Source: a virus. From it: DNA of 64,000 nt. Position numbers and translations under genes: made by a program. Positions 1 to 64,000 of this stretch are shown piece after piece; position 1 is the first letter of the stretch, and each line of letters starts with the position of its first letter. The stretch spans positions 24,090 to 88,089 of the IMG/VR virus record IMGVR_UViG_3300044675_002751; one strand, 5' to 3'. Below the pieces are notes generated by a model that searched no databases, was not told where the DNA came from, and saw only the letters and a program-made list of their open reading frames with translations.

Positions 1-1
1 A

Positions 2-361
2 AAGACCTTTAAGATGATACCGCTAACTAATGACTGTGTATATAATGAAGGTATATATGATGCTGAGAACAAAGTACTTGCCCTTGTAAGCAAAGAAAAA
101 AAGCAAAGCATGCATATGGTTGCCAAATTAGATGACTTTGGTGATGTAAAACCAATGAAGGTTGGACGCCGTACAAACGGTAAAGACTATGCAGAAGAAC
201 GGAAAACTCTAGAGACATACTATGAATATTACTTAGACAATCCTGAAGAGATTAAAGCTTTCATTAATATGATAGCTTTTAACTCTGACACGTTTGACGT
301 AGACCAATATCTTAAAGAGTCAGGTCTGACAATTGCAAGCAGCAGTATTGTAACTGTATAA
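2..361 (+). CDS. Hypothetical phage protein, probably 5'-truncated by the window edge
   Basis: The frame stays open from the first Met (base 14) leftwards to base 2, reading Lys-Thr-Phe-Lys before that Met, so the real start may lie outside the window. The visible 115 residues are charged, have no signal peptide, membrane segment or motif I recognise, and contain a tyrosine-rich helix-like stretch (ETYYEYYLDN). The gene ends about 30 bases before an intrinsic terminator, so it closes a transcription unit upstream of the DNA polymerase. Position suggests an early or replication-associated protein, but that is inference only. Confidence 0.75.
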   Translation, partial: KTFKMIPLTNDCVYNEGIYDAENKVLALVSKEKKQSMHMVAKLDDFGDVKPMKVGRRTNGKDYAEERKTLETYYEYYLDNPEEIKAFINMIAFNSDTFDVDQYLKESGLTIASSSIVTV

Positions 362-389
362 ATCATTAGCCCTGTGGATAACCGTGAAG

Positions 390-413
390 AAGGCAGCAAG
401 AGTCTGCCTTTTT
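390..413 (+). terminator. Intrinsic terminator after the first gene
   Basis: A perfect 7-bp stem (AAGGCAG / CTGCCTT) encloses a 7-base loop and is followed by a run of T. It lies between the stop at 361 and the DNA polymerase start at 451, so it separates two plus-strand transcription units. Confidence 0.8.
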
Positions 414-450
414 CTAATTAAGGGGAACAGCTGAACTGAACACCTACAAT

Positions 451-2385
451 ATGTCACAAGCTATACACTGGGTAATGGACTACGAAACCATTTGCAACAC
501 GTTTGTTGCAGTATTCCAGCATTATAAAGATGACTCTGTCAGAAAAGTGTTTGTAATAAACAAAGACCAAAATGACATTGTTCCGTTTGTTAAATTCTTG
601 TCTGAATGTAAGACAAAGAATCAATGGCATATCTCTTATAACGGACTAGACTTTGACGCCCAGATCACCCAGCACATAATGAAGAATCAACCGCTTTATA
701 CAAAAATGTCAGGTGATAAGATAGCTGAAAAAATCTATGGATATGCTCAGGAAACTATAGCCCGAAAAAACCGGGGTGAGTTTGTAGAGTTTGCACCTTA
801 TAAGCTATGGATTAGACAGATAGATCTGTTTAGACTAAACCACTGGGACAATAAAGCCAAAAGTTCTTCTCTAAAATGGGTCCAGTATGCTATGGACTGG
901 GAGAATGTAGAAGAGATGCCTCATCACCATGCTGAACCTGTGACAGACAGTCACACTTTGCAGAATGTGATCAGTTATTGCATTAATGACGTTCTTTCTA
1001 CCAAACAGATCCTGGATCATTCTAAAGAGCAGATCAAGCTAAGACAGGTATTGACCAAAGAATACGGAATAGATCTCTATTCTGCATCAGAACCCCGTAT
1101 ATCTAAAGAACTATTCTTGTATTTTCTAGAAAAGAAGACTGGTATTGAAAAAGCAGAACTGAAACGCATGCGTACACCACGTACTCATATTGTTCTAGGG
1201 GACTGTATTCTTGACTATGTCAAGTTTGAAACTCCTGAAATGCAAAAGATGCTAGACTTCTTTCGTAAAACTGTAATCACATCTACTAAAGATGGATTTA
1301 AGTACAGAATGGAATACAAAGGAGTAAAGACTGATTACGGTTTAGGTGGACTCCACGGTGCAACAGACGCAGGTCTTTATGAAGCCAAACCAGGGTGGAC
1401 AATAATGACGTCTGACGTTACTAGTTTCTATCCTAATCTGGCTATCAAGAACGGCTTTGCACCTCAGCATTTACCTAAGAAAGAATTCCTGGATCTGTAC
1501 GAATGGTTCTTTGAAGAAAGAAAGAAAATTCCTAAAACTGATCCTAAGAACTATGTGTACAAGATTATTCTTAACAGTACGTATGGTCTTACTGGTGACG
1601 AGAATTCTTTTCTGTATGATCCTCGAATGACCATGCAGATTACAGTGAATGGTCAGCTGTTGCTCTCTATGTTATATGAGATGTTATCTCTAGCTATACC
1701 TGAAGCTGTACCTCTAATGCAGAACACAGATGGTTTAGAAATGATGATTCCTTCAGGATCTGTAGAAACTTATATGAAAGTGTGTGCTGAATGGGAAAAG
1801 ATGACCAAGCTTTCCCTGGAACATGACGAGTATAAGAAAATGATTATCCGTGACGTAAACAACTACATAGCAATCAACGTAAAAGATAAAGTTAAGTGTA
1901 AAGGTGCATTTGAGTGGGAAGACTTAGAGAAAAAGAAAGTAGCTACGTTCCATAAAAACAAGAGCTTCTTAATTATCCCCAAAGCTATCTACGCTTATTT
2001 TGTCAACGGTGTGCATCCAGAAGACTTTCTTAGAGACAACACCAATGTTATGGACTACTGTGCCGGTGTTAAATCTAAAGGATCTTGGTACTATGAAGAA
2101 CGTTATGTAGATAAAGGTGAGCTAAATGTCAACCGCCTGCAGAAGATAGTTAGATATTATGTATCTAAAAACGGAGGTAAAATTGTCAAGTGTCATCCAG
2201 ACGGAAGAGAAATCCAAGTGGAGTCTGGCAGCTGGCTACAAACTGTAGTCAACCAAATTGATCCTTCAGTTTCTATAGACCAATATGATATCAACTATAG
2301 TTACTATCTAGAAGAAATCAATAAACAGATACAAGGTATTGAGGTTTACAAACCTAAATCTATTACACAACTTTTACTTTTTTAA
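451..2385 (+). CDS. Family B DNA polymerase with 3'-5' exonuclease domain
   Basis: Replicative phage DNA polymerase, 644 residues, short for family B (usually about 780-900). Exonuclease motifs are visible: Exo I DYET (D10, E12), Exo II YNGLDFD, and Exo III YCIND, so proofreading residues look intact. Polymerase motif A is SDVTSFYPN (D322), motif B is K371-to-G379 with NSTYG, and motif C is QNTDG (424-428). Motif C carries Asn in place of the first Asp of the usual DTD; the second Asp (D427), the one normally essential for metal binding, is kept. crAss-like phages carry either a family A or a family B polymerase, so this fits. It follows a terminator and is 11 bases ahead of the DUF932-like gene, with which it probably forms an operon. 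Confidence 0.95.
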   Translation: MSQAIHWVMDYETICNTFVAVFQHYKDDSVRKVFVINKDQNDIVPFVKFLSECKTKNQWHISYNGLDFDAQITQHIMKNQPLYTKMSGDKIAEKIYGYAQETIARKNRGEFVEFAPYKLWIRQIDLFRLNHWDNKAKSSSLKWVQYAMDWENVEEMPHHHAEPVTDSHTLQNVISYCINDVLSTKQILDHSKEQIKLRQVLTKEYGIDLYSASEPRISKELFLYFLEKKTGIEKAELKRMRTPRTHIVLGDCILDYVKFETPEMQKMLDFFRKTVITSTKDGFKYRMEYKGVKTDYGLGGLHGATDAGLYEAKPGWTIMTSDVTSFYPNLAIKNGFAPQHLPKKEFLDLYEWFFEERKKIPKTDPKNYVYKIILNSTYGLTGDENSFLYDPRMTMQITVNGQLLLSMLYEMLSLAIPEAVPLMQNTDGLEMMIPSGSVETYMKVCAEWEKMTKLSLEHDEYKKMIIRDVNNYIAINVKDKVKCKGAFEWEDLEKKKVATFHKNKSFLIIPKAIYAYFVNGVHPEDFLRDNTNVMDYCAGVKSKGSWYYEERYVDKGELNVNRLQKIVRYYVSKNGGKIVKCHPDGREIQVESGSWLQTVVNQIDPSVSIDQYDINYSYYLEEINKQIQGIEVYKPKSITQLLLF

Positions 2386-2396
2386 CAAATAAGACT

Positions 2397-3257
2397 ATGC
2401 CTATTAAGACAAGCTTCGTTACAGCAGAAGCAATTAGAAACTTTGAACTTCCCCAACACGGGAAGTCTTACACTGTGATCCCTCATGGTCACGCTATAGA
2501 CGAAACGTATAAAGCATTACTTTCTACAGGTTTTAACCTAAAGAATGAAATGTACAAATGTACATTAGACGGGCAGGTTGCCCAAGGTATTTATCATCTT
2601 GATTATAGCAACGATCCTGACATGGGACTTATGTTTGTTTGGTCCAACTCATATGATAAAAGCATGAGTTTTAAATGTGCTGTAGGAGCACATGTGTTTG
2701 TATGCATGAACGGAATAGTAAGTGGAGACATGGCTAGTTTTGTCCGTAAACATACTGGTTCTGCACTTTATGATGCTGCTGTAAATATCAATGAGCAGCT
2801 TTTAAAAGCTAAAGAATACTTTGATGTACTTGTCCAGGACAAAGAAGAACTTAAAGATGTTATCCTTACGCAAAAAGAAAAAGGTACAATATTAGGAAGA
2901 CTCTTTGCAGAACAAGAAATTCTTACACTTACGCAGGTGGGTATTGTTAAGCGTGAGCTGGATAAACCATCTCATAATTACAACTGTAATCCTAACAGTG
3001 CATGGGCTATGTATAACCATGTAACCTTAGCACTAAAAGAATCTCATCCGCAGACGTTCCTGGAAGATCATGAAGTGCTTCATAGTTTCTTTATTAATGA
3101 GTATGGACAACTAAGCAAACCTTCTATAGTAGATCATCACGATGATAGAGAGTTTACAGAAGAAGCTATGGTGTCTCCATTTACACCAAATTATGAAGAA
3201 CAACCTGAAGATTTTGAGCTTGAGCCTGCTGGAGCCTTTGGTGTAACATTTATGTAA
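2397..3257 (+). CDS. DUF932-like phage/plasmid protein
   Basis: 286 residues. The central region, with WSNSYDKS at 82-89 and the segment ending HVFVCMNG near residue 106, resembles the DUF932 family (also seen as 'phage/plasmid-like protein'), whose members share a core with an asparagine-serine turn and a V-C-x-N-G strand. The biochemical role of that family is not established; it is often found next to replication genes, as here, directly behind the DNA polymerase. The C-terminal 40 residues are acidic and probably disordered. A strong terminator follows immediately, so polymerase and this gene form a two-gene unit. The family call is by eye. Confidence 0.75.
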   Translation: MPIKTSFVTAEAIRNFELPQHGKSYTVIPHGHAIDETYKALLSTGFNLKNEMYKCTLDGQVAQGIYHLDYSNDPDMGLMFVWSNSYDKSMSFKCAVGAHVFVCMNGIVSGDMASFVRKHTGSALYDAAVNINEQLLKAKEYFDVLVQDKEELKDVILTQKEKGTILGRLFAEQEILTLTQVGIVKRELDKPSHNYNCNPNSAWAMYNHVTLALKESHPQTFLEDHEVLHSFFINEYGQLSKPSIVDHHDDREFTEEAMVSPFTPNYEEQPEDFELEPAGAFGVTFM

Positions 3258-3263
3258 TTAATT

Positions 3264-3294
3264 AAGGAGCAGAAATTAGTGTCTGCTCCTTTTT
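3264..3294 (+). terminator. Intrinsic terminator after the DUF932-like gene
   Basis: A 10-bp stem (AAGGAGCAGA / TCTGCTCCTT) with an 8-base loop is followed by a T-rich tail. It lies 6 bases after the stop codon. Only about 16 bases separate its tail from the next start codon at 3311, leaving little room for a separate promoter. Confidence 0.85.
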
Positions 3295-3310
3295 ATTTTC
3301 CCTATCCCAT

Positions 3311-3667
3311 ATGTCAGAACTGAGGAAAGATACTGTAGGAGAATTATTTATGAATCTCTTGCAACACATGAAGTGTATAGAAGTAAGATTAGATTATGCT
3401 AAAGCAGCTACTACTCAAAAACAAAAGTATGCTATTGATAATGCTGTAAGAAAAGTAAGAGTTGCTATTAATCATATATGTGATCTTTTAGGAGATAGTA
3501 ATCAAGTGATGATAGTAAAATCAGAGTTAGACAAGGTAGATCTGGTATATGTAATGGTATTAACTGAACAATTATTTTGTACACCAAAAGAAGACATGGA
3601 AAAAATAAGTGAAATGATTGACAAGTATTTATCTGATAAGTATGACTCACAAAACCCTGAAACATGA
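3311..3667 (+). CDS. Hypothetical helical protein, 118 aa
   Basis: Predominantly alpha-helical by composition, rich in Lys, Asp, Val and Leu, with no motif I recognise. It begins just after a terminator and its stop overlaps the dNMP kinase start (ATGA at 3664), implying translational coupling. It therefore heads the 3311-7438 unit of small nucleotide-metabolism and unknown genes. The start at 3311 is the first Met after the terminator. Function unknown. Confidence 0.75.
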   Translation: MSELRKDTVGELFMNLLQHMKCIEVRLDYAKAATTQKQKYAIDNAVRKVRVAINHICDLLGDSNQVMIVKSELDKVDLVYVMVLTEQLFCTPKEDMEKISEMIDKYLSDKYDSQNPET

Positions 3668-4371
3668 TTATAGGAATTAACGGCTACTCAGGTAGCGGAA
3701 AAGACACTATTGGTAAGCTAATACAAATAATAACCTGTAAAAAAATTCCTGACGGCTATGATTTAGAAGAGCTAATAGCTTTCTACCATGTACAACATGA
3801 ATGGTGGCTGGAAGAAGAGTCTGGCTGGGAAATCAAGAAGTGGGCAGGTAAGTTAAAGACTATTGCTTCTCTTCTAACTGGCATTCCTGTACAGAAATTT
3901 GAAGACCAAGAGTTCAAGAAGACTAATCTGGGATCAGAATGGTCTACGTGGATACCTTATGAGAGTGACTCTCCTTGGATAGCAGAAGGAGAAAAAGCAG
4001 AGATGCGTATGACAGTGAGAGACTTCTTACAAAAACTTGGTACAGAAGGATTACGTACAGGTCTTCATGAAAACACTTGGGTAAACGCCCTGATGGCTGA
4101 CTACCAACCGCTAGGTTATGACCCACTTACAGAAGCAGAAATATATCCTAACTGGATCATAACCGACACCCGGTTTCCTAATGAAGCTAAAGCTATCAAG
4201 GATGCAGGTGGTATCATTATCCGTGTAGATCGTCCTGGAGTTAGTGCAATAAATGCACACCCTTCTGAAACAGGACTGGACAACTGGGACTTTGATCACA
4301 AGATCATGAACGGTTCTGATTTAGTTTCTCTAATGTTTACAGTGCACAATATTCTTAAAAAGAAAAAATAG
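3664..4371 (+). CDS. Deoxynucleoside monophosphate kinase-like P-loop kinase
   Basis: 235 residues. The N-terminus carries a Walker A loop, GYSGSGKDT (residues 7-15), in the form typical of phage dNMP kinases of the T4 gp1 type, which phosphorylate dTMP, dGMP and hydroxymethyl-dCMP to diphosphates. A later segment, WIITDTRFPNEA, followed by IIIRVDRPG and a C-terminal MNGSDLVSL segment, matches the layout of that family (Walker B-like strand, then an Arg loop and an N-x-G terminal strand). It overlaps the preceding gene by 4 bases. With ThyX and dCTP deaminase downstream it would supply dTTP and other precursors for replication. Substrate specificity cannot be read from the sequence. Confidence 0.85.
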   Translation: MIIGINGYSGSGKDTIGKLIQIITCKKIPDGYDLEELIAFYHVQHEWWLEEESGWEIKKWAGKLKTIASLLTGIPVQKFEDQEFKKTNLGSEWSTWIPYESDSPWIAEGEKAEMRMTVRDFLQKLGTEGLRTGLHENTWVNALMADYQPLGYDPLTEAEIYPNWIITDTRFPNEAKAIKDAGGIIIRVDRPGVSAINAHPSETGLDNWDFDHKIMNGSDLVSLMFTVHNILKKKK

Positions 4372-4375
4372 CAGA

Positions 4376-4726
4376 ATGATTACAGATGATAGATGTCAAT
4401 GGGCAATTGATAATAATTTAAGTAATCCAAATTGCCATAAAGATTTCTGTGCTTGTAGCAAAAGATCATTATCTCTTGCTAAAACAAAAAGTAATGATAG
4501 AAAGTGGACAATATTTGAAAATGCTTGTAAAGAGCTTGACAAAAAAGGTATCCCTTATAAACAGATCGGCTCAACAAGAAATATTCTAATAGGAAATATT
4601 ATGACCTTCTATACCCTAGATAATGAATTTACATTTAAAGGTAATAACAAAAGATATTCTTTAGGTAACAAGAAAAAAGCTTATGAATTTATTGAACGTA
4701 TTGTGAAACAATACAATTTAATATGA
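4376..4726 (+). CDS. Hypothetical protein with N-terminal Cys cluster, 116 aa
   Basis: Four cysteines lie in the first 28 residues (around RCQW, NCHKDFCACS), which could bind a metal, followed by a lysine-rich region with short alternating hydrophobic strands (ILIGNIMTFYTL). No family recognised. It starts 4 bases after the dNMP kinase stop and its own stop overlaps the next start (ATGA at 4723), so it is translationally coupled to the radical-SAM gene and may work with it; that link is inference. Confidence 0.75.
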   Translation: MITDDRCQWAIDNNLSNPNCHKDFCACSKRSLSLAKTKSNDRKWTIFENACKELDKKGIPYKQIGSTRNILIGNIMTFYTLDNEFTFKGNNKRYSLGNKKKAYEFIERIVKQYNLI

Positions 4727-5577
4727 AAATAATTAAACAAAAAACCAAGACATTAATCACTCGTGACAACGGAAGAAGTTCTGATGCTATCAGTCCAAAC
4801 TTTATATACGGGTGCCTAGGTGGTTGCATGTCTTCCTATTGTTATGTAGGAAGATACAACCATGACCGAGTATATGTTAATGAAAATACTGATGATGTAT
4901 TACACTCTGTAAACAAATGGATTGGTAAACAATCCTGGCCTAAGACACCTAACCAAGTAGACGAAAAATATTACACTATAGATATTGGCTGCAGTACAGA
5001 TGTTCCCCTGATGCGTAAACATTACAACTGGCAGGAGGTATTTGACTACTTCAGCTTCAAAGACTCCATGGCCAAGAGCACATTTGCTACTAAGTATCCT
5101 ACAATGTTTTTACCTATGAAGTATGATCTAGACAAAGCCAAACACAGAATCAGGGTGAGTTTAATGCCTCAGGAGTATTCTGATGTCCTGGAACCAGGTA
5201 CAGATAAGATAACTGCACGCATAGAAGAGATACCTAAGCTAATGGAGCATTTAGAAGTACATATTAACTTCTCACCTATTATTTATGCTGAAAACTGGCT
5301 TGCCAAATACAGAAGTTTGTTTGAACAAATAAAAGCTTCAGGCATAGACACCAAGTGTGAATGTATCTTCTTAACCCATAACATCCACCAGCATGAGCGT
5401 AACTCTCAGCCTGTCCGTAATTTAATATGGCGTCCTGATATACAAGAAGCTAAAGACTCTCAGTATGCTCCTGATAATATCCGTTACAAGTGGCAGATTA
5501 AACAACAGATGATACAAGACTTTACCAACCTGTACTCAGAATTCTTTAACCCGGCTGGTATCCGATACATTTTTTAA
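4723..5577 (+). CDS. Spore-photoproduct-lyase-like radical SAM protein
   Basis: 284 residues. The N-terminal cluster GCLGGCMSSYCYVGRY (C31, C35, C40) is followed by a C-terminal half containing RVSLMPQEYSDVLEPGT, RIEEIPKL and INFSPIIY. That arrangement matches the SplB / spore photoproduct lyase group, radical-SAM enzymes that use a 4Fe-4S cluster and S-adenosylmethionine to split the thymine spore photoproduct. The family's usual cluster motif is CX3CX2C; here the spacing is CX3CX4C, two residues longer, so enzyme activity or cluster geometry may differ. Related phage proteins may act on other DNA lesions or modifications; this is not known. Translationally coupled to the preceding Cys-rich gene. 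Confidence 0.8.
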   Translation: MKIIKQKTKTLITRDNGRSSDAISPNFIYGCLGGCMSSYCYVGRYNHDRVYVNENTDDVLHSVNKWIGKQSWPKTPNQVDEKYYTIDIGCSTDVPLMRKHYNWQEVFDYFSFKDSMAKSTFATKYPTMFLPMKYDLDKAKHRIRVSLMPQEYSDVLEPGTDKITARIEEIPKLMEHLEVHINFSPIIYAENWLAKYRSLFEQIKASGIDTKCECIFLTHNIHQHERNSQPVRNLIWRPDIQEAKDSQYAPDNIRYKWQIKQQMIQDFTNLYSEFFNPAGIRYIF

Positions 5578-5588
5578 CTCTTTCCAAA

Positions 5589-5837
5589 ATGGAAACAACT
5601 CAAACTATAAAACAACAGACACCCGTAGAACGCTTGGCTGATTATATCCGGTCTCGTTATGAAACTAACCAGGTTTTTGAAAACCTAGTGGACAATCTTA
5701 TAGAAAAAGAAAAAAGAAATATCATAGAAGCCATCATCTACGCTTTAGATGAAGATGGGCATACTGGTGATTGGAAAATCAAGTTTGCTAAAGACTACTA
5801 TACCAAACATTATGAAAAAACTATACAAATATCTTAA
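5589..5837 (+). CDS. Hypothetical protein, 82 aa
   Basis: Small, charged and mainly helical (ERLADYIRSRYETNQ, then LVDNLIEKEKRNIIEAIIYAL), ending in a Tyr/Lys-rich stretch. No recognised family. It lies 11 bases after the radical-SAM gene on the same strand, and a 26-residue reading frame overlaps its 3' end. Soluble; function unknown. Confidence 0.75.
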   Translation: METTQTIKQQTPVERLADYIRSRYETNQVFENLVDNLIEKEKRNIIEAIIYALDEDGHTGDWKIKFAKDYYTKHYEKTIQIS

Positions 5838-5892
5838 GTGGTTAGAAGAGTATAGACTCACTCTTATGGAAAGAACAGGTAGAGGTTATTAA
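5812..5892 (+). CDS. Possible 26-residue basic peptide
   Basis: A start at 5812 inside the end of the preceding gene opens a frame beginning MKKLYKYLKWLEEY and ending at 5892, filling most of the gap before the metallophosphoesterase. Overlapping starts are the rule in this block, and the peptide is a plausible basic amphipathic helix. Its length gives little statistical support. Confidence 0.4.
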   Translation: MKKLYKYLKWLEEYRLTLMERTGRGY

Positions 5893-5902
5893 ATCTTACG
5901 TT

Positions 5903-6595
5903 ATGAAAATACTCCACATATCAGACACTCATGGTTTTCACGGAATGTTCCCTGACGAACGCTTTAAAGATATAGATGTAGTCATACACTCTGGTGACTG
6001 CTCTAACTGGAGAGATCCGTATCGTAATGAGCCTGAAGTGAGAAACTTCATTGAGTGGTATAAGAATGTACAGGTCAAGCATAAGATCTATGTAGCAGGT
6101 AATCATGATACATCTATTGAAAGACGTATGGTTACTCCTGGAGACTTTGCAGCAGCTGGTATCATCTACTTGGAAAACGAAGCAACTATTATTGACGGTA
6201 TCAAGTTTTGGGGCTCTCCTATCACACCTACGTTTAATGATTGGGCTTTCATGAAAAAGCGGGAGAAAATCAATCTTGTTTGGCAGATGATACCAGAAGA
6301 TACAGACGTACTTATTACACATGGTCCACCTAAAGGTGTCAGAGATTTATCTTTTGACAGATATGGTGAGTTAGAAATGTGTGGCTGCTCAGCTCTCATG
6401 AAACGTTGCTATGCTCTAAAAGATACACTAAAACTAGTATGCTTTGGGCATATCCATAATATGGACGGTGTTGACACAAATCAAGGAGTATCTCATTACT
6501 CTCGTGTTGATACAATCTACTCCAATGGTGCATGTGTATATGACGGTAAATATGACCTTGGACTTACTTCTCACGGAAACATCATTACATTATGA
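5903..6595 (+). CDS. Calcineurin-like metallophosphoesterase
   Basis: 230 residues, the whole of a compact metallophosphoesterase domain. All motifs of the two-metal site are visible: D8-x-H10 in ISDTHG, GD at 31-32 in HSGDC, GNHD at 66-69, the ITHGPPKG loop and FGHIH near the C-terminus. Enzymes of this type hydrolyse phosphodiesters or monoesters in nucleic acids, nucleotides or proteins. The substrate is unknown. It resembles stand-alone cytosolic phosphoesterases rather than SbcD/Mre11, lacking their C-terminal extension. Its stop overlaps the next start at 6592. Confidence 0.9.
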   Translation: MKILHISDTHGFHGMFPDERFKDIDVVIHSGDCSNWRDPYRNEPEVRNFIEWYKNVQVKHKIYVAGNHDTSIERRMVTPGDFAAAGIIYLENEATIIDGIKFWGSPITPTFNDWAFMKKREKINLVWQMIPEDTDVLITHGPPKGVRDLSFDRYGELEMCGCSALMKRCYALKDTLKLVCFGHIHNMDGVDTNQGVSHYSRVDTIYSNGACVYDGKYDLGLTSHGNIITL

Positions 6596-6762
6596 ATTAC
6601 AAATCTCTTCCTGAACAGCTTACTTCTTGGATCTATGGTAAAAAGTCCAAAAAGAAAAGCAAGAAAACAAAAACTAGTCCCTGGGCAAAAAAGCATCCCG
6701 GGTTGCGTAAACTAAAAATAACAATAGAAGATTATAACAATCTGTATGGAAAAGATAAATAG
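6592..6762 (+). CDS. Small very basic protein, 56 aa
   Basis: A Lys-rich protein: residues 17-34 include runs such as KKSKKKSKKTK, followed by SPWAKKHPGLRKLKI. It starts inside the last codons of the metallophosphoesterase (ATGA overlap) and ends 17 bases inside the next gene, exactly the overlap style of its neighbours. It fills what would otherwise be a 150-base gap. The composition suggests nucleic-acid binding, which is inference. Confidence 0.65.
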   Translation: MNYKSLPEQLTSWIYGKKSKKKSKKTKTSPWAKKHPGLRKLKITIEDYNNLYGKDK

Positions 6763-6964
6763 ACGAAACATCAGTGGCATCTACATCTTCCACAAGTTTG
6801 ATGAAGATGAAAGACGTGAACCCACATGCTTTGAAGACTGCCCCGAATCTAAACAAGATGAGTGGCTTAATTCCCTTGACGCTGAAGGTGTCAAGAACCT
6901 AGCTAAAATGTTAGGTAATACAATTAGATCTATTGCAGACCAATTAGACTTATATGGAAACTAG
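6746..6964 (+). CDS. Hypothetical acidic protein, 72 aa
   Basis: Acidic small protein with the segment HKFDEDERREPTCFEDCPE and a C-terminal helix (LAKMLGNTIRSIADQLD). No family recognised. It overlaps the 3' end of the basic 56-residue gene and the 5' end of the next gene, so translation is likely coupled along the chain. Function unknown. Confidence 0.75.
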   Translation: MEKINRRNISGIYIFHKFDEDERREPTCFEDCPESKQDEWLNSLDAEGVKNLAKMLGNTIRSIADQLDLYGN

Positions 6965-7199
6965 ACCTCGTATTTCAAAGACAGAAGAGCTGTTTATCTT
7001 TTACAAAAGAGGCACAGCAGGCAGCGGGTTCACCGCACTTATAGACGCTATATTCAAACTTGATAGACCTAACCGGGCTAAAATAGCTCTGGGTTATCCT
7101 GAACTAGTTGAGGTTTGTAATCGGTACAATGACGAAACAGGGTACTGGGAAGATCTTCAACAAAGATTTAAAGAAACTGCTCATGCTATAAATTTCTAA
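6954..7199 (+). CDS. Hypothetical protein, 81 aa
   Basis: Starts in an ATG overlapping the previous stop. Contains FIFYKRGTAGSGFTALIDAIFKLD and a Pro/Glu/Leu-rich helical second half, including EDLQQRFKETAHAI. No recognised domain; a mostly helical soluble protein is expected. Member of the 3311-7438 unit. Confidence 0.75.
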   Translation: METRPRISKTEELFIFYKRGTAGSGFTALIDAIFKLDRPNRAKIALGYPELVEVCNRYNDETGYWEDLQQRFKETAHAINF

Positions 7200-7210
7200 A
7201 TCTAAATGTT

Positions 7211-7438
7211 ATGAAAGACTGTTGTGTTATCTGTAGTAACGAAACCCTCTATGATTTTACGGACCACATTGATATGCGGTACGGATACATAGAAGGTCTT
7301 GGTCAGCTATGTATAGACTGCTTTACTGGAAAAAGTAAATCTGTTCAGATACCAATTAAGTTGGTAAAAGACACACCAAATGATATGGAACTTGGAAACA
7401 AAGTCCGTAGAATGTACTGGGAAAATGGGGAACATTAA
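7211..7438 (+). CDS. Small putative zinc-ribbon protein, 75 aa
   Basis: Two Cys pairs are present: CCVIC at residues 4-8 and LCIDC at about residues 33-37, spaced as in a small zinc ribbon or treble-clef fold. The remainder is short strands and a charged tail. Zinc binding is inferred from the cysteine pattern only. The last codons of this gene form the left arm of an intrinsic terminator, so it is the last gene of its unit. Confidence 0.75.
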   Translation: MKDCCVICSNETLYDFTDHIDMRYGYIEGLGQLCIDCFTGKSKSVQIPIKLVKDTPNDMELGNKVRRMYWENGEH

Positions 7439-7456
7439 GTTCTCCATTTTCTTTTT
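7421..7456 (+). terminator. Strong intrinsic terminator overlapping the stop codon
   Basis: A 13-bp stem (GAAAATGGGGAAC / GTTCTCCATTTTC, one G-T wobble) with a 5-base loop is followed by five T. The left arm lies inside the coding sequence of the 75-residue gene and the loop contains its TAA stop. Confidence 0.9.
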
Positions 7457-7507
7457 GTAGACTTTGGAAAGTTCTCTAACTTTACAAAACCTAACCCCCT
7501 ATAACAA

Positions 7508-7780
7508 ATGTTGCAAAGAATAAGTGTGAACCAGACGGGTGATAATACTTGTATAAAAGTTTATAACCCTGCAGAACAAAAGTTAATAGCTGTATTTGAA
7601 AACTATAAAAAAGCTGGTAATAAACTAGGAATTAGTGCTGCCCTTGTACAACATGCCTGTGTAAAAAAAGGTAGAGCGTACTGCCCTCTTATTGGTATGG
7701 AAGTAGCATTAAGATTATCTGCTATTAAAGAAGGAGATGATGACCGGATTTCTATTTGTAATAAAAAAACTCTCTTATGA
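7508..7780 (+). CDS. Hypothetical protein with possible NUMOD1-like DNA-binding segment, 90 aa
   Basis: First gene after the terminator at 7421-7456. Residues from about 18 (KVYNPAEQKLIAVFENY) through KKAGNKLGISAALVQHAC resemble the short NUMOD1/IENR1-type modules of homing-endonuclease-associated proteins: a strand-turn, then a small helix-turn-helix with a 'lgis...v..a' core. No nuclease domain is attached. The family match is weak and by eye. Its stop overlaps the start of a tiny membrane-protein gene at 7777. Confidence 0.7.
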   Translation: MLQRISVNQTGDNTCIKVYNPAEQKLIAVFENYKKAGNKLGISAALVQHACVKKGRAYCPLIGMEVALRLSAIKEGDDDRISICNKKTLL

Positions 7781-7881
7781 AAAAGTATGATTGGGTAACA
7801 TCAGTTACGTGGTCATCAATACTGCTTATATCATCAGCAGTATGGTACTACATGCTTACTTGTATAATCTATAAACTATGA
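7777..7881 (+). CDS. Tiny single-pass membrane protein, 34 aa
   Basis: ATGA overlaps at both ends (7777 with the previous stop, 7878 with the next start) give strong positional support. After a short polar N-terminus (MKKYDWVTSV) nearly all residues are hydrophobic, including SILLISSAVWYYML, forming one transmembrane helix. Function unknown; small membrane proteins in this position could act on the host envelope. Confidence 0.65.
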   Translation: MKKYDWVTSVTWSSILLISSAVWYYMLTCIIYKL

Positions 7882-8288
7882 AAGTATCTTTTGATTTTGA
7901 CGGCACCCTGGAGTTTCAAAATGTCCAGAAATATGCCAAGCAGCTTCTTGAACAAGGAGTTGAAGTGTGGGTGGTTACCACCAGGTGGGATGAAAACCAC
8001 AAACATAAATACCCCATGAACGCCACACTGGACGATCTCTGGGAAGTAGTTGACAGAATAGGTATACCAAGACATCAGGTAAGGTTTACCTGCATGGAGT
8101 GGAAGCACACTTATCTAAAAGGGACCAACTTTATTTGGCACCTTGATGACAATGAAACAGAGTTTGATCATGCTAGAAAAAATCAATGCAACGTACCCAT
8201 GGTATCTGTAGACATGAACGGCTGGCAAGATAAATGTGATAGGTTACTAGAAGAGCGTATAAATCAAAATCAAACTACTGCATCATGA
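7878..8288 (+). CDS. HAD-superfamily phosphohydrolase
   Basis: 136 residues. HAD motif I is SFDFDGTL (D6, D8), near the N-terminus as usual; motif II is probably VVTTR; the C-terminal acidic pair is in WHLDDNE. This is a minimal HAD core without a cap domain, the size of small phage phosphatases that act on nucleotides or nucleic-acid 3'/5' phosphates. Substrate unknown. It overlaps the tiny membrane gene by 4 bases and the following small gene by 4 bases. Confidence 0.85.
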   Translation: MKVSFDFDGTLEFQNVQKYAKQLLEQGVEVWVVTTRWDENHKHKYPMNATLDDLWEVVDRIGIPRHQVRFTCMEWKHTYLKGTNFIWHLDDNETEFDHARKNQCNVPMVSVDMNGWQDKCDRLLEERINQNQTTAS

Positions 8289-8452
8289 CTATGAAACGAT
8301 TATCTACAGGATTATTTATCCTATTTGGAGCTGCGGCTGCTTATGATTATTACAACTGTGGCACTACAGCAGCTGCCTGGGGCGTACTAGCTATCACAGC
8401 TTTTGGCTTCTGGATGGAAAGCACTATTAAAGAACATCTTAAAAAACAGTAA
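8285..8452 (+). CDS. Small membrane protein with two hydrophobic segments, 55 aa
   Basis: Starts in an ATGA overlap with the HAD gene and ends in TAATG overlapping the thyX start. A short basic N-terminus (MTMKRLS) is followed by TGLFILFGAAAAYDYY and AAAWGVLAITAFGFWM, compatible with two membrane helices, then a polar tail ending HLKKQ. Overlap at both ends makes it a credible gene despite its length. Function unknown. Confidence 0.65.
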   Translation: MTMKRLSTGLFILFGAAAAYDYYNCGTTAAAWGVLAITAFGFWMESTIKEHLKKQ

Positions 8453-9216
8453 TGAGTAACACTGTAGAACTGTTAGGATACTACGGAGGAGACAAAGAAC
8501 ATGCAATGAGTGCATGGACTTCTACCAGCCGTGATTACAAAAGCAAGAAAGAACGCATGCCAGGTTTGCTAAAAATGTTAGCATCAGAGGGACATCACAC
8601 TCCCTTTGAAAAGAGTACGTTGCATTTTCTGGTCAACACAGACATTGCTACGCACATCCACCTCATTAAACACAGGGTGGGTGTATCGGTCAACGCTGAG
8701 TCAGCTCGATATAAAGAGCTCAAGGAAGATAAGTTTTATATTCCTGAAGACTGGACATTAGTAAGCAGATTTGATGACGTCTATTTGAATGATGATGACG
8801 CAGAACCTACTACAGCACTTAATAAAACTCGGTGCTATGAATATGATAGTGCATTAAACGCACTTCTTGAAGATGCTGATAGTTCAGAACAAAGTGAAAC
8901 GTGGCATGGACTATTAGAAGCATATACTAAACTAGGTAACAAATTGTACCATGCTGCTCTTGAAGATTTAACACCTGTTTTGGGACGCAAGCGTGCTAAA
9001 GAGTCCGCCAGATTCTTTAAGACCTACAACTCTCAGATTTGTGCTGATGTACAGTTTAACTTCCGCAGCTTTATGCATTTCCAGGGTTTACGCAACTCTG
9101 AGCATGCTCAATTGGAAGTTAGAGAAGTAGCTCAGCAAATGCTGAAGCTTGTACAAGACATCCCAGGTAATCCATTTATACAATCACTTAAAGCTTTTGG
9201 TTATGATTCTCAGTGA
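8452..9216 (+). CDS. thyX: Flavin-dependent thymidylate synthase ThyX
   Basis: 254 residues. ThyX makes dTMP from dUMP using FAD, NADPH and methylene-tetrahydrofolate. The signature is visible as KHRVGVSVNAESARY (residues 73-87), with HTPFEKSTLHF preceding it as in the family. Relative to the standard RHRX7S motif it has Lys for the first Arg and one extra residue before the Asn (X8), a variation I believe occurs in some phage ThyX proteins. The C-terminal part contains NFRSFMHFQGLRNSEHAQLEVREVA, the usual nucleotide-binding end; only part of that stretch is motif. Coupled to the upstream membrane gene and, by a 14-base overlap, to dcd. Confidence 0.95.
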   Translation: MSNTVELLGYYGGDKEHAMSAWTSTSRDYKSKKERMPGLLKMLASEGHHTPFEKSTLHFLVNTDIATHIHLIKHRVGVSVNAESARYKELKEDKFYIPEDWTLVSRFDDVYLNDDDAEPTTALNKTRCYEYDSALNALLEDADSSEQSETWHGLLEAYTKLGNKLYHAALEDLTPVLGRKRAKESARFFKTYNSQICADVQFNFRSFMHFQGLRNSEHAQLEVREVAQQMLKLVQDIPGNPFIQSLKAFGYDSQ

Positions 9217-9739
9217 CAAGACTATTCTACAAGAGATAGCAGCAGGTAATATTGTAATTGATCCACTCAATCTTGCACATGTAAACCCAAACAGTGTAGA
9301 CTTAACGTTGGCTCCAGAGTTTAAACGTTATGCTCCTGGTGTACTAGATCCTCGTAAACCCTCAGAAATTTATTCATTTAAGATACCTGAAGAAGGTATG
9401 GTCATTGCACCTGGTGATGTATATCTCTATGCATGTAACGAACGCATTGGTGTAAAGAATAACATCCGTGCTAAGGTAGAAGGTAAATCATCATTAGGAA
9501 GACTAGGACTGTTTATTCACGTTACGGCGGGTTTTATAGACACTGGTTTTGAAGGAAGCCTGGTCCTGGAACTAGTAGCTACACGTGCTATCAAGCTTTA
9601 TCCTAATATGAAAATCTGCCAGGTAGAGTTTGCCCGGGTAGAAGGAGAAATACTAGAAACCTATGACAAGAAATCAGGAAGTAAATATCACGGACAGACC
9701 GGTGTTCAAGAATCAAAGTATCATGAAAACTTCAAGTGA
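9203..9739 (+). CDS. dcd: dCTP deaminase (dUTPase superfamily)
   Basis: 178 residues from the Met at 9203, chosen over the upstream frame start at 9149 because MILSD is the normal N-terminus of dCTP deaminases. Conserved segments are HVNPNSVDLTL, GKSSLGRLGL (94-103), AGFIDTGFEGSLVLEL with the likely catalytic Glu at 123, and a C-terminal KYHGQTGVQ tail. The enzyme deaminates dCTP to dUTP, feeding ThyX with dUMP; some family members also remove pyrophosphate. The start lies inside the end of thyX, so the two steps of the dTMP pathway are translationally coupled. Its own end overlaps the next gene. Confidence 0.9.
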   Translation: MILSDKTILQEIAAGNIVIDPLNLAHVNPNSVDLTLAPEFKRYAPGVLDPRKPSEIYSFKIPEEGMVIAPGDVYLYACNERIGVKNNIRAKVEGKSSLGRLGLFIHVTAGFIDTGFEGSLVLELVATRAIKLYPNMKICQVEFARVEGEILETYDKKSGSKYHGQTGVQESKYHENFK

Positions 9740-10304
9740 TTACTACGAAGAAGATGGTAAAATAGTTCTGACAGCAGACTTCCACATCAAACGTGGAAGC
9801 TGCTGCGGAAAGGTGTGCCGTCATTGTCCATATACTAAACCTCACACTAAAGGAAACAAAACCCTTGAAAAAATGAAAAGAGCTCTGTATTTAGATGACG
9901 TTCGTACACCTACCACTACGATCAACGGTTACGAACCGTGGTATGTTGTAAGAAACTACGAAGAGTTTGTAGGATGGATTACAGAGAACGGTATACCGGA
10001 TCTAATATCCTTTGACCATGACCTAGCTGAAGAACATGTAGAAGACTACTTCAGTCAGTTAGCTCTTAATGGATTCCAGTATCCAACATATGAAAAATAT
10101 GTAGAGAAGACTGGGCTTGACTGTGCCCGCTGGCTGGCAGAATATGTCCAGAATAACAATGCAGTGCTAAAGTCTGTATGTGTACACTCACACAATCCTG
10201 TGGGTGCAACTAACATACAGAGCTTTATCAACGGCCTGAAAAAACATATGGGATGGGAGCAAGATTGCTACCTAGGTCGTCATCCCTTTACAACCGAAAA
10301 ATAA
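9723..10304 (+). CDS. DUF5522-like Cys cluster fused to a cyclic-phosphate-processing receiver domain
   Basis: 193 residues from the Met at 9723, preferred over the frame's earlier Met because it gives the short overlap with dcd seen throughout this block. Residues 20-37 (FHIKRGSCCGKVCRHCPY) match the Cys-rich core of DUF5522. Residues 55-165 match the cyclic-phosphate-processing receiver (cREC) domain: LYLDDVRTP, LISFDHDL (95-101), a T-G-x-D-x-A-R-W helix and VHSHNPVGATN (154-164). cREC proteins are predicted to act on cyclic phosphates at RNA ends or nucleotides. A Met at 9873 could produce the cREC part alone. Both family calls are by motif only. Confidence 0.75.
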   Translation: MKTSSDYYEEDGKIVLTADFHIKRGSCCGKVCRHCPYTKPHTKGNKTLEKMKRALYLDDVRTPTTTINGYEPWYVVRNYEEFVGWITENGIPDLISFDHDLAEEHVEDYFSQLALNGFQYPTYEKYVEKTGLDCARWLAEYVQNNNAVLKSVCVHSHNPVGATNIQSFINGLKKHMGWEQDCYLGRHPFTTEK

Positions 10305-10309
10305 AATAA

Positions 10310-10480
10310 ATGTTTGAAGTAAAAGTGATACTGATCAGTTCCTCAGAAATGTTATTTGGAACAATGCTCGACACAGGAGAAATGGAAGTAGAAGAAAGTA
10401 TGTGGGTAAAGTTTACCAGGTTCCGTTTAGGACTGATATTCTTTACCCTTGACTTTACTTACTTTACTCCTAAGTTTTAA
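10310..10480 (+). CDS. Small hypothetical protein, 56 aa
   Basis: Last gene of the plus-strand block, 5 bases after the receiver-fusion gene. It reads MFEVKVILISSSEMLFGTM, then an acidic turn and a C-terminal hydrophobic strand pair (LGLIFFTLDFTYFTP). Its stop codon ends one base from the stop codon of the convergent giant gene. No family recognised; the strand-rich pattern suggests a small beta fold. Confidence 0.6.
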   Translation: MFEVKVILISSSEMLFGTMLDTGEMEVEESMWVKFTRFRLGLIFFTLDFTYFTPKF

Positions 10481-10481
10481 G

Positions 10482-13400
10482 TTACTTACGTCCAAACTCC
10501 ATCTTTCTTAAGGCAGTTACCGGGTCTACCTGAGATCCGGTAACTCCAAAGATGTCAGCTACGTCATTTAACAGTTTTGGCTGTCCCTCTTTTTGGAACC
10601 AGTAAGGACCAGCATCTCTTTTATAATAACCAGCTGGGTTATCACTTAGAAACTGACTTGTGTGATCCAAGAATTCCAAAGGTTTCTTAATCGTAGTACC
10701 ATACAGTGTTCTAGGATCTAATATAGCACCTGATGTACTTTTGAGTACCTTCCAGTTTCTTCCTAATGTTGTTGGACCCCATGAGCCAAATGATTCTACT
10801 TCAGAAAGAGTACCCAGTGTAGCAACTAACCCATGGTTAAACAACCAACCACCGAAGTTAAAGTCATCTTGATTTAAAGCACCACTTCGTTTTCTCATCT
10901 TTTCAAACCTGTCTTCATCACCTTCTTCGTATCCAAAGACAGATGAAAGTATTATTAAAATAGCCATCTGATGAGTTATGTCTGATGCAAACTTCAGCAT
11001 GTTTCTCTTTTGTTCATCTGTTGTCCACTGCATGCTAGATGTACCATATTTCATGATATCTCTTGCCACCTGTATTACGGAGGTATAATAACCTGTACTA
11101 ACCCCGCCAAGTGCTGCACTAGGACGTGTGACCGCAACTCTGTTCATCAGCATTGATGTAAAGTAACGTTTTAAGAACATGGCTATAGACATGAGAGCAT
11201 AACGCTGTGCTTCAGGCTGGTCCATACGTGCGTATGTACCATTAAGTCTATTACCTAACTCGTGTATCCTGTTCTTAACTTCATTGAACTTTTTACCACC
11301 TGGTGCATACTCTTTGTCTATACCAGACTTAAGTTCTATCTGACCATTTACAACTTCAAATGCATCTATATAGTCTATCTCTTTAGGTTTACCATCAACT
11401 ATCTGCTCTACCTTTACATGATGCATTACACCGCTAAAGAGTTCAACAACAGTTTCTATTTCTAACCACTTTCTTGGAGACATCATAAAACTCAGACTGG
11501 CTGCATCTGATGCCAAAGAACGACCAAACTGTCCACCCATATCAGTTGCAGAACCATCACCTAATGTTGTATTAAGTACCTCTTGTGTAGGATCAAAAAT
11601 CTGCAACAGCTGCGTATCCAAAGAACGGTTGCCTGTCTTGTATAGTTGTGAAGAATATATTGAGAGCATCTTGAAAGCACGAAACTTACCACGCCGATAG
11701 CTGTTCCAGTTTATATATCTACCACTGCTGGCTTCATTCTGCAGCTGAACAATAGCACTTTGTCTGTTTTTGATAGCTGAAGGTAAGATGTTCATTGAAA
11801 ACATTCCAAAGCTAGCTAACTTAAGTAAGGCATTTATACTCTTCAAAGCAATAGGTGTATCACTTAACCAGCCTGTTTTAGTCTTACCTTCAAACTCTCT
11901 TTCATATAAGTTACCAATTGCCTTAGCCCTAACACTAGCTCCTTTTTTAGAAAGATAAGATTTGACACCAGTCTTCTGATACTGCCATTTATTAATCTTA
12001 CCCATTTCCTTAATAGCATTGTCTGGGCTGCCTACTGCTTTTTTCAAAGCTTGAGCAAAAGGATTAAGCTCAATAAGTTTTTTCTGCTTTAGACCAGAGT
12101 GCATATATCTAAGCATGCTGTCTGCTATATTCATAGACACCTGCCCTGGATCCAGAGCATAGAGACCAGTGATAGGTACCTTGTTGATTTCTTCATCAAA
12201 CATGTCTGCATAAATCAGCTGCTCAGGCTTAAAGTTTAATCCATCCTGAACATCATCTGGAGCTTTAGCAAAATACTGTTTTACACGTGTAGCCCATTCA
12301 TAAAACTTATTACCGGTCTTACTAGCCTGCAATGATTCCAAAGCAGGTTTACGGTAACGTGGTATTTGCATATACAATTTACTTTCACGAGCTAATCCTT
12401 CCTGGAACTTAAGATGATATTCTTTCATCTTTTCCAGTACAGCAAATGCTGCTGGATCTTCACGGCGTAGTTTTTCATAATCAGGATTGTAATACCTGTC
12501 ATCTACAGCTCCTTCTTCTAAAGACTTAGGTAGCCAGTTACCACGGTTATCTATAGTCTTACCCACTTCACGCTTTGTACGGAATTCTTTCTTTACACCA
12601 CGGTAGAAATAAGAAAGGTTTGGTTTACCCATAATCACTTCACCGCTGGATAATGTGATCTTTTCGTAATGATCAGGGTTGTTAGGACGTGTACGGTTCC
12701 ATATAAAAAGACGCTCATATACAATCTTGGTGTCATTAATACTTTTATCAAACACCTCTTTAGCTATATGATTATCTTTAAACCATTGCTCAAACTCAGG
12801 AGACTCTTTGAACAGCTCAACATAAGATGCAGGATCTAATAATGTAGAGGCAGAGTCGTTATCTACAGGAGCTCTGCCCATCTTACCTAAGTAGTTATTT
12901 ATAATATCTACATAGTAATCCGTAGCTTCCTTACTCTGAAGATCACCTAGCTTAGAATAAAGAGCTTGCATTTCAGTTTTAGTAAACTTATCTACGCCAA
13001 GGCTATTCTTACGTTCAATAAGCTCATCCATTCTTCCACGCTCCTCTTGAGAAAGCTTTTCACGAGCTACAATCTTTTGGAAGTAACCAGAAAGTTCATC
13101 CATTTCTTCTCTGGTAAGACCAGAGAAACCTGCCATAGAGTTACGTTTAGCAAGAGCTGCCTCTTGTAACTGACGTACTTTCTTTTTACTATTCTCAGAT
13201 ATATCTGTACCAATCACCTGACCGTCCTGGTCACGAAACCCGGTTGCTATATCAAGCATACCTTCCATTTCTTCTGAAGAGTCAACAGCTTTACGTATTT
13301 CAGGACTGAGACCGGCCATTAATTCGTTAAGATCTGCTAACACTTTATTACGTTCTTCAAAAAACTCTGGAGTGTAAGCTATAACTGTATTGTTCTTAAT

Positions 13401-16400
13401 CCACTTATCACGTTTTTCCTTATACTCATCTGACTTCTCATCTACACCATTGTCTACAAGACTCTGCTCAAAACGCTTTAAGTTAGATTCAAATAAACCC
13501 TGTATAGGAACCCATTCAAAAAAGTCTCTTGATGCTTTACGATACTCTTTTTCAATCTTAGCCAGCTCCAGATCACGACCTGTTTTTGGATTACCATTAA
13601 GATCAGTGAGAGAAGCAAGCTGAGAATACTCTCTCCAAAGAATCTTTTTCTCTTCTGCAATAAAGTCAAGTGCATCATCATCATAGTTCATAGCATCCAG
13701 TTCTTGAATCTGGTTAAGCAAGATCTGCTTACGCCTGTATGCCTCACGACCCATCTCAGAATCATAGATCTTCTCACGCTCATAGTACTCAGGTACATAC
13801 TCCTGGTGGAAATAATCTCTACGTAACTTACGCATTTCTTTGAGCTTCTGATCAGCCAAAGTCTGGTCACCATCAGCTACTGCCTGGTCATAATCATATT
13901 TAAGTTGGGCAGAGTCAGCAGTGAAGTTATTAAACTTATCTTTAAAAGACCACACCTCTTTAGTAGCAAAATTACCTTTCTCATCTATGTAAGGAACTTT
14001 TTCTAGGCTAACTATTTTACCCATCAGCTCAGAATAGTTTCTACGACTATAACCAGCTGCGTTCAATAATGGGTCAAGATCACGTACAAAATCATTTATA
14101 TTACGTTGGGCTTTGGCATCTACGTCATTATATGCATTCTTAATAAACATAGCAAAACCTCCCACAATAGGATCTGGTGAGTTTGTATATGCTTCTAAAA
14201 ATGCAGAGTAACTATTAGTGTCACCAAGTTTACCTGTCAGCATATCTTTAAGTTTTTCCTTATCAATACGCATCTTTTCATACTTTGCCTTCACTTCATC
14301 TATCTTAGCTTTAGGAGCATTCTTGGCTACAAGAGCATCTATTTCTGCAGTGTACATCCTATCAATCTCTTTAGCCAATGGTTCTAAAGCCTCGTATATA
14401 ACATCGTTTACATTATCACTATAGATCTTGTTAATGATCCTTTCTGTCTGAGCAACTGTATTTTGAACACCAGATACCACTCTTCCAAATTCTGTATTTG
14501 GATTAAGACCTGCATCAGCTAAACGGTCAACGGTTTCATTAATAAACTTATCCCAGTTACGTACAAGAAGATCATAGTAAAATATGTTCCCTATCACCTC
14601 TTTAGAATCACCTTGTTTAGCCAACTCACGGACGTGATTTAGAATACTGTCACTCAGTTTCTGCAAACGAAGCATAGAGTGTACAAAACTTTGGGTAGTC
14701 TTAGCCCTTATTGTAAGATCGTCAAAGATGTCAGCAAGTCTTTCATCTATCTCAGAGTTAGAAAGCGTAGACTTCAGTTCTTGTAACTGACCCCTACCGG
14801 TTTCATCTACCAAGAACTTACGGGCTTCGTTGTAGTTCTTGTTTTCACGTATACGTCTAATGTGATTAGACACTACATCATAAAAACGTTTTACAGAATT
14901 AGACACTCCGCTATATTCTACAGCATTAAGCTCATTCATAAAGTTACTGATATCACGGATATAATCTACCATGTCAGCTTCTGTAACAATATCAGTTGAG
15001 ATGTTGAATTTATTTCCTCTGAGCATCTCAGCCAGTTCTGCCAATGAAGTGTCAGTAGATAGCTTGTCTATATTTATAGAAGTACCAAATACCTTACGGA
15101 ACATTTGCTTTAGGGCAAATATCATCTTCTTAATAAATTCACTAAACCCAACACTATCTTTTACACCATTTATCTGATTCTGAGCTTTAGCCGTTAATCC
15201 TCTAACAATAACTTCCTCCCTGAACTTCTGATCTGTCTCATTAACCTCAGGATATAACGCCTGTACACCAGCAATAATACTTTGTCCTTCTGGAGTAGAA
15301 GCAAGTTGGTTGTAAAGATTATTAAACAGTGTAGGATTCTGAACTGCAACAGCAGCTATAAGTGGGTGAGAAAACTCATGTAGGACATTCTCTGTAGAAA
15401 AACCACCGTCTACAAAATACACCTGACCATTAAAAAAGAAAGCTTTTTCTCCTCTCCATGGATTAGATGCATTAGCAGTTATCTCGGCAGCTTGTGCTGC
15501 AGTAACCATAGTGTAAGGAACACCTAGGTTCTCAGCTATGGTATCAGCCATAGTGCGGACAATATTTTGTCCTACCTCTATCTTCTGAGCTTGTTCTGTA
15601 GGTAATGTTGGCTCACTAACAACAGGATTAGTTAACTGAGAAAGGATTACATCCCCTGTTCTATCTTCTTGTCTAAATCCTTCAGTATCTCTTTGATCTC
15701 CTTGATCTCTTCTTTGGACATCTTGTCCTGCTGATACATTGCCAACATTCCTTGAAACGTTCCCTTCACCGACTCTAGAGAGCTCGTTTCCTTCAAAGCT
15801 TTTTGATAGATTTCTTGTAGAGGACTTGTCATATTCATATTTTAGTTTTTTATATGTATCAAAATGTTTCTTGTATACAGAACGCATTAACCCCTCAAAG
15901 TAGGGATACTTGCCTGTGGCATATATGTTACCATATAATTTAGCAAGAGCTGTTGTAAAGCTAGCACCTTCACCCGACACTGTAGTGTGATTAATTTCGT
16001 GGATGATGATATGGGTCATAAGACCAGTAGCTGCTTCTGCACTTTCTATGTTAAAAGACAATGGGTTAATAAAAATAGCATCAATAACCTTACTAACATG
16101 CACACCGCCATAACTCTTATCTATAGAAACACCTGCAAAAAACTTACGGTCTGTACCTGAAAGTTTTTCATACTGGTAACCCAATTCTTTACCAGCAAAT
16201 CTTACCATATCATAGACTACAGAGCCAAAGTCACTAAAAAACTCAATAGCTCCTGGTACGGCCAGGTAATCAAAGTTAGTATTGTTATGATACTGAGGCT
16301 CATTTTCTTTAAAACCGCTGGTGTCTACAGTGTTTTTACCAAGTTCAATATCTTTATCAGCTTTAAAGCTAGAACCATATTTTTTCTCACGCTCTACTTC

Positions 16401-17996
16401 TACCTGATCACCTGTCTCTTCATCCTTTACGCTATTACCAGTAATAACAAGCCTAGTTTTCTTGCGTGGTAATACGTCTTTGTACTTCTCATTTAGTCTC
16501 TTACGTTCAGCAATAGCATCATCCACCTCTTTATAAATCTTCTCTCTTTCTTCAGGAGTAAGTATCTTGTTTGGATCAGTCTTAGGTAGAGCACGGATGT
16601 TCTTAAATACATCTGCTGCGTCTTTTTCTGCCTCACCGGCTGCATACTTTCGTAGATATGCATACAAGCTGTTAATGTCTTCGGTGACAGTGTTTTTAAA
16701 ATCTTCTCTTTGATTATTGAAAGGATACTGCTCAGCAGTAGATCCAACAGACGGTTTAATGTTTATTACTATATTGTAAGGAATAGGCTCATAGTCTCTA
16801 AATTCAATACGTTTACTAAACTGAAAGAGTCCAGAAGAAAGTACCTCATGTCTTGGACTTTCTGTCTTCTCTTCTCCTACATATACTTCTGCTTCACCCC
16901 ATGCAAACTTTACATTAGAGAGCAGTGGTGGTAGTACTTCTTTAGAAATGTTTGCACCAATAGGTAACACTTGATTTTTTGTACTATTTCTCTTAGTTAC
17001 ATTCACACTGACATTCAAATTACCAATAAGTGGACGAGTTAAAATGTCAAATCTGTCTACAGGATTAGATGCATACTCACCTGGGAAATCAATAGATCTG
17101 GTAGTTCCTTCAGGAGTAGTATAACTCTCAGGTATCTTAACCTTTACAAACGTACCATTAGGTTCAGATGTAGGTTCAGTACGGATCTGAAAGTCATCAT
17201 TATATAGTTCAAGATTAGTAGCTTTTATAGAAGTCTTTATACCGTCTCGAACGGTAGCTACTTCTACATACTCACTACCTAATAAAAATTGCACTTTAGC
17301 CAAACCAAAACCTCCAGAACGCTCACCTTCAGAAAGTCCTTCTTTATTAGTACCACCTATAGAAAGAAATGCACTCTTTACAATGTCAGGTGTCATACCA
17401 ATACCATCATCTTTTATAGATATAGTACGCTCATCATAGTTAACATCAAGAGTGATATTACCCGGAGCGGCTGTATTTACAACCTGGGTACTTGGTTTAA
17501 AGTTTTGAATTTTTTGCTCTAAATCCTGCCTTCTATTAAACAATTCATTGACTTTCCATGGATCACCTGTAAGTACCTCACCTTGATCATCAAATGTAAT
17601 CTTTTTACTTTCAGCAGACATGTCTACCATCACTTTATTAAACTCCCTGATAAGAGCTTGCTTTTGCTCCTGTGGATTACCAACTACAGTTTCTTTCTTA
17701 CTAAGATTCTGTACGGTCTTAATGGCATCAAATGAGTTTTGTAACAACTCCTTTACTGCAACTTGTGCCAAAGGTTTGTTATACATAGTAGGACCAAGCA
17801 GCATAAGTAACTGCTTCTTGTTTACACCAATCTGTCCTTGTTCTACAGAACCTTCTCTGTTATACATGACATATTCTTTGGCAGTAGGAATGCTCCCATT
17901 ACCAATGGTCATATAAGCACGGAAAGCTTCTTTCTCTCCGAGCTGTTCAACGAGACTAGTCCACTCTACTGAATTTTTGTTAGGGCAGGTTAACAT
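10482..17996 (-). CDS. Giant virion-associated protein with GHKL ATPase and two zincin-like motifs
   Basis: 2504 residues, last gene of the 25-kb cargo/RNA polymerase unit. The N-terminal 450 residues form a GHKL (Hsp90/gyrase B/MutL-type) ATPase: N box KELLQNSFDA (82-91, N87), G1 box KDDGIGMTPD (195-204), and the ATP-lid SGGFGLAK (227-234). Two zinc-protease motifs follow, HEINH at 666-670 and HEFSH at 873-877; the second has a downstream FREEVIVRG as a possible third ligand. A low-complexity Ser/Arg/Gly/Gln linker (about 720-785) separates them. The remaining 1500 residues are helical and coiled coil, as in internal phage proteins. In crAss-like phages giant proteins beside the RNA polymerase are packaged in the particle and injected; I infer the same here. 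The start at 17996 has the context ATACCCTATG. Confidence 0.85.
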   Translation of the reverse strand: MLTCPNKNSVEWTSLVEQLGEKEAFRAYMTIGNGSIPTAKEYVMYNREGSVEQGQIGVNKKQLLMLLGPTMYNKPLAQVAVKELLQNSFDAIKTVQNLSKKETVVGNPQEQKQALIREFNKVMVDMSAESKKITFDDQGEVLTGDPWKVNELFNRRQDLEQKIQNFKPSTQVVNTAAPGNITLDVNYDERTISIKDDGIGMTPDIVKSAFLSIGGTNKEGLSEGERSGGFGLAKVQFLLGSEYVEVATVRDGIKTSIKATNLELYNDDFQIRTEPTSEPNGTFVKVKIPESYTTPEGTTRSIDFPGEYASNPVDRFDILTRPLIGNLNVSVNVTKRNSTKNQVLPIGANISKEVLPPLLSNVKFAWGEAEVYVGEEKTESPRHEVLSSGLFQFSKRIEFRDYEPIPYNIVINIKPSVGSTAEQYPFNNQREDFKNTVTEDINSLYAYLRKYAAGEAEKDAADVFKNIRALPKTDPNKILTPEEREKIYKEVDDAIAERKRLNEKYKDVLPRKKTRLVITGNSVKDEETGDQVEVEREKKYGSSFKADKDIELGKNTVDTSGFKENEPQYHNNTNFDYLAVPGAIEFFSDFGSVVYDMVRFAGKELGYQYEKLSGTDRKFFAGVSIDKSYGGVHVSKVIDAIFINPLSFNIESAEAATGLMTHIIIHEINHTTVSGEGASFTTALAKLYGNIYATGKYPYFEGLMRSVYKKHFDTYKKLKYEYDKSSTRNLSKSFEGNELSRVGEGNVSRNVGNVSAGQDVQRRDQGDQRDTEGFRQEDRTGDVILSQLTNPVVSEPTLPTEQAQKIEVGQNIVRTMADTIAENLGVPYTMVTAAQAAEITANASNPWRGEKAFFFNGQVYFVDGGFSTENVLHEFSHPLIAAVAVQNPTLFNNLYNQLASTPEGQSIIAGVQALYPEVNETDQKFREEVIVRGLTAKAQNQINGVKDSVGFSEFIKKMIFALKQMFRKVFGTSINIDKLSTDTSLAELAEMLRGNKFNISTDIVTEADMVDYIRDISNFMNELNAVEYSGVSNSVKRFYDVVSNHIRRIRENKNYNEARKFLVDETGRGQLQELKSTLSNSEIDERLADIFDDLTIRAKTTQSFVHSMLRLQKLSDSILNHVRELAKQGDSKEVIGNIFYYDLLVRNWDKFINETVDRLADAGLNPNTEFGRVVSGVQNTVAQTERIINKIYSDNVNDVIYEALEPLAKEIDRMYTAEIDALVAKNAPKAKIDEVKAKYEKMRIDKEKLKDMLTGKLGDTNSYSAFLEAYTNSPDPIVGGFAMFIKNAYNDVDAKAQRNINDFVRDLDPLLNAAGYSRRNYSELMGKIVSLEKVPYIDEKGNFATKEVWSFKDKFNNFTADSAQLKYDYDQAVADGDQTLADQKLKEMRKLRRDYFHQEYVPEYYEREKIYDSEMGREAYRRKQILLNQIQELDAMNYDDDALDFIAEEKKILWREYSQLASLTDLNGNPKTGRDLELAKIEKEYRKASRDFFEWVPIQGLFESNLKRFEQSLVDNGVDEKSDEYKEKRDKWIKNNTVIAYTPEFFEERNKVLADLNELMAGLSPEIRKAVDSSEEMEGMLDIATGFRDQDGQVIGTDISENSKKKVRQLQEAALAKRNSMAGFSGLTREEMDELSGYFQKIVAREKLSQEERGRMDELIERKNSLGVDKFTKTEMQALYSKLGDLQSKEATDYYVDIINNYLGKMGRAPVDNDSASTLLDPASYVELFKESPEFEQWFKDNHIAKEVFDKSINDTKIVYERLFIWNRTRPNNPDHYEKITLSSGEVIMGKPNLSYFYRGVKKEFRTKREVGKTIDNRGNWLPKSLEEGAVDDRYYNPDYEKLRREDPAAFAVLEKMKEYHLKFQEGLARESKLYMQIPRYRKPALESLQASKTGNKFYEWATRVKQYFAKAPDDVQDGLNFKPEQLIYADMFDEEINKVPITGLYALDPGQVSMNIADSMLRYMHSGLKQKKLIELNPFAQALKKAVGSPDNAIKEMGKINKWQYQKTGVKSYLSKKGASVRAKAIGNLYEREFEGKTKTGWLSDTPIALKSINALLKLASFGMFSMNILPSAIKNRQSAIVQLQNEASSGRYINWNSYRRGKFRAFKMLSIYSSQLYKTGNRSLDTQLLQIFDPTQEVLNTTLGDGSATDMGGQFGRSLASDAASLSFMMSPRKWLEIETVVELFSGVMHHVKVEQIVDGKPKEIDYIDAFEVVNGQIELKSGIDKEYAPGGKKFNEVKNRIHELGNRLNGTYARMDQPEAQRYALMSIAMFLKRYFTSMLMNRVAVTRPSAALGGVSTGYYTSVIQVARDIMKYGTSSMQWTTDEQKRNMLKFASDITHQMAILIILSSVFGYEEGDEDRFEKMRKRSGALNQDDFNFGGWLFNHGLVATLGTLSEVESFGSWGPTTLGRNWKVLKSTSGAILDPRTLYGTTIKKPLEFLDHTSQFLSDNPAGYYKRDAGPYWFQKEGQPKLLNDVADIFGVTGSQVDPVTALRKMEFGRK
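15647..15838 (-). CDS. Possible embedded 63-residue gene inside the GHKL gene, different frame
   Basis: On the same strand but in another frame than the giant gene, a frame starting MNMTSPLQEIYQKALKE ends at 15647 after MSKEEIKEIKEILKDLDKK. The composition is that of an ordinary soluble amphipathic-helical protein, unlike the other out-of-frame reading frames here, which are Leu/Ser/Phe-rich noise. The giant protein's own frame over this stretch is the low-complexity linker rich in RDQGDQRD-like sequence, as expected if the linker is the overprinted partner. The start has an A-rich upstream context. Function unknown. Confidence 0.45.
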   Translation of the reverse strand: MNMTSPLQEIYQKALKETSSLESVKGTFQGMLAMYQQDKMSKEEIKEIKEILKDLDKKIEQGM

Positions 17997-18013
17997 AGGG
18001 TATGTTCTTTATA

Positions 18014-21000
18014 TTATTCTCCAAAGCATTTCTTCATAAACTCATCCACCATCTCATCGGTGATGTCTTGGTTAGACTGCATTTGCTTACGTAAAGCAGC
18101 ATCTGTTTCTGATCCAGGCATTACATAGTTAAGACGCTTGTACAGCTCTAATACCATATAGTTCTTTGTACGTGGAGCAGCAGCCAACATGTCTTTACCA
18201 TTTACCACTGTCAGTCCTTGTTCAGGAAAAGCTACTTCATTACCATTTTCATATTGTGTTTCTATAGCAGTAATAGCATCATTAATCATCTTAGCATTTT
18301 CTTCAAAAGTCTCATCACTAAGAACTTTCTTACCGTCCTGAGTAATTGGAAAGCTAATACTGTTGTTAGCTTTCTGCATTACACCAAATACATCTTTGCT
18401 ATCTTTAAAGTTTGGATATACAAGCATTATACTGCTATTTTTTTCTAACAATGCCTTAGCACTGCCTGCTCCGGCTATTGAAGGATATACAAACAGTCCT
18501 TGGATATTCTTAGTTAGTTGTGTTCCATCAGTTGAACTTGTACTAACTGATGACACATCCGGTGTATACAAATAGTTACGAAATCTCTGACGAGTAGAAG
18601 AATTAGAAGTATTCCATATATCTGTAAACCGTTTAAAGTAGTCATTTAACAACTTAGACTTATCCTTCATTTCTGTAATCTCTTTCAAAGGTTCAGCCAT
18701 AAGTTTAAGCAAAGTATCTTTTGGTAAAATGGAAGCTAAGTTATTAGAGCTTTTTGTAGCACCGGCTCTAATGTATTCAGCTACAATCATTCTGTTAAAG
18801 AACCTACTAATCTCAGCGTTCTGTACAGGGTTTTCCACTTTTACAGTCATTGGATCAGCTAGACGTACCAAGTTTTCATGGAGTACATTTGCAAGATCTT
18901 TGTCTGTACGGGAAGAAGTAAGCTTCAGAGTCTTAAGTTTCTTATTGTTTGACTGAACAACATTACCTTCAGAATCAGCTTTAGCTCCTTCATTTACATA
19001 ACCCAGCTGATCAAATATCATATATTGTTCAGCCAGCTGTGGATACTTAGCTTTAATAGCCAGGAACTGGTCAGCTATACTAACACCAGGAGCCTTAAGC
19101 ATATGATAAAAGTTAAAACTAAGTTCTAGAGCTCGAGTTGCTAGCTTTTGTTCATAAACTTCTCTTGACTCATTACCAACAGGTGTAATAGACCTAAGAT
19201 GCTCACGCTCCATTACAAAGTGAATATACTCCTGTAAGTTCTGGTAGTTACCACCCATGTTAAAAGTTTCAGCGTCAACAGTAGCCAAGCCCTGAGATTT
19301 GTAACCTTGACCAGCAAATGCTTTAGTATTAAAATCAGACTCTATCTGGTTAAAGTCTAAGTACATCACTCCATCTTTTACAAAAGCACCTTGGCGTAAC
19401 TGGACATTTTTAACCGGCAAAGCCTGCTTTACAGAAAGTCCTTTATACTCTTTAATGTTGTTAATATCTACCCCTTTCAGATAGTTCTGTAAGAGATACA
19501 TTGGAAGGTCATTATGAAAAGTAGCTACAAACTTTTCAGCAATTGGAAAAGCAGTAGCAAAAGATCTTGACTTTACTTTACTCAATAAAAAAGAGTTTAT
19601 CTGAGCGTCACCCCTCAGTTGCATAAGAGGTTTAAGTATACCCAACTGAAACTTTTGAACCAAGAAGGAACTAATTGGAGAATCTGTAAGAATCTTATCC
19701 TTCATATTTTCTGGTACTGCATCTACATACTCTAGTCCTTCAATCTTATCAAGACGCTCAGTTGCAGCAAACAAACTTTTAGAAGGAGCTGTATCTACGT
19801 TAACAGTGAGCTTGATGTTAGTCAGTTGCTTAGTAACTTCTTCTAGTTCTATAAAATGCAGTAATCCTGCAATAGCTTCAGGACTATTTCTGTCCTTAGA
19901 CTTGATCACTTTTTCTAAAGAAGCTACATCATAGGTCCTGTTTTTATTAAAGTTTTCTATAGCTTTATACAGCAGATCGTTGGTAAGGTTTCCATCTTTG
20001 GTTAAAGCACCGATACCCAAACGAGTATAGAAATCTTTCTTGATACCAAATTTTCTCAAGCCTTTTTGTGAGCTAGCCTGATTCTCAGGATTAGCTGCAT
20101 TGTAAAACGGAGACTCCACCTTGTACATCTCCTTGATATAGTCTACCACTAAAGGCTGTGATACAAAATAAGCTGCTGTACGGAAATCTACACCTGCTTC
20201 AAGCATAAACAACAACACCGGACCGGCTATGTTATTACCGTTGATGTTAAAAATCCAGGCGTCTTTTTCAATGTCCACCCATCCGTTCATCAACTGACCA
20301 ATAAGGTCACTCACCTTGTCCATAGTTACTGTGTTGATATCAGAAAGAGATATATACTCTTCCCCTTTCTCAGTCATTGTATTATGCTTCATCCTGATAT
20401 TAATAGGACGAACCTGTGGTTTTTTGCTTAAATCTATCTGACCGGTTTCTTTGTTAAAGTTGTAGTGTGTGTATGTCTTTTCAAGACGGGCACCCACTCT
20501 TTTAAATATAGAAGAGTAAGCATTATCCACGGCACCAATACCTAGAGTCTTCTTACCTATGTTGGTACGATCATGCACGAACATGTTGTAACGTGGCTCA
20601 AGTACACGAGTTGGAGAAATAACCTTAGTTTCTTTACCTTTTATTATAGCGGTACGCGGCTTGCCAGTCTTAACAGCAAAAGGATCGTATCCCTGAATGT
20701 TTTCACTAGCCAGTTCATCAGCTACACCTTTAACAAGGTCGGTATTGTTTGGACGTATAAGAGCATCAAAGTTGTCAGGGTGTTCAAGGATCTCACGGAT
20801 CTTTTCTACCACTTTATTTTCTGATGATTTAAGTCCTTTACCTTTTATGTATGTAGGCAGTTCATCAGTTGCTTCCTGTAAAAGAACCTTGTATACTTTC
20901 TGCTCGTCTTCAGTGAGCTCGTAAACAGAAAAGTCATTCTCTGCAGCATCTAGGATAATGTTAATGTTATCCATGCTAAAATCAAGATCCGGATACTTAG

Positions 21001-24000
21001 TTGACAGCTCTTTTATCTTACCCTTACTCTTGTCTCTGTTAATCTTAATACCAATGTTTGGTTGGAAAATTGTAAGTTTATCAATGTCAAAGTCAGCACC
21101 AGACTTGGCTACGATTTCTGCAGGAGGAACAATGATAGACCCGGCTTCTTCAGGCAGGAACTCATACACCTCCATGAACTCCATGGAGTTTAATCCCTGT
21201 ACGGGAATACGTACACCCACCATAGTGATCATCTTACGGTTATCACCTTTGTCTAGCCACTGGTCATCTTTGATCATCTCGTTAAGACGCTCACGGGTGC
21301 CGATCTTCTGGCCGTCATTGTGTTTCAGGTTAAGAAGTTTATAGTAATCACCCTTCAGAGAGATCTTCACCTTCATTGCGGTGGTCTTACCGCGTTTACC
21401 ATTTTTATCTTTTTCACCAGGACGGTAAGTAGGTAGGTCGTTAGTACCACGATATTTCTTGATTTCTTCTTCTGAAGGATTGGTATAACGGTTACGAGAT
21501 TCAAAACCGGCACCAGATACCTGGACCAACATCTCACCATTCATCTTTTGTTTGACTAAACGCTTTACAACTATATTGTTTAGCATCTTCTCAATCTTCT
21601 CAGCGTTTAGTGAAAAGCTAAGATCTGTAAAGCTTCCTGATTCCAAGCTCTCTCGTACAAAGTCAATCTCATGTTCTGGCAATTCCAAACGCTCCATTTC
21701 ACGAGCTACAAACTCTAAAAGACTACGCATACTACCAGTAAGTTCCCCAGATGCATTCTCTTTCCAGCCAACTTGCTTTAAGAGTTCCTGCTTCTTATAC
21801 TCCTGCATCTCTTCCAGCAAACCTTCGAAGTCTTTTACCAGTTTATCAAAGTCACCGGTAAGGGCAAAACCCTGTTTAAAAGTATCATTGATAATCAGCT
21901 TTCTAAGCTGCGTAGAAAATACAGTCTTATTTTTCCATGTAGACTGGATGTCGACTTGGTCTTTTAAATACTGTATAAAAATGTCATTAGGAGTGTAAGT
22001 AGGTTCACCCTCGTTCCATGGTTTTACAACACGGTTGTTGTAGTCATCATTCTCATATAAAGAGTCAGGCTTTCCATTAGAAGTGATAGTAGCTAGCTTT
22101 GATCCAGATTCAAACAATGCATAATCTACACCCTGCTTAACAAGGTTATCATGAAACACTTCCATGTTAGTTCCTTTTACCAGACTTGGGATAAGTGGTA
22201 CCAAAGAGAATTTATGGAATCCTTGTACATGTAGTTTCTCAGTCTTTACAGGACCAGCGTATTGGAACTTCTTGGTTGGGAAGAACTCAGTGATCTCAGC
22301 AGGATCTACTTGCTCACCAGCAATAATTCTATTGTAAAGATCATTCTGTTTTTCAGACCATGCACCTTCTAGTATAGAAAGTATTCTGTATGCATCAAAA
22401 GTAATCCAGCCCTGACCATCACCTTCTGTCATTTTCTCATATGGTTCAAGAATCTTAATGGCTTCCTCTTTACTATATTTTTCTGTAAGAGCTTCTAAGT
22501 ATTCTTTATAATAAACAGACGGTACATTATTATCTTTAAAGACCGCTGTTCTGATTGTACCATCGAAGCTTCTTTCGTTGGCACCAATAGCACGGGCATA
22601 ACCACGACCTAGGTTGTTTATAAACTGATTAACAGCTTCATCACTGGCAAAGATCCTACCAGTAGAACCAATAGACGCATTACGTTTATGAAACTCTTCT
22701 TTGTTATGATTATATAAAGCTAGATCTCCATAAAAAAGAGACACCATTTCCATATTGTGAATCAGAGCATTAACCGTAAATGCCTTGATAGCTACATCCT
22801 GCAGCATTGCTGTCTGGTCTTCACCTACAGCTACAGAAACGTCTTTACGTATATAAGAAGCTATATCTTTTCCATCTCTTGAGCTGTGTAAAAGCTCAGG
22901 AGAAATAAAAGGCATTTCCTGGAAAAACTTCATATTTTCCTCAAACAGTCCGTTTAGATATACACGGATATCATCTGTAATCTTTTGTTTGATCTCGGGT
23001 GCATTAATAACTGATAAAGAGTCATCAGCATTAGCCATTTTTTTAAGCTGCTCCTTAGTATTGATTAAAATGTCATCAAACATCATAAACTCTTGACCAC
23101 GCTCGTTAAATCCTGGGATGTTTGGAACCTGTCCTTGTTTGATGATAGCCATACGCTCCATCTCAGCTGCAATCTTTGGTAAAAGAAGGTCTACACTATG
23201 ACTTAACCAATTACCTTTTGCACCACCTTCTTTCTCATAAAAATGACCAGGGCTGATATAAAGATGACGGGTATCCTTTGTATTAAATGGAGAGTTAATC
23301 TTAGATACGCTTATGCCATAAGCAGTTGACTTAGATGCATGCCTTGGTAGTTCCATTATACCTTGCCCAAGCATAGTATGAATGTCAAACAAAAACTTAG
23401 ATGCTGGATCTAGGTTAGTAGTTTTAATACCAGACTGAACACTTTGTCCACCAGCTATTGTTTCTATAACACTCTTAATACCATCTAGGTTAACAATGTT
23501 CATAGTCACAAAACCACTGGACAAGTTAGTTCCATCAGCAATACGCTTATTTTTATTAGCCATATCTACTAACTTACCACTTGGTATACTAAACATAGAG
23601 TTTAGCAGTATTGCGTACTTTGCGTGAGGATTTCTACGAAAGTCTAAATGTTGCAAATGGGCATATTGAACTAGCCCTCTTTTTTTAGTCGGATTATCTT
23701 TATCAAGGCTATCATCTTCATCAACACTATAATCTAACTCAGGATTATTTATATCGTTAAGCAACTTAGTAATAGAGTTATTTAAAGAAAGGTCGTATAC
23801 AATGTCACCGTTTACGTTAGTAACAGCATTGTTAGTGTACTTACCGCTATCCTGTGCTTCTATAGATAGAATCTTATTTACATTGGAAGACTCACCTCCT
23901 TTAGGTCCTGCTTTACGTAGTGCGTTTATAGGGTTGGACGGCATCTGGTTTTTCTCTGCCATCCACTTTACAGCGTTGTACAGGAATCCAATAGACTTAT

Positions 24001-27000
24001 AGTTATCTCTTATCTGTTCCCTAATAGCGTTATTATCTGTAAGGAAGAAACCTATGGATCTCAAAAACTGCAAAGCTTTTTCCTCATTAATAATAATATT
24101 GTCTTTACCAAATATTTGATAATATGGAAAGTCTTTAATAACCTGTTTAGTGTTCAGCTCATTACCAGCTGCAGACTTGTTAATATATGCACCACGGGGC
24201 ATTCCCTGAAACTGTGATACAAATGTTTTTTCTACCTGGCGGAACTGGGGAGATACTTCTGAAAACTCAAAACTAAATCCACCTTCACTGTCAGATATCA
24301 AACGTCCTTCTTTAATAGGTACTCTGTATACAGAAAAGTCTCTAAAGAAGTTGATCCATATCTTCATGTATGGCCAGTTCTTAGTTTGTGTATGGTCCAA
24401 CGGATTACGCATTCGGTCCACCAAGGCCTTTAGCTCAGGAAAACGTTGAGAAGCTTCTGATAACTTACCATACATCTGGTTAGTTGTATTAGAACCAGCC
24501 ACTGTATTTATTACAATACTCCAGGTTTTGTTAAAGTCAACCAATTTGGGTACACCTAAAGCATTAAGTACAGGATTACCTTTCCTATCTACTTGAGGAA
24601 GACTTTTGATAAGATATACTATCTCGTTAGATGCAAGTTCACGTACAGAGAGTTCGTTACCCTTACGCTCAAAAGCGTTCTGTCCATACTCTTCACGCAT
24701 CTGCTGTTCGGTCTTAGCCAGGGGATTTTCTGTGTCTTTAACTTCAGCAGCTTCTTCATTTACACTTTGGTCATACCCATCCATATCAACCACCCTGTCT
24801 TCAAATGTGAAGTAAGAGCTTCTTTTCTTATGGAAAGCAATGACACCAGTAGTTTGTTCACCCTTTGCCACCTTGGAGAAATCTCCCCAGTTTGCAAGAG
24901 CAAAGTCTAGAATACGTGCTGCAGCAGGTTTATCTACCAAATCTTCTCTCAGCTTTTCTAACTTATTTTTAATATCTATCTCATAAAGTGGACCTATTAA
25001 CTCAGGCCTGGTAAATATTGATCCAATGCTAAATTTGTAATCAGAAAGTGTAGATGCTATTAAAGAGTCTATAGTTTCTACTAGTGTAATAGAATCCTGG
25101 TAGTTCAGTGACTCATCCACCTTTGGATCTACAGCCTCCATTCCTTTATTAAGAACACCAAACTGTACGTTCTTTATAGAAGGTGTATAATCATTGATGT
25201 CTCCTATATATAGTTTATCATATAGTTCTTGAATACCTTTAACAGCAGTACGGTCAGCAGCTATGTCTTTAAAGCTGTATCCGCTAAACAACTGCTTTAG
25301 AAAGTTCCATATCTTTCTAAAGAGGCTATTACGTACAGGACGTCCATTAATAACATTCTTACGGTCAGAGAGTACGTACTTTCTAAAGTCTTCTGCCATA
25401 AACTCTTCCAGCTGCATATCAGTGGCTGCACTAAACTTTACAGTGCGTCCGTCAGCAGTTTTAAAACTACCAGTAAGTTTACGGGCTTCATTATAAAGAG
25501 CTTTCTTCTGCTCTTTAGTTAAGAACATCTGTGAGAAAGCATGCCAACCCTCATGATAAAGATCTGTAAAGTTAGATCCGCTCCATAGTGTAATACCAGA
25601 AACAGTAAACTCAGCTAGTGCATTGGAGTTTACTACATTAAACATTACCTGAAAAGGAACAATCTTAGATAGTGGTGAGTTATTATACCACTTTTCAGCA
25701 GCATCAATCTGCTCTTTGGTAGCTGTACTATCAAGTAGTAAAGACTTTTTTAAAGAAAAGTCTGTACGGTCAAGCAATGCTTTAAACGCACTGACTGGGG
25801 TATCTGTAGGTGTAGACTGCTCTAAAGAAGAAGTTTGTTCTTTAGGCTGAACCTTTACCTCACCAAAAATCTTTTTCTGTGTTTCTGCAGTAGGGAATAT
25901 AGTATTATAAGCATTAAGGCTTACTATCTTACCCTCCTCATTTTTAGCCAGGTTAGTATAAAAGTTATCAGCCAAAAAGTTATTATAACGCTCTGGCTGC
26001 AGTGTCACCTTACCATCCAGGTTAACCGGCATATTAAAAGTTGTACCAACTAAGTCTTTATTAATGTTTACAGTTTGAGTGTTCAGGTTTGTTACAAACT
26101 TGTCCTTGTTCTCAGCTGTCACCTCAAAGGTCTCTCCACCTTGTTTGATCATAAGCTTACCATCTATCTCAAAGATGTTTGTATCATTAGAGAAAGTAAA
26201 CTGCTTTAGTGTTTTGATCTTGTCAATATTGGAAACGTCAGCGTTAAAGATCATATCAGCCAGGTTCGGTACTAGGCTAGGTATGTTCTGAAACTTAGGT
26301 CTGCGTATAAGAAGCGGAAACTCGTAATCTGGTACATTAAAATAAACACCCCCGTTAATAAGAATACCAGTTTCTTGGTTAGAAATCCAAGGTTTAAAAC
26401 CTTCAGGTAGCTCAATAGAACTTATAGAATTTTTCTTAGAAAAGTCTTCCTTTACATAACCGTTCTTACCTGGACTAACAGAAAACAATAACACCTGACT
26501 TGGGTTAGATATAATAAACTGTCTTGATTTTTCCAAGACATCCATTTCCTGGTTACGTTCTTTAGTAAGTTCTTCCACTGTACCAAAACCTTTTCGTACA
26601 AGATCTGCTACAGTTTGTACACGACCCACCATACGCTGACCTGCCACTTGTCCTTTAGCCTCGTTGCTCTTAGACGGTGTATATGGTCTACGCATCTTTC
26701 CATAAGCAATGACACCCTTATCTTTTTCTACAGGAGTTCCCTGTTGGTCAAAGTATAAAATATTACCCTGCTTGTCAGAAAATACAAGATATGTTTCATC
26801 ACCTTTATCCCTCTGCTCCATTTTCTGCTGAGCTGTTTTAGCAAACGGGGTTCCTGCAGCATCATCTGTAGAATAGTATTGTTTGTCTGCCTCTTGTAAT
26901 TGATCAAATGGAATCATAGAAGCAGGTATCAATCTTAAGTAGATACCAGTTACATTACCCAGAGTTAGTTTATCAGCTGTAGGTCTGTTGTACTGACTCA

Positions 27001-27613
27001 TCAGATTGTTGAGCTTCCTTACTACAGCATAGTAGGCACGTTTAACTGGATCCGGATCTGGTATATTCTGTTCTGCCTTTACTCCACCATAAGCTTTAGC
27101 TTCTTGGTTAAATACAGCAAAAGCTGTTTCCGGGGCGGCAACAAAACTAATTTCAGAGTTTAGTAATGCTTTTTTCTTTTCCTCATCCTTTTTTTCAATT
27201 TCTGTGTACCCATCTGTCGGTAGCACACCTGTAGAAGGGTTGCTTTCCTCTATAATTTCAGCCGCTGCTTCATTAGTTGCTAAGGCAGGTTGAAGAAACT
27301 TAGCTACGTTTTGTATGTCAGCATTAAAGTCTGCGTCTAACTGATCAAGCTCAGAAAGATTTACAGCACTTTTTCTCATATGAGCTTTACTATCTTCAAA
27401 CATAGCATAGCTCAGTAGCAACATACTTGGCATATGCTGTATGTAGTCCATAGCATTTGCCTGCTCTGCACCAGCATCAACGAGTGTTTTATACAAGTCT
27501 CGGATAGCTTGTAAAGCATTAAAATTATCACCACGATTTTTAGAAGCAATGACTGCTCCGTGTACAACACCAAATAGTGATGATATCTGATCTTCTGATA
27601 ATCTACAAGCCAT
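18014..27613 (-). CDS. crAss-like virion RNA polymerase with fused zincin-like domain
   Basis: 3199 residues. The catalytic double-psi barrel carries GVRIPVQGLNS (2133-2143) and the metal-binding loop SGADFDIDKL, with DFDID at 2174-2178. This is the motif of the single-chain virion RNA polymerase described for the crAss-like Cellulophaga phage phi14:2. That enzyme is packaged, ejected with the DNA and transcribes early genes. Here it is over 1000 residues longer than the roughly 2200 I recall for that protein. The extra N-terminal part holds a zincin motif, YHEGWHAF (HEGWH 687-691), followed about 55 residues later by LEEFMAED, a plausible third zinc ligand. Regions before the zincin show no motif I know. 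It is flanked by another giant cargo protein on each side with gaps of 3 and 17 bases, so all are co-transcribed. Confidence 0.9.
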   Translation of the reverse strand: MACRLSEDQISSLFGVVHGAVIASKNRGDNFNALQAIRDLYKTLVDAGAEQANAMDYIQHMPSMLLLSYAMFEDSKAHMRKSAVNLSELDQLDADFNADIQNVAKFLQPALATNEAAAEIIEESNPSTGVLPTDGYTEIEKKDEEKKKALLNSEISFVAAPETAFAVFNQEAKAYGGVKAEQNIPDPDPVKRAYYAVVRKLNNLMSQYNRPTADKLTLGNVTGIYLRLIPASMIPFDQLQEADKQYYSTDDAAGTPFAKTAQQKMEQRDKGDETYLVFSDKQGNILYFDQQGTPVEKDKGVIAYGKMRRPYTPSKSNEAKGQVAGQRMVGRVQTVADLVRKGFGTVEELTKERNQEMDVLEKSRQFIISNPSQVLLFSVSPGKNGYVKEDFSKKNSISSIELPEGFKPWISNQETGILINGGVYFNVPDYEFPLLIRRPKFQNIPSLVPNLADMIFNADVSNIDKIKTLKQFTFSNDTNIFEIDGKLMIKQGGETFEVTAENKDKFVTNLNTQTVNINKDLVGTTFNMPVNLDGKVTLQPERYNNFLADNFYTNLAKNEEGKIVSLNAYNTIFPTAETQKKIFGEVKVQPKEQTSSLEQSTPTDTPVSAFKALLDRTDFSLKKSLLLDSTATKEQIDAAEKWYNNSPLSKIVPFQVMFNVVNSNALAEFTVSGITLWSGSNFTDLYHEGWHAFSQMFLTKEQKKALYNEARKLTGSFKTADGRTVKFSAATDMQLEEFMAEDFRKYVLSDRKNVINGRPVRNSLFRKIWNFLKQLFSGYSFKDIAADRTAVKGIQELYDKLYIGDINDYTPSIKNVQFGVLNKGMEAVDPKVDESLNYQDSITLVETIDSLIASTLSDYKFSIGSIFTRPELIGPLYEIDIKNKLEKLREDLVDKPAAARILDFALANWGDFSKVAKGEQTTGVIAFHKKRSSYFTFEDRVVDMDGYDQSVNEEAAEVKDTENPLAKTEQQMREEYGQNAFERKGNELSVRELASNEIVYLIKSLPQVDRKGNPVLNALGVPKLVDFNKTWSIVINTVAGSNTTNQMYGKLSEASQRFPELKALVDRMRNPLDHTQTKNWPYMKIWINFFRDFSVYRVPIKEGRLISDSEGGFSFEFSEVSPQFRQVEKTFVSQFQGMPRGAYINKSAAGNELNTKQVIKDFPYYQIFGKDNIIINEEKALQFLRSIGFFLTDNNAIREQIRDNYKSIGFLYNAVKWMAEKNQMPSNPINALRKAGPKGGESSNVNKILSIEAQDSGKYTNNAVTNVNGDIVYDLSLNNSITKLLNDINNPELDYSVDEDDSLDKDNPTKKRGLVQYAHLQHLDFRRNPHAKYAILLNSMFSIPSGKLVDMANKNKRIADGTNLSSGFVTMNIVNLDGIKSVIETIAGGQSVQSGIKTTNLDPASKFLFDIHTMLGQGIMELPRHASKSTAYGISVSKINSPFNTKDTRHLYISPGHFYEKEGGAKGNWLSHSVDLLLPKIAAEMERMAIIKQGQVPNIPGFNERGQEFMMFDDILINTKEQLKKMANADDSLSVINAPEIKQKITDDIRVYLNGLFEENMKFFQEMPFISPELLHSSRDGKDIASYIRKDVSVAVGEDQTAMLQDVAIKAFTVNALIHNMEMVSLFYGDLALYNHNKEEFHKRNASIGSTGRIFASDEAVNQFINNLGRGYARAIGANERSFDGTIRTAVFKDNNVPSVYYKEYLEALTEKYSKEEAIKILEPYEKMTEGDGQGWITFDAYRILSILEGAWSEKQNDLYNRIIAGEQVDPAEITEFFPTKKFQYAGPVKTEKLHVQGFHKFSLVPLIPSLVKGTNMEVFHDNLVKQGVDYALFESGSKLATITSNGKPDSLYENDDYNNRVVKPWNEGEPTYTPNDIFIQYLKDQVDIQSTWKNKTVFSTQLRKLIINDTFKQGFALTGDFDKLVKDFEGLLEEMQEYKKQELLKQVGWKENASGELTGSMRSLLEFVAREMERLELPEHEIDFVRESLESGSFTDLSFSLNAEKIEKMLNNIVVKRLVKQKMNGEMLVQVSGAGFESRNRYTNPSEEEIKKYRGTNDLPTYRPGEKDKNGKRGKTTAMKVKISLKGDYYKLLNLKHNDGQKIGTRERLNEMIKDDQWLDKGDNRKMITMVGVRIPVQGLNSMEFMEVYEFLPEEAGSIIVPPAEIVAKSGADFDIDKLTIFQPNIGIKINRDKSKGKIKELSTKYPDLDFSMDNINIILDAAENDFSVYELTEDEQKVYKVLLQEATDELPTYIKGKGLKSSENKVVEKIREILEHPDNFDALIRPNNTDLVKGVADELASENIQGYDPFAVKTGKPRTAIIKGKETKVISPTRVLEPRYNMFVHDRTNIGKKTLGIGAVDNAYSSIFKRVGARLEKTYTHYNFNKETGQIDLSKKPQVRPINIRMKHNTMTEKGEEYISLSDINTVTMDKVSDLIGQLMNGWVDIEKDAWIFNINGNNIAGPVLLFMLEAGVDFRTAAYFVSQPLVVDYIKEMYKVESPFYNAANPENQASSQKGLRKFGIKKDFYTRLGIGALTKDGNLTNDLLYKAIENFNKNRTYDVASLEKVIKSKDRNSPEAIAGLLHFIELEEVTKQLTNIKLTVNVDTAPSKSLFAATERLDKIEGLEYVDAVPENMKDKILTDSPISSFLVQKFQLGILKPLMQLRGDAQINSFLLSKVKSRSFATAFPIAEKFVATFHNDLPMYLLQNYLKGVDINNIKEYKGLSVKQALPVKNVQLRQGAFVKDGVMYLDFNQIESDFNTKAFAGQGYKSQGLATVDAETFNMGGNYQNLQEYIHFVMEREHLRSITPVGNESREVYEQKLATRALELSFNFYHMLKAPGVSIADQFLAIKAKYPQLAEQYMIFDQLGYVNEGAKADSEGNVVQSNNKKLKTLKLTSSRTDKDLANVLHENLVRLADPMTVKVENPVQNAEISRFFNRMIVAEYIRAGATKSSNNLASILPKDTLLKLMAEPLKEITEMKDKSKLLNDYFKRFTDIWNTSNSSTRQRFRNYLYTPDVSSVSTSSTDGTQLTKNIQGLFVYPSIAGAGSAKALLEKNSSIMLVYPNFKDSKDVFGVMQKANNSISFPITQDGKKVLSDETFEENAKMINDAITAIETQYENGNEVAFPEQGLTVVNGKDMLAAAPRTKNYMVLELYKRLNYVMPGSETDAALRKQMQSNQDITDEMVDEFMKKCFGE

Positions 27614-27616
27614 TGC

Positions 27617-30600
27617 TTACTTTGTTTTACATCCTAGGTTCTGAAGAAGATTGTTAAGATTTTGCTGGTTATCTGTACCTGCAGCTTTAGCCGCATTCTC
27701 TCCTGCTTGTTTTACTGCAGCAGAATTTTGTGTAAATGCACTTTTAGTATCCTGTGAAGCCTCGACTTCTTTTTTATCTTGCGGGGTTATTTCTATATCT
27801 GGGGTGGGTTCCATAGAGACAGCTTTACCAGGTTCAACATTAGAGATTTTCTGAGACAGGTCTTTGGCAGCAATAACTTCTGCAACACTCTGTGAACTAC
27901 CGGCAATCTTTACACTTACTTCGTTATTGTTTACAGATTTTACAAAGCCTTTTCTACCGTCTACAAATGTAACTATATCACCTTTCTGTAGATCTTTTGG
28001 GGATATGTTCTGTAGAAGTTCTCCACGTCTTTTAGCAAGCATTGTAGTTATATCTTTACTCTTAGCTTGACCAGTAGAGATAAGCTCAATAAGATCTATT
28101 GTAATTGGTTTACTATCTGCTTTAGATAAATCAGGAAGGTCTTTAATAGAAGATACAGAATCTATAAGTTCCTGAGCTTTTTGAGAACCTGTTTTTTCTG
28201 CAGGTCCAGGCTTTTCTGTTTCATCTACTTCAGGAGTAGTTTCAGCAGGTTTAGCTCCTTCTAAAGCAGCTAGTTCTGCGTTATATTTAGTATTTAAAGC
28301 ATCAACTGCATCTTGATACTTTTTAATGTAAGTAGTTTCATCTACTCCAAGTTTCTTAGCATCATCCTTTAAATTAGCCTGGTTAGGAAGCTGCCACTTA
28401 TTAGTACTGGCATTCCAAAATGATTTACTAACTAAGTAATTATTGTCTCTATCTACAATAGCAGCAATCTTTTCATTCTTATCTGCATACGCAAATAGAC
28501 CATTGCCTAAATCTATATAAACACCGTTAGGTAGTGCTTGAGATAAAGGAATGCTGCCTGAGATTGTACCATATAGTGTTTTTTCTATATCAGCTTTCTT
28601 ATCAGAAACTTGTGTAACAACAGGTTCTGTACGAGCTGTTCCTTGTGCTTGTGCAAGAGGAGAATCGTTAGGTTGAAGAACAGCCGTTGTAGTACTTGTT
28701 GTGGCTGGCGTAGCTGCTGCTGCAGGTTGAGCTTTTCCTTTGTTAAACTGAGCTTTAATCCTAGCAGCTCTTGGGGAAATACGTACAAACTCATCAAAGC
28801 TCATTTCTGAACCATACTCTTCTATGTATTGATTATAAGCGTCCTCAAGTTTAAGTTGAAGTTCAGGATCTAAAACTTCTGCAGCAGGTGTCGTAGTACT
28901 AGTAGTATCAGCTGGTTTAGAGTCTTGAGTAGCTACTGGTTTTTCAACAACTGGGTCAGCTGTAACAGGAGGAGCATCATCTCTAATCTGATCATCTATT
29001 TCCAAAATAGCCTGTACTGCAGCATACTTAGGTGAACTAGGATCCAGATCTTTTAATGTACCAGCATCAATAAACGTAGTAGGTTTTTTACCTGTACGTA
29101 CGAACTCTTGAAGTTCTTCAGGATCCAACATTACTCCCTGAGCAGTTATTGCTTTAATAAGCTCATTCATTTCCATAATACGCTGACCACGCTCTATACG
29201 GGTAGCTGTGTCTGCTTCTCTATTTTGAAACAAGTCCGTTAACTTAGCATTTAATCTTTCAGCATGCTTAAAAAGATTACCAGGGTCCAGTAGGTTATTA
29301 ACTATTTGATTATAATTACGAGCATTACTATTTAGATTATAGTAGTCTAATAGTTTTACAAAAGAGTCATCAATCTTATCATCAAATACGTAATCACTAT
29401 TTACAGCAGCTATCTGCTTTAAATAAGCTTTATAACTTTCTTTTAAAGGATCAATAGTGTCTTGTCCAAACTGTATAATAATCTGACCGTTCTCTTCTAC
29501 CTCAGTAGTGTTTGCTTTTTCAAGATGGGTACGAAGCTTATCTCTATAATCCATTAACCGGTCAAGTCTTTCTTTCTTTTGCTCTCCTAGTTTCTTTTGT
29601 TCAGGTTCTGTAATTGCCTGGTAGGATTTAACTTCTTTGTCAAGAAGAGATATTTCATTATCAAGAACATCTAAACTTGTAAGGACAGTAAAGTCTGATG
29701 AAGAAGCTTTTGATACAGGACGGTTGCTAGCAAGATCACTATATAAACCATTCATTCTTTGTAACGAACGGTCAAAGTTATACTGAGAAGCAATAGCTGT
29801 TTTCTTTGCTGCTTCAAATGCTCTGAAGGCAATAGCTTCCTGAGTAAACTCAGGAGTGCCTTTCTTTATCTTGTTAGGTGTAAATGGATTCTTAAACTGC
29901 TTACTGATAGTATCATATCTATGTTTTATTTCTTCAGCACGTGATATGATCTCTTGAAGTTTCTCTGTATTTTTAGCTGACTCAGGTGTACCAAGAAAAT
30001 TAGCAAGTTCTTTACTATCAAGTTTAGAAAGTTCCTTGTAGTTATCTATTAATCCTTCAAATGTTCCGTTGTCCAGAGCAGTAAAGATGTGGTCAAACAT
30101 CTTTAAATCTTTAGCATCCTGGAATGTTTTAGCATCCCCTGCAGCCTCAGCTTGGTTCATCACATCTGAAGTGTGTTTCTGTACAACAGCACTCTCGTTA
30201 GTAGAACTAAAATATTTAAGAGGATTTTTATAAAGTTCATTTAACCCATCAATAGCTTCTTGACGTGTTTTCTGTTTGTTAGCTTTAAATTCAGCATACT
30301 TTTTTGGCTGAGCCACTCTATAATAAATACTAGGTACATCTTTAAGGAAAAGATTCTGAGCTTTTCCCATAAACCCTCCCATAAGAAATCCTGAAGCAAA
30401 AGTGTCTAGTCCACGAGTAGACGTAAATTCTTTACTGATTGCATCCCACGCATGACCAGCAGCATAATCAAAACCACCTAGTGTAGGATCTTTATATACT
30501 CCATCATAGTATGCACTAACAGCATCTGATGTTACATTCTGTAAGTTTTCCTGAATACCCTCAGCAAAGTTTCTTCTAAAGTAACTTAATCCCATGCCAA

Positions 30601-32029
30601 CATAAGCCTTTGGGTTCATTAAGTTATTTTTAGTACTCTTTACCCATCCGTCCGCCAAGGCATCAAAATATCCTGTTCCCTTCTTAAACCCAACACCTTT
30701 TTGTGCCATCTCAGCTGCCTCATCCAGGGTCTTAAAACCACGGAACTTAAACAGACCGTCAAGCACAACACGGTTGGTCAGGTATATAGTAGGGAAGTTA
30801 ATAGCTGTTACACCATAACCAGTATCTTCTGCTTGCTCATATATTCTTTCAAGATCTTTTCCTTCTGGAGCTTTACCGTTGTCTTTCTCATATTTATCCA
30901 TCAGCTCGTTAATCTTATCTAACCTAGCACTACCACCTTCTAACTTTGATTCAGAAAGTGCCAGATTAAGATCACGCATATCTCTATAGAAAGATCCAAA
31001 TGTCTGCTTAGCTTTAGCTGCATTACTTGCATTACGAATACTTGCAGTACCCCTTGCCATATCTACAACATCATCTGTAGTACGTGTAAGAGGATTTACA
31101 AACTGTAAAGCTCCTTTACCTAAAGTGTAAGCACCAGCTTTTGCTGCTGTATAAAATGTCTTTGCGTCTTGTATTTTAGAAAGAGACTTAGCAAGAGCTA
31201 CTCCTCCGCTTGCAATATTACCTATAGCATTAGTATTGTATCCTTGCTTTACTCCTTTACCAAAACGAGCAAAGTTTGCTGCTGTTCTCATTGCAGCAAT
31301 ACCACCCATTGCACCTTCAGAAACAACGGTTGCACCAAACAATGCAGCTTCTTCAGCTAAAATACTTAAACCAATACCGACTGTATATGCAGAGTTAAGA
31401 GCAAAGTTATTTACCCAAGCTCCTACTCCGGCTAGTCCTCCTTCTCTGCTAGACATCCCTATAGACTGAAGTCTTGCAAAGTTTTCTGCAGTCTGATCAT
31501 CAGGACTAAAAAAATCATCACCTTTTGCTAAACTTGCCATTGATCTATAACCAGATACACCTCCTTCATAAGCTAGTGATCCAAAGACAGAAGCCATACG
31601 ACCATAGTCCTGCCAGATAGTAGTGTTCTTATTAAAGTTCTTTTCGTTATCTACAAAAGGAGAAAAGCCCACCTTGTTAAATGTCTCTTTACCATAGCCT
31701 AGATAACGATCTACGTTTAGTTTCTTAGCATCAAATTCTGCTACCCTAGCTGCTTGAAACTGGTTACGACTTTGATTAGCCATCTGAGCAATACCGCCAC
31801 CTTCTGTTAATCCTTTTAACCACTGACGCTGTATATCTGAACGCTTTTTTAGATCAGCCATAGTTACTGGCTTCTTCTTAGCAGGAGGATCACCAGGATC
31901 AGTTTGGTTATTTTCTAACTCCTGTAAATCAAAAGCACCTAGTGCATCTGTAGGGTCTGTAACACCTCCCAGATCTAGACCAGCACCTATTGCCTGAGTA
32001 TCAAGAGTATTTAATGTATCTACTGCCAT
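27617..32029 (-). CDS. Large internal virion (cargo/ejection) protein, 1470 aa
   Basis: No family recognised by motif. An N-terminal acidic, Asp/Leu-rich region is followed around residues 200-260 by a Gly/Ala-rich hydrophobic stretch (GVGAWVNNFALNSAYTV, SILAEEAALFGATVV) that could insert in a membrane. A long helical, coiled-coil middle and a Thr/Ala/Pro-rich linker (ATPATTSTTTAV) come next. Toward the C-terminus GDIVTFVDGRKGFVKSV looks like a small SH3/KOW-like barrel. Position directly upstream of the RNA polymerase in one operon matches the cargo proteins of crAss-like virions. An ejection-channel or packaging role is inference. Confidence 0.8.
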   Translation of the reverse strand: MAVDTLNTLDTQAIGAGLDLGGVTDPTDALGAFDLQELENNQTDPGDPPAKKKPVTMADLKKRSDIQRQWLKGLTEGGGIAQMANQSRNQFQAARVAEFDAKKLNVDRYLGYGKETFNKVGFSPFVDNEKNFNKNTTIWQDYGRMASVFGSLAYEGGVSGYRSMASLAKGDDFFSPDDQTAENFARLQSIGMSSREGGLAGVGAWVNNFALNSAYTVGIGLSILAEEAALFGATVVSEGAMGGIAAMRTAANFARFGKGVKQGYNTNAIGNIASGGVALAKSLSKIQDAKTFYTAAKAGAYTLGKGALQFVNPLTRTTDDVVDMARGTASIRNASNAAKAKQTFGSFYRDMRDLNLALSESKLEGGSARLDKINELMDKYEKDNGKAPEGKDLERIYEQAEDTGYGVTAINFPTIYLTNRVVLDGLFKFRGFKTLDEAAEMAQKGVGFKKGTGYFDALADGWVKSTKNNLMNPKAYVGMGLSYFRRNFAEGIQENLQNVTSDAVSAYYDGVYKDPTLGGFDYAAGHAWDAISKEFTSTRGLDTFASGFLMGGFMGKAQNLFLKDVPSIYYRVAQPKKYAEFKANKQKTRQEAIDGLNELYKNPLKYFSSTNESAVVQKHTSDVMNQAEAAGDAKTFQDAKDLKMFDHIFTALDNGTFEGLIDNYKELSKLDSKELANFLGTPESAKNTEKLQEIISRAEEIKHRYDTISKQFKNPFTPNKIKKGTPEFTQEAIAFRAFEAAKKTAIASQYNFDRSLQRMNGLYSDLASNRPVSKASSSDFTVLTSLDVLDNEISLLDKEVKSYQAITEPEQKKLGEQKKERLDRLMDYRDKLRTHLEKANTTEVEENGQIIIQFGQDTIDPLKESYKAYLKQIAAVNSDYVFDDKIDDSFVKLLDYYNLNSNARNYNQIVNNLLDPGNLFKHAERLNAKLTDLFQNREADTATRIERGQRIMEMNELIKAITAQGVMLDPEELQEFVRTGKKPTTFIDAGTLKDLDPSSPKYAAVQAILEIDDQIRDDAPPVTADPVVEKPVATQDSKPADTTSTTTPAAEVLDPELQLKLEDAYNQYIEEYGSEMSFDEFVRISPRAARIKAQFNKGKAQPAAAATPATTSTTTAVLQPNDSPLAQAQGTARTEPVVTQVSDKKADIEKTLYGTISGSIPLSQALPNGVYIDLGNGLFAYADKNEKIAAIVDRDNNYLVSKSFWNASTNKWQLPNQANLKDDAKKLGVDETTYIKKYQDAVDALNTKYNAELAALEGAKPAETTPEVDETEKPGPAEKTGSQKAQELIDSVSSIKDLPDLSKADSKPITIDLIELISTGQAKSKDITTMLAKRRGELLQNISPKDLQKGDIVTFVDGRKGFVKSVNNNEVSVKIAGSSQSVAEVIAAKDLSQKISNVEPGKAVSMEPTPDIEITPQDKKEVEASQDTKSAFTQNSAAVKQAGENAAKAAGTDNQQNLNNLLQNLGCKTK

Positions 32030-32030
32030 A

Positions 32031-33899
32031 TTAATTACCAGATAACTGTTTAGGATCTCTGACGCCTTTAAGTTGTGAGTGCTCTCTTATCAACTGCCTG
32101 TTAATTCGGAAGTTCTCAAGAGCTTTCTTATATAGATCTATATCTAACTGATCCAGATCAACGCTCAGATCATGTCTATTTTTAACACCCGGTAAGTCTT
32201 TAATGTCAAATGTGTCCATTTTAGCCGTTTCCAAATTATAAGCAACACCATTTCCAGTGACCACATACTCACCTTTCTTCTTGTCCAATACTATATTATA
32301 GGTCATGCTGCTAGGAATAGTTCTACTAAAAGTACCGTTTCCACTAAGGTTAATCATACCTTCTACAGGAGATATGCTTGTACCTTTCATTGACTGCTTT
32401 CCTATTGTAGTAGTACCACTTACATTCTTTGGTACATAAATTGTAATACCGGATCTAACAAACTTGTGATTTTTACCATCTGAGTCCCTGGCAATGTCTG
32501 GATTGTCTTTTGTTCCAAGATGTCTGTCAAAATAAGAAGAACGCATTTTAATATGATAGGCATGGTAATTTTCATCACCACCGGATATCGGTACAAAAGA
32601 AATATCACCTGTTACACGTTTATCACTATTTTTTTTACGATCAGTGTTTACAATATCATCTTGTAAATCTTGCCAAATTACCTTAACCATATTCTTAGAA
32701 GCCTCATCAGTTTCAGACGGAATCTCAACATTGGTTTCATCTAACTCTCCTTGTGCAAAAAGTACATCATCACTACTAGTAATAACTTTCAGTAGATTAA
32801 TAGTATTTTTCATCTCCTCTTTTACCTGATTATCATCATCAAATGCATCATCCATATCAAACTTATACTGCTGTTTAGAAACAGTTGTTTTGATCCCACC
32901 TGCATTATTATCCATTAAACCTTCTGCTGCTGCTTTAATCTTTCTGGTTTTGGGATTCTTGTTATACTCTTCAAACACTCTTCTTAATACATCGTCATAA
33001 TTCAAATTCTTATATTTGTTAGCAAGTATTTGATACTGAGCTTGCTCAAGCATACCGTAACCTTCTTCACTATTTTGCATTTTAGGTCTAGAGTCTAGTG
33101 GAATCGTTTTACCACTTGAGGACGGAGTTACAACAACTCCATACGGAGTTTTAACACGTTGACCAGGCTTTGCCTCTTGAGCCCATTTACCAGCCATAGG
33201 GTTTGGCATGTCCGTACGCTGCATAAATAAAGATCCACCAAGAGGTTTAGGGTTTTTCTTTCTCCACTCTTCTAATTCTGTATTTATTAAATTAGCCTGG
33301 TATTGTTTTATATCTTTTATAGCCTGATTACGATTCTTAAATTGTCCGTCATCAGTTAACAATAGTTTATGCCAACCGTTGACTTTCATCTTAGCATCAA
33401 CATTAATAGCTGCATTTTTAATATCACCGAACATTATCTTATTTGCCTCAGCTATATATCCAAAATCATCATCTACTCTCTTTTGTAACTTAAGTAATTC
33501 AACAGCCTGGTCGTCATCAATGTCTGGATTTGTAGCAGCCATCTTAGCCTGCTCGTATAGCTGATCACCATATTTTTCTATGAGAGCTGGTATTTGATCT
33601 AAGTTTTCAATAGGTTTCCCTTTTATTTTAGGTAAACCCTGTGATAGCTGAAATGCTTGAACAACATAGTTACTTAAATCTTCATTGTATGCTTTATACT
33701 GATTTTGAAGATATTTATTATTTACTTCATACAAAGGAGTTTCATCTTTCTTCTGATTCTTTTCAACATAAATATGCCCACCCATCATAGAAGTCACCCT
33801 AACACCATCATCTTTTGATGTTGTTGCTGTTTCTTTAGTAGATTTGGTAGCACCTTTTATTGGATCTTCTCCCCCATCAAATGTTTGCATATCTTCCAT
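32031..33899 (-). CDS. Putative virion cargo protein, 622 aa
   Basis: Second gene of the cargo unit, one base from its downstream neighbour. The first 130 residues are Lys/Asp/Thr-rich and include FDGGED near the N-terminus; residues 50-250 are helical; residues about 410-560 look beta-rich (VTGDISFVPISGG, GINLSG-type strands, YVVTGNGVAYNLET). No enzymatic motif seen. Its place between the 473-residue and 1470-residue genes suggests a structural or scaffolding partner of the packaged RNA polymerase. Function otherwise unknown. Confidence 0.8.
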   Translation of the reverse strand: MEDMQTFDGGEDPIKGATKSTKETATTSKDDGVRVTSMMGGHIYVEKNQKKDETPLYEVNNKYLQNQYKAYNEDLSNYVVQAFQLSQGLPKIKGKPIENLDQIPALIEKYGDQLYEQAKMAATNPDIDDDQAVELLKLQKRVDDDFGYIAEANKIMFGDIKNAAINVDAKMKVNGWHKLLLTDDGQFKNRNQAIKDIKQYQANLINTELEEWRKKNPKPLGGSLFMQRTDMPNPMAGKWAQEAKPGQRVKTPYGVVVTPSSSGKTIPLDSRPKMQNSEEGYGMLEQAQYQILANKYKNLNYDDVLRRVFEEYNKNPKTRKIKAAAEGLMDNNAGGIKTTVSKQQYKFDMDDAFDDDNQVKEEMKNTINLLKVITSSDDVLFAQGELDETNVEIPSETDEASKNMVKVIWQDLQDDIVNTDRKKNSDKRVTGDISFVPISGGDENYHAYHIKMRSSYFDRHLGTKDNPDIARDSDGKNHKFVRSGITIYVPKNVSGTTTIGKQSMKGTSISPVEGMINLSGNGTFSRTIPSSMTYNIVLDKKKGEYVVTGNGVAYNLETAKMDTFDIKDLPGVKNRHDLSVDLDQLDIDLYKKALENFRINRQLIREHSQLKGVRDPKQLSGN

Positions 33900-33910
33900 A
33901 CAGTTCTTTT

Positions 33911-35332
33911 TTACTGACCTCCTTTATTTACATCACGAGAATCAAGATCAGAATTGTTTTGATCAACACCACCATTTATAATAGCATTCTGACTATTCTG
34001 CTTTTGCTCTTTTTGATTTCTTTCTTTTTTTTCTTTTTCAGTCTCAGGTTTATTACTTGAGTTAGGTTTAATACCTCTTTTAATCTGCTCATCCATAAAT
34101 AGGACTTTATTAAACTGCCTTAGATTTTCTAAAGTGATAGAACGATTTAAAGCTAGCTGGCTATTAAGTTTAGCCATATATTGAGGATCAGCTTTTGCAA
34201 TAGATTCTGCATCTTTGTATGCTAAGAGTCTAGCTATCTTATCAGCCTTATCTGTATAACTTGCAAATACTACAGCATTATCTACAGCTGTTCTTAAGTC
34301 ATCAATATTAGTAAGATCTGCTGTATTTAGTACGGTGCTTTCATTTCTACTGTTTTCTGCAGCTTCTTCTGCAGCTTGAAGTCTACTTACATCCTCTAAA
34401 TACTTCTTATGCTCATCACTACCAGGTATAATACCACGAGTTGTAATAACTTTTTCCCAAGAGTCTTTACGAGCTCTCAGATCTTTTACTTCTTGTGAAT
34501 CTGCAACTACCTGGTCTTTCTGCACCTTACCTAGTTGAGAGTATATCTCTTTTAAATACTCTCTTTCTGCAGCTTGTTCACTACCATAAACTGCAGCATT
34601 AGCTTTCATAAAGTCCCTACGCTGTACATAAGCCTCAGCTCTCATCATGTCCTTAATAGCTGGGTCACTAGCAAAGAGTGTATTTACCATAGACTGTGTA
34701 AGTGGTAAAGCAATATCACCATTCTTCTTGGTCCAGATGTACCCACCATCTCTAACATCTTGTTTAACACTTATACCCATTTCCTTATACATCTTAGTGG
34801 CAACACCCATAAGATCAACATTAGGAATATACTTAGGAGTGTTCATAGAAAGAGCACTAGCTCTATCTGCATTCTTAAACTCTTCAGCTTGGTATTGCAA
34901 ATATTTCATCCCAGTGTCCCAATATTGACGCCTAGTTTCAGGATTAGATGATGTACGCATTTGTTCAGCGTCACTAGCTGTCTGATAATAGCTTTTCGTC
35001 CAAAGAATATCTTTTATAATATCCTTGTCATTTTGCAATGGCTCAAACAAGTTTAATGCATACTCCTGGTTCTGAACTAAAGACAGATCCATGGTGCTAG
35101 CATTCTTTAAACTTTCTGAAATCTCTTTTAGGTAGGCATCACGTCTTTCTATATTACCATCACGCATTAAAGGTGACTGAAACACTGAATCATAAATTGA
35201 CTTTACTTTACGTGCACCCTCTGCATATGCGGTACTTCTGAGCATAAGACCACGCTCAACTCTATTCCAATCAGGTTTAAAGTTGGGCTGCTTTGGGAAG
35301 ACATCAGTAATACCAGGTAAGTATGTTGCCAT
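33911..35332 (-). CDS. Putative virion cargo protein, helical, 473 aa
   Basis: First gene of the 25-kb cargo unit. Nearly all helical, with coiled-coil-like stretches (RDAYLKEISESLKNA, KKYLEDVSRLQAAEEAAE) and a Lys/Gln/Asn-rich disordered tail. No motif recognised. Its start codon lies only 3 bases downstream of the TGTAGAAC motif at 35336-35343, and a terminator sits just upstream of that, so this start marks the beginning of a transcript. If transcription begins within the motif the mRNA would be almost leaderless. Confidence 0.8.
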   Translation of the reverse strand: MATYLPGITDVFPKQPNFKPDWNRVERGLMLRSTAYAEGARKVKSIYDSVFQSPLMRDGNIERRDAYLKEISESLKNASTMDLSLVQNQEYALNLFEPLQNDKDIIKDILWTKSYYQTASDAEQMRTSSNPETRRQYWDTGMKYLQYQAEEFKNADRASALSMNTPKYIPNVDLMGVATKMYKEMGISVKQDVRDGGYIWTKKNGDIALPLTQSMVNTLFASDPAIKDMMRAEAYVQRRDFMKANAAVYGSEQAAEREYLKEIYSQLGKVQKDQVVADSQEVKDLRARKDSWEKVITTRGIIPGSDEHKKYLEDVSRLQAAEEAAENSRNESTVLNTADLTNIDDLRTAVDNAVVFASYTDKADKIARLLAYKDAESIAKADPQYMAKLNSQLALNRSITLENLRQFNKVLFMDEQIKRGIKPNSSNKPETEKEKKERNQKEQKQNSQNAIINGGVDQNNSDLDSRDVNKGGQ

Positions 35333-35335
35333 AAG

Positions 35336-35357
35336 GTTCTACATATATAATATAAAC
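35336..35357 (-). promoter_or_regulatory. Putative late promoter A (drives the cargo/RNA polymerase unit)
   Basis: Read on the minus strand, the sequence is TTATATTATATATGTAGAAC, ending 3 bases before the start at 35332. It lies just downstream of the terminator at 35364-35391 and shares TATATTATAT and TGTAGA with the element at 56710. No transcript data, so promoter function is inferred from position and recurrence. Confidence 0.5.
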
Positions 35358-35363
35358 TAAAAT

Positions 35364-35391
35364 CTGCTAAGTTTAAAACTAAACTTAGCAG
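35364..35391 (-). terminator. Intrinsic terminator between the xxGG-protein unit and the cargo unit
   Basis: A perfect 12-bp stem (CTGCTAAGTTTA / TAAACTTAGCAG) with a 4-base loop; on the minus strand it is followed by ATTTTAGTTT. It sits 11 bases after the stop of the 853-residue gene. Confidence 0.75.
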
Positions 35392-35401
35392 GTTTAAAAG
35401 A

Positions 35402-37963
35402 CTAGTTGTTACTACCTAAAGAAAGACTTGATCTCCTACGACTGGAAGATTTGGGGAATCCAAAAGCATCATATGACTGTGTATTTGTCTGACGAGCTCC
35501 TGTCAAAGCTTGTATAGTCAAACGCTCTGCCATTTGTTCTCTACGCTTTTCATCTTTAATATCTTTCAAGTTGTCATATATATTCTTATACGTAGTGTTT
35601 GCAGATGCTCCTAGATTATCTAGACCTCCAGCTCCATTAGTTCCATAACCTGAAGCATACTTAAATATGTCACCCGCATTTCCTTTAAAAATGGTTTTAT
35701 AGCTTGCAGGATCACGGTAGAAATATGGATCACGCATATTAATATCATAAAGATCACCACGGTTTTCCCAAGCTGCTCCAAACTTATCTGCAACATTAGC
35801 CAGATATTCCCTCTGTGCATTTTCATAAGCTTGTCTTGCACGTACAGAGTTATCATAACGATCTTTAGCGTTCATGGTATTATACATTGTCACCTTGTCT
35901 TTACGATCCTGTTCCCTGGCAGAAAACTCGTTAAACACACCTACAGATTGTAAAGCATTATTAGCAATAGTCTGACCAACTGCGTCTCCTGTTTTACCAG
36001 CAAGGAATGAAAGATTTGAAGCTAAAGCAGAAGCAGGTCCGTATGTTGCCTGTGTATCCCCGGCAATATTATATGTTTGTTGTAACTGTTGAGCCTGGCT
36101 TAACCAATCAGGTAAAGCATATTGTCCTTTTTGAAATGCCATGTCTGGTGAAAAAGGCATATATACATTAGGAGGAATAGCTCCAGCAGCAAGTAGATTT
36201 GCTACGTCCGGAGCCAAAAATCCAAACGGAGCTTGTCTTGTAGGTCTTAACTCATCTGGTTTTTTTAATGGATCAGGATCTGGATCTTTCTTTTTTTCCT
36301 CAACAGGAGGATCTTCCTTTTTAACAGGTTTTTCTTTCTTCACCCAAGCTGGAGCACTAAATGTATGCTGACCAAACTTATCATCCAGACCGTAAGCATC
36401 TTTACCACTAAAGTAAGACGGGTCTACATTTTTATTATACCATTCCTGGAACTTGCGTGTTGAACCAACTTTTGTAGGATCCCAATTAGGATTTTGTTTA
36501 AAGAACTCAGGAAACCTCTTTTTAAAGTCAGCCATTCGTGCTGCACTAGTCCAGTCTTCTTTTCCATATACACGTTTATTACCAATAGCACTTTGTGTAG
36601 CTGGCATGTTTTCATCAAACCCTTCTGGATATATAAGATCGTAATCTTCTTTCTTCTTAGGTTCCAATACTGTTGTCTTAAATGCTGGTTGATATGTAGG
36701 CACTGTACTGCTACCTTTCTTTCCTTGAAACTTAGGCATAACATACCCACCATATGCCATTTCAGAGGCACCTAATATGGCTTCACTAAGAGCTGGTGCA
36801 GGAAGGCCTTTCATAGCTTCTTGTACCATAGCCAGCTTAGCAAGCATTTCATTATTTTTTTCAAACATACGTTTATCAGAGTTTATGCCTATACTATCAC
36901 TCTCACGAGTCTTATCTTCTAATCTGGCTTTGTAGTCATTGAGTTTAAACTTCTTTGCTATGGTTGCAGGTGTTACACCACCAGCTTTGTAACTCACACC
37001 AAACATTGCTAATATTTCTGGATCTTTAATCTTCATTTTCTTAGTATCTGAAAATATAAACGATCCTGCTGGAGCTTGTTCCTCAGTAAGCTTAGTACCA
37101 TTGTTATAGTGTCTTTCTCCACCTATAACAAAATGAGTACCGTCTGGACGCCATATAGTTTCTCCTCTTTCAGCTTCTAAGACTTTCATACCCGACTTTT
37201 CACTCATAGCATTTGTAGCTGTTTCAGAAGATGAATCTTCCATATCTGTGTACACCTTCCTGCGGCCAAGATCTAAACCATAGTTTGACTGTCCGCCATA
37301 TTCCATTTTAGGTGCACTTGTAATACGTATTTTCATAGGATTAATATTAGATTGTCCACCATAAGCAAACATACCTTCATTAGGTGTTGGTAGTTTATTA
37401 GGTTGAAATACACCAGAGTTTGTCATGTAGTTTCCTCTAAACATTTCAGTAGCCTGGGGATTAAGATTATTCATGTATTGCTGTCCTCTATCTTCATCTA
37501 GCTTTTTCTCATTTCCAAAATAGTTAGTAAAAAAATTACCAACATTTATTAGTCCTGTAGCTAAAGCACTATAAGCTCCAAGTTTTTTACCAAACTTATT
37601 AAAAGGACTTGCTTTAACGTCCTCAGTTGTGGTAGCAGTCTTTTGACTTGAGTTCATAGGATTAGAAGCTGTTCCCTCATTACCTGTAGTTTTGAAAGCG
37701 TTAGTAGGTAAACCTTTTTTACGTCTGTCACTAAACTCTCTCATCTTTTCAAATAATCTTTTTTCAGCTTCTGCCTCTTGTGGAGTGACACACTTCTGTA
37801 GTACTGCACTATAAGTTTGACCAGGAGGACATGTAGATGAATCACTAGGTTGATTATAAAAGTTTGCTGGATCATTCTCCCATTCAGAATGCCAACCAAC
37901 CTGGCTGGGTTCTTCATCACCCTGAAACTTTCTAACACCTTTTTTTGTAATACGTATTTTCAT
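35402..37963 (-). CDS. Putative virion protein with xxGG motifs, 853 aa
   Basis: Contains several xxGG-type motifs (FAYGGQ, MEYGGQ, KAGGV, MAYGGY). Around residues 255-310 there is a GETIWRPDG...FVIGGERHYNNGT segment; this Glu/Gly/His pattern recurs in structural proteins of Bacteroidota phages as far as I recall. Further on, FKKRFPEFFKQNP, FQEWYN and GLDDKFGQHTF suggest a small globular domain, possibly cell-wall binding, then a Pro/Lys-rich linker and a helical C-terminal third with a Ser/Arg tail. No catalytic motif seen. It is last in its unit, in front of a terminator. Virion location is inferred from neighbours. Confidence 0.75.
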   Translation of the reverse strand: MKIRITKKGVRKFQGDEEPSQVGWHSEWENDPANFYNQPSDSSTCPPGQTYSAVLQKCVTPQEAEAEKRLFEKMREFSDRRKKGLPTNAFKTTGNEGTASNPMNSSQKTATTTEDVKASPFNKFGKKLGAYSALATGLINVGNFFTNYFGNEKKLDEDRGQQYMNNLNPQATEMFRGNYMTNSGVFQPNKLPTPNEGMFAYGGQSNINPMKIRITSAPKMEYGGQSNYGLDLGRRKVYTDMEDSSSETATNAMSEKSGMKVLEAERGETIWRPDGTHFVIGGERHYNNGTKLTEEQAPAGSFIFSDTKKMKIKDPEILAMFGVSYKAGGVTPATIAKKFKLNDYKARLEDKTRESDSIGINSDKRMFEKNNEMLAKLAMVQEAMKGLPAPALSEAILGASEMAYGGYVMPKFQGKKGSSTVPTYQPAFKTTVLEPKKKEDYDLIYPEGFDENMPATQSAIGNKRVYGKEDWTSAARMADFKKRFPEFFKQNPNWDPTKVGSTRKFQEWYNKNVDPSYFSGKDAYGLDDKFGQHTFSAPAWVKKEKPVKKEDPPVEEKKKDPDPDPLKKPDELRPTRQAPFGFLAPDVANLLAAGAIPPNVYMPFSPDMAFQKGQYALPDWLSQAQQLQQTYNIAGDTQATYGPASALASNLSFLAGKTGDAVGQTIANNALQSVGVFNEFSAREQDRKDKVTMYNTMNAKDRYDNSVRARQAYENAQREYLANVADKFGAAWENRGDLYDINMRDPYFYRDPASYKTIFKGNAGDIFKYASGYGTNGAGGLDNLGASANTTYKNIYDNLKDIKDEKRREQMAERLTIQALTGARQTNTQSYDAFGFPKSSSRRRSSLSLGSNN

Positions 37964-37966
37964 AAG

Positions 37967-39301
37967 TTAGAGTATTTCAAATTCATAACCTTGAGCACGG
38001 AGTTGTTCTAGTTGTGCAGGACTTACTTCCATCTCTTGACCTACAACAGGACCTCCTTGTCTATAACTAGCAGTTGGCATAAACTCAGGAATATATCCTC
38101 CATAAGCATAACCTGCATTCCCAGACCAAGTTGGAGTTTTTGATCTCTGACGTCTACCATTATAATCTATATAACCACCCCTACCATATATCATTGAATA
38201 GTCTACATCTTCGTCATCATCATCTGCAGAAGAACTTTCTTCTTGAGCAGCAGGAACTTCTTGTTCAGATGATTCTTCTTCATCTACTTCTTCTACATCT
38301 TCTTCATACTCTTCCTGAGCTTCTGGCATATCCTGTTGATCCGCTTGAACTATTTCTTGATACATCTGCATAAGAAGTTGCTCTTGTTCTTCTTCACTTC
38401 TTTGCTGTAATTCACCAACAATAGCTTCTACAGACATAGCTGAATAATCAGCATATGCTTGTATTATTTCTTCTGCAGAAGGCATGTTTTCCAACTCACC
38501 ACCATCTTGCCAGGTAGCTCTAGCAAATGCTCTGAAGTATGGATTCTTATCCAGGTTCTTTTTATGACGAGCATAAAAGGCTTTTTTCCTTTCAGGATCT
38601 CTTGGATGCTGACCAAGCTTTGAGTCACCAAAGTATTTAACAGTACCATCAGGTCCTGTTACTTTATGTGTTTTTCCTTTTCTATCATTGCTTCTGCTTA
38701 CAACATATCCACCTTTTTTCATTTTTTCCATTTGCTCAGAAGCTTCAGGACCATACATTAAATAGTCAGATATAGCATCTGCACTATGATCCATAACAGC
38801 TAGCTTAGAAGCAATCCACGGATCAAGATTCTCATCTGGTTTTATAAACTTCAACAGCTTACTCATTTTATCAGATACAGCAGCCATCTGACCCATTGCC
38901 ATTTCACCATTAGCTTCTCCACCATCTGCCATAAACGGATAAGCCATACCACCATATGCCATGTTTTCAATAATCTTAGCCTGAACATATTCAGGGAGGG
39001 CTTGAAAACCTGCGTTCTGAGGTTCTCCACCTTGAGCCATAGAACTCATCTTTTGTTGAAGAGCATTACCTGAATACCCTTGAGCTTTAAGCTGTGCTTC
39101 TAAAAGCCAATTAGGTTTACCACCATCTGCCATCATTGGTATTTCCATACCATATTCAGCTTTACGCCAGGTTCCACCTTTACCTTTGTACCACTTAGCA
39201 GCCCAGCCGTTAGCATAAGCACTTGGATATACATCAAATTTTTGTTTAGCTAAAGACTTAGCTTTAGACCACAGACTGGGGTTATTAGGTTTGTTTGCCA
39301 T
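37967..39301 (-). CDS. xxGG-repeat protein with recurrent phage modules, 444 aa
   Basis: Nine xxGG motifs are spread along the protein (GG at 60, 91, 117, 127, 197, 267, 375, 401, 416; e.g. MADGG, MAYGG, YAYGG). Between them are short modules that recur in proteins of phages and large viruses: KFDVYPSAYANGWA (21-34), a K-L-x-x-x-DHSADAISDYLMYG stretch (166-184), and a DUF5754-like segment from KTHKVTGPDGT through FYARHKKNL (210-250). Residues 325-370 are extremely acidic. The layout suggests beads of small domains on flexible links. Function unknown; module assignments are from memory of similar sequences. Confidence 0.75.
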   Translation of the reverse strand: MANKPNNPSLWSKAKSLAKQKFDVYPSAYANGWAAKWYKGKGGTWRKAEYGMEIPMMADGGKPNWLLEAQLKAQGYSGNALQQKMSSMAQGGEPQNAGFQALPEYVQAKIIENMAYGGMAYPFMADGGEANGEMAMGQMAAVSDKMSKLLKFIKPDENLDPWIASKLAVMDHSADAISDYLMYGPEASEQMEKMKKGGYVVSRSNDRKGKTHKVTGPDGTVKYFGDSKLGQHPRDPERKKAFYARHKKNLDKNPYFRAFARATWQDGGELENMPSAEEIIQAYADYSAMSVEAIVGELQQRSEEEQEQLLMQMYQEIVQADQQDMPEAQEEYEEDVEEVDEEESSEQEVPAAQEESSSADDDDEDVDYSMIYGRGGYIDYNGRRQRSKTPTWSGNAGYAYGGYIPEFMPTASYRQGGPVVGQEMEVSPAQLEQLRAQGYEFEIL

Positions 39302-39309
39302 AGGATATA

Positions 39310-42300
39310 TTAATTTCTTTTATGATTGTAGTTAATACGTTGAGATGATGTCTTATTTCTTTTAAACTTAGCTTTCTCAGCAGAACTCATTTCAGATGAA
39401 GTCTTTGGAGTTTCAGAAGATACTCTTTTAGAAGGACGACATGCAGGATAACCTTTACGACTTTCTCCTTCTTGTCTACCACAAGTTTTTCCTGTCTTTA
39501 CATCAACCCACTTTTCAGCAAACCATCTGTCCAATCCACCGTGCTGACCACCTTTGGCCATCATATTAATTTCTCCACCTTGTTTCTTTTGAAAGAATAA
39601 TGGCAGATTCTCTGTTTTATTTTTAACATACTGCATATAACCACCTGGACTCAAAAAAGATTTAGGATTAATATCATATATATCATATACTCCTTTCTTA
39701 GAGTTAAACTTGACATTACCAGATACATTATCAACATCTAAAGCAATACCTTTATCTCTTAACTGTTTTGCTTGTTTAAGAAATAGTGCGTAAGCATCTC
39801 TACTTGATAGATTTAGTTTTTCAACATTAGTATTATTAAGATTATCCATAATACTAACTTCATTTTTTGTAGGACCAGTACCTTTCCATACTGACGGAGT
39901 ATCAAAGTTTTGATATTTAACAGGTATGGCAATATTACCTGTACCTCTCATGGACTGTACACTTTCTAATAACTCAGGAGTCCATTGATTACCAAAGGGT
40001 CTTCCCAACTTAATTACACTTTGCGGATGATTTTTAAACTCATACACAGAACCATAAGTACCTTGACCTAGTTTTTTACCAAATGGTGTTTTATCTATCA
40101 AAGAGTTTTCATAATCACTTCTACCTTTCTGTAGTTCTTTAAAATCAATTTTCTTTTTTGCACGTAGAATTTCTAATTTTTTATTATTTTCTGCAATAGA
40201 CTGAACATATTGCGGAAACCCACTTTGTAAATCTATTGTTTCTGGACTTACTTCTTTAGTATATCCCTTCCACCAATGTGGTTTATCTCCTACGTTTTTA
40301 AAACCGAAAGGATTAGAAAGATTACGGTTTAATTTATAAGCATTTTTTAAAGCGGTATTCTCTGTAAGATACTTACCTGCAACTTTTGTTCCTTGGTTAA
40401 CTGCACCTGGAACTTTACCCAAAGCCCCTGCTGCTTTTGGTATCATAGAAGGAGCTACATTAACAACGTCTTCAGCAAAGTTTGCAAAGTTTCCAACACC
40501 TGTGTTACTAGGATTGAAGTATCTATTACCGGCATCCATAGTCAGATTGGCAAAAGATCTTCCTGGTGAGGTGAATATACTAGTAGCAACATCAGCAACA
40601 GGATTGCCTGTGTTTGTTAGCATGTTAGCACCTCTCAAAATTCTTGCTCTTAATGAATTATCTTTTAACAAATAACTTTGTTCCTCAACTGATTTGTTAG
40701 GATTGTAATCAGGATGCATCTGAGTACGATAGCTGTCGTTGTTAACCTTTTCAATAATACTGTTTGCTTTTGCATCTTTAGTTCTTACGGCTCTTCTAGC
40801 ATGAGCTTCTGAATAACCCCCTTTGTTTATTAATGCTTGAACTTGTTGCTCAGCTTTTTTATTAGATGATTCTTGAGCAGCTATTTGATTAGCAACCCTT
40901 CTATCTATACCGCTATTGGTACTACTAGCAACTGCTCTGGGTCTTTCAAAGTTAACCTGACCTCTTATTTGATAAGTTGGTAACTTACTATGCTGACCAC
41001 CTTTTTTAAAACTATCGTACATAGTCTCAGCACCCAAAGCACCAAGCAGAGCACGATTTGCCATTAAATTTGCATCAGTCATACCTTTCACTTTTGTAAA
41101 AGGTTCTATATAATTAACTCTTGGAATATTCCTAGTACCGGAAGGAAGATTAGCTTGTGGACTAAATGGATACAATGGTTGTCCTGGTTTTAAATATTTA
41201 CTATTTCTTCTGAATTCATTAAAACCTAAGAATGTAGGTAATGCAACAGATGCCGCATTAATTGCAGCATTGTCGTAGTTTCCTTTACGAGTTTCCATAC
41301 CTGCCTGAAATGCGTCTACTCCACTACCTAACATATTGCCTATTTTTCCGACAGCCTGTCCTATAGGATGAGGTATAAAATTACCAGCCTGCATTGCGTC
41401 TGTTATTACATCTGCATAACCCAGTCCTTTGTTAAGAAGTTTTTCTGCTTTTCTCCAGTTGTAAAATTGTTGTCTTACAGCGTCAGGAGTAGATGACCGA
41501 GGTTGTAAAACAGGTTGTTCTTTTTTAGAAGCACGCTGAGCATGTTGTTTTAAATGCTCCATCTTTAGTTGGTCAGAAGTCTTCTTTACTACAGGTTTTT
41601 TTACATAAGTAGAATTAGACATTATAGGATCTACTACATTAGTGTTTTGTCCACCACTATCAAATCTTTTAAAACTACCTACACCTGGATTAGGAGCAAT
41701 CTGAGGTTGTTTCCATTTAAACAATGGTATATTATCTGGTTTACTATAATTAAACGTCATAGGCATCTCATGACCAGTAACTGCATTTATCTGATCTTCC
41801 ATATATTTATATGGTTTAGATGCGTACAAAGGAGATCTGTAACTAAGAGGTACACTATTTTTATTATACAAGTTATCTGCTAACAAATCCTTAGGAGCAG
41901 CTTTTATAAGTGTAGTTCTTCTTGGGTATAAAAACTTATTTCTTGGTATTATATACTCATTAGGATTCATTTCAAATCTAGATGTATTCTGACTCTCTTT
42001 AAGAGCTACTATATCCTTATCACCTTTAATATTCTTTTTCCAAAAAGGTACTTTGTATTCAGTTAAACGTAAGTCTTTTCCATCCAACAACCCACGATTA
42101 CTAGCATACTGACCTATCTCTGCAAGACTTGAAGTAGTCCAATCTCCTTTTTCATAAACTTTTTTTGCTAAGTCATTAGCTTCATAACCAAGTTTATTAC
42201 CCCCAACAGCTTCTACTCTGTATGTTCTTTTAGGATAAATAGCTCTATCTATTTTTTGAGGAATATTCTTGAAAAATGGCTCAGCAAATTTTTCACCGGC

Positions 42301-43728
42301 ACCTGCTATCAATGGTAGTCCTATTGATGTTACATATGGTAGTATTGAATTTTCTTGTTTAGCCATTAACGGAGCAGTACCTAACCCGCCTGCTACAGAA
42401 GTAACTAAACTTAAAGGGTTAAGATAGTTATCAAAAAATGATTCATTATCTTCATTAAACCTACCTCTTTGTTCAACTGCTTTACCTTGTACATAAGACT
42501 TTTCCCTCCAATCCATTTGATCAAACGTCTTTTTTTCTCCTGTAGGTAAAACATATGGCTGTCCTTGATCAACAGCAGCAACTGCAGATTTTCTATCTGC
42601 AACTCTCTCAGCAAGTTCTTTTTTTTGTATTTTATTTTGCTCTGCAATCCAATCAAGTCTTTTTTTGTTAGCAAGCTCTGGAGTATTTGTAGCTTGAATT
42701 GGTTTATTATTACTTCCTAAATAATAGCTTTTGGGTGCTCCTTGACTTTTTATTGGCTTACCATATTTTTTTACATAATCTGTAACACTATTAAGTTCTC
42801 CGCCAACTTGTTTAATGTGACGTATGTACATGTCAAGATCCTTGTTTTTTCTGAGGATATTATCACGTATATCCATTACACGTTTTCCATACAAAGGATT
42901 CTTACGCATATCTATCCCTTCTTTAGGAACAGGTACACCATAAATCTTCTTCATTTTAAAACCATGATAATCCTGCTCAGTTTCTGGAAAAACCTTACCC
43001 AAACCATTATAAGTCTGGAATCTCATTTCAGGATCCTTGTAACCAAGCTTATCAGCATATTGCATTTTAGTAGCAATAGCTCTTGCGTATACGTCAAAAT
43101 CATCTACGTCTCCATCATCTAATTTGCTTGGTATAATTTGGTTTCCTTCCAATAAGTAATGTCCTACTGGACCATCACTTATTTTACCCCAACCAGTCTC
43201 TTGAAGATCAATAGCCAAGGCATCATAAGGATCTATACCATATCTTTTAGCAGCTTTAACTATACCATAAATTCTATCACTAGGATATTTACCGGTTAAG
43301 AGTTCTACATTAGGATTAATAGGTTTACCAGTTGTCCTGCTAACCTTACGAGAATCTTTTATGTACATTTCTTTAGGTAGTGTAAGTACAACACCTTTTT
43401 TCTTTGGTTGTTCCATACCAAACAAGTTCCTAAGATCTGCAGCTATAGATGAAAACCAACCAGTTTCTTCACCACCATTTTGCATTAACGGATATTCTCT
43501 TACAGGCTTAGAAGGAAAATAATAATCCTGCCCATCTTTCATATACTGACGCGTACCATCAGGAGAAACACCGATAGCATCAAACCCAACTCCTTTCATA
43601 GTAATATGCTGAGAGTTGATATCTGTCACCTGACCTGGTGTTTGCCACTGGTTTTTGGGCGTACGAACTTTCTTAGGCTTAGCTAAGTTGTTCATAATCT
43701 GCGTAAGTAGTTTACCGTTGTGACTCAT
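39310..43728 (-). CDS. Multidomain virion protein with lysozyme-like and protein-kinase-like domains
   Basis: 1472 residues. Near the N-terminus, residues about 150-240 look like a transglycosylase/lysozyme fold: IVKAAKRYGIDPYDALAI leads to LQETGWG with the likely catalytic Glu at 177. Near the C-terminus is a kinase-like domain: glycine loop GQGTYGSVY (1221-1229), VIKL with Lys 1240, a catalytic-loop-like LDVDNVSGNV (D1331, D1333, N1334) and YDIYDINP (D1352) in the place of the metal-binding Asp. Residues about 500-605 have a weak ADP-ribosyltransferase-like pattern. A Cys/Trp tail (WFAEKWVDV, TCGRQ, YPACRPS) from 1397 resembles small domains found in many phages. Several xxGG motifs occur. 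It overlaps the muzzle gene stop by one base (TAATG). Confidence 0.8.
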   Translation of the reverse strand: MSHNGKLLTQIMNNLAKPKKVRTPKNQWQTPGQVTDINSQHITMKGVGFDAIGVSPDGTRQYMKDGQDYYFPSKPVREYPLMQNGGEETGWFSSIAADLRNLFGMEQPKKKGVVLTLPKEMYIKDSRKVSRTTGKPINPNVELLTGKYPSDRIYGIVKAAKRYGIDPYDALAIDLQETGWGKISDGPVGHYLLEGNQIIPSKLDDGDVDDFDVYARAIATKMQYADKLGYKDPEMRFQTYNGLGKVFPETEQDYHGFKMKKIYGVPVPKEGIDMRKNPLYGKRVMDIRDNILRKNKDLDMYIRHIKQVGGELNSVTDYVKKYGKPIKSQGAPKSYYLGSNNKPIQATNTPELANKKRLDWIAEQNKIQKKELAERVADRKSAVAAVDQGQPYVLPTGEKKTFDQMDWREKSYVQGKAVEQRGRFNEDNESFFDNYLNPLSLVTSVAGGLGTAPLMAKQENSILPYVTSIGLPLIAGAGEKFAEPFFKNIPQKIDRAIYPKRTYRVEAVGGNKLGYEANDLAKKVYEKGDWTTSSLAEIGQYASNRGLLDGKDLRLTEYKVPFWKKNIKGDKDIVALKESQNTSRFEMNPNEYIIPRNKFLYPRRTTLIKAAPKDLLADNLYNKNSVPLSYRSPLYASKPYKYMEDQINAVTGHEMPMTFNYSKPDNIPLFKWKQPQIAPNPGVGSFKRFDSGGQNTNVVDPIMSNSTYVKKPVVKKTSDQLKMEHLKQHAQRASKKEQPVLQPRSSTPDAVRQQFYNWRKAEKLLNKGLGYADVITDAMQAGNFIPHPIGQAVGKIGNMLGSGVDAFQAGMETRKGNYDNAAINAASVALPTFLGFNEFRRNSKYLKPGQPLYPFSPQANLPSGTRNIPRVNYIEPFTKVKGMTDANLMANRALLGALGAETMYDSFKKGGQHSKLPTYQIRGQVNFERPRAVASSTNSGIDRRVANQIAAQESSNKKAEQQVQALINKGGYSEAHARRAVRTKDAKANSIIEKVNNDSYRTQMHPDYNPNKSVEEQSYLLKDNSLRARILRGANMLTNTGNPVADVATSIFTSPGRSFANLTMDAGNRYFNPSNTGVGNFANFAEDVVNVAPSMIPKAAGALGKVPGAVNQGTKVAGKYLTENTALKNAYKLNRNLSNPFGFKNVGDKPHWWKGYTKEVSPETIDLQSGFPQYVQSIAENNKKLEILRAKKKIDFKELQKGRSDYENSLIDKTPFGKKLGQGTYGSVYEFKNHPQSVIKLGRPFGNQWTPELLESVQSMRGTGNIAIPVKYQNFDTPSVWKGTGPTKNEVSIMDNLNNTNVEKLNLSSRDAYALFLKQAKQLRDKGIALDVDNVSGNVKFNSKKGVYDIYDINPKSFLSPGGYMQYVKNKTENLPLFFQKKQGGEINMMAKGGQHGGLDRWFAEKWVDVKTGKTCGRQEGESRKGYPACRPSKRVSSETPKTSSEMSSAEKAKFKRNKTSSQRINYNHKRN

Positions 43729-46700
43729 TATCTAGGTGATTGAAGAAGTTTTTGGTTAGATAACTTGAATATTATTTTACTATCCCCACTCTTAAGTTTT
43801 CTAAGCCATACACGATTTACATTGTGACGAAACTTTTTACGTTCTAATACAGGCTTTTGATAGTTTACATATTGTGGATTAATCTGAAATTCATATCCGT
43901 TAGACCTAGTAAGGAACATTGGAATATCTGCAGAAGTAAACTCCCCACGGTTTCTGGTAATGTCCCAGAACTGGTTAAACCTGTATTTATTTTCTTCTTT
44001 AGAATAAAGTATCTTGATAGAAGTCTGACCCACTTGAGGATATGACAACATAGAAACAGGATTAACCTTACTCTTTAATTCCATCTCTAAAAGACCAGAT
44101 ATCTGCTCTGAGTTATAAATCATAGCATAATCAAAAGCCTGATCTAAAACATGAAACTTGTCTCCACACTCATTGTAGTATTTATAAGTTTCCATTAAGT
44201 ATTCTATATTACGTACAGAGTTAACCATCTGACCTGTAGCTGAAACAAACTCCACTTCAAACGGGTAATCAACACCGTAATAATTGCAGAACAAATCACA
44301 ACGGCTATTGTGTTTCCAGATAGAGTTACGGTTAACACTCATAAAGTGAGCTTTACCTGGAATAACGTATGTTGGTTTCCAGTCATGAAAACTCAACCAC
44401 ATTTTACTTTTAGGGTCATATGATATAGTCCATGAAGCATCCTCCCAGGCAGATCTATCAGAAAACGGATAGTAGGTTTTTATTCCGTCAATTATTTTAT
44501 AAAAGCCGTTACTGTCATAAATAAGATCTTTCATTAAAGGCTTGTAGTCCTTTTTAGAAATATAAATTATCTCATTTGTATTGTCATATATCATCTGTAC
44601 ACCAATACCTTGAACAGGGTTATCAGATAATGGATAATCAGGATATACCTTTAAAAGGTCACTAGGAAGATATCTGCTGAACCACCACTTCATTCCATCA
44701 CGTGAAATCTCATTAAGACCGCCTGCAAACTGAAATACTTTACCTTGGTCTTGGCTTACCCAGAATACACCATATGTACAGTTAAGAGTAGCCCATTTAC
44801 TTTGGCAAGATCCGTATTCATAACTCTCATCTACATTAACAACATTTTGTAACTGTTGTGCCCCACTAAATAAAGCTCCGTCTCCTATTGTAATCTTAGC
44901 ACCTGTAGCATCTAGCTTAAGCTCCTCCTGACCCATAAACTGCAGCGGACTCTGCCTTCTCATCATAAACAAAGCACCTGTTCGGTTAATAGGTTTTACA
45001 GCAGTGATAGGTGAGCCAAAATCTTTATAGTTATTAGCTAGGTATACACGCCAGCTATCTTTCTTTGCTTCCATTTGCTGTGGAAGAGAGTAGATTACCC
45101 TGTCCGGATAATAAGAGTAACAGGTCTCTGCTTTTTTAGGATCAAAGTCACGCGGGAATATATTACCCCAAGTAATCTGAGAACCAAAAAGTTTAGCAAC
45201 ACTTAAAGAGTAATCATATTTATAGTAGTTGCCTTCTTTAATAATATCACTACGAAACATCTGAGGATAGTCTTTATACTCATATGGATCATAGTGACGT
45301 TTAGCCGGAGTATCTTCCCAATCACGGTAAGCTAGATTTATTTCACTCTCTACATAAAAGTCACGCACACCGCTATAAAATAAATAGAAATAACCTTGTG
45401 CTACAAAAAACAGGGAGCTGTCCAGTTCATCAAGGCTTCTGTTATTAGCTACATTAGAAAATATGCGGAAACTTTGACGAGTAGAGTCAATCCAAAAACG
45501 TGGATATGCAATAGCTGCATATGCTCGGTAGTCAAACTCTGTCAAGTCTGGTTCACCCATCAACCAGGTGTTAAAGAAAAAGAAAGAGTTCTTTTCTGTA
45601 AAACGATTGATATAAACATCACCACCAAAAAATATCTCACTTTTATATTTAGCTGCTGGATTGTTAGCAGCTTGTACACAATAACTAATTGGCAGTTGTT
45701 TAATAGATTCAAGTTGACCATACTGAGATGGGACTGTCACCTTTACAGCTCCATAGTGTCCAGAAATAGTACTCTCCCCCATTCTATTAATTCTACCAAT
45801 AGAATTAAAACGAAACCTACTATTATCTACTACTGATGGATTGGTTATCTCTCTGTCAATCTTTAATCCAACAAAACCAGAACGGTTTACATTATTGATT
45901 GTATGATCAGCGTCAAAGCTATGAACACTATTTCCAATATATCCACTTTTTTCTATTCTGTATCTTCTATAATTCTCAGCTTTAGTAGATGCATTATCAT
46001 AAAAACCGTGAGAGTCATATTGTAAAGCATTCTGACGTTTTGGAATCATGCCGTATACAATATTCATAATCTGCTCACCAATCATGTTAGATTCCAAGAC
46101 TGTCATTGCTATAGCCATTGTAGCATTATAAACACCAATAATGGTATTCTCAACAGCAACAACTGGGTTTGGAAACATTACGCTACCACCTGTACCTAAA
46201 ACTTCAGCACTACCACCAATAGCATAATTTGGTTTCTTAGTAAGACTTAACTTCTTATCATATGGTAATTCCTGAGTTCCTGCTAAAGTAATATTCATAT
46301 CTTGTGCCATAACAGAAAGCACATTACCAACACTTACTATTACAGAAATAACACTACTAAATATACCGGCAAAGTTTGTCGGGGTTTTAAATTTAGGATG
46401 CTTATAAGGATGACTAAAAAATCCTTGGCTTTTACCACTAATTTCTTGATACACTTTTAACTCACTTACACCTAAAAAAGGTTTTGTAAATGATGTATCA
46501 GGACTGTGAAAAGATAAATAGTCTTTTTTATATTTAGATAAAGGACTATCTAAACTAGCTTCAGAACGACCTGTTTTTCCTGCTTTTAATTTATCTCTTT
46601 GCTCTCTTAGTTTCTTTTTAGCTGCTCTTCGATCGGCACGCCTTTGCCTAGCTTCCTGCCTCCTTCTACGTTTGCCTGCTTTTTCATCCTCCTCATCTTC

Positions 46701-48515
46701 ATCATCATACTGATCTTCAGATGTGTCTGTAACTTGTAATAATTCATCATCATCTGGTCCAATAACTCCCGCAAGACTAGGATCAATTAATGCCACTTCA
46801 GAAGTTAAAAGATAGTCAGTATCTAAGTCATTATATGGATAGTTTTGATACAAGCCATTAACTCTTGTACCAGGTATATCATACTCTCTTAAATTATTAA
46901 GTAGTCCTTTTGCAACAATAGATTTATTACCCTGGCGTGATCCACGAAGTATTTCGTAACCCACAATAGATAGTATTGGATTACCATACCTATCTAAAGG
47001 GTGTGTTATATTCTCAAACTGTACACCAAGAATAGTAATCTTGTCAGATGTGTTATTATAATTGTTTAATAATATAGAAACTGTTTCATCTGGCATCTTG
47101 TGATGACGTATAGGCTTACCGCATAATTCTGCCCAGATATCTTGACGATTATCAGGATAGCGTTCTGTAGACTCCCAGTAAGCCATCTTACCGGTAGCTT
47201 TAACTAAACCACCATCAGCTAATGTAGATGGAGTAATAGATTCTACTGTACCTGTATTTTGCACCTGCCAACGTTTCTTGTTCTCTACAGTGTCAGCAGA
47301 TCCAACTGTTTCAAAAGCATCACCACCAAACACTTGTGTTTCTTCACCCGGTAAAGGTGCACGACCAGGAATGTGATAAGAATCCGAACGTTCTCCAGTA
47401 TTATACACCCAACGAATAAAAAACGAGTATTGCTCGTCTTTCATATATCCAGTGTTATTACCAGCCTTATTATAATAATCTGCAGGATACTCCACTGCCA
47501 CCCAGCTTGTACGAATCTTATTAGCTTGAGGTTGATAGTTAAACTTTGTTTTAGAATATACACCTACACGAAGAGCGTAGTTATTTACTTGATATATAGC
47601 ATCAGACTTTTCAATAGGCTCAGTTCTTACTACTACATCTGCAATAGGAATAGAAATTTGCTCATTGCTAATATTGTCTATATAAATAGTTCCCTGGTTA
47701 GTAGAATAATAACCAACACGGCGTGCTATAGTTTGTGAGTTTACCTGTGCAACAAGTACTAGTTCAAACTCATCAAAGTTCTTGTCTACATCTACAATTG
47801 TTACTTCTAAAGAAGATACTACATTCTGATGGTCAAATAAAGACTGCACTTCACTTAAACCAATATAGTCTGTAATTCTAACTTGATTAATAGTATAAGC
47901 AAGACACACCTGGTAAGATCCATTAGGAAGTGTACCTGCACTCTTGCCTTTTTTTATAGTGAGACAAGGGTGTTCTACAAGAGTTGCTATACGGATTCTT
48001 TCACAATCCAACTGGTTTGTAAAAGTTTTGATAGCACAGTCATTAACTATCTGGGTAGTATACTTAAAAGGAGGATTATCAAGATCCATAAACCTATCAG
48101 GGTTCAGGCCGTCTGACCAATAAACCGGACGATCACAGTCAAAGCGTTTTCTGGAAATACCAGTAATAAGATGTGTGCGTTTAAAGTTTAAACAGGGATC
48201 ATTTACCTTCTTTGTATAAAGACATCTGCTTTCATCAAAAATTCCAATCTCTGAGTTTTTATCATCTGTTGTAAATACTGCCCACTGATCGTCAGTGAGA
48301 TGCACACAACCAATAAGATGATAAGGAAGAGTTACACAATGTAAGTTAGCTGGCTCATTACCTACAACCCCTGTCTGACCATCATGTGAATTATTAACCA
48401 AGTTTCGGGCATGTGTCCACAAACCCTCTCCAACGAAAGTCTCGTTTATATCTTTTACCATTCCTTTAGTAAAGGAATTAGTAACGGCCCCTGGATTCTG
48501 TTTTTGTTCAGCCAT
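43728..48515 (-). CDS. Tail stabilisation / muzzle-type protein
   Basis: 1595 residues. The N-terminus, SFTKGMVKDINETFVGEG then WTHARNLVN and GVVGNEPAN, matches the start of podoviral tail stabilisation/tail tube proteins, the family that in crAss-like phages forms the muzzle at the tail tip. The protein is strand-rich with many aromatic residues. Residues about 590-655 form an unusual insertion: a run of Asp/Glu followed at once by an Arg/Lys-rich helix (KRRRRQEARQRR). A long beta-rich C-terminal half follows. It stands after the connector/ring genes, the expected place. Function is by family resemblance; the exact boundary of tube and muzzle parts cannot be seen. Confidence 0.8.
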   Translation of the reverse strand: MAEQKQNPGAVTNSFTKGMVKDINETFVGEGLWTHARNLVNNSHDGQTGVVGNEPANLHCVTLPYHLIGCVHLTDDQWAVFTTDDKNSEIGIFDESRCLYTKKVNDPCLNFKRTHLITGISRKRFDCDRPVYWSDGLNPDRFMDLDNPPFKYTTQIVNDCAIKTFTNQLDCERIRIATLVEHPCLTIKKGKSAGTLPNGSYQVCLAYTINQVRITDYIGLSEVQSLFDHQNVVSSLEVTIVDVDKNFDEFELVLVAQVNSQTIARRVGYYSTNQGTIYIDNISNEQISIPIADVVVRTEPIEKSDAIYQVNNYALRVGVYSKTKFNYQPQANKIRTSWVAVEYPADYYNKAGNNTGYMKDEQYSFFIRWVYNTGERSDSYHIPGRAPLPGEETQVFGGDAFETVGSADTVENKKRWQVQNTGTVESITPSTLADGGLVKATGKMAYWESTERYPDNRQDIWAELCGKPIRHHKMPDETVSILLNNYNNTSDKITILGVQFENITHPLDRYGNPILSIVGYEILRGSRQGNKSIVAKGLLNNLREYDIPGTRVNGLYQNYPYNDLDTDYLLTSEVALIDPSLAGVIGPDDDELLQVTDTSEDQYDDEDEEDEKAGKRRRRQEARQRRADRRAAKKKLREQRDKLKAGKTGRSEASLDSPLSKYKKDYLSFHSPDTSFTKPFLGVSELKVYQEISGKSQGFFSHPYKHPKFKTPTNFAGIFSSVISVIVSVGNVLSVMAQDMNITLAGTQELPYDKKLSLTKKPNYAIGGSAEVLGTGGSVMFPNPVVAVENTIIGVYNATMAIAMTVLESNMIGEQIMNIVYGMIPKRQNALQYDSHGFYDNASTKAENYRRYRIEKSGYIGNSVHSFDADHTINNVNRSGFVGLKIDREITNPSVVDNSRFRFNSIGRINRMGESTISGHYGAVKVTVPSQYGQLESIKQLPISYCVQAANNPAAKYKSEIFFGGDVYINRFTEKNSFFFFNTWLMGEPDLTEFDYRAYAAIAYPRFWIDSTRQSFRIFSNVANNRSLDELDSSLFFVAQGYFYLFYSGVRDFYVESEINLAYRDWEDTPAKRHYDPYEYKDYPQMFRSDIIKEGNYYKYDYSLSVAKLFGSQITWGNIFPRDFDPKKAETCYSYYPDRVIYSLPQQMEAKKDSWRVYLANNYKDFGSPITAVKPINRTGALFMMRRQSPLQFMGQEELKLDATGAKITIGDGALFSGAQQLQNVVNVDESYEYGSCQSKWATLNCTYGVFWVSQDQGKVFQFAGGLNEISRDGMKWWFSRYLPSDLLKVYPDYPLSDNPVQGIGVQMIYDNTNEIIYISKKDYKPLMKDLIYDSNGFYKIIDGIKTYYPFSDRSAWEDASWTISYDPKSKMWLSFHDWKPTYVIPGKAHFMSVNRNSIWKHNSRCDLFCNYYGVDYPFEVEFVSATGQMVNSVRNIEYLMETYKYYNECGDKFHVLDQAFDYAMIYNSEQISGLLEMELKSKVNPVSMLSYPQVGQTSIKILYSKEENKYRFNQFWDITRNRGEFTSADIPMFLTRSNGYEFQINPQYVNYQKPVLERKKFRHNVNRVWLRKLKSGDSKIIFKLSNQKLLQSPR

Positions 48516-48918
48516 GTTTTACTTGTAGCTTCTTCTTTTCTAAAAACTTATAGAGAGATTCTGTGATATGTCCAGCCATCCATGCCTGGGCTTCTTCATC
48601 TGTAATCCCTCTGTCTTCTGTTATTCTAACCGCTGCATGAAATATTTCATGAGCTATTGTGTTATGCGTGATGTAACCCTTTTCAATCATAAGGTAGTAA
48701 GTATCCATATTTGGCATTACCAACACACCTTCTGCCTCATCTTCAAACTCATCTTTAATATTATACTTCTTATATATTTTTTCTACGCTGTTCTTGACAT
48801 TGTCTACAACGGCAATTACAAGCTTGCAACCATATGTTGGAAACTTGATAGTAGTAGACGGTTGCCTGGTTTTTTTACCAGCCGTAACCTGACTTGAACA
48901 TATCGTAGTATCTTGCAT
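48508..48918 (-). CDS. Small zincin-like metallopeptidase
   Basis: 136 residues. HEIFH at 90-94 in the context TIAHEIFHAAVRI, followed by ITDEEAQAWMAG, gives the two His and a likely third Glu ligand of a gluzincin-type protease. This small form occurs in phage morphogenesis regions. It lies between the ring-type and muzzle genes, overlapping both (8 bases at its 3' end, 44 bases at its 5' end), so it may process a tail protein or act on the host wall during entry. Both roles are inference; the substrate is unknown. Confidence 0.85.
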   Translation of the reverse strand: MQDTTICSSQVTAGKKTRQPSTTIKFPTYGCKLVIAVVDNVKNSVEKIYKKYNIKDEFEDEAEGVLVMPNMDTYYLMIEKGYITHNTIAHEIFHAAVRITEDRGITDEEAQAWMAGHITESLYKFLEKKKLQVKHG

Positions 48919-49741
48919 ATTGAGCCTTGCGGTTTGTTTCCCAGAGCTGCTTCATTTCAGCAAAGTCCGGAGTGTTAACAATAGTGAGAGCATTATTACG
49001 GGCTGCTCTTAACCTCTGCTCAACAAGCTGCATCTTCTGTGACACTTCTTCACCGTTCATGTACAAGTTTTCTAGGATACGCTGCTTGATAGCATACTCA
49101 TAGTACTCATTGATCATTGGATGATCTAGTACTAAAAGGTTTCCTTCATGATCTTCCAATGCACCCTGATAAGAAATAAAAAGTTTTCCTTCTTCTACAT
49201 TAGTGTAGATGAAACCATTCTTTATGTATCCGGCTTTATGAGATGTACTAAGAGCATCCTTTCTTCCACTTACAGGATCAATATGGATTCTGTCAAAGGT
49301 TTCATACGTTCTGGTTTCATAAGAACGTTTCTCCACCACCTGTACAAATATGTTTTCACCGGTCTTGCATTCTACAGCATATGTTTTTTCACAACTGCAA
49401 GTAGGATCAGGAGCACCACATTTCTTACATAAGTTAGAAGAAAGAATAATGTTTTCTGTCTGGCGGCCCTGGAGTACAGGCTGAGATACTGTGTACTTAC
49501 CACACAGCATAGCATAGTTTAGTACATAGAAATCATCCGGCAGCTTAGTCTTGCTTTTCTCTATATCTAAAACTTTCTCTTTAGTTCCATGTATTCTTAA
49601 ACCAAGATCATAATTTACTCTCTGGGCAACTTTAATAAGCTGACCAGGTTCAATCATACCCTCGTTGTTATACTGAGTAAAATCTGTAGCTACCTCGTTA
49701 AGCAGCTCATCAAACGTGCGGTATTTCGGCTCTGTTTTCAT
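48875..49741 (-). CDS. Putative ring/connector protein with Cys cluster, 288 aa
   Basis: Begins with helical sequence, then KTKLPDDFYVLNYAMLCG and a Cys cluster CKKCGAPDPTCSC (C105, C108, C115, C117) able to bind one zinc. The second half ends in a long helix (MQLVEQRLRAARNNAL) and an aromatic tail (YARYYDMFKSGYGW). Proteins of this size and layout in the crAss-like gene order form the rings between portal and muzzle. The assignment rests on order and general resemblance rather than on a diagnostic motif. Five bases separate it from the next ring-type gene. Confidence 0.75.
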   Translation of the reverse strand: MKTEPKYRTFDELLNEVATDFTQYNNEGMIEPGQLIKVAQRVNYDLGLRIHGTKEKVLDIEKSKTKLPDDFYVLNYAMLCGKYTVSQPVLQGRQTENIILSSNLCKKCGAPDPTCSCEKTYAVECKTGENIFVQVVEKRSYETRTYETFDRIHIDPVSGRKDALSTSHKAGYIKNGFIYTNVEEGKLFISYQGALEDHEGNLLVLDHPMINEYYEYAIKQRILENLYMNGEEVSQKMQLVEQRLRAARNNALTIVNTPDFAEMKQLWETNRKAQYARYYDMFKSGYGW

Positions 49742-49746
49742 GGCAG

Positions 49747-50418
49747 TTAACGGGCAATATTTTGTTTGTCATTAATAGGATCAGGAGTAATACTTAACAT
49801 ACCTGTAAGATCTTTGTATACAGCAGCCTCAAGTTCACCAAGTAAGTAATCAGGGACATTAAAAGTTTGGTCTGATTTTACTACGCAGCTGTCTGCCTCA
49901 CATGTAAATGCAGATATGTCATCTTCAAACACACCTTCTATACGTACAGCATCCCATTCCAAATCAGGGAAATAGATATAATCATCCAGATACCAGTAGT
50001 ACTTAGTCTTGTTGTATTTGAAGTTCTTACTCTTAGACATTGCCAGGTAAGAACTCGGAACTGTAGGTTGCATTTCTTGTGATCCATCTAAAGAAGCTAT
50101 GGTACGAATCAACGGACCCCAGTAGCCCTGCATAAACATGGGCATCTTATCTTTCGTACGCTTTATCTTACAGTCAGAAGTAAGTCCTGTGCATCCTGCT
50201 TCTATCTTATCTACCTCAATTAATTCTACAAAATCCATCATTTGCAAGACACCAGAAAAAGACAAAATCCTATTCTTAGAATCTTCTCTCTTAAGTAACC
50301 ATTTAGAATGTTTATTTACAAAAGAGTATATAACTCGGTCAGTCAGTAAAGCATCTTGCCTTACTGCTTTTACCTGAGAACGAATTCTTGAGAGTACATC
50401 TCCAATGGTAGTTTTCAT
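49747..50418 (-). CDS. Putative ring/connector protein, 223 aa
   Basis: A helical N-terminus (IGDVLSRIRSQVKAVRQDA) followed by strand-rich sequence with Cys residues and a YYWYLDDYIYFPDLEW aromatic region, ending in a helix (LLGELEAAVYKDLTGML). This is the usual look of head-tail adaptor and ring proteins of podoviruses. It sits between two other small structural genes with gaps of 3 and 5 bases. No diagnostic motif, so the exact ring position is unknown. Confidence 0.7.
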   Translation of the reverse strand: MKTTIGDVLSRIRSQVKAVRQDALLTDRVIYSFVNKHSKWLLKREDSKNRILSFSGVLQMMDFVELIEVDKIEAGCTGLTSDCKIKRTKDKMPMFMQGYWGPLIRTIASLDGSQEMQPTVPSSYLAMSKSKNFKYNKTKYYWYLDDYIYFPDLEWDAVRIEGVFEDDISAFTCEADSCVVKSDQTFNVPDYLLGELEAAVYKDLTGMLSITPDPINDKQNIAR

Positions 50419-50421
50419 AGG

Positions 50422-51009
50422 TTAGTCCAGATTAAACTCGTCATACTCATCTAAGAGTCTAGCGGTTTCTTGTTTCTTAAAGTCTTTGAACTTCTGTTTA
50501 CGAAACAGTAAGCTCACCTTAACCAGGTTATCCACCTGCACATATTTCTTCCACTCTGTAGGATACGTTTTGGCTACGGTTCTTTTGAAATCACGAAGAC
50601 CGGTAAAACCCCACATCTCGTGATGCTTAAACCGATACTTAGTTTCAAAGTTTGTGTAGAATATCTTAGCTACATATTGATCAGATTCCCAGTTTTGGTT
50701 CTGCACCTTTTGACCATACTGGTTACTCACCTTATAGTTAGGATTGTCATTCTGTTTTCTAGGACAGGTTCCTATAAACAAATAACCCAGTTGTTCGGGT
50801 AACTCTACCCCATCCCGGTTATCTATGACATGCTGCCATATCTTTCCGTTAAAGGATGATATTACCTGTTTAAACTGGGTGGCAGTTAAAGAACTAAACC
50901 TAGAGTTCTCTTCTATAAACTTATTGTAGACATCAACGTTAGTTAGGTTTAGCTTTTTAGGGCGGTACCTAGGAGCATTGAGGTCGGGTTTTTTATAGTT
51001 TGTGGCCAC
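50422..51009 (-). CDS. Conserved-looking small structural-block protein, 195 aa, GTG start
   Basis: First gene of the connector/muzzle unit. The start codon is GTG at 51009: upstream the frame has no ATG before a TAA at 51028-51030, and no Met occurs near the N-terminus, so GTG is the only reasonable start. The protein is basic, aromatic-rich (KIFYTNFETKYRFKHHEMW) with a Lys-rich tail. No family recognised. The start lies 2 bases downstream of a TGTAGAAC motif, so the transcript may have almost no leader. Confidence 0.75.
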   Translation of the reverse strand: MATNYKKPDLNAPRYRPKKLNLTNVDVYNKFIEENSRFSSLTATQFKQVISSFNGKIWQHVIDNRDGVELPEQLGYLFIGTCPRKQNDNPNYKVSNQYGQKVQNQNWESDQYVAKIFYTNFETKYRFKHHEMWGFTGLRDFKRTVAKTYPTEWKKYVQVDNLVKVSLLFRKQKFKDFKKQETARLLDEYDEFNLD

Positions 51010-51011
51010 AA

Positions 51012-51030
51012 GTTCTACATTAATAATTTA
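51012..51030 (-). promoter_or_regulatory. Putative late promoter B (connector/muzzle unit)
   Basis: Minus strand TAAATTATTAATGTAGAACT, with TGTAGAAC ending 2 bases before the GTG start at 51009. It lies in one of the only five gaps over 50 bases in the minus block. A 7-bp inverted repeat (51055-51073) overlaps the upstream stop but lacks a T run, so it is not called as a terminator. Confidence 0.45.
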
Positions 51031-51069
51031 CGTAAAATCCATGAAGTTTCCTAGTTAAACTTGTAGAGT

Positions 51070-52383
51070 TTAAGCATTGTAAGTAAACTCTGAAATCTTA
51101 CCCTTATGGTAGTCATGTACTTCCATAAGAGCCTGGCGTTTAGATCCTGTAAACTTGTTGTGATAGTGCCAGTAATCTGATTTGGAAAGAGAAGGCAAAT
51201 GCTTTATGGCAAAGCCGTGTATCTCATTATCTGTAACGTATTCTGTAGTCTTCTTAGAATGAAAGTGTCCGGTATAACAGGTGCGGTAGATAGTACTCCC
51301 CCAAAACAATGGGAACTCAGTAGCGTAAACCAGCGGTGTCCATTTCTTTGTTACGTCTCCATGTTCAAAACCAAAGAAGTTGGCTCCGTACACTTTTACT
51401 TTACGCTCTGAATACTCTACATCAAAAATGATGTTTTCATCTTGGAAACATTTGCTTAAACCATGAGCCAAGTGGTAAGAGCTTAAGCGGTCATGATTAC
51501 CAGGTAAATAAACTACCTCAAGCTTTTCACAAAACTGTTTTAGATAATGTACAGACCAGTGTAAAGCATCAAATGCCTGGTTGTAAGCATCCTGAGCACG
51601 CATGTCATTATCTACCGGGGTGCCTTTGGTGGTCTGTCCCATGAACGTATCCATATTTAACAGGTCACCACCAAAGACATAAATAATTTTTTCAACCCGG
51701 TGGCTCATGTACGCCCTCATTGTGAGGTTAGCAACGGCGTCTTTAAAATCTTGTATTACATTTCCGTTTCCTTCTTTACCAAAGTGAAGATCCTGTATAG
51801 ACAGGATAGCCACTGTACGATTTTCAAAATTTGCATTTAGATGCACTTCCTTTACAGGAGTGTAAGAAGGTTGAAAATTCTGTAGTGTTTCTTTCAGCAG
51901 CTCTTTAGGTTCCAGTTCTTTCTGGCTAACCTGGGCTGAAATAAGCCAGTAGTCTTTATGCTGCTTATTCCAATAAGTAGATAGCTTCCACTTCTTGGTA
52001 TCTATCTTAAGTATTCTTATGATTTCTTCCGGACTCTTTGGCTCCGAGAAAGCTATTCCTTTTATCTCTGCTGTACCTGAATCTAGATCTTCTCTAAACT
52101 CAACTACTCTTTCCCGGTTCTGGTTAATAGCATCAATTAGATTTTCTTCCAGGTCAGATATATACTCATCTTTAATCTGTTCATCACTTATTAAATCAAG
52201 CATCCGTTTTCCTGCAAGATCTACCAGACTGTTATCCAACTCCGTCTGTAAAAGTTCTCTAGTTTGTAGAATTTGTCTTTTGATTTCTTGGTATTTTCCA
52301 AGAGAAATACCTAACTTTGACGCACACCACTCATCAGTCTTTTTCCATTTGAGTGAGCCGTACACTTTAGAAATAAGGTTCAT
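51070..52383 (-). CDS. Metallophosphoesterase with long N-terminal extension
   Basis: 437 residues. Residues 1-180 are helical with a possible helix-turn-helix around 17-30 (DEWCASKLGISLG). The catalytic domain follows: QDLHFGK (D198, H200), FGGDLLN (GD 239-240), LPGNHDR (GNHD 295-298), FEHGD (341-343) and YTGHFHS (372-375), a complete two-metal site. The GNHDR form resembles SbcD/Mre11-type nucleases and phage phosphoesterases. Placement among structural genes but with its own promoter-like motif and an upstream terminator suggests a separately timed enzyme, perhaps a nuclease. Start context is ATACCCTATG. Substrate unknown. Confidence 0.9.
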   Translation of the reverse strand: MNLISKVYGSLKWKKTDEWCASKLGISLGKYQEIKRQILQTRELLQTELDNSLVDLAGKRMLDLISDEQIKDEYISDLEENLIDAINQNRERVVEFREDLDSGTAEIKGIAFSEPKSPEEIIRILKIDTKKWKLSTYWNKQHKDYWLISAQVSQKELEPKELLKETLQNFQPSYTPVKEVHLNANFENRTVAILSIQDLHFGKEGNGNVIQDFKDAVANLTMRAYMSHRVEKIIYVFGGDLLNMDTFMGQTTKGTPVDNDMRAQDAYNQAFDALHWSVHYLKQFCEKLEVVYLPGNHDRLSSYHLAHGLSKCFQDENIIFDVEYSERKVKVYGANFFGFEHGDVTKKWTPLVYATEFPLFWGSTIYRTCYTGHFHSKKTTEYVTDNEIHGFAIKHLPSLSKSDYWHYHNKFTGSKRQALMEVHDYHKGKISEFTYNA

Positions 52384-52416
52384 AGGGTATTGGATTGGTA
52401 TACGGTGTATGAAATT

Positions 52417-52462
52417 AGTTCTAATATGTAGAACTTACACAAATGTTCTACAATATTTTTCC
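52417..52462 (-). promoter_or_regulatory. Putative late promoter C with two alternative hairpins
   Basis: Minus strand GTGGAAAAATATTGTAGAAC begins the element. The plus-strand palindromes AGTTCTA-5-TAGAACT (52417-52435) and TGTAGAAC-10-GTTCTACA (52427-52452) share one arm, so they can form only one at a time. It lies between the terminator at 52473-52507 and the start at 52383, inside the expected leader or promoter of the metallophosphoesterase gene. Confidence 0.5.
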
Positions 52463-52472
52463 ACATGATGTT

Positions 52473-52507
52473 AAAAAAGAAGCCCCTATGTAGAAACAAA
52501 GGGGCTT
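52473..52507 (-). terminator. Intrinsic terminator after the adhesin cassette
   Basis: An 8-bp stem (AAGCCCCT / AGGGGCTT) with a 12-base loop. On the minus strand it is followed by CTTTTTT. It ends the transcript running from 56661 to 52552. Confidence 0.8.
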
Positions 52508-52551
52508 TGTTATGTCAGAGGAAACCAACAAAACCACTGACTTTTTATATT

Positions 52552-53601
52552 TTATTCTTGAGGTTGATTACCACCACCGCTACAGTTTTGAACACAGGTT
52601 GCATAATCTGTGTAAGGTCCATCTACTGTTCCAAGACACTCACCATTTACGCATACCCATGATGAAGCCCCGCCACCGGATCCTCCACTACCACCACCTG
52701 CACAAGTCGTGCAGTCTGCGTGTGTTGATATGACATCATTAGTATTTACTGTGGTTGTAGGAGAAATATTATCAAAACACTGAACAGTGTTGCCACAAGT
52801 AACACAGTTAGCTTTAATAATCACATTAGCTGAATCCAAATTAGCTGTAGTAGAGCGGAATGATTCTGTAATATTGCCGCTACAAAGAATACCAGTATAG
52901 TAATAATAGGTTGGACCAGGAGGTACATAATTACATCCCAGAGTAACATCCCAAGAATCATTAGTCTGGTTGTTTGGATCAGCACCGCCAACTTGAACTC
53001 TAAGTTCATACTCTTTTGTCTGATCGTAAGTAAATTGAATATTTCCTGTAGATGGTGTGTTGTTACTAGCACCCCAAGGACCAGGATAATTAGCTGTACC
53101 TGCCCAGTTAGAAGTTACAGTGATTGTAGAATCAGTAACATTATAAATATCAAAACGGTTAATTCTGTCTACTACGTTATATGCAAGTGTGATAGTGCTA
53201 CCGTTCTGTACACCAGTAAAATCAAGAACTACAGAAGGATAGATATAAAAGTTCATGTTGTCAACAGTACCCTGGTAACCACATCCGCATCTGAGAGGTA
53301 CACCTAAACCGGTAACAGTAGTTGTGACAGGCTGACTTTGAAATCCGGGTCCACACTGACTTTCTACTGAAACATTAATATTTTCACAAGCAGGAACATT
53401 AAAAATAGTTACAGGTGAAGTTGCAGCATTAGGAGAAACAGTTGTGTAACTAGTATCAGAAGCCCGCTTCCACTTTACCACATATCCAGATGCAGGAGCA
53501 GGGTTAGCTGCATTAAATGTAACTACAACATCTCTTGTTGTACTACAAGTTAAGCAGTTATTATTAGTGCTTCCGGGAGGTGTTGTAGGTGTAAATGCCA
53601 T
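52552..53601 (-). CDS. Cys-rich adhesin with FN3-like domain and Cys tail, 349 aa
   Basis: Residues about 20-95 read as a fibronectin-III-like beta sandwich (RDVVVTFNAANPAPASGYVV, KWKRASDT). The middle is strand-rich with repeated Asn/Thr/Tyr. A Gly/Ser linker (GGSGGSGGGA) leads to a Cys-containing tail: WVCVNGECLG, YTDYATCVQNC. The same tail ends the 227-residue protein encoded at 54732. Such modular, Cys-rich beta proteins are typical of phage surface appendages in Bacteroidota phages; a receptor-binding role is inferred. The gene ends its unit before a terminator. Confidence 0.8.
   Translation of the reverse strand: MAFTPTTPPGSTNNNCLTCSTTRDVVVTFNAANPAPASGYVVKWKRASDTSYTTVSPNAATSPVTIFNVPACENINVSVESQCGPGFQSQPVTTTVTGLGVPLRCGCGYQGTVDNMNFYIYPSVVLDFTGVQNGSTITLAYNVVDRINRFDIYNVTDSTITVTSNWAGTANYPGPWGASNNTPSTGNIQFTYDQTKEYELRVQVGGADPNNQTNDSWDVTLGCNYVPPGPTYYYYTGILCSGNITESFRSTTANLDSANVIIKANCVTCGNTVQCFDNISPTTTVNTNDVISTHADCTTCAGGGSGGSGGGASSWVCVNGECLGTVDGPYTDYATCVQNCSGGGNQPQE
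52558..52665 (-). repeat. Cys-tail module copy 1 (copy 2 at about 54738-54845)
   Basis: The last about 35 codons of the 349-residue and 227-residue genes encode the same W-x-C-V-N-G-x-C ... YTDYATCVQNC module. DNA of the two copies is clearly alignable but differs at scattered, mostly third, positions, so the duplication is not recent. Confidence 0.75.
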
Positions 53602-53613
53602 AGTCTTATTTTA

Positions 53614-54036
53614 TTAGGCGGTACATTGTGTAGTTCTAGTAAAAGACCCACCCGCAACAGAGCCATCTTTTGCACAAACAGTAGTAGGTGAGTTTGCATT
53701 ATTAGAAACAGTTATTGTTTGATCTACTTGTCCGCAAGGGATATAAGTATAGTTACCCGTGTTTATAAGTATAAAGTTGTAACAAACACTGGTTCCTCCA
53801 ATAGCTGAAAAATTAATAGGAAGACCAAAACTTCCATTACCACAGTTTGCCTGTATTGTTCCTTCAATATTTAAACATGCTGGAACTGAAGATATCACTA
53901 CTGGATTACCATACTGAGTAACTTCGTTCCAGGCTATTTCACCAACAGCTCTCCACTTAACTAAATATCCATTAGCTGGTGGAATATCTGGAGCTACAAA
54001 AGAAACTTGAAGTGTTTTAAAAGTTGAACAAGACAT
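53614..54036 (-). CDS. FN3-like appendage protein, 140 aa
   Basis: Starts MSCSTFKTLQVSFVAPDIP and continues NGYLVKWRAVGEIAW, closely the same arrangement as the FN3-like domain of its 349-residue neighbour (NGYLVKW versus SGYVVKW). The two probably arose by duplication. The C-terminal half is Asn/Thr/Cys-rich. Lacks the Cys tail. Likely part of the same surface structure; inferred from domain type and position. Confidence 0.75.
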   Translation of the reverse strand: MSCSTFKTLQVSFVAPDIPPANGYLVKWRAVGEIAWNEVTQYGNPVVISSVPACLNIEGTIQANCGNGSFGLPINFSAIGGTSVCYNFILINTGNYTYIPCGQVDQTITVSNNANSPTTVCAKDGSVAGGSFTRTTQCTA

Positions 54037-54047
54037 ACGTTAGGTTT

Positions 54048-54701
54048 TTATACTATAGTTCCTGTACCAGAAAGTTTAACAGGAGAAGTAGCAAATGCTT
54101 GAAATGTTTTAGGAGATCCCTGTACAATTGTTATAGTAAAGATCTGATGATCAGATCCTACTGCTCTTATAACTGTAGCACCGCCAGACAAAGGAGTTGT
54201 AGGGGCTTGAGATACTGTAAATGTAGTGGCATTAGTAATACCAGTTACAGTAGTGTTTGCAGCAAATACACCAAGACCTGAGGCAACCGATACAGTCATT
54301 CCTACAGCAAGTCCGGTTGTAGATCCTACAGTAATAGTAGCTGAAGCATTTGTTGCACCAGCTGTAGATGTGTAAACAGGACCAAGACCTAAATAAGACA
54401 CCACCATAGGAGTGGTAGTTGTTGATGTGGCTGTATAGTTAGCAAGAGGAATAGGATTAGCAAGCATAGGGTTGATCACCTTATGCATCTTTAAAAGCAT
54501 AGTCAAGAGTCTATCCTGGTTTAGAATACCAAAAGCAGGAAGATTGGGTCCTGTATAACCGGAACACTCTACCCCCAACACTTCCTCACAAGGTTCACCT
54601 TCTATACAAGGAGGTAAGTTGATTGCAAGATTAGGAGGGCAATCTGCACAAGGGTTGCAGTTTACCAAAGGAAGAGTATTATTGTAGCAGCCGCATGACA
54701 T
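54048..54701 (-). CDS. Appendage protein with Cys-rich N-terminus, 217 aa
   Basis: Nine cysteines lie in the first 50 residues (MSCGCYNNT, NCNPCADCPP, GVECSG), then a helix (LLTMLLKMHKVI) and a Thr/Ala/Gly-rich beta region (ASATITVGSTTGLAVGM) ending in short strands. The N-terminus looks like an anchoring or disulfide-linked plug, the C-terminus like a small beta decoration. No family recognised. It sits between FN3-like genes with small gaps in the same unit. Confidence 0.75.
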   Translation of the reverse strand: MSCGCYNNTLPLVNCNPCADCPPNLAINLPPCIEGEPCEEVLGVECSGYTGPNLPAFGILNQDRLLTMLLKMHKVINPMLANPIPLANYTATSTTTTPMVVSYLGLGPVYTSTAGATNASATITVGSTTGLAVGMTVSVASGLGVFAANTTVTGITNATTFTVSQAPTTPLSGGATVIRAVGSDHQIFTITIVQGSPKTFQAFATSPVKLSGTGTIV

Positions 54702-54731
54702 AGCTTAATATATTAAAGTGTTATTTTATAA

Positions 54732-55415
54732 TTACTGTTGAGGATTACCTCCACCACCGCTACAGTTCTGTACGCAAGTTGCGTAATCGGTATAACCTCC
54801 ACCTACAACTCCAACACAGTTTCCGTTAACACAATCCCAAGCAGAAGCACTACCTCCACCACCGCCAGAACCTGTATCAATAGCAGCACCAACATTAGTT
54901 GGAGCATTACAAACAGGAGTTGCGGTAGTAGTAGCATTAACAGCAGTACACTGCTTGTTAAAACTTCCTGCAATTATTGTTACTCTAACTTTATAACTAG
55001 TTGACTGAGTGAGTGTACTAAATGTTCCTGATACTGTTCCAGTAACTGAAGGGCTTTGAGTTTGAAGTACTGTGGTTCCAGCTGAATCAAGAAGATGCAC
55101 GGTATAACCAGTGGTAGATCCACCAACATTAGTAAAACTATAGGCCACAGTAGTATCTGTAGGTGTAATAGTTACTGTAGGACAAATCAAATTTACCTGC
55201 TGAGTAGACAAACTAGGAGCAGGCGTTCCACCTGTACAGTTGGTAACAACTCTAAAATCGTATATTTGATTATCTATCAATCCAGTAATAGTAGCACTTG
55301 TTACGTTTCCAGCTACATTAGAGTGTGTAGTCCAAGTACTAGCTGATGCCAACTTATATTGTACATCTTGTGAAGCTGCACCACCTCCTGTTAACCAGGT
55401 AAGATTAATATTCAT
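54732..55415 (-). CDS. Tandem FN3-like protein with Cys tail, 227 aa
   Basis: Two FN3-like domains (about 1-85 and 86-170), each with the Y-x-V-x-L/V strand pattern (YDFRVVTNC, YKVRVTII), are followed by a poly-Gly linker and the Cys tail WDCVNGNCVG, YTDYATCVQNC, GGGGNPQQ. The tail is nearly the same as in the 349-residue protein, so it is a shared module. The first domain starts abruptly (MNINLTWLTGG), so the gene may be the end of a once longer protein. Surface or receptor-binding role is inferred. Confidence 0.8.
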   Translation of the reverse strand: MNINLTWLTGGGAASQDVQYKLASASTWTTHSNVAGNVTSATITGLIDNQIYDFRVVTNCTGGTPAPSLSTQQVNLICPTVTITPTDTTVAYSFTNVGGSTTGYTVHLLDSAGTTVLQTQSPSVTGTVSGTFSTLTQSTSYKVRVTIIAGSFNKQCTAVNATTTATPVCNAPTNVGAAIDTGSGGGGGSASAWDCVNGNCVGVVGGGYTDYATCVQNCSGGGGNPQQ

Positions 55416-55428
55416 ATAGTATGTTTAT

Positions 55429-56661
55429 TTAAATTAATGTAGCAGTTACAGAGGCAACAACCGGACAAGGAACCAGTATGGTTCTAACAGTAGACTTATT
55501 GCATTCCTTACCATCTTTAGTGATACATCCATTCACTGTTATAGTGTATGTAAGTGATGTATTTAAAGCTGCTCCGGATACACCAGATCCAGCTACAATA
55601 GCAGTGAACGTGTTATTACTGGAAGCAAGAGATACAAGATCAACCCTAAAATCTTTACTAGTAGTTCCGTCAGAAATAGTAACCAAAGATCCAAGCTGAC
55701 TGCAGTTAGAGAAACCGGCAGGAATAATCGTACCAGGGTTGAAATCCAAGTATACTTCCTGACGTAGATTATTTGCAGAAGCAGTGTAACCCAAAATAAA
55801 TTGAGTACAATCAACTTGAGAACAACAGTTCTTAAGATCATTTATAGCAGCTCTCATGTCACAAACTGTAATCCAAAGATTCTGAAAAGACTGAGCAATA
55901 TTAGTTATGCTGCCATTCCACCCTGCAACAGATGATAAAGTTCCTGCTTGACTAAGTGCGTTTTGTGCACCCAGGTTTGCACACTGCTGAGCAGCAGCTG
56001 CTGTAAGTGCATTATTTGTACCAAGAGCATTTCTAAGTAAGCAATACTGAGCTTCTAGTTCATCAAGAACAGTATTCATTGCAGTAGGTACAGCAGGTAA
56101 AATACAATTAGGAGTAACTTGAGGAAGAGTTACACCAGGAGCATTTTCAAGAGCAGTAATCCTAGTATTGTGACTAGCTATTTGAGAAGTATGCTGGTTA
56201 ACTAAAGTGTTAAGCTGGCAAACTTTCTGAGCAATAGTTAAAGAGTATTGATTATGAATAAGTTGTGTAACTGTCTGCCCCTGGTTGTTCTGATACTGTA
56301 AGCAAGTGGGCAACGCCAAAGTAGGCTCAGTGTAACTAGTTCCAGGAGTAATTCCTGCAATAGTTGTGTTAAGACAACACACCTTTCTAACAATGAAATC
56401 CAATACTGCTGACAGGGTCTTTTGAGTAGGAGCAGGATTACTAGCAGAACAAAAACTAACCAGGCAGGAAAGATCCAGGTCAGTCAGATCGTATGCATCA
56501 GCTATGTTGCACAGATCGGTTGCCATTTTATAGACTACGTCAGATACAGTGTCACCGTTGCAAAGGTTAAGGCACGGGATAGCAGGACCCTGCCAAACGA
56601 CACAATTGGAAGATACAGGAGAACAACCCTGCTCAGCAGTATTGGACTTAGTAGGTAACAT
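55429..56661 (-). CDS. Putative fibre/appendage protein, 410 aa
   Basis: The N-terminus (CVVWQGPAIPCLNLCNGDT then VVYKMATDLC) is an anchor type I associate with fibre or appendage proteins of Bacteroidota phages. Residues 140-240 are helical and coiled-coil-like (TLVNQHTSQIASHNTRITALE), compatible with a trimeric shaft, and the last 130 residues are beta-rich and Cys-containing. It is the first gene of the adhesin cassette, after a promoter-like motif, with start context ATACCCTATG. Head-fibre versus tail-fibre placement cannot be told. Confidence 0.75.
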   Translation of the reverse strand: MLPTKSNTAEQGCSPVSSNCVVWQGPAIPCLNLCNGDTVSDVVYKMATDLCNIADAYDLTDLDLSCLVSFCSASNPAPTQKTLSAVLDFIVRKVCCLNTTIAGITPGTSYTEPTLALPTCLQYQNNQGQTVTQLIHNQYSLTIAQKVCQLNTLVNQHTSQIASHNTRITALENAPGVTLPQVTPNCILPAVPTAMNTVLDELEAQYCLLRNALGTNNALTAAAAQQCANLGAQNALSQAGTLSSVAGWNGSITNIAQSFQNLWITVCDMRAAINDLKNCCSQVDCTQFILGYTASANNLRQEVYLDFNPGTIIPAGFSNCSQLGSLVTISDGTTSKDFRVDLVSLASSNNTFTAIVAGSGVSGAALNTSLTYTITVNGCITKDGKECNKSTVRTILVPCPVVASVTATLI

Positions 56662-56709
56662 AGGGTATAGAATATTATAGTCTGGTCAATCCCAGGTTTA
56701 AGCTTAAGG

Positions 56710-56744
56710 TGTAGTCTACAATATAATATACTGAATTTCTACAA
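56710..56744 (-). promoter_or_regulatory. Putative late promoter E (adhesin cassette)
   Basis: Two copies of the motif lie on the minus strand: TTCTTGTAGAA (56737-56744 core) and TATATTATATTGTAGACTAC. The second shares TATATTATAT with the element at 35336. It lies between the terminator at 56746-56781 and the start at 56661. Confidence 0.5.
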
Positions 56745-56745
56745 G

Positions 56746-56781
56746 AAAAACAAAAAACCACCCCCTGAAAAGGAGGTGGTT
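56746..56781 (-). terminator. Intrinsic terminator after the 162-residue gene
   Basis: An 11-bp stem (AACCACCTCCT / AGGGGGTGGTT on the minus strand, with one wobble pair) has a 4-base loop and is followed by TTTTGTTTTTC. It ends a single-gene transcript. Confidence 0.85.
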
Positions 56782-56807
56782 AAACACACTATATATAAAA
56801 TGACAGA

Positions 56808-57296
56808 CTAGTCTACAGTAACCAAGCGGAAAAAAGTCTCGTAGTTCTCTGAAGTTTCTACCTTCTCAAACTCATTGAGTTTGAATCCTTTATATTCTAC
56901 TTCCTTTTCAGTCTGAAGCAGCTCGTTAAACTCTGTCTCAAAAGACTGGAAGTCAGGGTTCATTTTTTTCTTACTCACCTTGCTACCATCTTCATTAGTA
57001 GTCTCAATAACTTTACCATCTTCATCAACCTCGTCTACAAGCATAGGAATCGTAAATCCACCCTTTCCATCATCTTTACCGTACTTACGGATCAGGTCGT
57101 TCTTAAGTTCTTCAACAGCTGCCTTCTCAGCTGCTACAGCCTTGCCAAGTGAAGACAACCAATACTTAGTTATTAAAGGTAGTTTTTCCTGGAGCAATCC
57201 CTGAGACGTCTTGGCTCCAGTCTGTGGGTTAACAACACCATTAAGTTCTGCGTCTAAGTTATAGAACTCAAACAATTTAAGTGTGATTTTTTCCAT
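56808..57296 (-). CDS. Hypothetical single-gene-unit protein, 162 aa, DUF1617-like pattern
   Basis: Helical and acidic: ITLKLFEFYNLDAEL, LPLITKYWLSSLGKAVAAEKA, then a region rich in Glu/Lys and a final strand. The layout of a long N-terminal helical hairpin with a charged middle is like the DUF1617 phage proteins; the match is weak. The gene is alone between the inverted repeat at 57321-57350 and the terminator at 56746-56781, so it is transcribed independently and probably in a different amount from its neighbours. Start context AATACCCATG. Function unknown. Confidence 0.75.
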   Translation of the reverse strand: MEKITLKLFEFYNLDAELNGVVNPQTGAKTSQGLLQEKLPLITKYWLSSLGKAVAAEKAAVEELKNDLIRKYGKDDGKGGFTIPMLVDEVDEDGKVIETTNEDGSKVSKKKMNPDFQSFETEFNELLQTEKEVEYKGFKLNEFEKVETSENYETFFRLVTVD

Positions 57297-57320
57297 GGGT
57301 ATTAGATTATTAGTTTAAAC

Positions 57321-57350
57321 TTCTACAAATATAGATATATATTTGTAGAA
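57321..57350 (-). promoter_or_regulatory. Putative late promoter D, perfect 13-bp inverted repeat
   Basis: TTCTACAAATATA and TATATTTGTAGAA flank a 4-base spacer. The arms contain the TTTGTAGAA form of the late motif on both strands. It lies 24 bases upstream of the 162-residue gene, next to the palindrome AGTTTAAACT. It could serve as a promoter/operator or an mRNA leader hairpin. Confidence 0.5.
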
Positions 57351-57424
57351 ATTATAAAAAATATTCACAGGTTATACACCTTTTAAATAAACTCCTTCCT
57401 AAAAAACAGTGTCTATATTAATAA

Positions 57425-57910
57425 TTAAGTGTAACATGCTGTAATTGCAGAACTGTACCCAGCACAAGAACCTCCATTAAAGACAGCAGATAGTATTTGA
57501 TAACTAGTAATTGGTTCTCCTGTAGGAGTAGCAAATACCTGACTAGATCCTACTGTTATAGAAGTATTAGCAGTCCCAGAAAGAAAATTAGTATCAGTAT
57601 AACTATATTCTATATCAATTTGACAACCTGTTGTTACAAGACTACCAGATCCTCCTGAACAATTTAAAAGAGATCTAAAACGTAATTGTTCTGATAAACT
57701 ACCCGCCAAATTTACTCCAATAAATAAGGAAGCATTACTACAACTAAATACAGCAGTGACAATACCACTTGCGTTTGCTTGGTAAACATTATCACCTACT
57801 CTATAAAACCCAGCTGGTGCGGTTATATTTAATTCATAGTTTGTGTATAAAACACAACCCATACCAAGTGGATCACAAACTGAATATATCTCAACACTAG
57901 AAAAAGCCAT
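57425..57910 (-). CDS. Cys-containing beta-rich appendage protein, 161 aa
   Basis: Starts MAFSSVEIYSVCDP; short strands alternate with Ser/Thr/Gly turns, with pairs of Cys spaced as in small disulfide-linked domains (LLNCSGGSG, TTGCQIDIEYSYTD, CAGYSSAITACYT). No family recognised. It lies 9 bases from the upstream fibre-associated gene and is the last gene before the inverted repeat. Surface location is inferred from neighbours. Confidence 0.75.
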   Translation of the reverse strand: MAFSSVEIYSVCDPLGMGCVLYTNYELNITAPAGFYRVGDNVYQANASGIVTAVFSCSNASLFIGVNLAGSLSEQLRFRSLLNCSGGSGSLVTTGCQIDIEYSYTDTNFLSGTANTSITVGSSQVFATPTGEPITSYQILSAVFNGGSCAGYSSAITACYT

Positions 57911-57919
57911 AATACAAAT

Positions 57920-58765
57920 TTATGATTGAGTAAAAGTTGCTGTTTTACTTACTGGATCATAGTTTAAATAACCAAGTGTTTGAGAATTTGCAAATGATAT
58001 TGGATTACTACCCCCTGCTTCTGCTCGATTAGCTAACACAATAATATTTAATTTAACAAAGTCAGTTAAAACACTTCCACCACCGGGAAGCATATTAAAC
58101 TGTGATCCAACTGTAGGATTACCACCACTAAATGCATAAAATTCAACAGTAATTTCTCCAGTCAAACGAGCACCAAACCACCATGCATTCAATCTAAACC
58201 GTATTGGATTATCAGTTATTCCTGGATAAACATTTAAAAGTTTTCCGTAGTTAACAGAAAAAGCTTCTACTCCTGAAGAAGTGTTATCACCATTCCAATA
58301 AACAAACGCATCTTGAACTAATGTTGTATTATCAGGAACAGTATTAGATCCTTGAGCATAACCGATAGTATTACCTTGAACACCTCCTATACCAGTATTA
58401 CTAAAACTTGCAATAATATCTAAATCACTACCTGAAGTAGTTGGCCAACGAAGACGAACAATTACGTAGTCATGACTAGCTAATACAGGAGTGCAAGCAA
58501 TAGTACCAGAACATGCCTCTTGATAGCTTAAATTACTGTAACCTGTGCAGTTATAATAAATACATGGAATGGTATGATTATACGCAAACCATTCAGATAA
58601 AGAAGCTGGATTAGTTGCAGATGGTCTAAATATACTACATTGGTTTATAGGAGAATAAATTCCATCCTCTGCAGTATTGAGACTAACCTCTGCATTAGAC
58701 GCCCTACCCAGTTCTGTGTTTATTTGTGATAAACTTATAGGATTACCTTGATTAGGAAGTGCCAT
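57920..58765 (-). CDS. Fibre-associated protein with LSQINTELG-type anchor, 281 aa
   Basis: The N-terminus MALPNQGNPISLSQINTELG is an anchor motif widespread in phage virion proteins and typically attaches beta-rich domains to the particle. After ASLSEWFAYNH the protein is a Ser/Thr/Asn-rich beta sandwich (HDYVIVRLRWPTTSG, RLNAWWFGARLTG). It follows the long fibre gene by 3 bases and is probably co-expressed. Likely a receptor-binding or decoration protein; this is inferred. Confidence 0.8.
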   Translation of the reverse strand: MALPNQGNPISLSQINTELGRASNAEVSLNTAEDGIYSPINQCSIFRPSATNPASLSEWFAYNHTIPCIYYNCTGYSNLSYQEACSGTIACTPVLASHDYVIVRLRWPTTSGSDLDIIASFSNTGIGGVQGNTIGYAQGSNTVPDNTTLVQDAFVYWNGDNTSSGVEAFSVNYGKLLNVYPGITDNPIRFRLNAWWFGARLTGEITVEFYAFSGGNPTVGSQFNMLPGGGSVLTDFVKLNIIVLANRAEAGGSNPISFANSQTLGYLNYDPVSKTATFTQS

Positions 58766-58768
58766 AAT

Positions 58769-61700
58769 TTATCTATTTTCTCCTAAATAATTAATCTGCT
58801 CTTGTAAGTTATCTATCTTAGCTTGTTGTTCTTTGATAGCTTCTATGAGTACCCCTACAATATTACCATAAGATACACCATACATACCGTCATCACCCTG
58901 GTTAACTACTTCAGGTAATACCTCAAGAACTTCTTGAGCTATGACACCGACCTTACGTGATTTGTCTTCAACATCAGTACGGTTATAAGTAACTCCTCTT
59001 AATTTGGAAACTATACTTACAGCATCTTGAACAGTTTCAATATTCTCTTTAACACGTTTGTCAGAAAAAGCAGTTATATCTCCAGACGCTACAATAGCAC
59101 CTGCTACATAAGTAGCTCCATTAAGATAAACCTTGTAAGAAGAACTTGTAGTAGCACCACCTATAGCCACACAATCATTAACAGCATTATAATACCAGTA
59201 CCATTTACCAATAGATTCTTTGTAAGCTCCACCACTACCATTAGCGTCAAACATAATACCATTGACACCACTATATCCGGAGTAAATACCATCATAGCCA
59301 GCCTTGTTACCTAAAATTTGAAACTGTCCGTAAGTACTTGTTGTGTTCACTTGAAAATGAGCTCCGTAATAATTTGGCCAGTACATACCGTGTGTACCGT
59401 TCATGGCAAACCATGTGTTCACGTCATAATAGTTACTAGCATTGAATACACTATTAGGTGCATTCATGTTACCAGATGTCCAAACCTGAACCCATGGATA
59501 CCAAGTTCCTGATTGTACTCTTCTAATCTTTAAATCATCTCCCCAAAAAGAGTGAGCAAGTTGAAATCCATAACCATCACCAGGTCCTGTCCATGCGTTA
59601 CCAGCAACATTAATCCAGTTCCACCAATCAGTTGTTGGCATACCTGTTACGCCTGAACCAAAATAAAACCCTGATGGATTAGTTGAATCAAGTCCATTTG
59701 CAGTATCATTTGTTTTGGCAGTAGATTTACCTCTAGCCCCATCACCATAAACAATTCGGCTTACATCAATACCACCTACTGTAGCAGCATTACCGCTAAT
59801 ACTAATTGCCCATGTACCACTTGCTCCTGAACCGGTCAAACTTGGAGCATAAGCTGTATAGTTACTACTGTTAAGATAGTAAACCCAGTTACCAAACGTT
59901 CCATTTTGTACATTTCTTGTAGCAAGACGGTTTGCATTATCTTCCCATCCCCATGCTACTTGGGTGCCCCACAAAGCACTTGAATTATAATGTCTAAAGT
60001 TTTCAACAAACCACCATGAACCACCTGGACTATTAGATATACTGGCATCATCTCCCAGATATCTATACGTACCGGCAGCAGTATTAGAAAAATCTGTGTT
60101 ATAGTTACCAGAAGTACCACCTCTGCTAATAAAGTTACTACTACTCAAAGATGTAGCTGTAGCAGCATTGCCACTAATGCTTATTCCCCAGGTTCCGGAA
60201 GCACCTGTTCCTGTAAGAGTTGGTGAGTAAGAATTATAGTTACCAGCGTGTAATAAGTTATACCATGTTCCCCAAGTAGAGTCAATACCTTTTCTTAATC
60301 TTAAACCAGGAAGTCCTGCACCATCCTGTCCACTTTCGTTTATAAACGCAAGTTGGTAAGAAGAGTCTCCTGTACTTACAGTGGTACCAGTCCATGGAGT
60401 AAATGACATTACACCAGCATAGTTTCCTGTTCCACCAACAAAACTTGCTCCTACAAAATCAAAGTTTACACTTCTTGCAAGAGTAGTAGGAGTTCTGTTT
60501 GTAAGATCTCTTGGTCCATCATTAAATACTATTCGTAAAGCATCAGTGGCAGAATACGCACTTCCTGTTACATTAATAGCCCATGTACCGGACGCCCCTG
60601 TACCTGTAAGACTTGGAGCATAGGAGTTCCAATTGGCGGCATGTAAAGTTTGATTACCGTTTACAGTGACATTAAATGCATTAAAGTTTCCTACAGCATC
60701 AAATGAACCAAGTGTAGTATAATTAAGAGTTCTTCCAGCTGTTCCACTAGGGGCACCATAAAAAGTAAAACCACCATTACCAAATACCAGATAACTTGAA
60801 GTGTCAGTACCAGGTGCAATCCAACTACCTCCTGTTGTGGTGTGACGAACATTATAACCAATACCAGAATAGCTACTTCCTGAATATCCTGCTACTACCC
60901 CCCTACCTTCATTACCTGCAGATCCAAGGTTTACATTGTAACTACCAACGTTAACATCCCAAAAGTTATTAGCTCCTATAGAAGTAGTTGTAGTATTTCC
61001 TCTTCCTGTTACTGTAGCAAGAGTCTCAGAAGCTGCTGTACCTGTTACGTTTATACCCCAGGTGCCGGTTGCTCCAACGCCTGATAATGTAGGAGAATAC
61101 GAGTTATAGTTTCCACTATTTAAAAAAGTAATCCAACTTGTCCAGCTACCTTGGTAACGACCTCTCATTTTAATGTCATTACCCGGAAGACCATATGCAA
61201 TAGCAAGCTGAGTTACGTTACCTGTACCATTCTTACTAGAATACTCTAAATTAAAGGGATGGTAATAACTACCAGCAAGACCAAAACCATTTGTAGCATT
61301 ACCTAAAAGAAGTGTAGCACTTGATCCAGGTTGTGTATTTGAAACATCATTCCAGTCCAAAGTTCCGGAAGTGGTTGTAGCTCCAAATAAGTTTTTAACA
61401 AAAATAGTGTTTGCAATAGCAGTGGAGTAATCACCTATAGCTTGTGTAGTAGCAAAAGAAGCATTAGTAGCATTTGTAGCTGATGTTGCACTGGTAGCTG
61501 TGGCTGCGTTACCGTTAAGTGTTGCTGTAATAGTTCCTGCACTAAAGTTACCAGAGCCGTCACGAGAAACAAGAGTGTTTCCTACATTAGAGTTAGTTTC
61601 ATATCCTGCACTACTATCATTTAATAAAAGAGTAACTCCGTTGGTAAATCTAAATACACCTGGACTGTCTCCATTTCTAACACATAGTAATAACCAGTTA

Positions 61701-62419
61701 TAAGGTACTGTAACGTTAGCAGTATAACTTACCACTCTAAAGTTTGCTGCAACACTTGCGTTACTACTTCCAAACGGTAAAATATAATACAAAGCTTCCC
61801 ATGCTGCCAGCGGTATACCAGTAGCTCCTACTGTTTTATTACTAGCTCCACCAACACCTGTTATTACAGTACCAGCTGTTGGAACATTAATATCAAAAAA
61901 TCCAGAAACAGCTGATGTAGCTGATCTTCCGTTACAAATAACAATTAATCTATTGGTCCAGTTTATATTACCAGAAGCGTCTACAGATATAGTCCCACCA
62001 CCGGTAATATTCATACCAGCACGAAGACCAGGAACAATAAGATCGTCTGTCTCTGTTTCTGTAAAATATCTATCATCATGAATATGAGATGACAACGAGT
62101 AGACGCTAGAATTTAAACTACCATCCGCCATTACAAACTGAGCAGATGTACCTGTAATATATGATATTGCTGTACCGGCTGTTCTAACAAAACCAGTTCC
62201 GTTTAATATAGTAGGAACACTTGCAGAAAGAATATTACCAGAAGCATCAAAAGCAAGATAACCAACAACAGTTCCTGGAAAAGACGAAGTAGTTAAATAG
62301 CCTGTTAGTTTCAACTGTCCAGGAATAGACAGCTGTGCAGGTAACGTTACATTACCTGAAGCATCATAACTAACAATGTTATTAATATTGGACGTCCGTC
62401 TCTGTTTGTTCATTGCCAT
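58769..62419 (-). CDS. Long tail fibre with S74 self-cleaving chaperone
   Basis: 1216 residues. The N-terminal 300 residues are Gly/Ser/Ala-rich strands with a YLAFDASGN-type fibre look. Four repeats with the core NSYSPTLTGTGASGTWGI lie at about residues 436, 595, 725 and 850. The C-terminus is an intramolecular chaperone of the peptidase S74 type: SDKRVKENI with S1119 and K1124 at the spacing of the Ser-Lys dyad, then a coiled coil (IKEQQAKIDNLQEQI). S74 domains assist folding of the fibre trimer and cut themselves off before the Ser, here releasing 98 residues. A Met at position 3 is an alternative start. Host-range determinant by analogy. Confidence 0.9.
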   Translation of the reverse strand: MAMNKQRRTSNINNIVSYDASGNVTLPAQLSIPGQLKLTGYLTTSSFPGTVVGYLAFDASGNILSASVPTILNGTGFVRTAGTAISYITGTSAQFVMADGSLNSSVYSLSSHIHDDRYFTETETDDLIVPGLRAGMNITGGGTISVDASGNINWTNRLIVICNGRSATSAVSGFFDINVPTAGTVITGVGGASNKTVGATGIPLAAWEALYYILPFGSSNASVAANFRVVSYTANVTVPYNWLLLCVRNGDSPGVFRFTNGVTLLLNDSSAGYETNSNVGNTLVSRDGSGNFSAGTITATLNGNAATATSATSATNATNASFATTQAIGDYSTAIANTIFVKNLFGATTTSGTLDWNDVSNTQPGSSATLLLGNATNGFGLAGSYYHPFNLEYSSKNGTGNVTQLAIAYGLPGNDIKMRGRYQGSWTSWITFLNSGNYNSYSPTLSGVGATGTWGINVTGTAASETLATVTGRGNTTTTSIGANNFWDVNVGSYNVNLGSAGNEGRGVVAGYSGSSYSGIGYNVRHTTTGGSWIAPGTDTSSYLVFGNGGFTFYGAPSGTAGRTLNYTTLGSFDAVGNFNAFNVTVNGNQTLHAANWNSYAPSLTGTGASGTWAINVTGSAYSATDALRIVFNDGPRDLTNRTPTTLARSVNFDFVGASFVGGTGNYAGVMSFTPWTGTTVSTGDSSYQLAFINESGQDGAGLPGLRLRKGIDSTWGTWYNLLHAGNYNSYSPTLTGTGASGTWGISISGNAATATSLSSSNFISRGGTSGNYNTDFSNTAAGTYRYLGDDASISNSPGGSWWFVENFRHYNSSALWGTQVAWGWEDNANRLATRNVQNGTFGNWVYYLNSSNYTAYAPSLTGSGASGTWAISISGNAATVGGIDVSRIVYGDGARGKSTAKTNDTANGLDSTNPSGFYFGSGVTGMPTTDWWNWINVAGNAWTGPGDGYGFQLAHSFWGDDLKIRRVQSGTWYPWVQVWTSGNMNAPNSVFNASNYYDVNTWFAMNGTHGMYWPNYYGAHFQVNTTSTYGQFQILGNKAGYDGIYSGYSGVNGIMFDANGSGGAYKESIGKWYWYYNAVNDCVAIGGATTSSSYKVYLNGATYVAGAIVASGDITAFSDKRVKENIETVQDAVSIVSKLRGVTYNRTDVEDKSRKVGVIAQEVLEVLPEVVNQGDDGMYGVSYGNIVGVLIEAIKEQQAKIDNLQEQINYLGENR
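59790..61115 (-). repeat. Four degenerate fibre repeats inside the long fibre gene
   Basis: Copies of Asn-x-x-Tyr-x-Pro-x-Leu-x-Gly-x-Gly-Ala-Ser-Gly-Thr-Trp-x-Ile recur with spacing near 160, 130 and 125 residues. Each begins after a short Asn-rich turn and precedes a domain of different sequence, so the repeat marks module joints in the fibre. The DNA is only moderately conserved. Confidence 0.75.
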
Positions 62420-62444
62420 CTTGCCAAAAATTGAATGTTAAATA

Positions 62445-62732
62445 TTACTCACTAACCAATACCAAATTAAGTTTATCAGCTACATACGCATAAGCTGCAG
62501 CATTGCTATCATCCCAATCTTGGTAATCTTGTCCAGACATATGCACTGAACCTGATGATACTGGATATTGCATTACAAGTCCACCCTCTTCTAGCGGTTG
62601 TTGAACATGTTGAAGTGAATAGCTAAATGTAGCTGTAGCTTGCATATCATCATACGATATGTAACATGAAAGTTTGGTAGCAAGTTTTGCTTCTCCGTTG
62701 TTCCAAACTGAAATAGGCTCAATAGTTCTCAT
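62445..62732 (-). CDS. Hypothetical small virion-block protein, 95 aa
   Basis: Strand-rich, with a polar middle (ISYDDMQATATFSYSL) and an acidic Tyr/Asp segment (YQDWDDSNAAAYAY). No family recognised. It sits between the long fibre gene and a 250-residue structural protein with gaps of 25 and 15 bases, so it belongs to the same transcription unit. Possibly a fibre cofactor or decoration; unknown. Confidence 0.7.
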   Translation of the reverse strand: MRTIEPISVWNNGEAKLATKLSCYISYDDMQATATFSYSLQHVQQPLEEGGLVMQYPVSSGSVHMSGQDYQDWDDSNAAAYAYVADKLNLVLVSE

Positions 62733-62747
62733 AGTTTTATGTTTTAT

Positions 62748-63500
62748 TTAAAGTCCAAAAAATCCAAGTGTTCCCATAGGGTCAAAGCTTGAAGCCATTA
62801 CGTTTACAGCCGACTCTCTAAGTCTTACCATAAATGCCGTACCTGTATGAGATGCTGCAAGTGTTGACGCATATACCGGAGCTGCTGTAGACGTACCAGC
62901 TGTTGCAAGTCTGTATCCACCACTCATTGCCATCTGGTCACGGTTGGTATTAACTAAGTCGTTTGTTGGTGACTCTGTGAACGTACCAAATGTTACACCT
63001 GTTGCAGAAATAGAAATAGCAGACTGAGTACCTGCGTCAGAACGTATAGCCGCATAACCTACCGCCATATCATTGGTTGTAATACCAAAATTGGTAGATG
63101 CTGTCACACTAAATCCAGTACCTGCTGTAGCATCCCCACCTCCCGCTCCTACTGGAAAATCCCAGAATAAATTAGCATCTTTCTGAAACACAATAATAAC
63201 ACCACCAACAGCTTCGTTAGCAGTTTCATTCACAAGAGGATTTGTCTCTGATCCAGTATGCACCTTGTAAAATGCAGTGACTCTCATAGATCCAAGGTCT
63301 GTATCTGACGCAACTGTTCCATTTGTTGCAAATCCTATAAGAGTCCAACCTGCTGGCATTGTTTGCACAGAGTTATACTCTTTACATCCAACAAAACACA
63401 ACATTATGTCTCCCGCTACTGCACCAGCAGGAATAGCAGGTGTAATAGTAGCATTACCAGCACTAGCATATGCACCTGTTGCTCTTATAGATATTGCCAT
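62748..63500 (-). CDS. Putative beta-rich virion surface protein, 250 aa
   Basis: Ala/Gly/Thr-rich alternating strands throughout (ATITPAIPAGAVAGDIMLCF, MRVTAFYKVHTG, GVIIVFQKD), the pattern of a jelly-roll or lectin-like domain common in phage appendage proteins. The C-terminal 25 residues (FDPMGTLGFFGL) are hydrophobic. Five bases from the upstream gene. No diagnostic motif; structural role inferred from composition and neighbours. Confidence 0.7.
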   Translation of the reverse strand: MAISIRATGAYASAGNATITPAIPAGAVAGDIMLCFVGCKEYNSVQTMPAGWTLIGFATNGTVASDTDLGSMRVTAFYKVHTGSETNPLVNETANEAVGGVIIVFQKDANLFWDFPVGAGGGDATAGTGFSVTASTNFGITTNDMAVGYAAIRSDAGTQSAISISATGVTFGTFTESPTNDLVNTNRDQMAMSGGYRLATAGTSTAAPVYASTLAASHTGTAFMVRLRESAVNVMASSFDPMGTLGFFGL

Positions 63501-63505
63501 ATACC

Positions 63506-63703
63506 TTAGAAATAGTTTGAGTAAGCACCTGTCTGAAGATCATCAATAATCTCCTGGTCAGTCATAGTATCTGGATAAGTGAAAGGACTTCTTGATAGCT
63601 GAGCCACTCTCACACCGTTGTCATATACATTACATTCTGCTATGAGATTAACGTTTCCGTTACCGTCAGCTACCTTATTAAATAGTTCTATTATTTTTTC
63701 CAT
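63506..63703 (-). CDS. Hypothetical protein, 65 aa
   Basis: Short soluble protein (MEKIIELFNKVADGNGN, then YPDTMTDQEIIDDLQTG). No recognised family. It is separated by 3 bases from the gene upstream and 5 bases from the gene downstream, which supports it as a real member of the unit. Confidence 0.7.
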   Translation of the reverse strand: MEKIIELFNKVADGNGNVNLIAECNVYDNGVRVAQLSRSPFTYPDTMTDQEIIDDLQTGAYSNYF

Positions 63704-63706
63704 AGG

Positions 63707-64000
63707 TTATGGTATTTCGTATCCTTGTACTTGAATATATACGGTCATTGCTGCGGAAGTAGTCACACGCAGTATATGATCAGATGTTGTAGAACAGAAA
63801 GGACTTTTTAAAGCTTTTACAACACCCGGTCTAGCAGTTGTAGAGGGAGCAAATTCACCTCTAAACAAAACAGGATCTGTACCAGCAGAATAGGTAGTAT
63901 CTGCAGAAGCTCCCTGCCAAACAGTAACTATACCAGCTGTTGTGCCACCGGTAGCAATAGTCAAATCAGTAACAACAAACTTTCTGGTAGATGTAGGTGT
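63707..64000 (-). CDS. Virion-block protein, 5' end outside the window
   Basis: The frame is open to the right edge. The apparent start at 63964 would be TTG, while the reading frame continues upstream (ending TSTRKFVVTD before that point), so the gene is truncated by the window and its true start lies beyond 64000. The visible 97 residues are Thr/Ala/Gly-rich strands (GIVTVWQGASADTTY, DHILRVTTSAAMTVYI), like small head or tail decoration proteins. Function unknown. Confidence 0.75.
   Translation of the reverse strand, partial: TPTSTRKFVVTDLTIATGGTTAGIVTVWQGASADTTYSAGTDPVLFRGEFAPSTTARPGVVKALKSPFCSTTSDHILRVTTSAAMTVYIQVQGYEIP

Follow-up and report, generated by a model that had tools for sequence, protein, structure and literature searches.

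The gene block and its long gaps

The window, a 64,000-nucleotide stretch made up of bases 24,090 to 88,089 of an 88,089-bp virus record (G000), covers the late half of a crAss-like phage from the environment. Its minus strand is occupied from 10,482 to 63,964 by a dense block of genes, one of which (18014-27613) encodes a 3199-aa protein that matches the virion RNA polymerase of phage phi14:2 (6vr4, E 2.1e-27); the catalytic region of this protein matched 110 phage records, mostly crAss-like. Adjoining it on the same strand at 10482-17996 is the gene for a 2504-aa protein with no match in PHROGs or PDB. DNA polymerase, helicase and primase are encoded on one strand, and structural proteins and RNA polymerase on the other. 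G000 thus displays two traits of Crassvirales, a giant virion RNA polymerase gene and opposed replication and structural/transcription blocks. Throughout, "late" denotes the strand of the structural block, as judged from gene content and strand.

Annotated phages include no close relatives of the window DNA, and a search with a 281-aa protein as query returned no relatives. A 1595-aa structural protein used as query led to 12 related IMG/VR contigs at 44-65% identity. These relatives are metagenomic contigs whose genes were called crudely, by a simple longest-ORF rule; G003 is near-identical to G002 and G007 to G004, and a non-redundant set of nine genomes was used for counts where relevant. 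A Shine-Dalgarno-like site was present in only 19 of 668 genes and the sequence ahead of the starts is rich in A, which is the pattern expected with a Bacteroidota host; a search of bacterial genome contigs for that host found no relative and gave no identification.

Gaps of more than 50 bp between minus-strand genes number exactly five, at 69, 60, 168, 146 and 128 bp (gaps 1 to 5), as the original prediction had stated. It had also reported TGTAGA(A/C) pointing toward the downstream gene in all five, which is borne out (minus strand, 35337, 51013, 52446, 56714 and 56737, 57321), and none of the shorter minus-strand gaps contains it. The only 6-mers common to the five gaps are TGTAGA and GTAGAA. 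Among 2000 dinucleotide shuffles, 0.2% shared as many 6-mers and none shared one with at least 2 G/C, so the sharing is not due to chance, even though the motif was picked after looking. Strong terminators had been placed upstream of three of the gaps; hairpin-plus-T structures are found at gaps 1 and 4, and that of gap 3 is long-looped and was judged by eye.

Specificity is where the 7-mer fails. Within genes of the nine genomes, TGTAGA[AC] occurs 269 times on one strand and 268 times on the other, an equality that had been named in advance as grounds for giving up the motif. It is over-represented across the window (56 against 27 expected), it recurs in early-strand gaps (six in G000, and also in relatives G012 and G006), and orthologous junctions do not preserve the copies seen in gaps 3 and 5. 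The proposed motif TGTAGAAC was therefore rejected as unspecific, being found in the genes of both strands and in early-strand gaps, as was the idea of a single motif for all five gaps, since gaps 3 and 5 have other conserved features.

A conserved element at late-strand junctions

A search of upstream regions by de novo k-mer enrichment and EM motif finding, with no preset motif, returned GTATATTAT together with TGTAGA, and the core GTATATTATATTGTAGA is exact in seven upstream regions from six phages. It is the upstream GTATATTAT that is informative, of which the original prediction had caught just a trace ('TATATTATAT'), and the defining sequence is GTATATTAT-N2-3-TGTAGA. The features that belong to it in G000 are as follows (window coordinates unless stated).

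35337..35355, minus strand: gap 1 (protein family c7), predicted late promoter core TTATATTAT-ATA-TGTAGAA, from relatives-only matrix (top four), leave-locus-out ranking and synteny
35364..35391, minus strand: gap 1, terminator-like hairpin CTGCTAAGTTTAGTTTTAAACTTAGCAG followed by ATTTTAG, 12-pair stem
51013..51031, minus strand: gap 2 (family c10), predicted late promoter core GTAAATTAT-TAA-TGTAGAA, score 23.5, third best in the genome
51032..51069, minus strand: gap 2, upstream block AAGTTTA...AGGAAACTTCATGGATTTTAC, conserved in the alignment of relatives
56714..56731, minus strand: gap 4 (c13/c19), predicted late promoter core GTATATTAT-AT-TGTAGAC, best matrix hit in the genome
56751..56754, minus strand: gap 4, -33-like TTTG, spacer to TATATTAT exactly 20 (spacer test, independent sites)
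56756..56781, minus strand: gap 4, strong terminator AACCACCTCCTTTTCAGGGGGTGGTT plus T-run, 11 pairs of which 6 G-C, upstream of the predicted promoter
G000 position 15,500, minus strand, outside the window: predicted promoter of the lysis operon (c34, Amidase_2 endolysin gene)

The element is found at six or more syntenic late loci, namely gaps 1, 2 and 4, the lysis operon and two head-side junctions (c50 and c56), the last two known from relatives only as the G000 record is cut at its right end. In the non-redundant set, GTATATTAT in intergenic sense orientation occurs 22 times on the late strand and once on the early strand. Extended to GTATATTAT-N2-3-TGTA, it occurs 15 times in late-strand intergenic DNA, with a further 2 copies in doubtful gene calls, and 0 times on the early strand, so that the comparison of strands that defeats the 7-mer is passed by the longer sequence. 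Such a location, before late transcription units only (15 versus 0, at lysis and structural junctions), is that of a phage late promoter.

A matrix built from relatives only and run over approximately 176,000 positions of G000 placed gap 4, the lysis promoter, gap 2 and gap 1 as its top four hits. No maximum from 20 shuffled genomes comes close to the scores of the first three; gap 1 falls inside the range of shuffled maxima, and for this reason its assignment draws mainly on synteny. With each locus left out in turn, the ranks among 176,146 positions were 2 for the lysis promoter, 3 for gap 4, 5 for gap 2 and 7 for gap 1. An IMG/VR scan for the 20-mer GTATATTATATTGTAGACTA returned 26 exact stretches, of which 23 are followed 15-57 nt downstream by an ATG-started ORF related to a protein of the phage group, the ORF of the other 3 running off the contig end or not being resolved. 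The GATTTTNCGTAAATTATTAATGTAG portion of the gap 2 block was found in 19 IMG/VR stretches, and 16 of those 19 lie on contigs that also carry the 20-mer.

Gaps 1 and 2 are compact junctions of ~60 bp that read TAAAC..AGTTTA..AAACTTnnnAGATTTT..GTATATTAT..TGTAG and then the start codon. Five bases separate the gap 1 core from the downstream start codon region of the gene at 33911-35332; 11 relatives, a few of them near-identical among themselves, conserve this junction, and the AAGTTTA/TAAACTT part of the hairpin directly upstream is kept in the alignment of relatives. The gap 2 core is conserved in 9 relatives, near-identical pairs included, and the gap 4 17-mer is exact at the same junction in G002, G004, G005, G006, G007, G008 and G010. 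The terminators directly before the predicted promoters in gaps 1 and 4 suggest that each of these junctions ends one late transcript and starts the next.

To the left of the window, at G000:C1:11963-15440 (minus strand), lies a lysis island, a short late-strand stretch within the early/replication block that contains the Amidase_2 endolysin gene. It has its own exact copy of the predicted late promoter, and the same arrangement is seen in five relatives.

From conservation, synteny, strand specificity and spacing we infer that the element, GTATATTAT-N2-3-TG(T/A)(A/G)GA, is a promoter, and it is probably a widely conserved start signal for late (structural and lysis) genes. The late promoter first proposed for all five gaps thus stands at gaps 1, 2 and 4, to which the lysis operon outside the window is added. 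A search of the accessible literature for an earlier description of the element found none; a published late motif of phi14:2 may exist.

Gaps 3 and 5 and the early-strand gaps

The remaining two long gaps, 3 and 5, contain the following.

52446..52452, minus strand: gap 3, TGTAGAA, non-conserved, not counted as a late promoter
52404-52443, minus strand: gap 3, 5'-leader hairpin
57326..57333, minus strand: gap 5, canonical Bacteroidota -7 box TATATTTG, not of the late class
57312..57321, minus strand: gap 5, palindrome AGTTTAAACT just after the -7 box, with AGATTAATCT in the same place in relatives

At the gap 3 junction, TGTAGAA is absent from the relatives except G006, and there is no match to the relatives-only matrix. 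The conserved feature here is the leader hairpin rather than TGTAGA. The hairpin also lies upstream of c11 in relatives and precedes a phosphoesterase/exonuclease-like gene; RNAfold structures from five relatives keep the outer stem TGTGTATAA / TTTATACACC while the inner stem sequence varies, and in the window the outer stem is degenerate. The upstream part of gap 3 (52384-52551, minus strand) is a terminator with a long loop containing TTTCTACAT. Several relatives keep the sequence of this loop, an unusual feature in a terminator.

At gap 5, the TGTAGA singled out earlier overlaps the end of the TATATTTG box. Alignment of this junction shows TATATTTG/TATATTCG to be conserved and TAGA not, and TTG-N19/20-TAnnTTTG is present there in two relatives. 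The symmetry of the gap 5 palindrome is kept while its letters change, and it is possible that it serves as an operator.

Early-strand gaps at G000:C1 464, 1374, 1427, 21063, 24025 and 31545 share TTGGAGAACTT-type sequences and TGTAGAC, sometimes with a palindrome, TTCTACAGTATATTTGTAGA (c60), and several match TTG-N21-TAnnTTTG in relatives. These elements are possible middle promoters.

Proposed promoter geometry and the polymerase that would read it

In Bacteroidota, promoters carry a TTTG close to -33 and a TAnnTTTG box at -7 (PMC7366714; PMC2483708; PMC9723704), and the late element can be laid over this scheme. TATATTAT would take the place of the -7 box, a -33 TTG/TTTG would lie exactly 20 nt upstream at about half of the loci, and TGTAGA would cover the predicted start site, transcripts from Bacteroidota primary-sigma promoters starting 4-5 nt after the -7 box. 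In a spacer test on 11 independent sites, taken from loci preselected for GTATATTAT and with representatives chosen by hand, TTG occurs exactly 20 nt upstream of TATATTAT at 5 and at any other spacer at no more than 1 (P 5e-5 against shuffles, for any spacer). TTG is absent at the other 6; the copies of gap 4 and c50 are bordered by a T-run, and several loci without it have a conserved AAACTTnnnAGATTT-like stretch instead. Searches for sigma-70 promoters gave no excess over shuffles, and a GGAnnnnTCC activator dyad near -33 occurs at c50 and a few other places and is not general.

The resemblance to primary-sigma (sigma-ABfr) promoters, with -33 TTTG and -7 TAnnTTTG, extends to the two elements and their 20-nt spacing (as in phi14:2 late gaps) at those sites that have a TTG, the AT-rich spacer and the service of genes without Shine-Dalgarno sites. 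The late element differs in having TATATTAT as its -7 box, in the half of its sites that are without TTG, and in a GTAGA-like sequence conserved at the predicted start. Its appearance is that of a host-type promoter with AT in place of TG at the end of the -7 box. TAnnTTTG itself is found only at gap 5 and at some early-strand sites, and canonical TTG-N19-21-TAnnTTTG sites in the same genomes lie for the most part on the early strand and at gap 5. The sharing of one geometry by two promoter classes suggests a host polymerase that has been re-tuned. The TAnnTTGY box of Flavobacterium psychrophilum SM5 (PMC9723704) is matched by letters in gap 4 and the lysis promoter (TATATTGT), but that register, with TATATTG as the apparent -7 box, puts the TTG at a distance that does not fit. 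The TAnnTTGY box is not matched in gaps 1 and 2 or in the c50 class.

The late promoters of Cellulophaga phage phi14:2 occupy the same place in the gene order and have the same -33/-7 geometry, one late gap reading TTG-N20-TATATTTG; those of Lbo-JY46 also occupy the same place. Both phages have canonical TAnnTTTG boxes, and the stretches read contain no intergenic GTATATTAT-TGTAGA. Lbo-JY46 (L075) is a crAss-related Leptolyngbya phage, and the Bacteroidota-type -7 boxes of its late gaps (TAACTTTG, TATCTTTG, TACCTTTG), together with its crAss kinship, are odd beside the recorded cyanobacterial host.

The best reading, to which we assign a probability of roughly two in three, is that the element is a late promoter and that the RNA polymerase of the host reads it, its recognition probably altered by a phage factor. 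Of the readers first offered, host polymerase with a phage factor is the one that fares best, with no factor identified: a Pfam search of 26 early- and middle-block genes found no phage sigma or DNA-binding protein. More tentatively, and at somewhat less than even odds, a predicted phage specificity factor would retarget the host polymerase in the late phase from TAnnTTTG to TATATTAT, a temporal switch in which the host -33/-7 spacing is kept. A comparable case is the T4 MotA middle promoter, which uses host polymerase and a phage factor and likewise has host geometry with one element replaced; in T4 this is the -35 element, whereas here it is the -7 box, with no known factor.

The factor could be dispensed with if TATATTAT were tolerated by the host primary sigma and the timing came from elsewhere, such as DNA replication. 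The late sites do share their spacing with canonical ones, and variants around TAnnTTTG have been reported in F. psychrophilum (PMC9723704). Plain host recognition is uncertain because the box departs from consensus at its last two bases, and this departure, TTAT for TTTG, recurs at almost every late locus of these divergent phages. Moreover, the early strand hardly carries the element at all, while canonical boxes are present there in the same genomes. We regard this explanation as unlikely, if the strongest of the alternatives.

It is less likely still that the giant virion RNA polymerase, or another phage polymerase, reads the element. Conserved sequence over the predicted start is common in phage-polymerase promoters and would favor such a reader, and the phage does encode the 3199-aa enzyme with its 6vr4 match. 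The absence of the element from the early strand weighs against it, as does the exact TTG-N20 spacing, which matches host-type -33/-7 geometry and leaves the earlier suggestion of the phage's own polymerase unsupported. The phi14:2 enzyme is itself tied to early genes, with late genes thought to be host-read (PMC10136315). Alternatively, TGTAGA/TCTACA may be chiefly an operator or RNA hairpin and the sites regulatory rather than promoter cores. Several copies do form inverted repeats, with TCTACA..TGTAGA pairs flanking or following sites in gap 3, gap 5, the lysis operon and the early-strand c60 gap. At gap 2, and at the gap 4 junction of most relatives, no inverted partner stands in a fixed register, and constraint is strongest on the bases of GTATATTAT, making this the least probable of the explanations considered.

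A late promoter read by host polymerase, probably with a phage factor, bears on the switch that crAss-like phages make from an early phase, transcribed by the virion polymerase, to a late one. For the late part, the literature says only that the host enzyme probably performs it in cultured members (PMC10136315; PMC8375218). Being sharply defined and conserved in many environmental relatives, this class of late promoter would give the switch a concrete sequence to test. It predicts the late operons, including a lysis operon inside the early block, and it specifies what a phage specificity factor would have to recognize.
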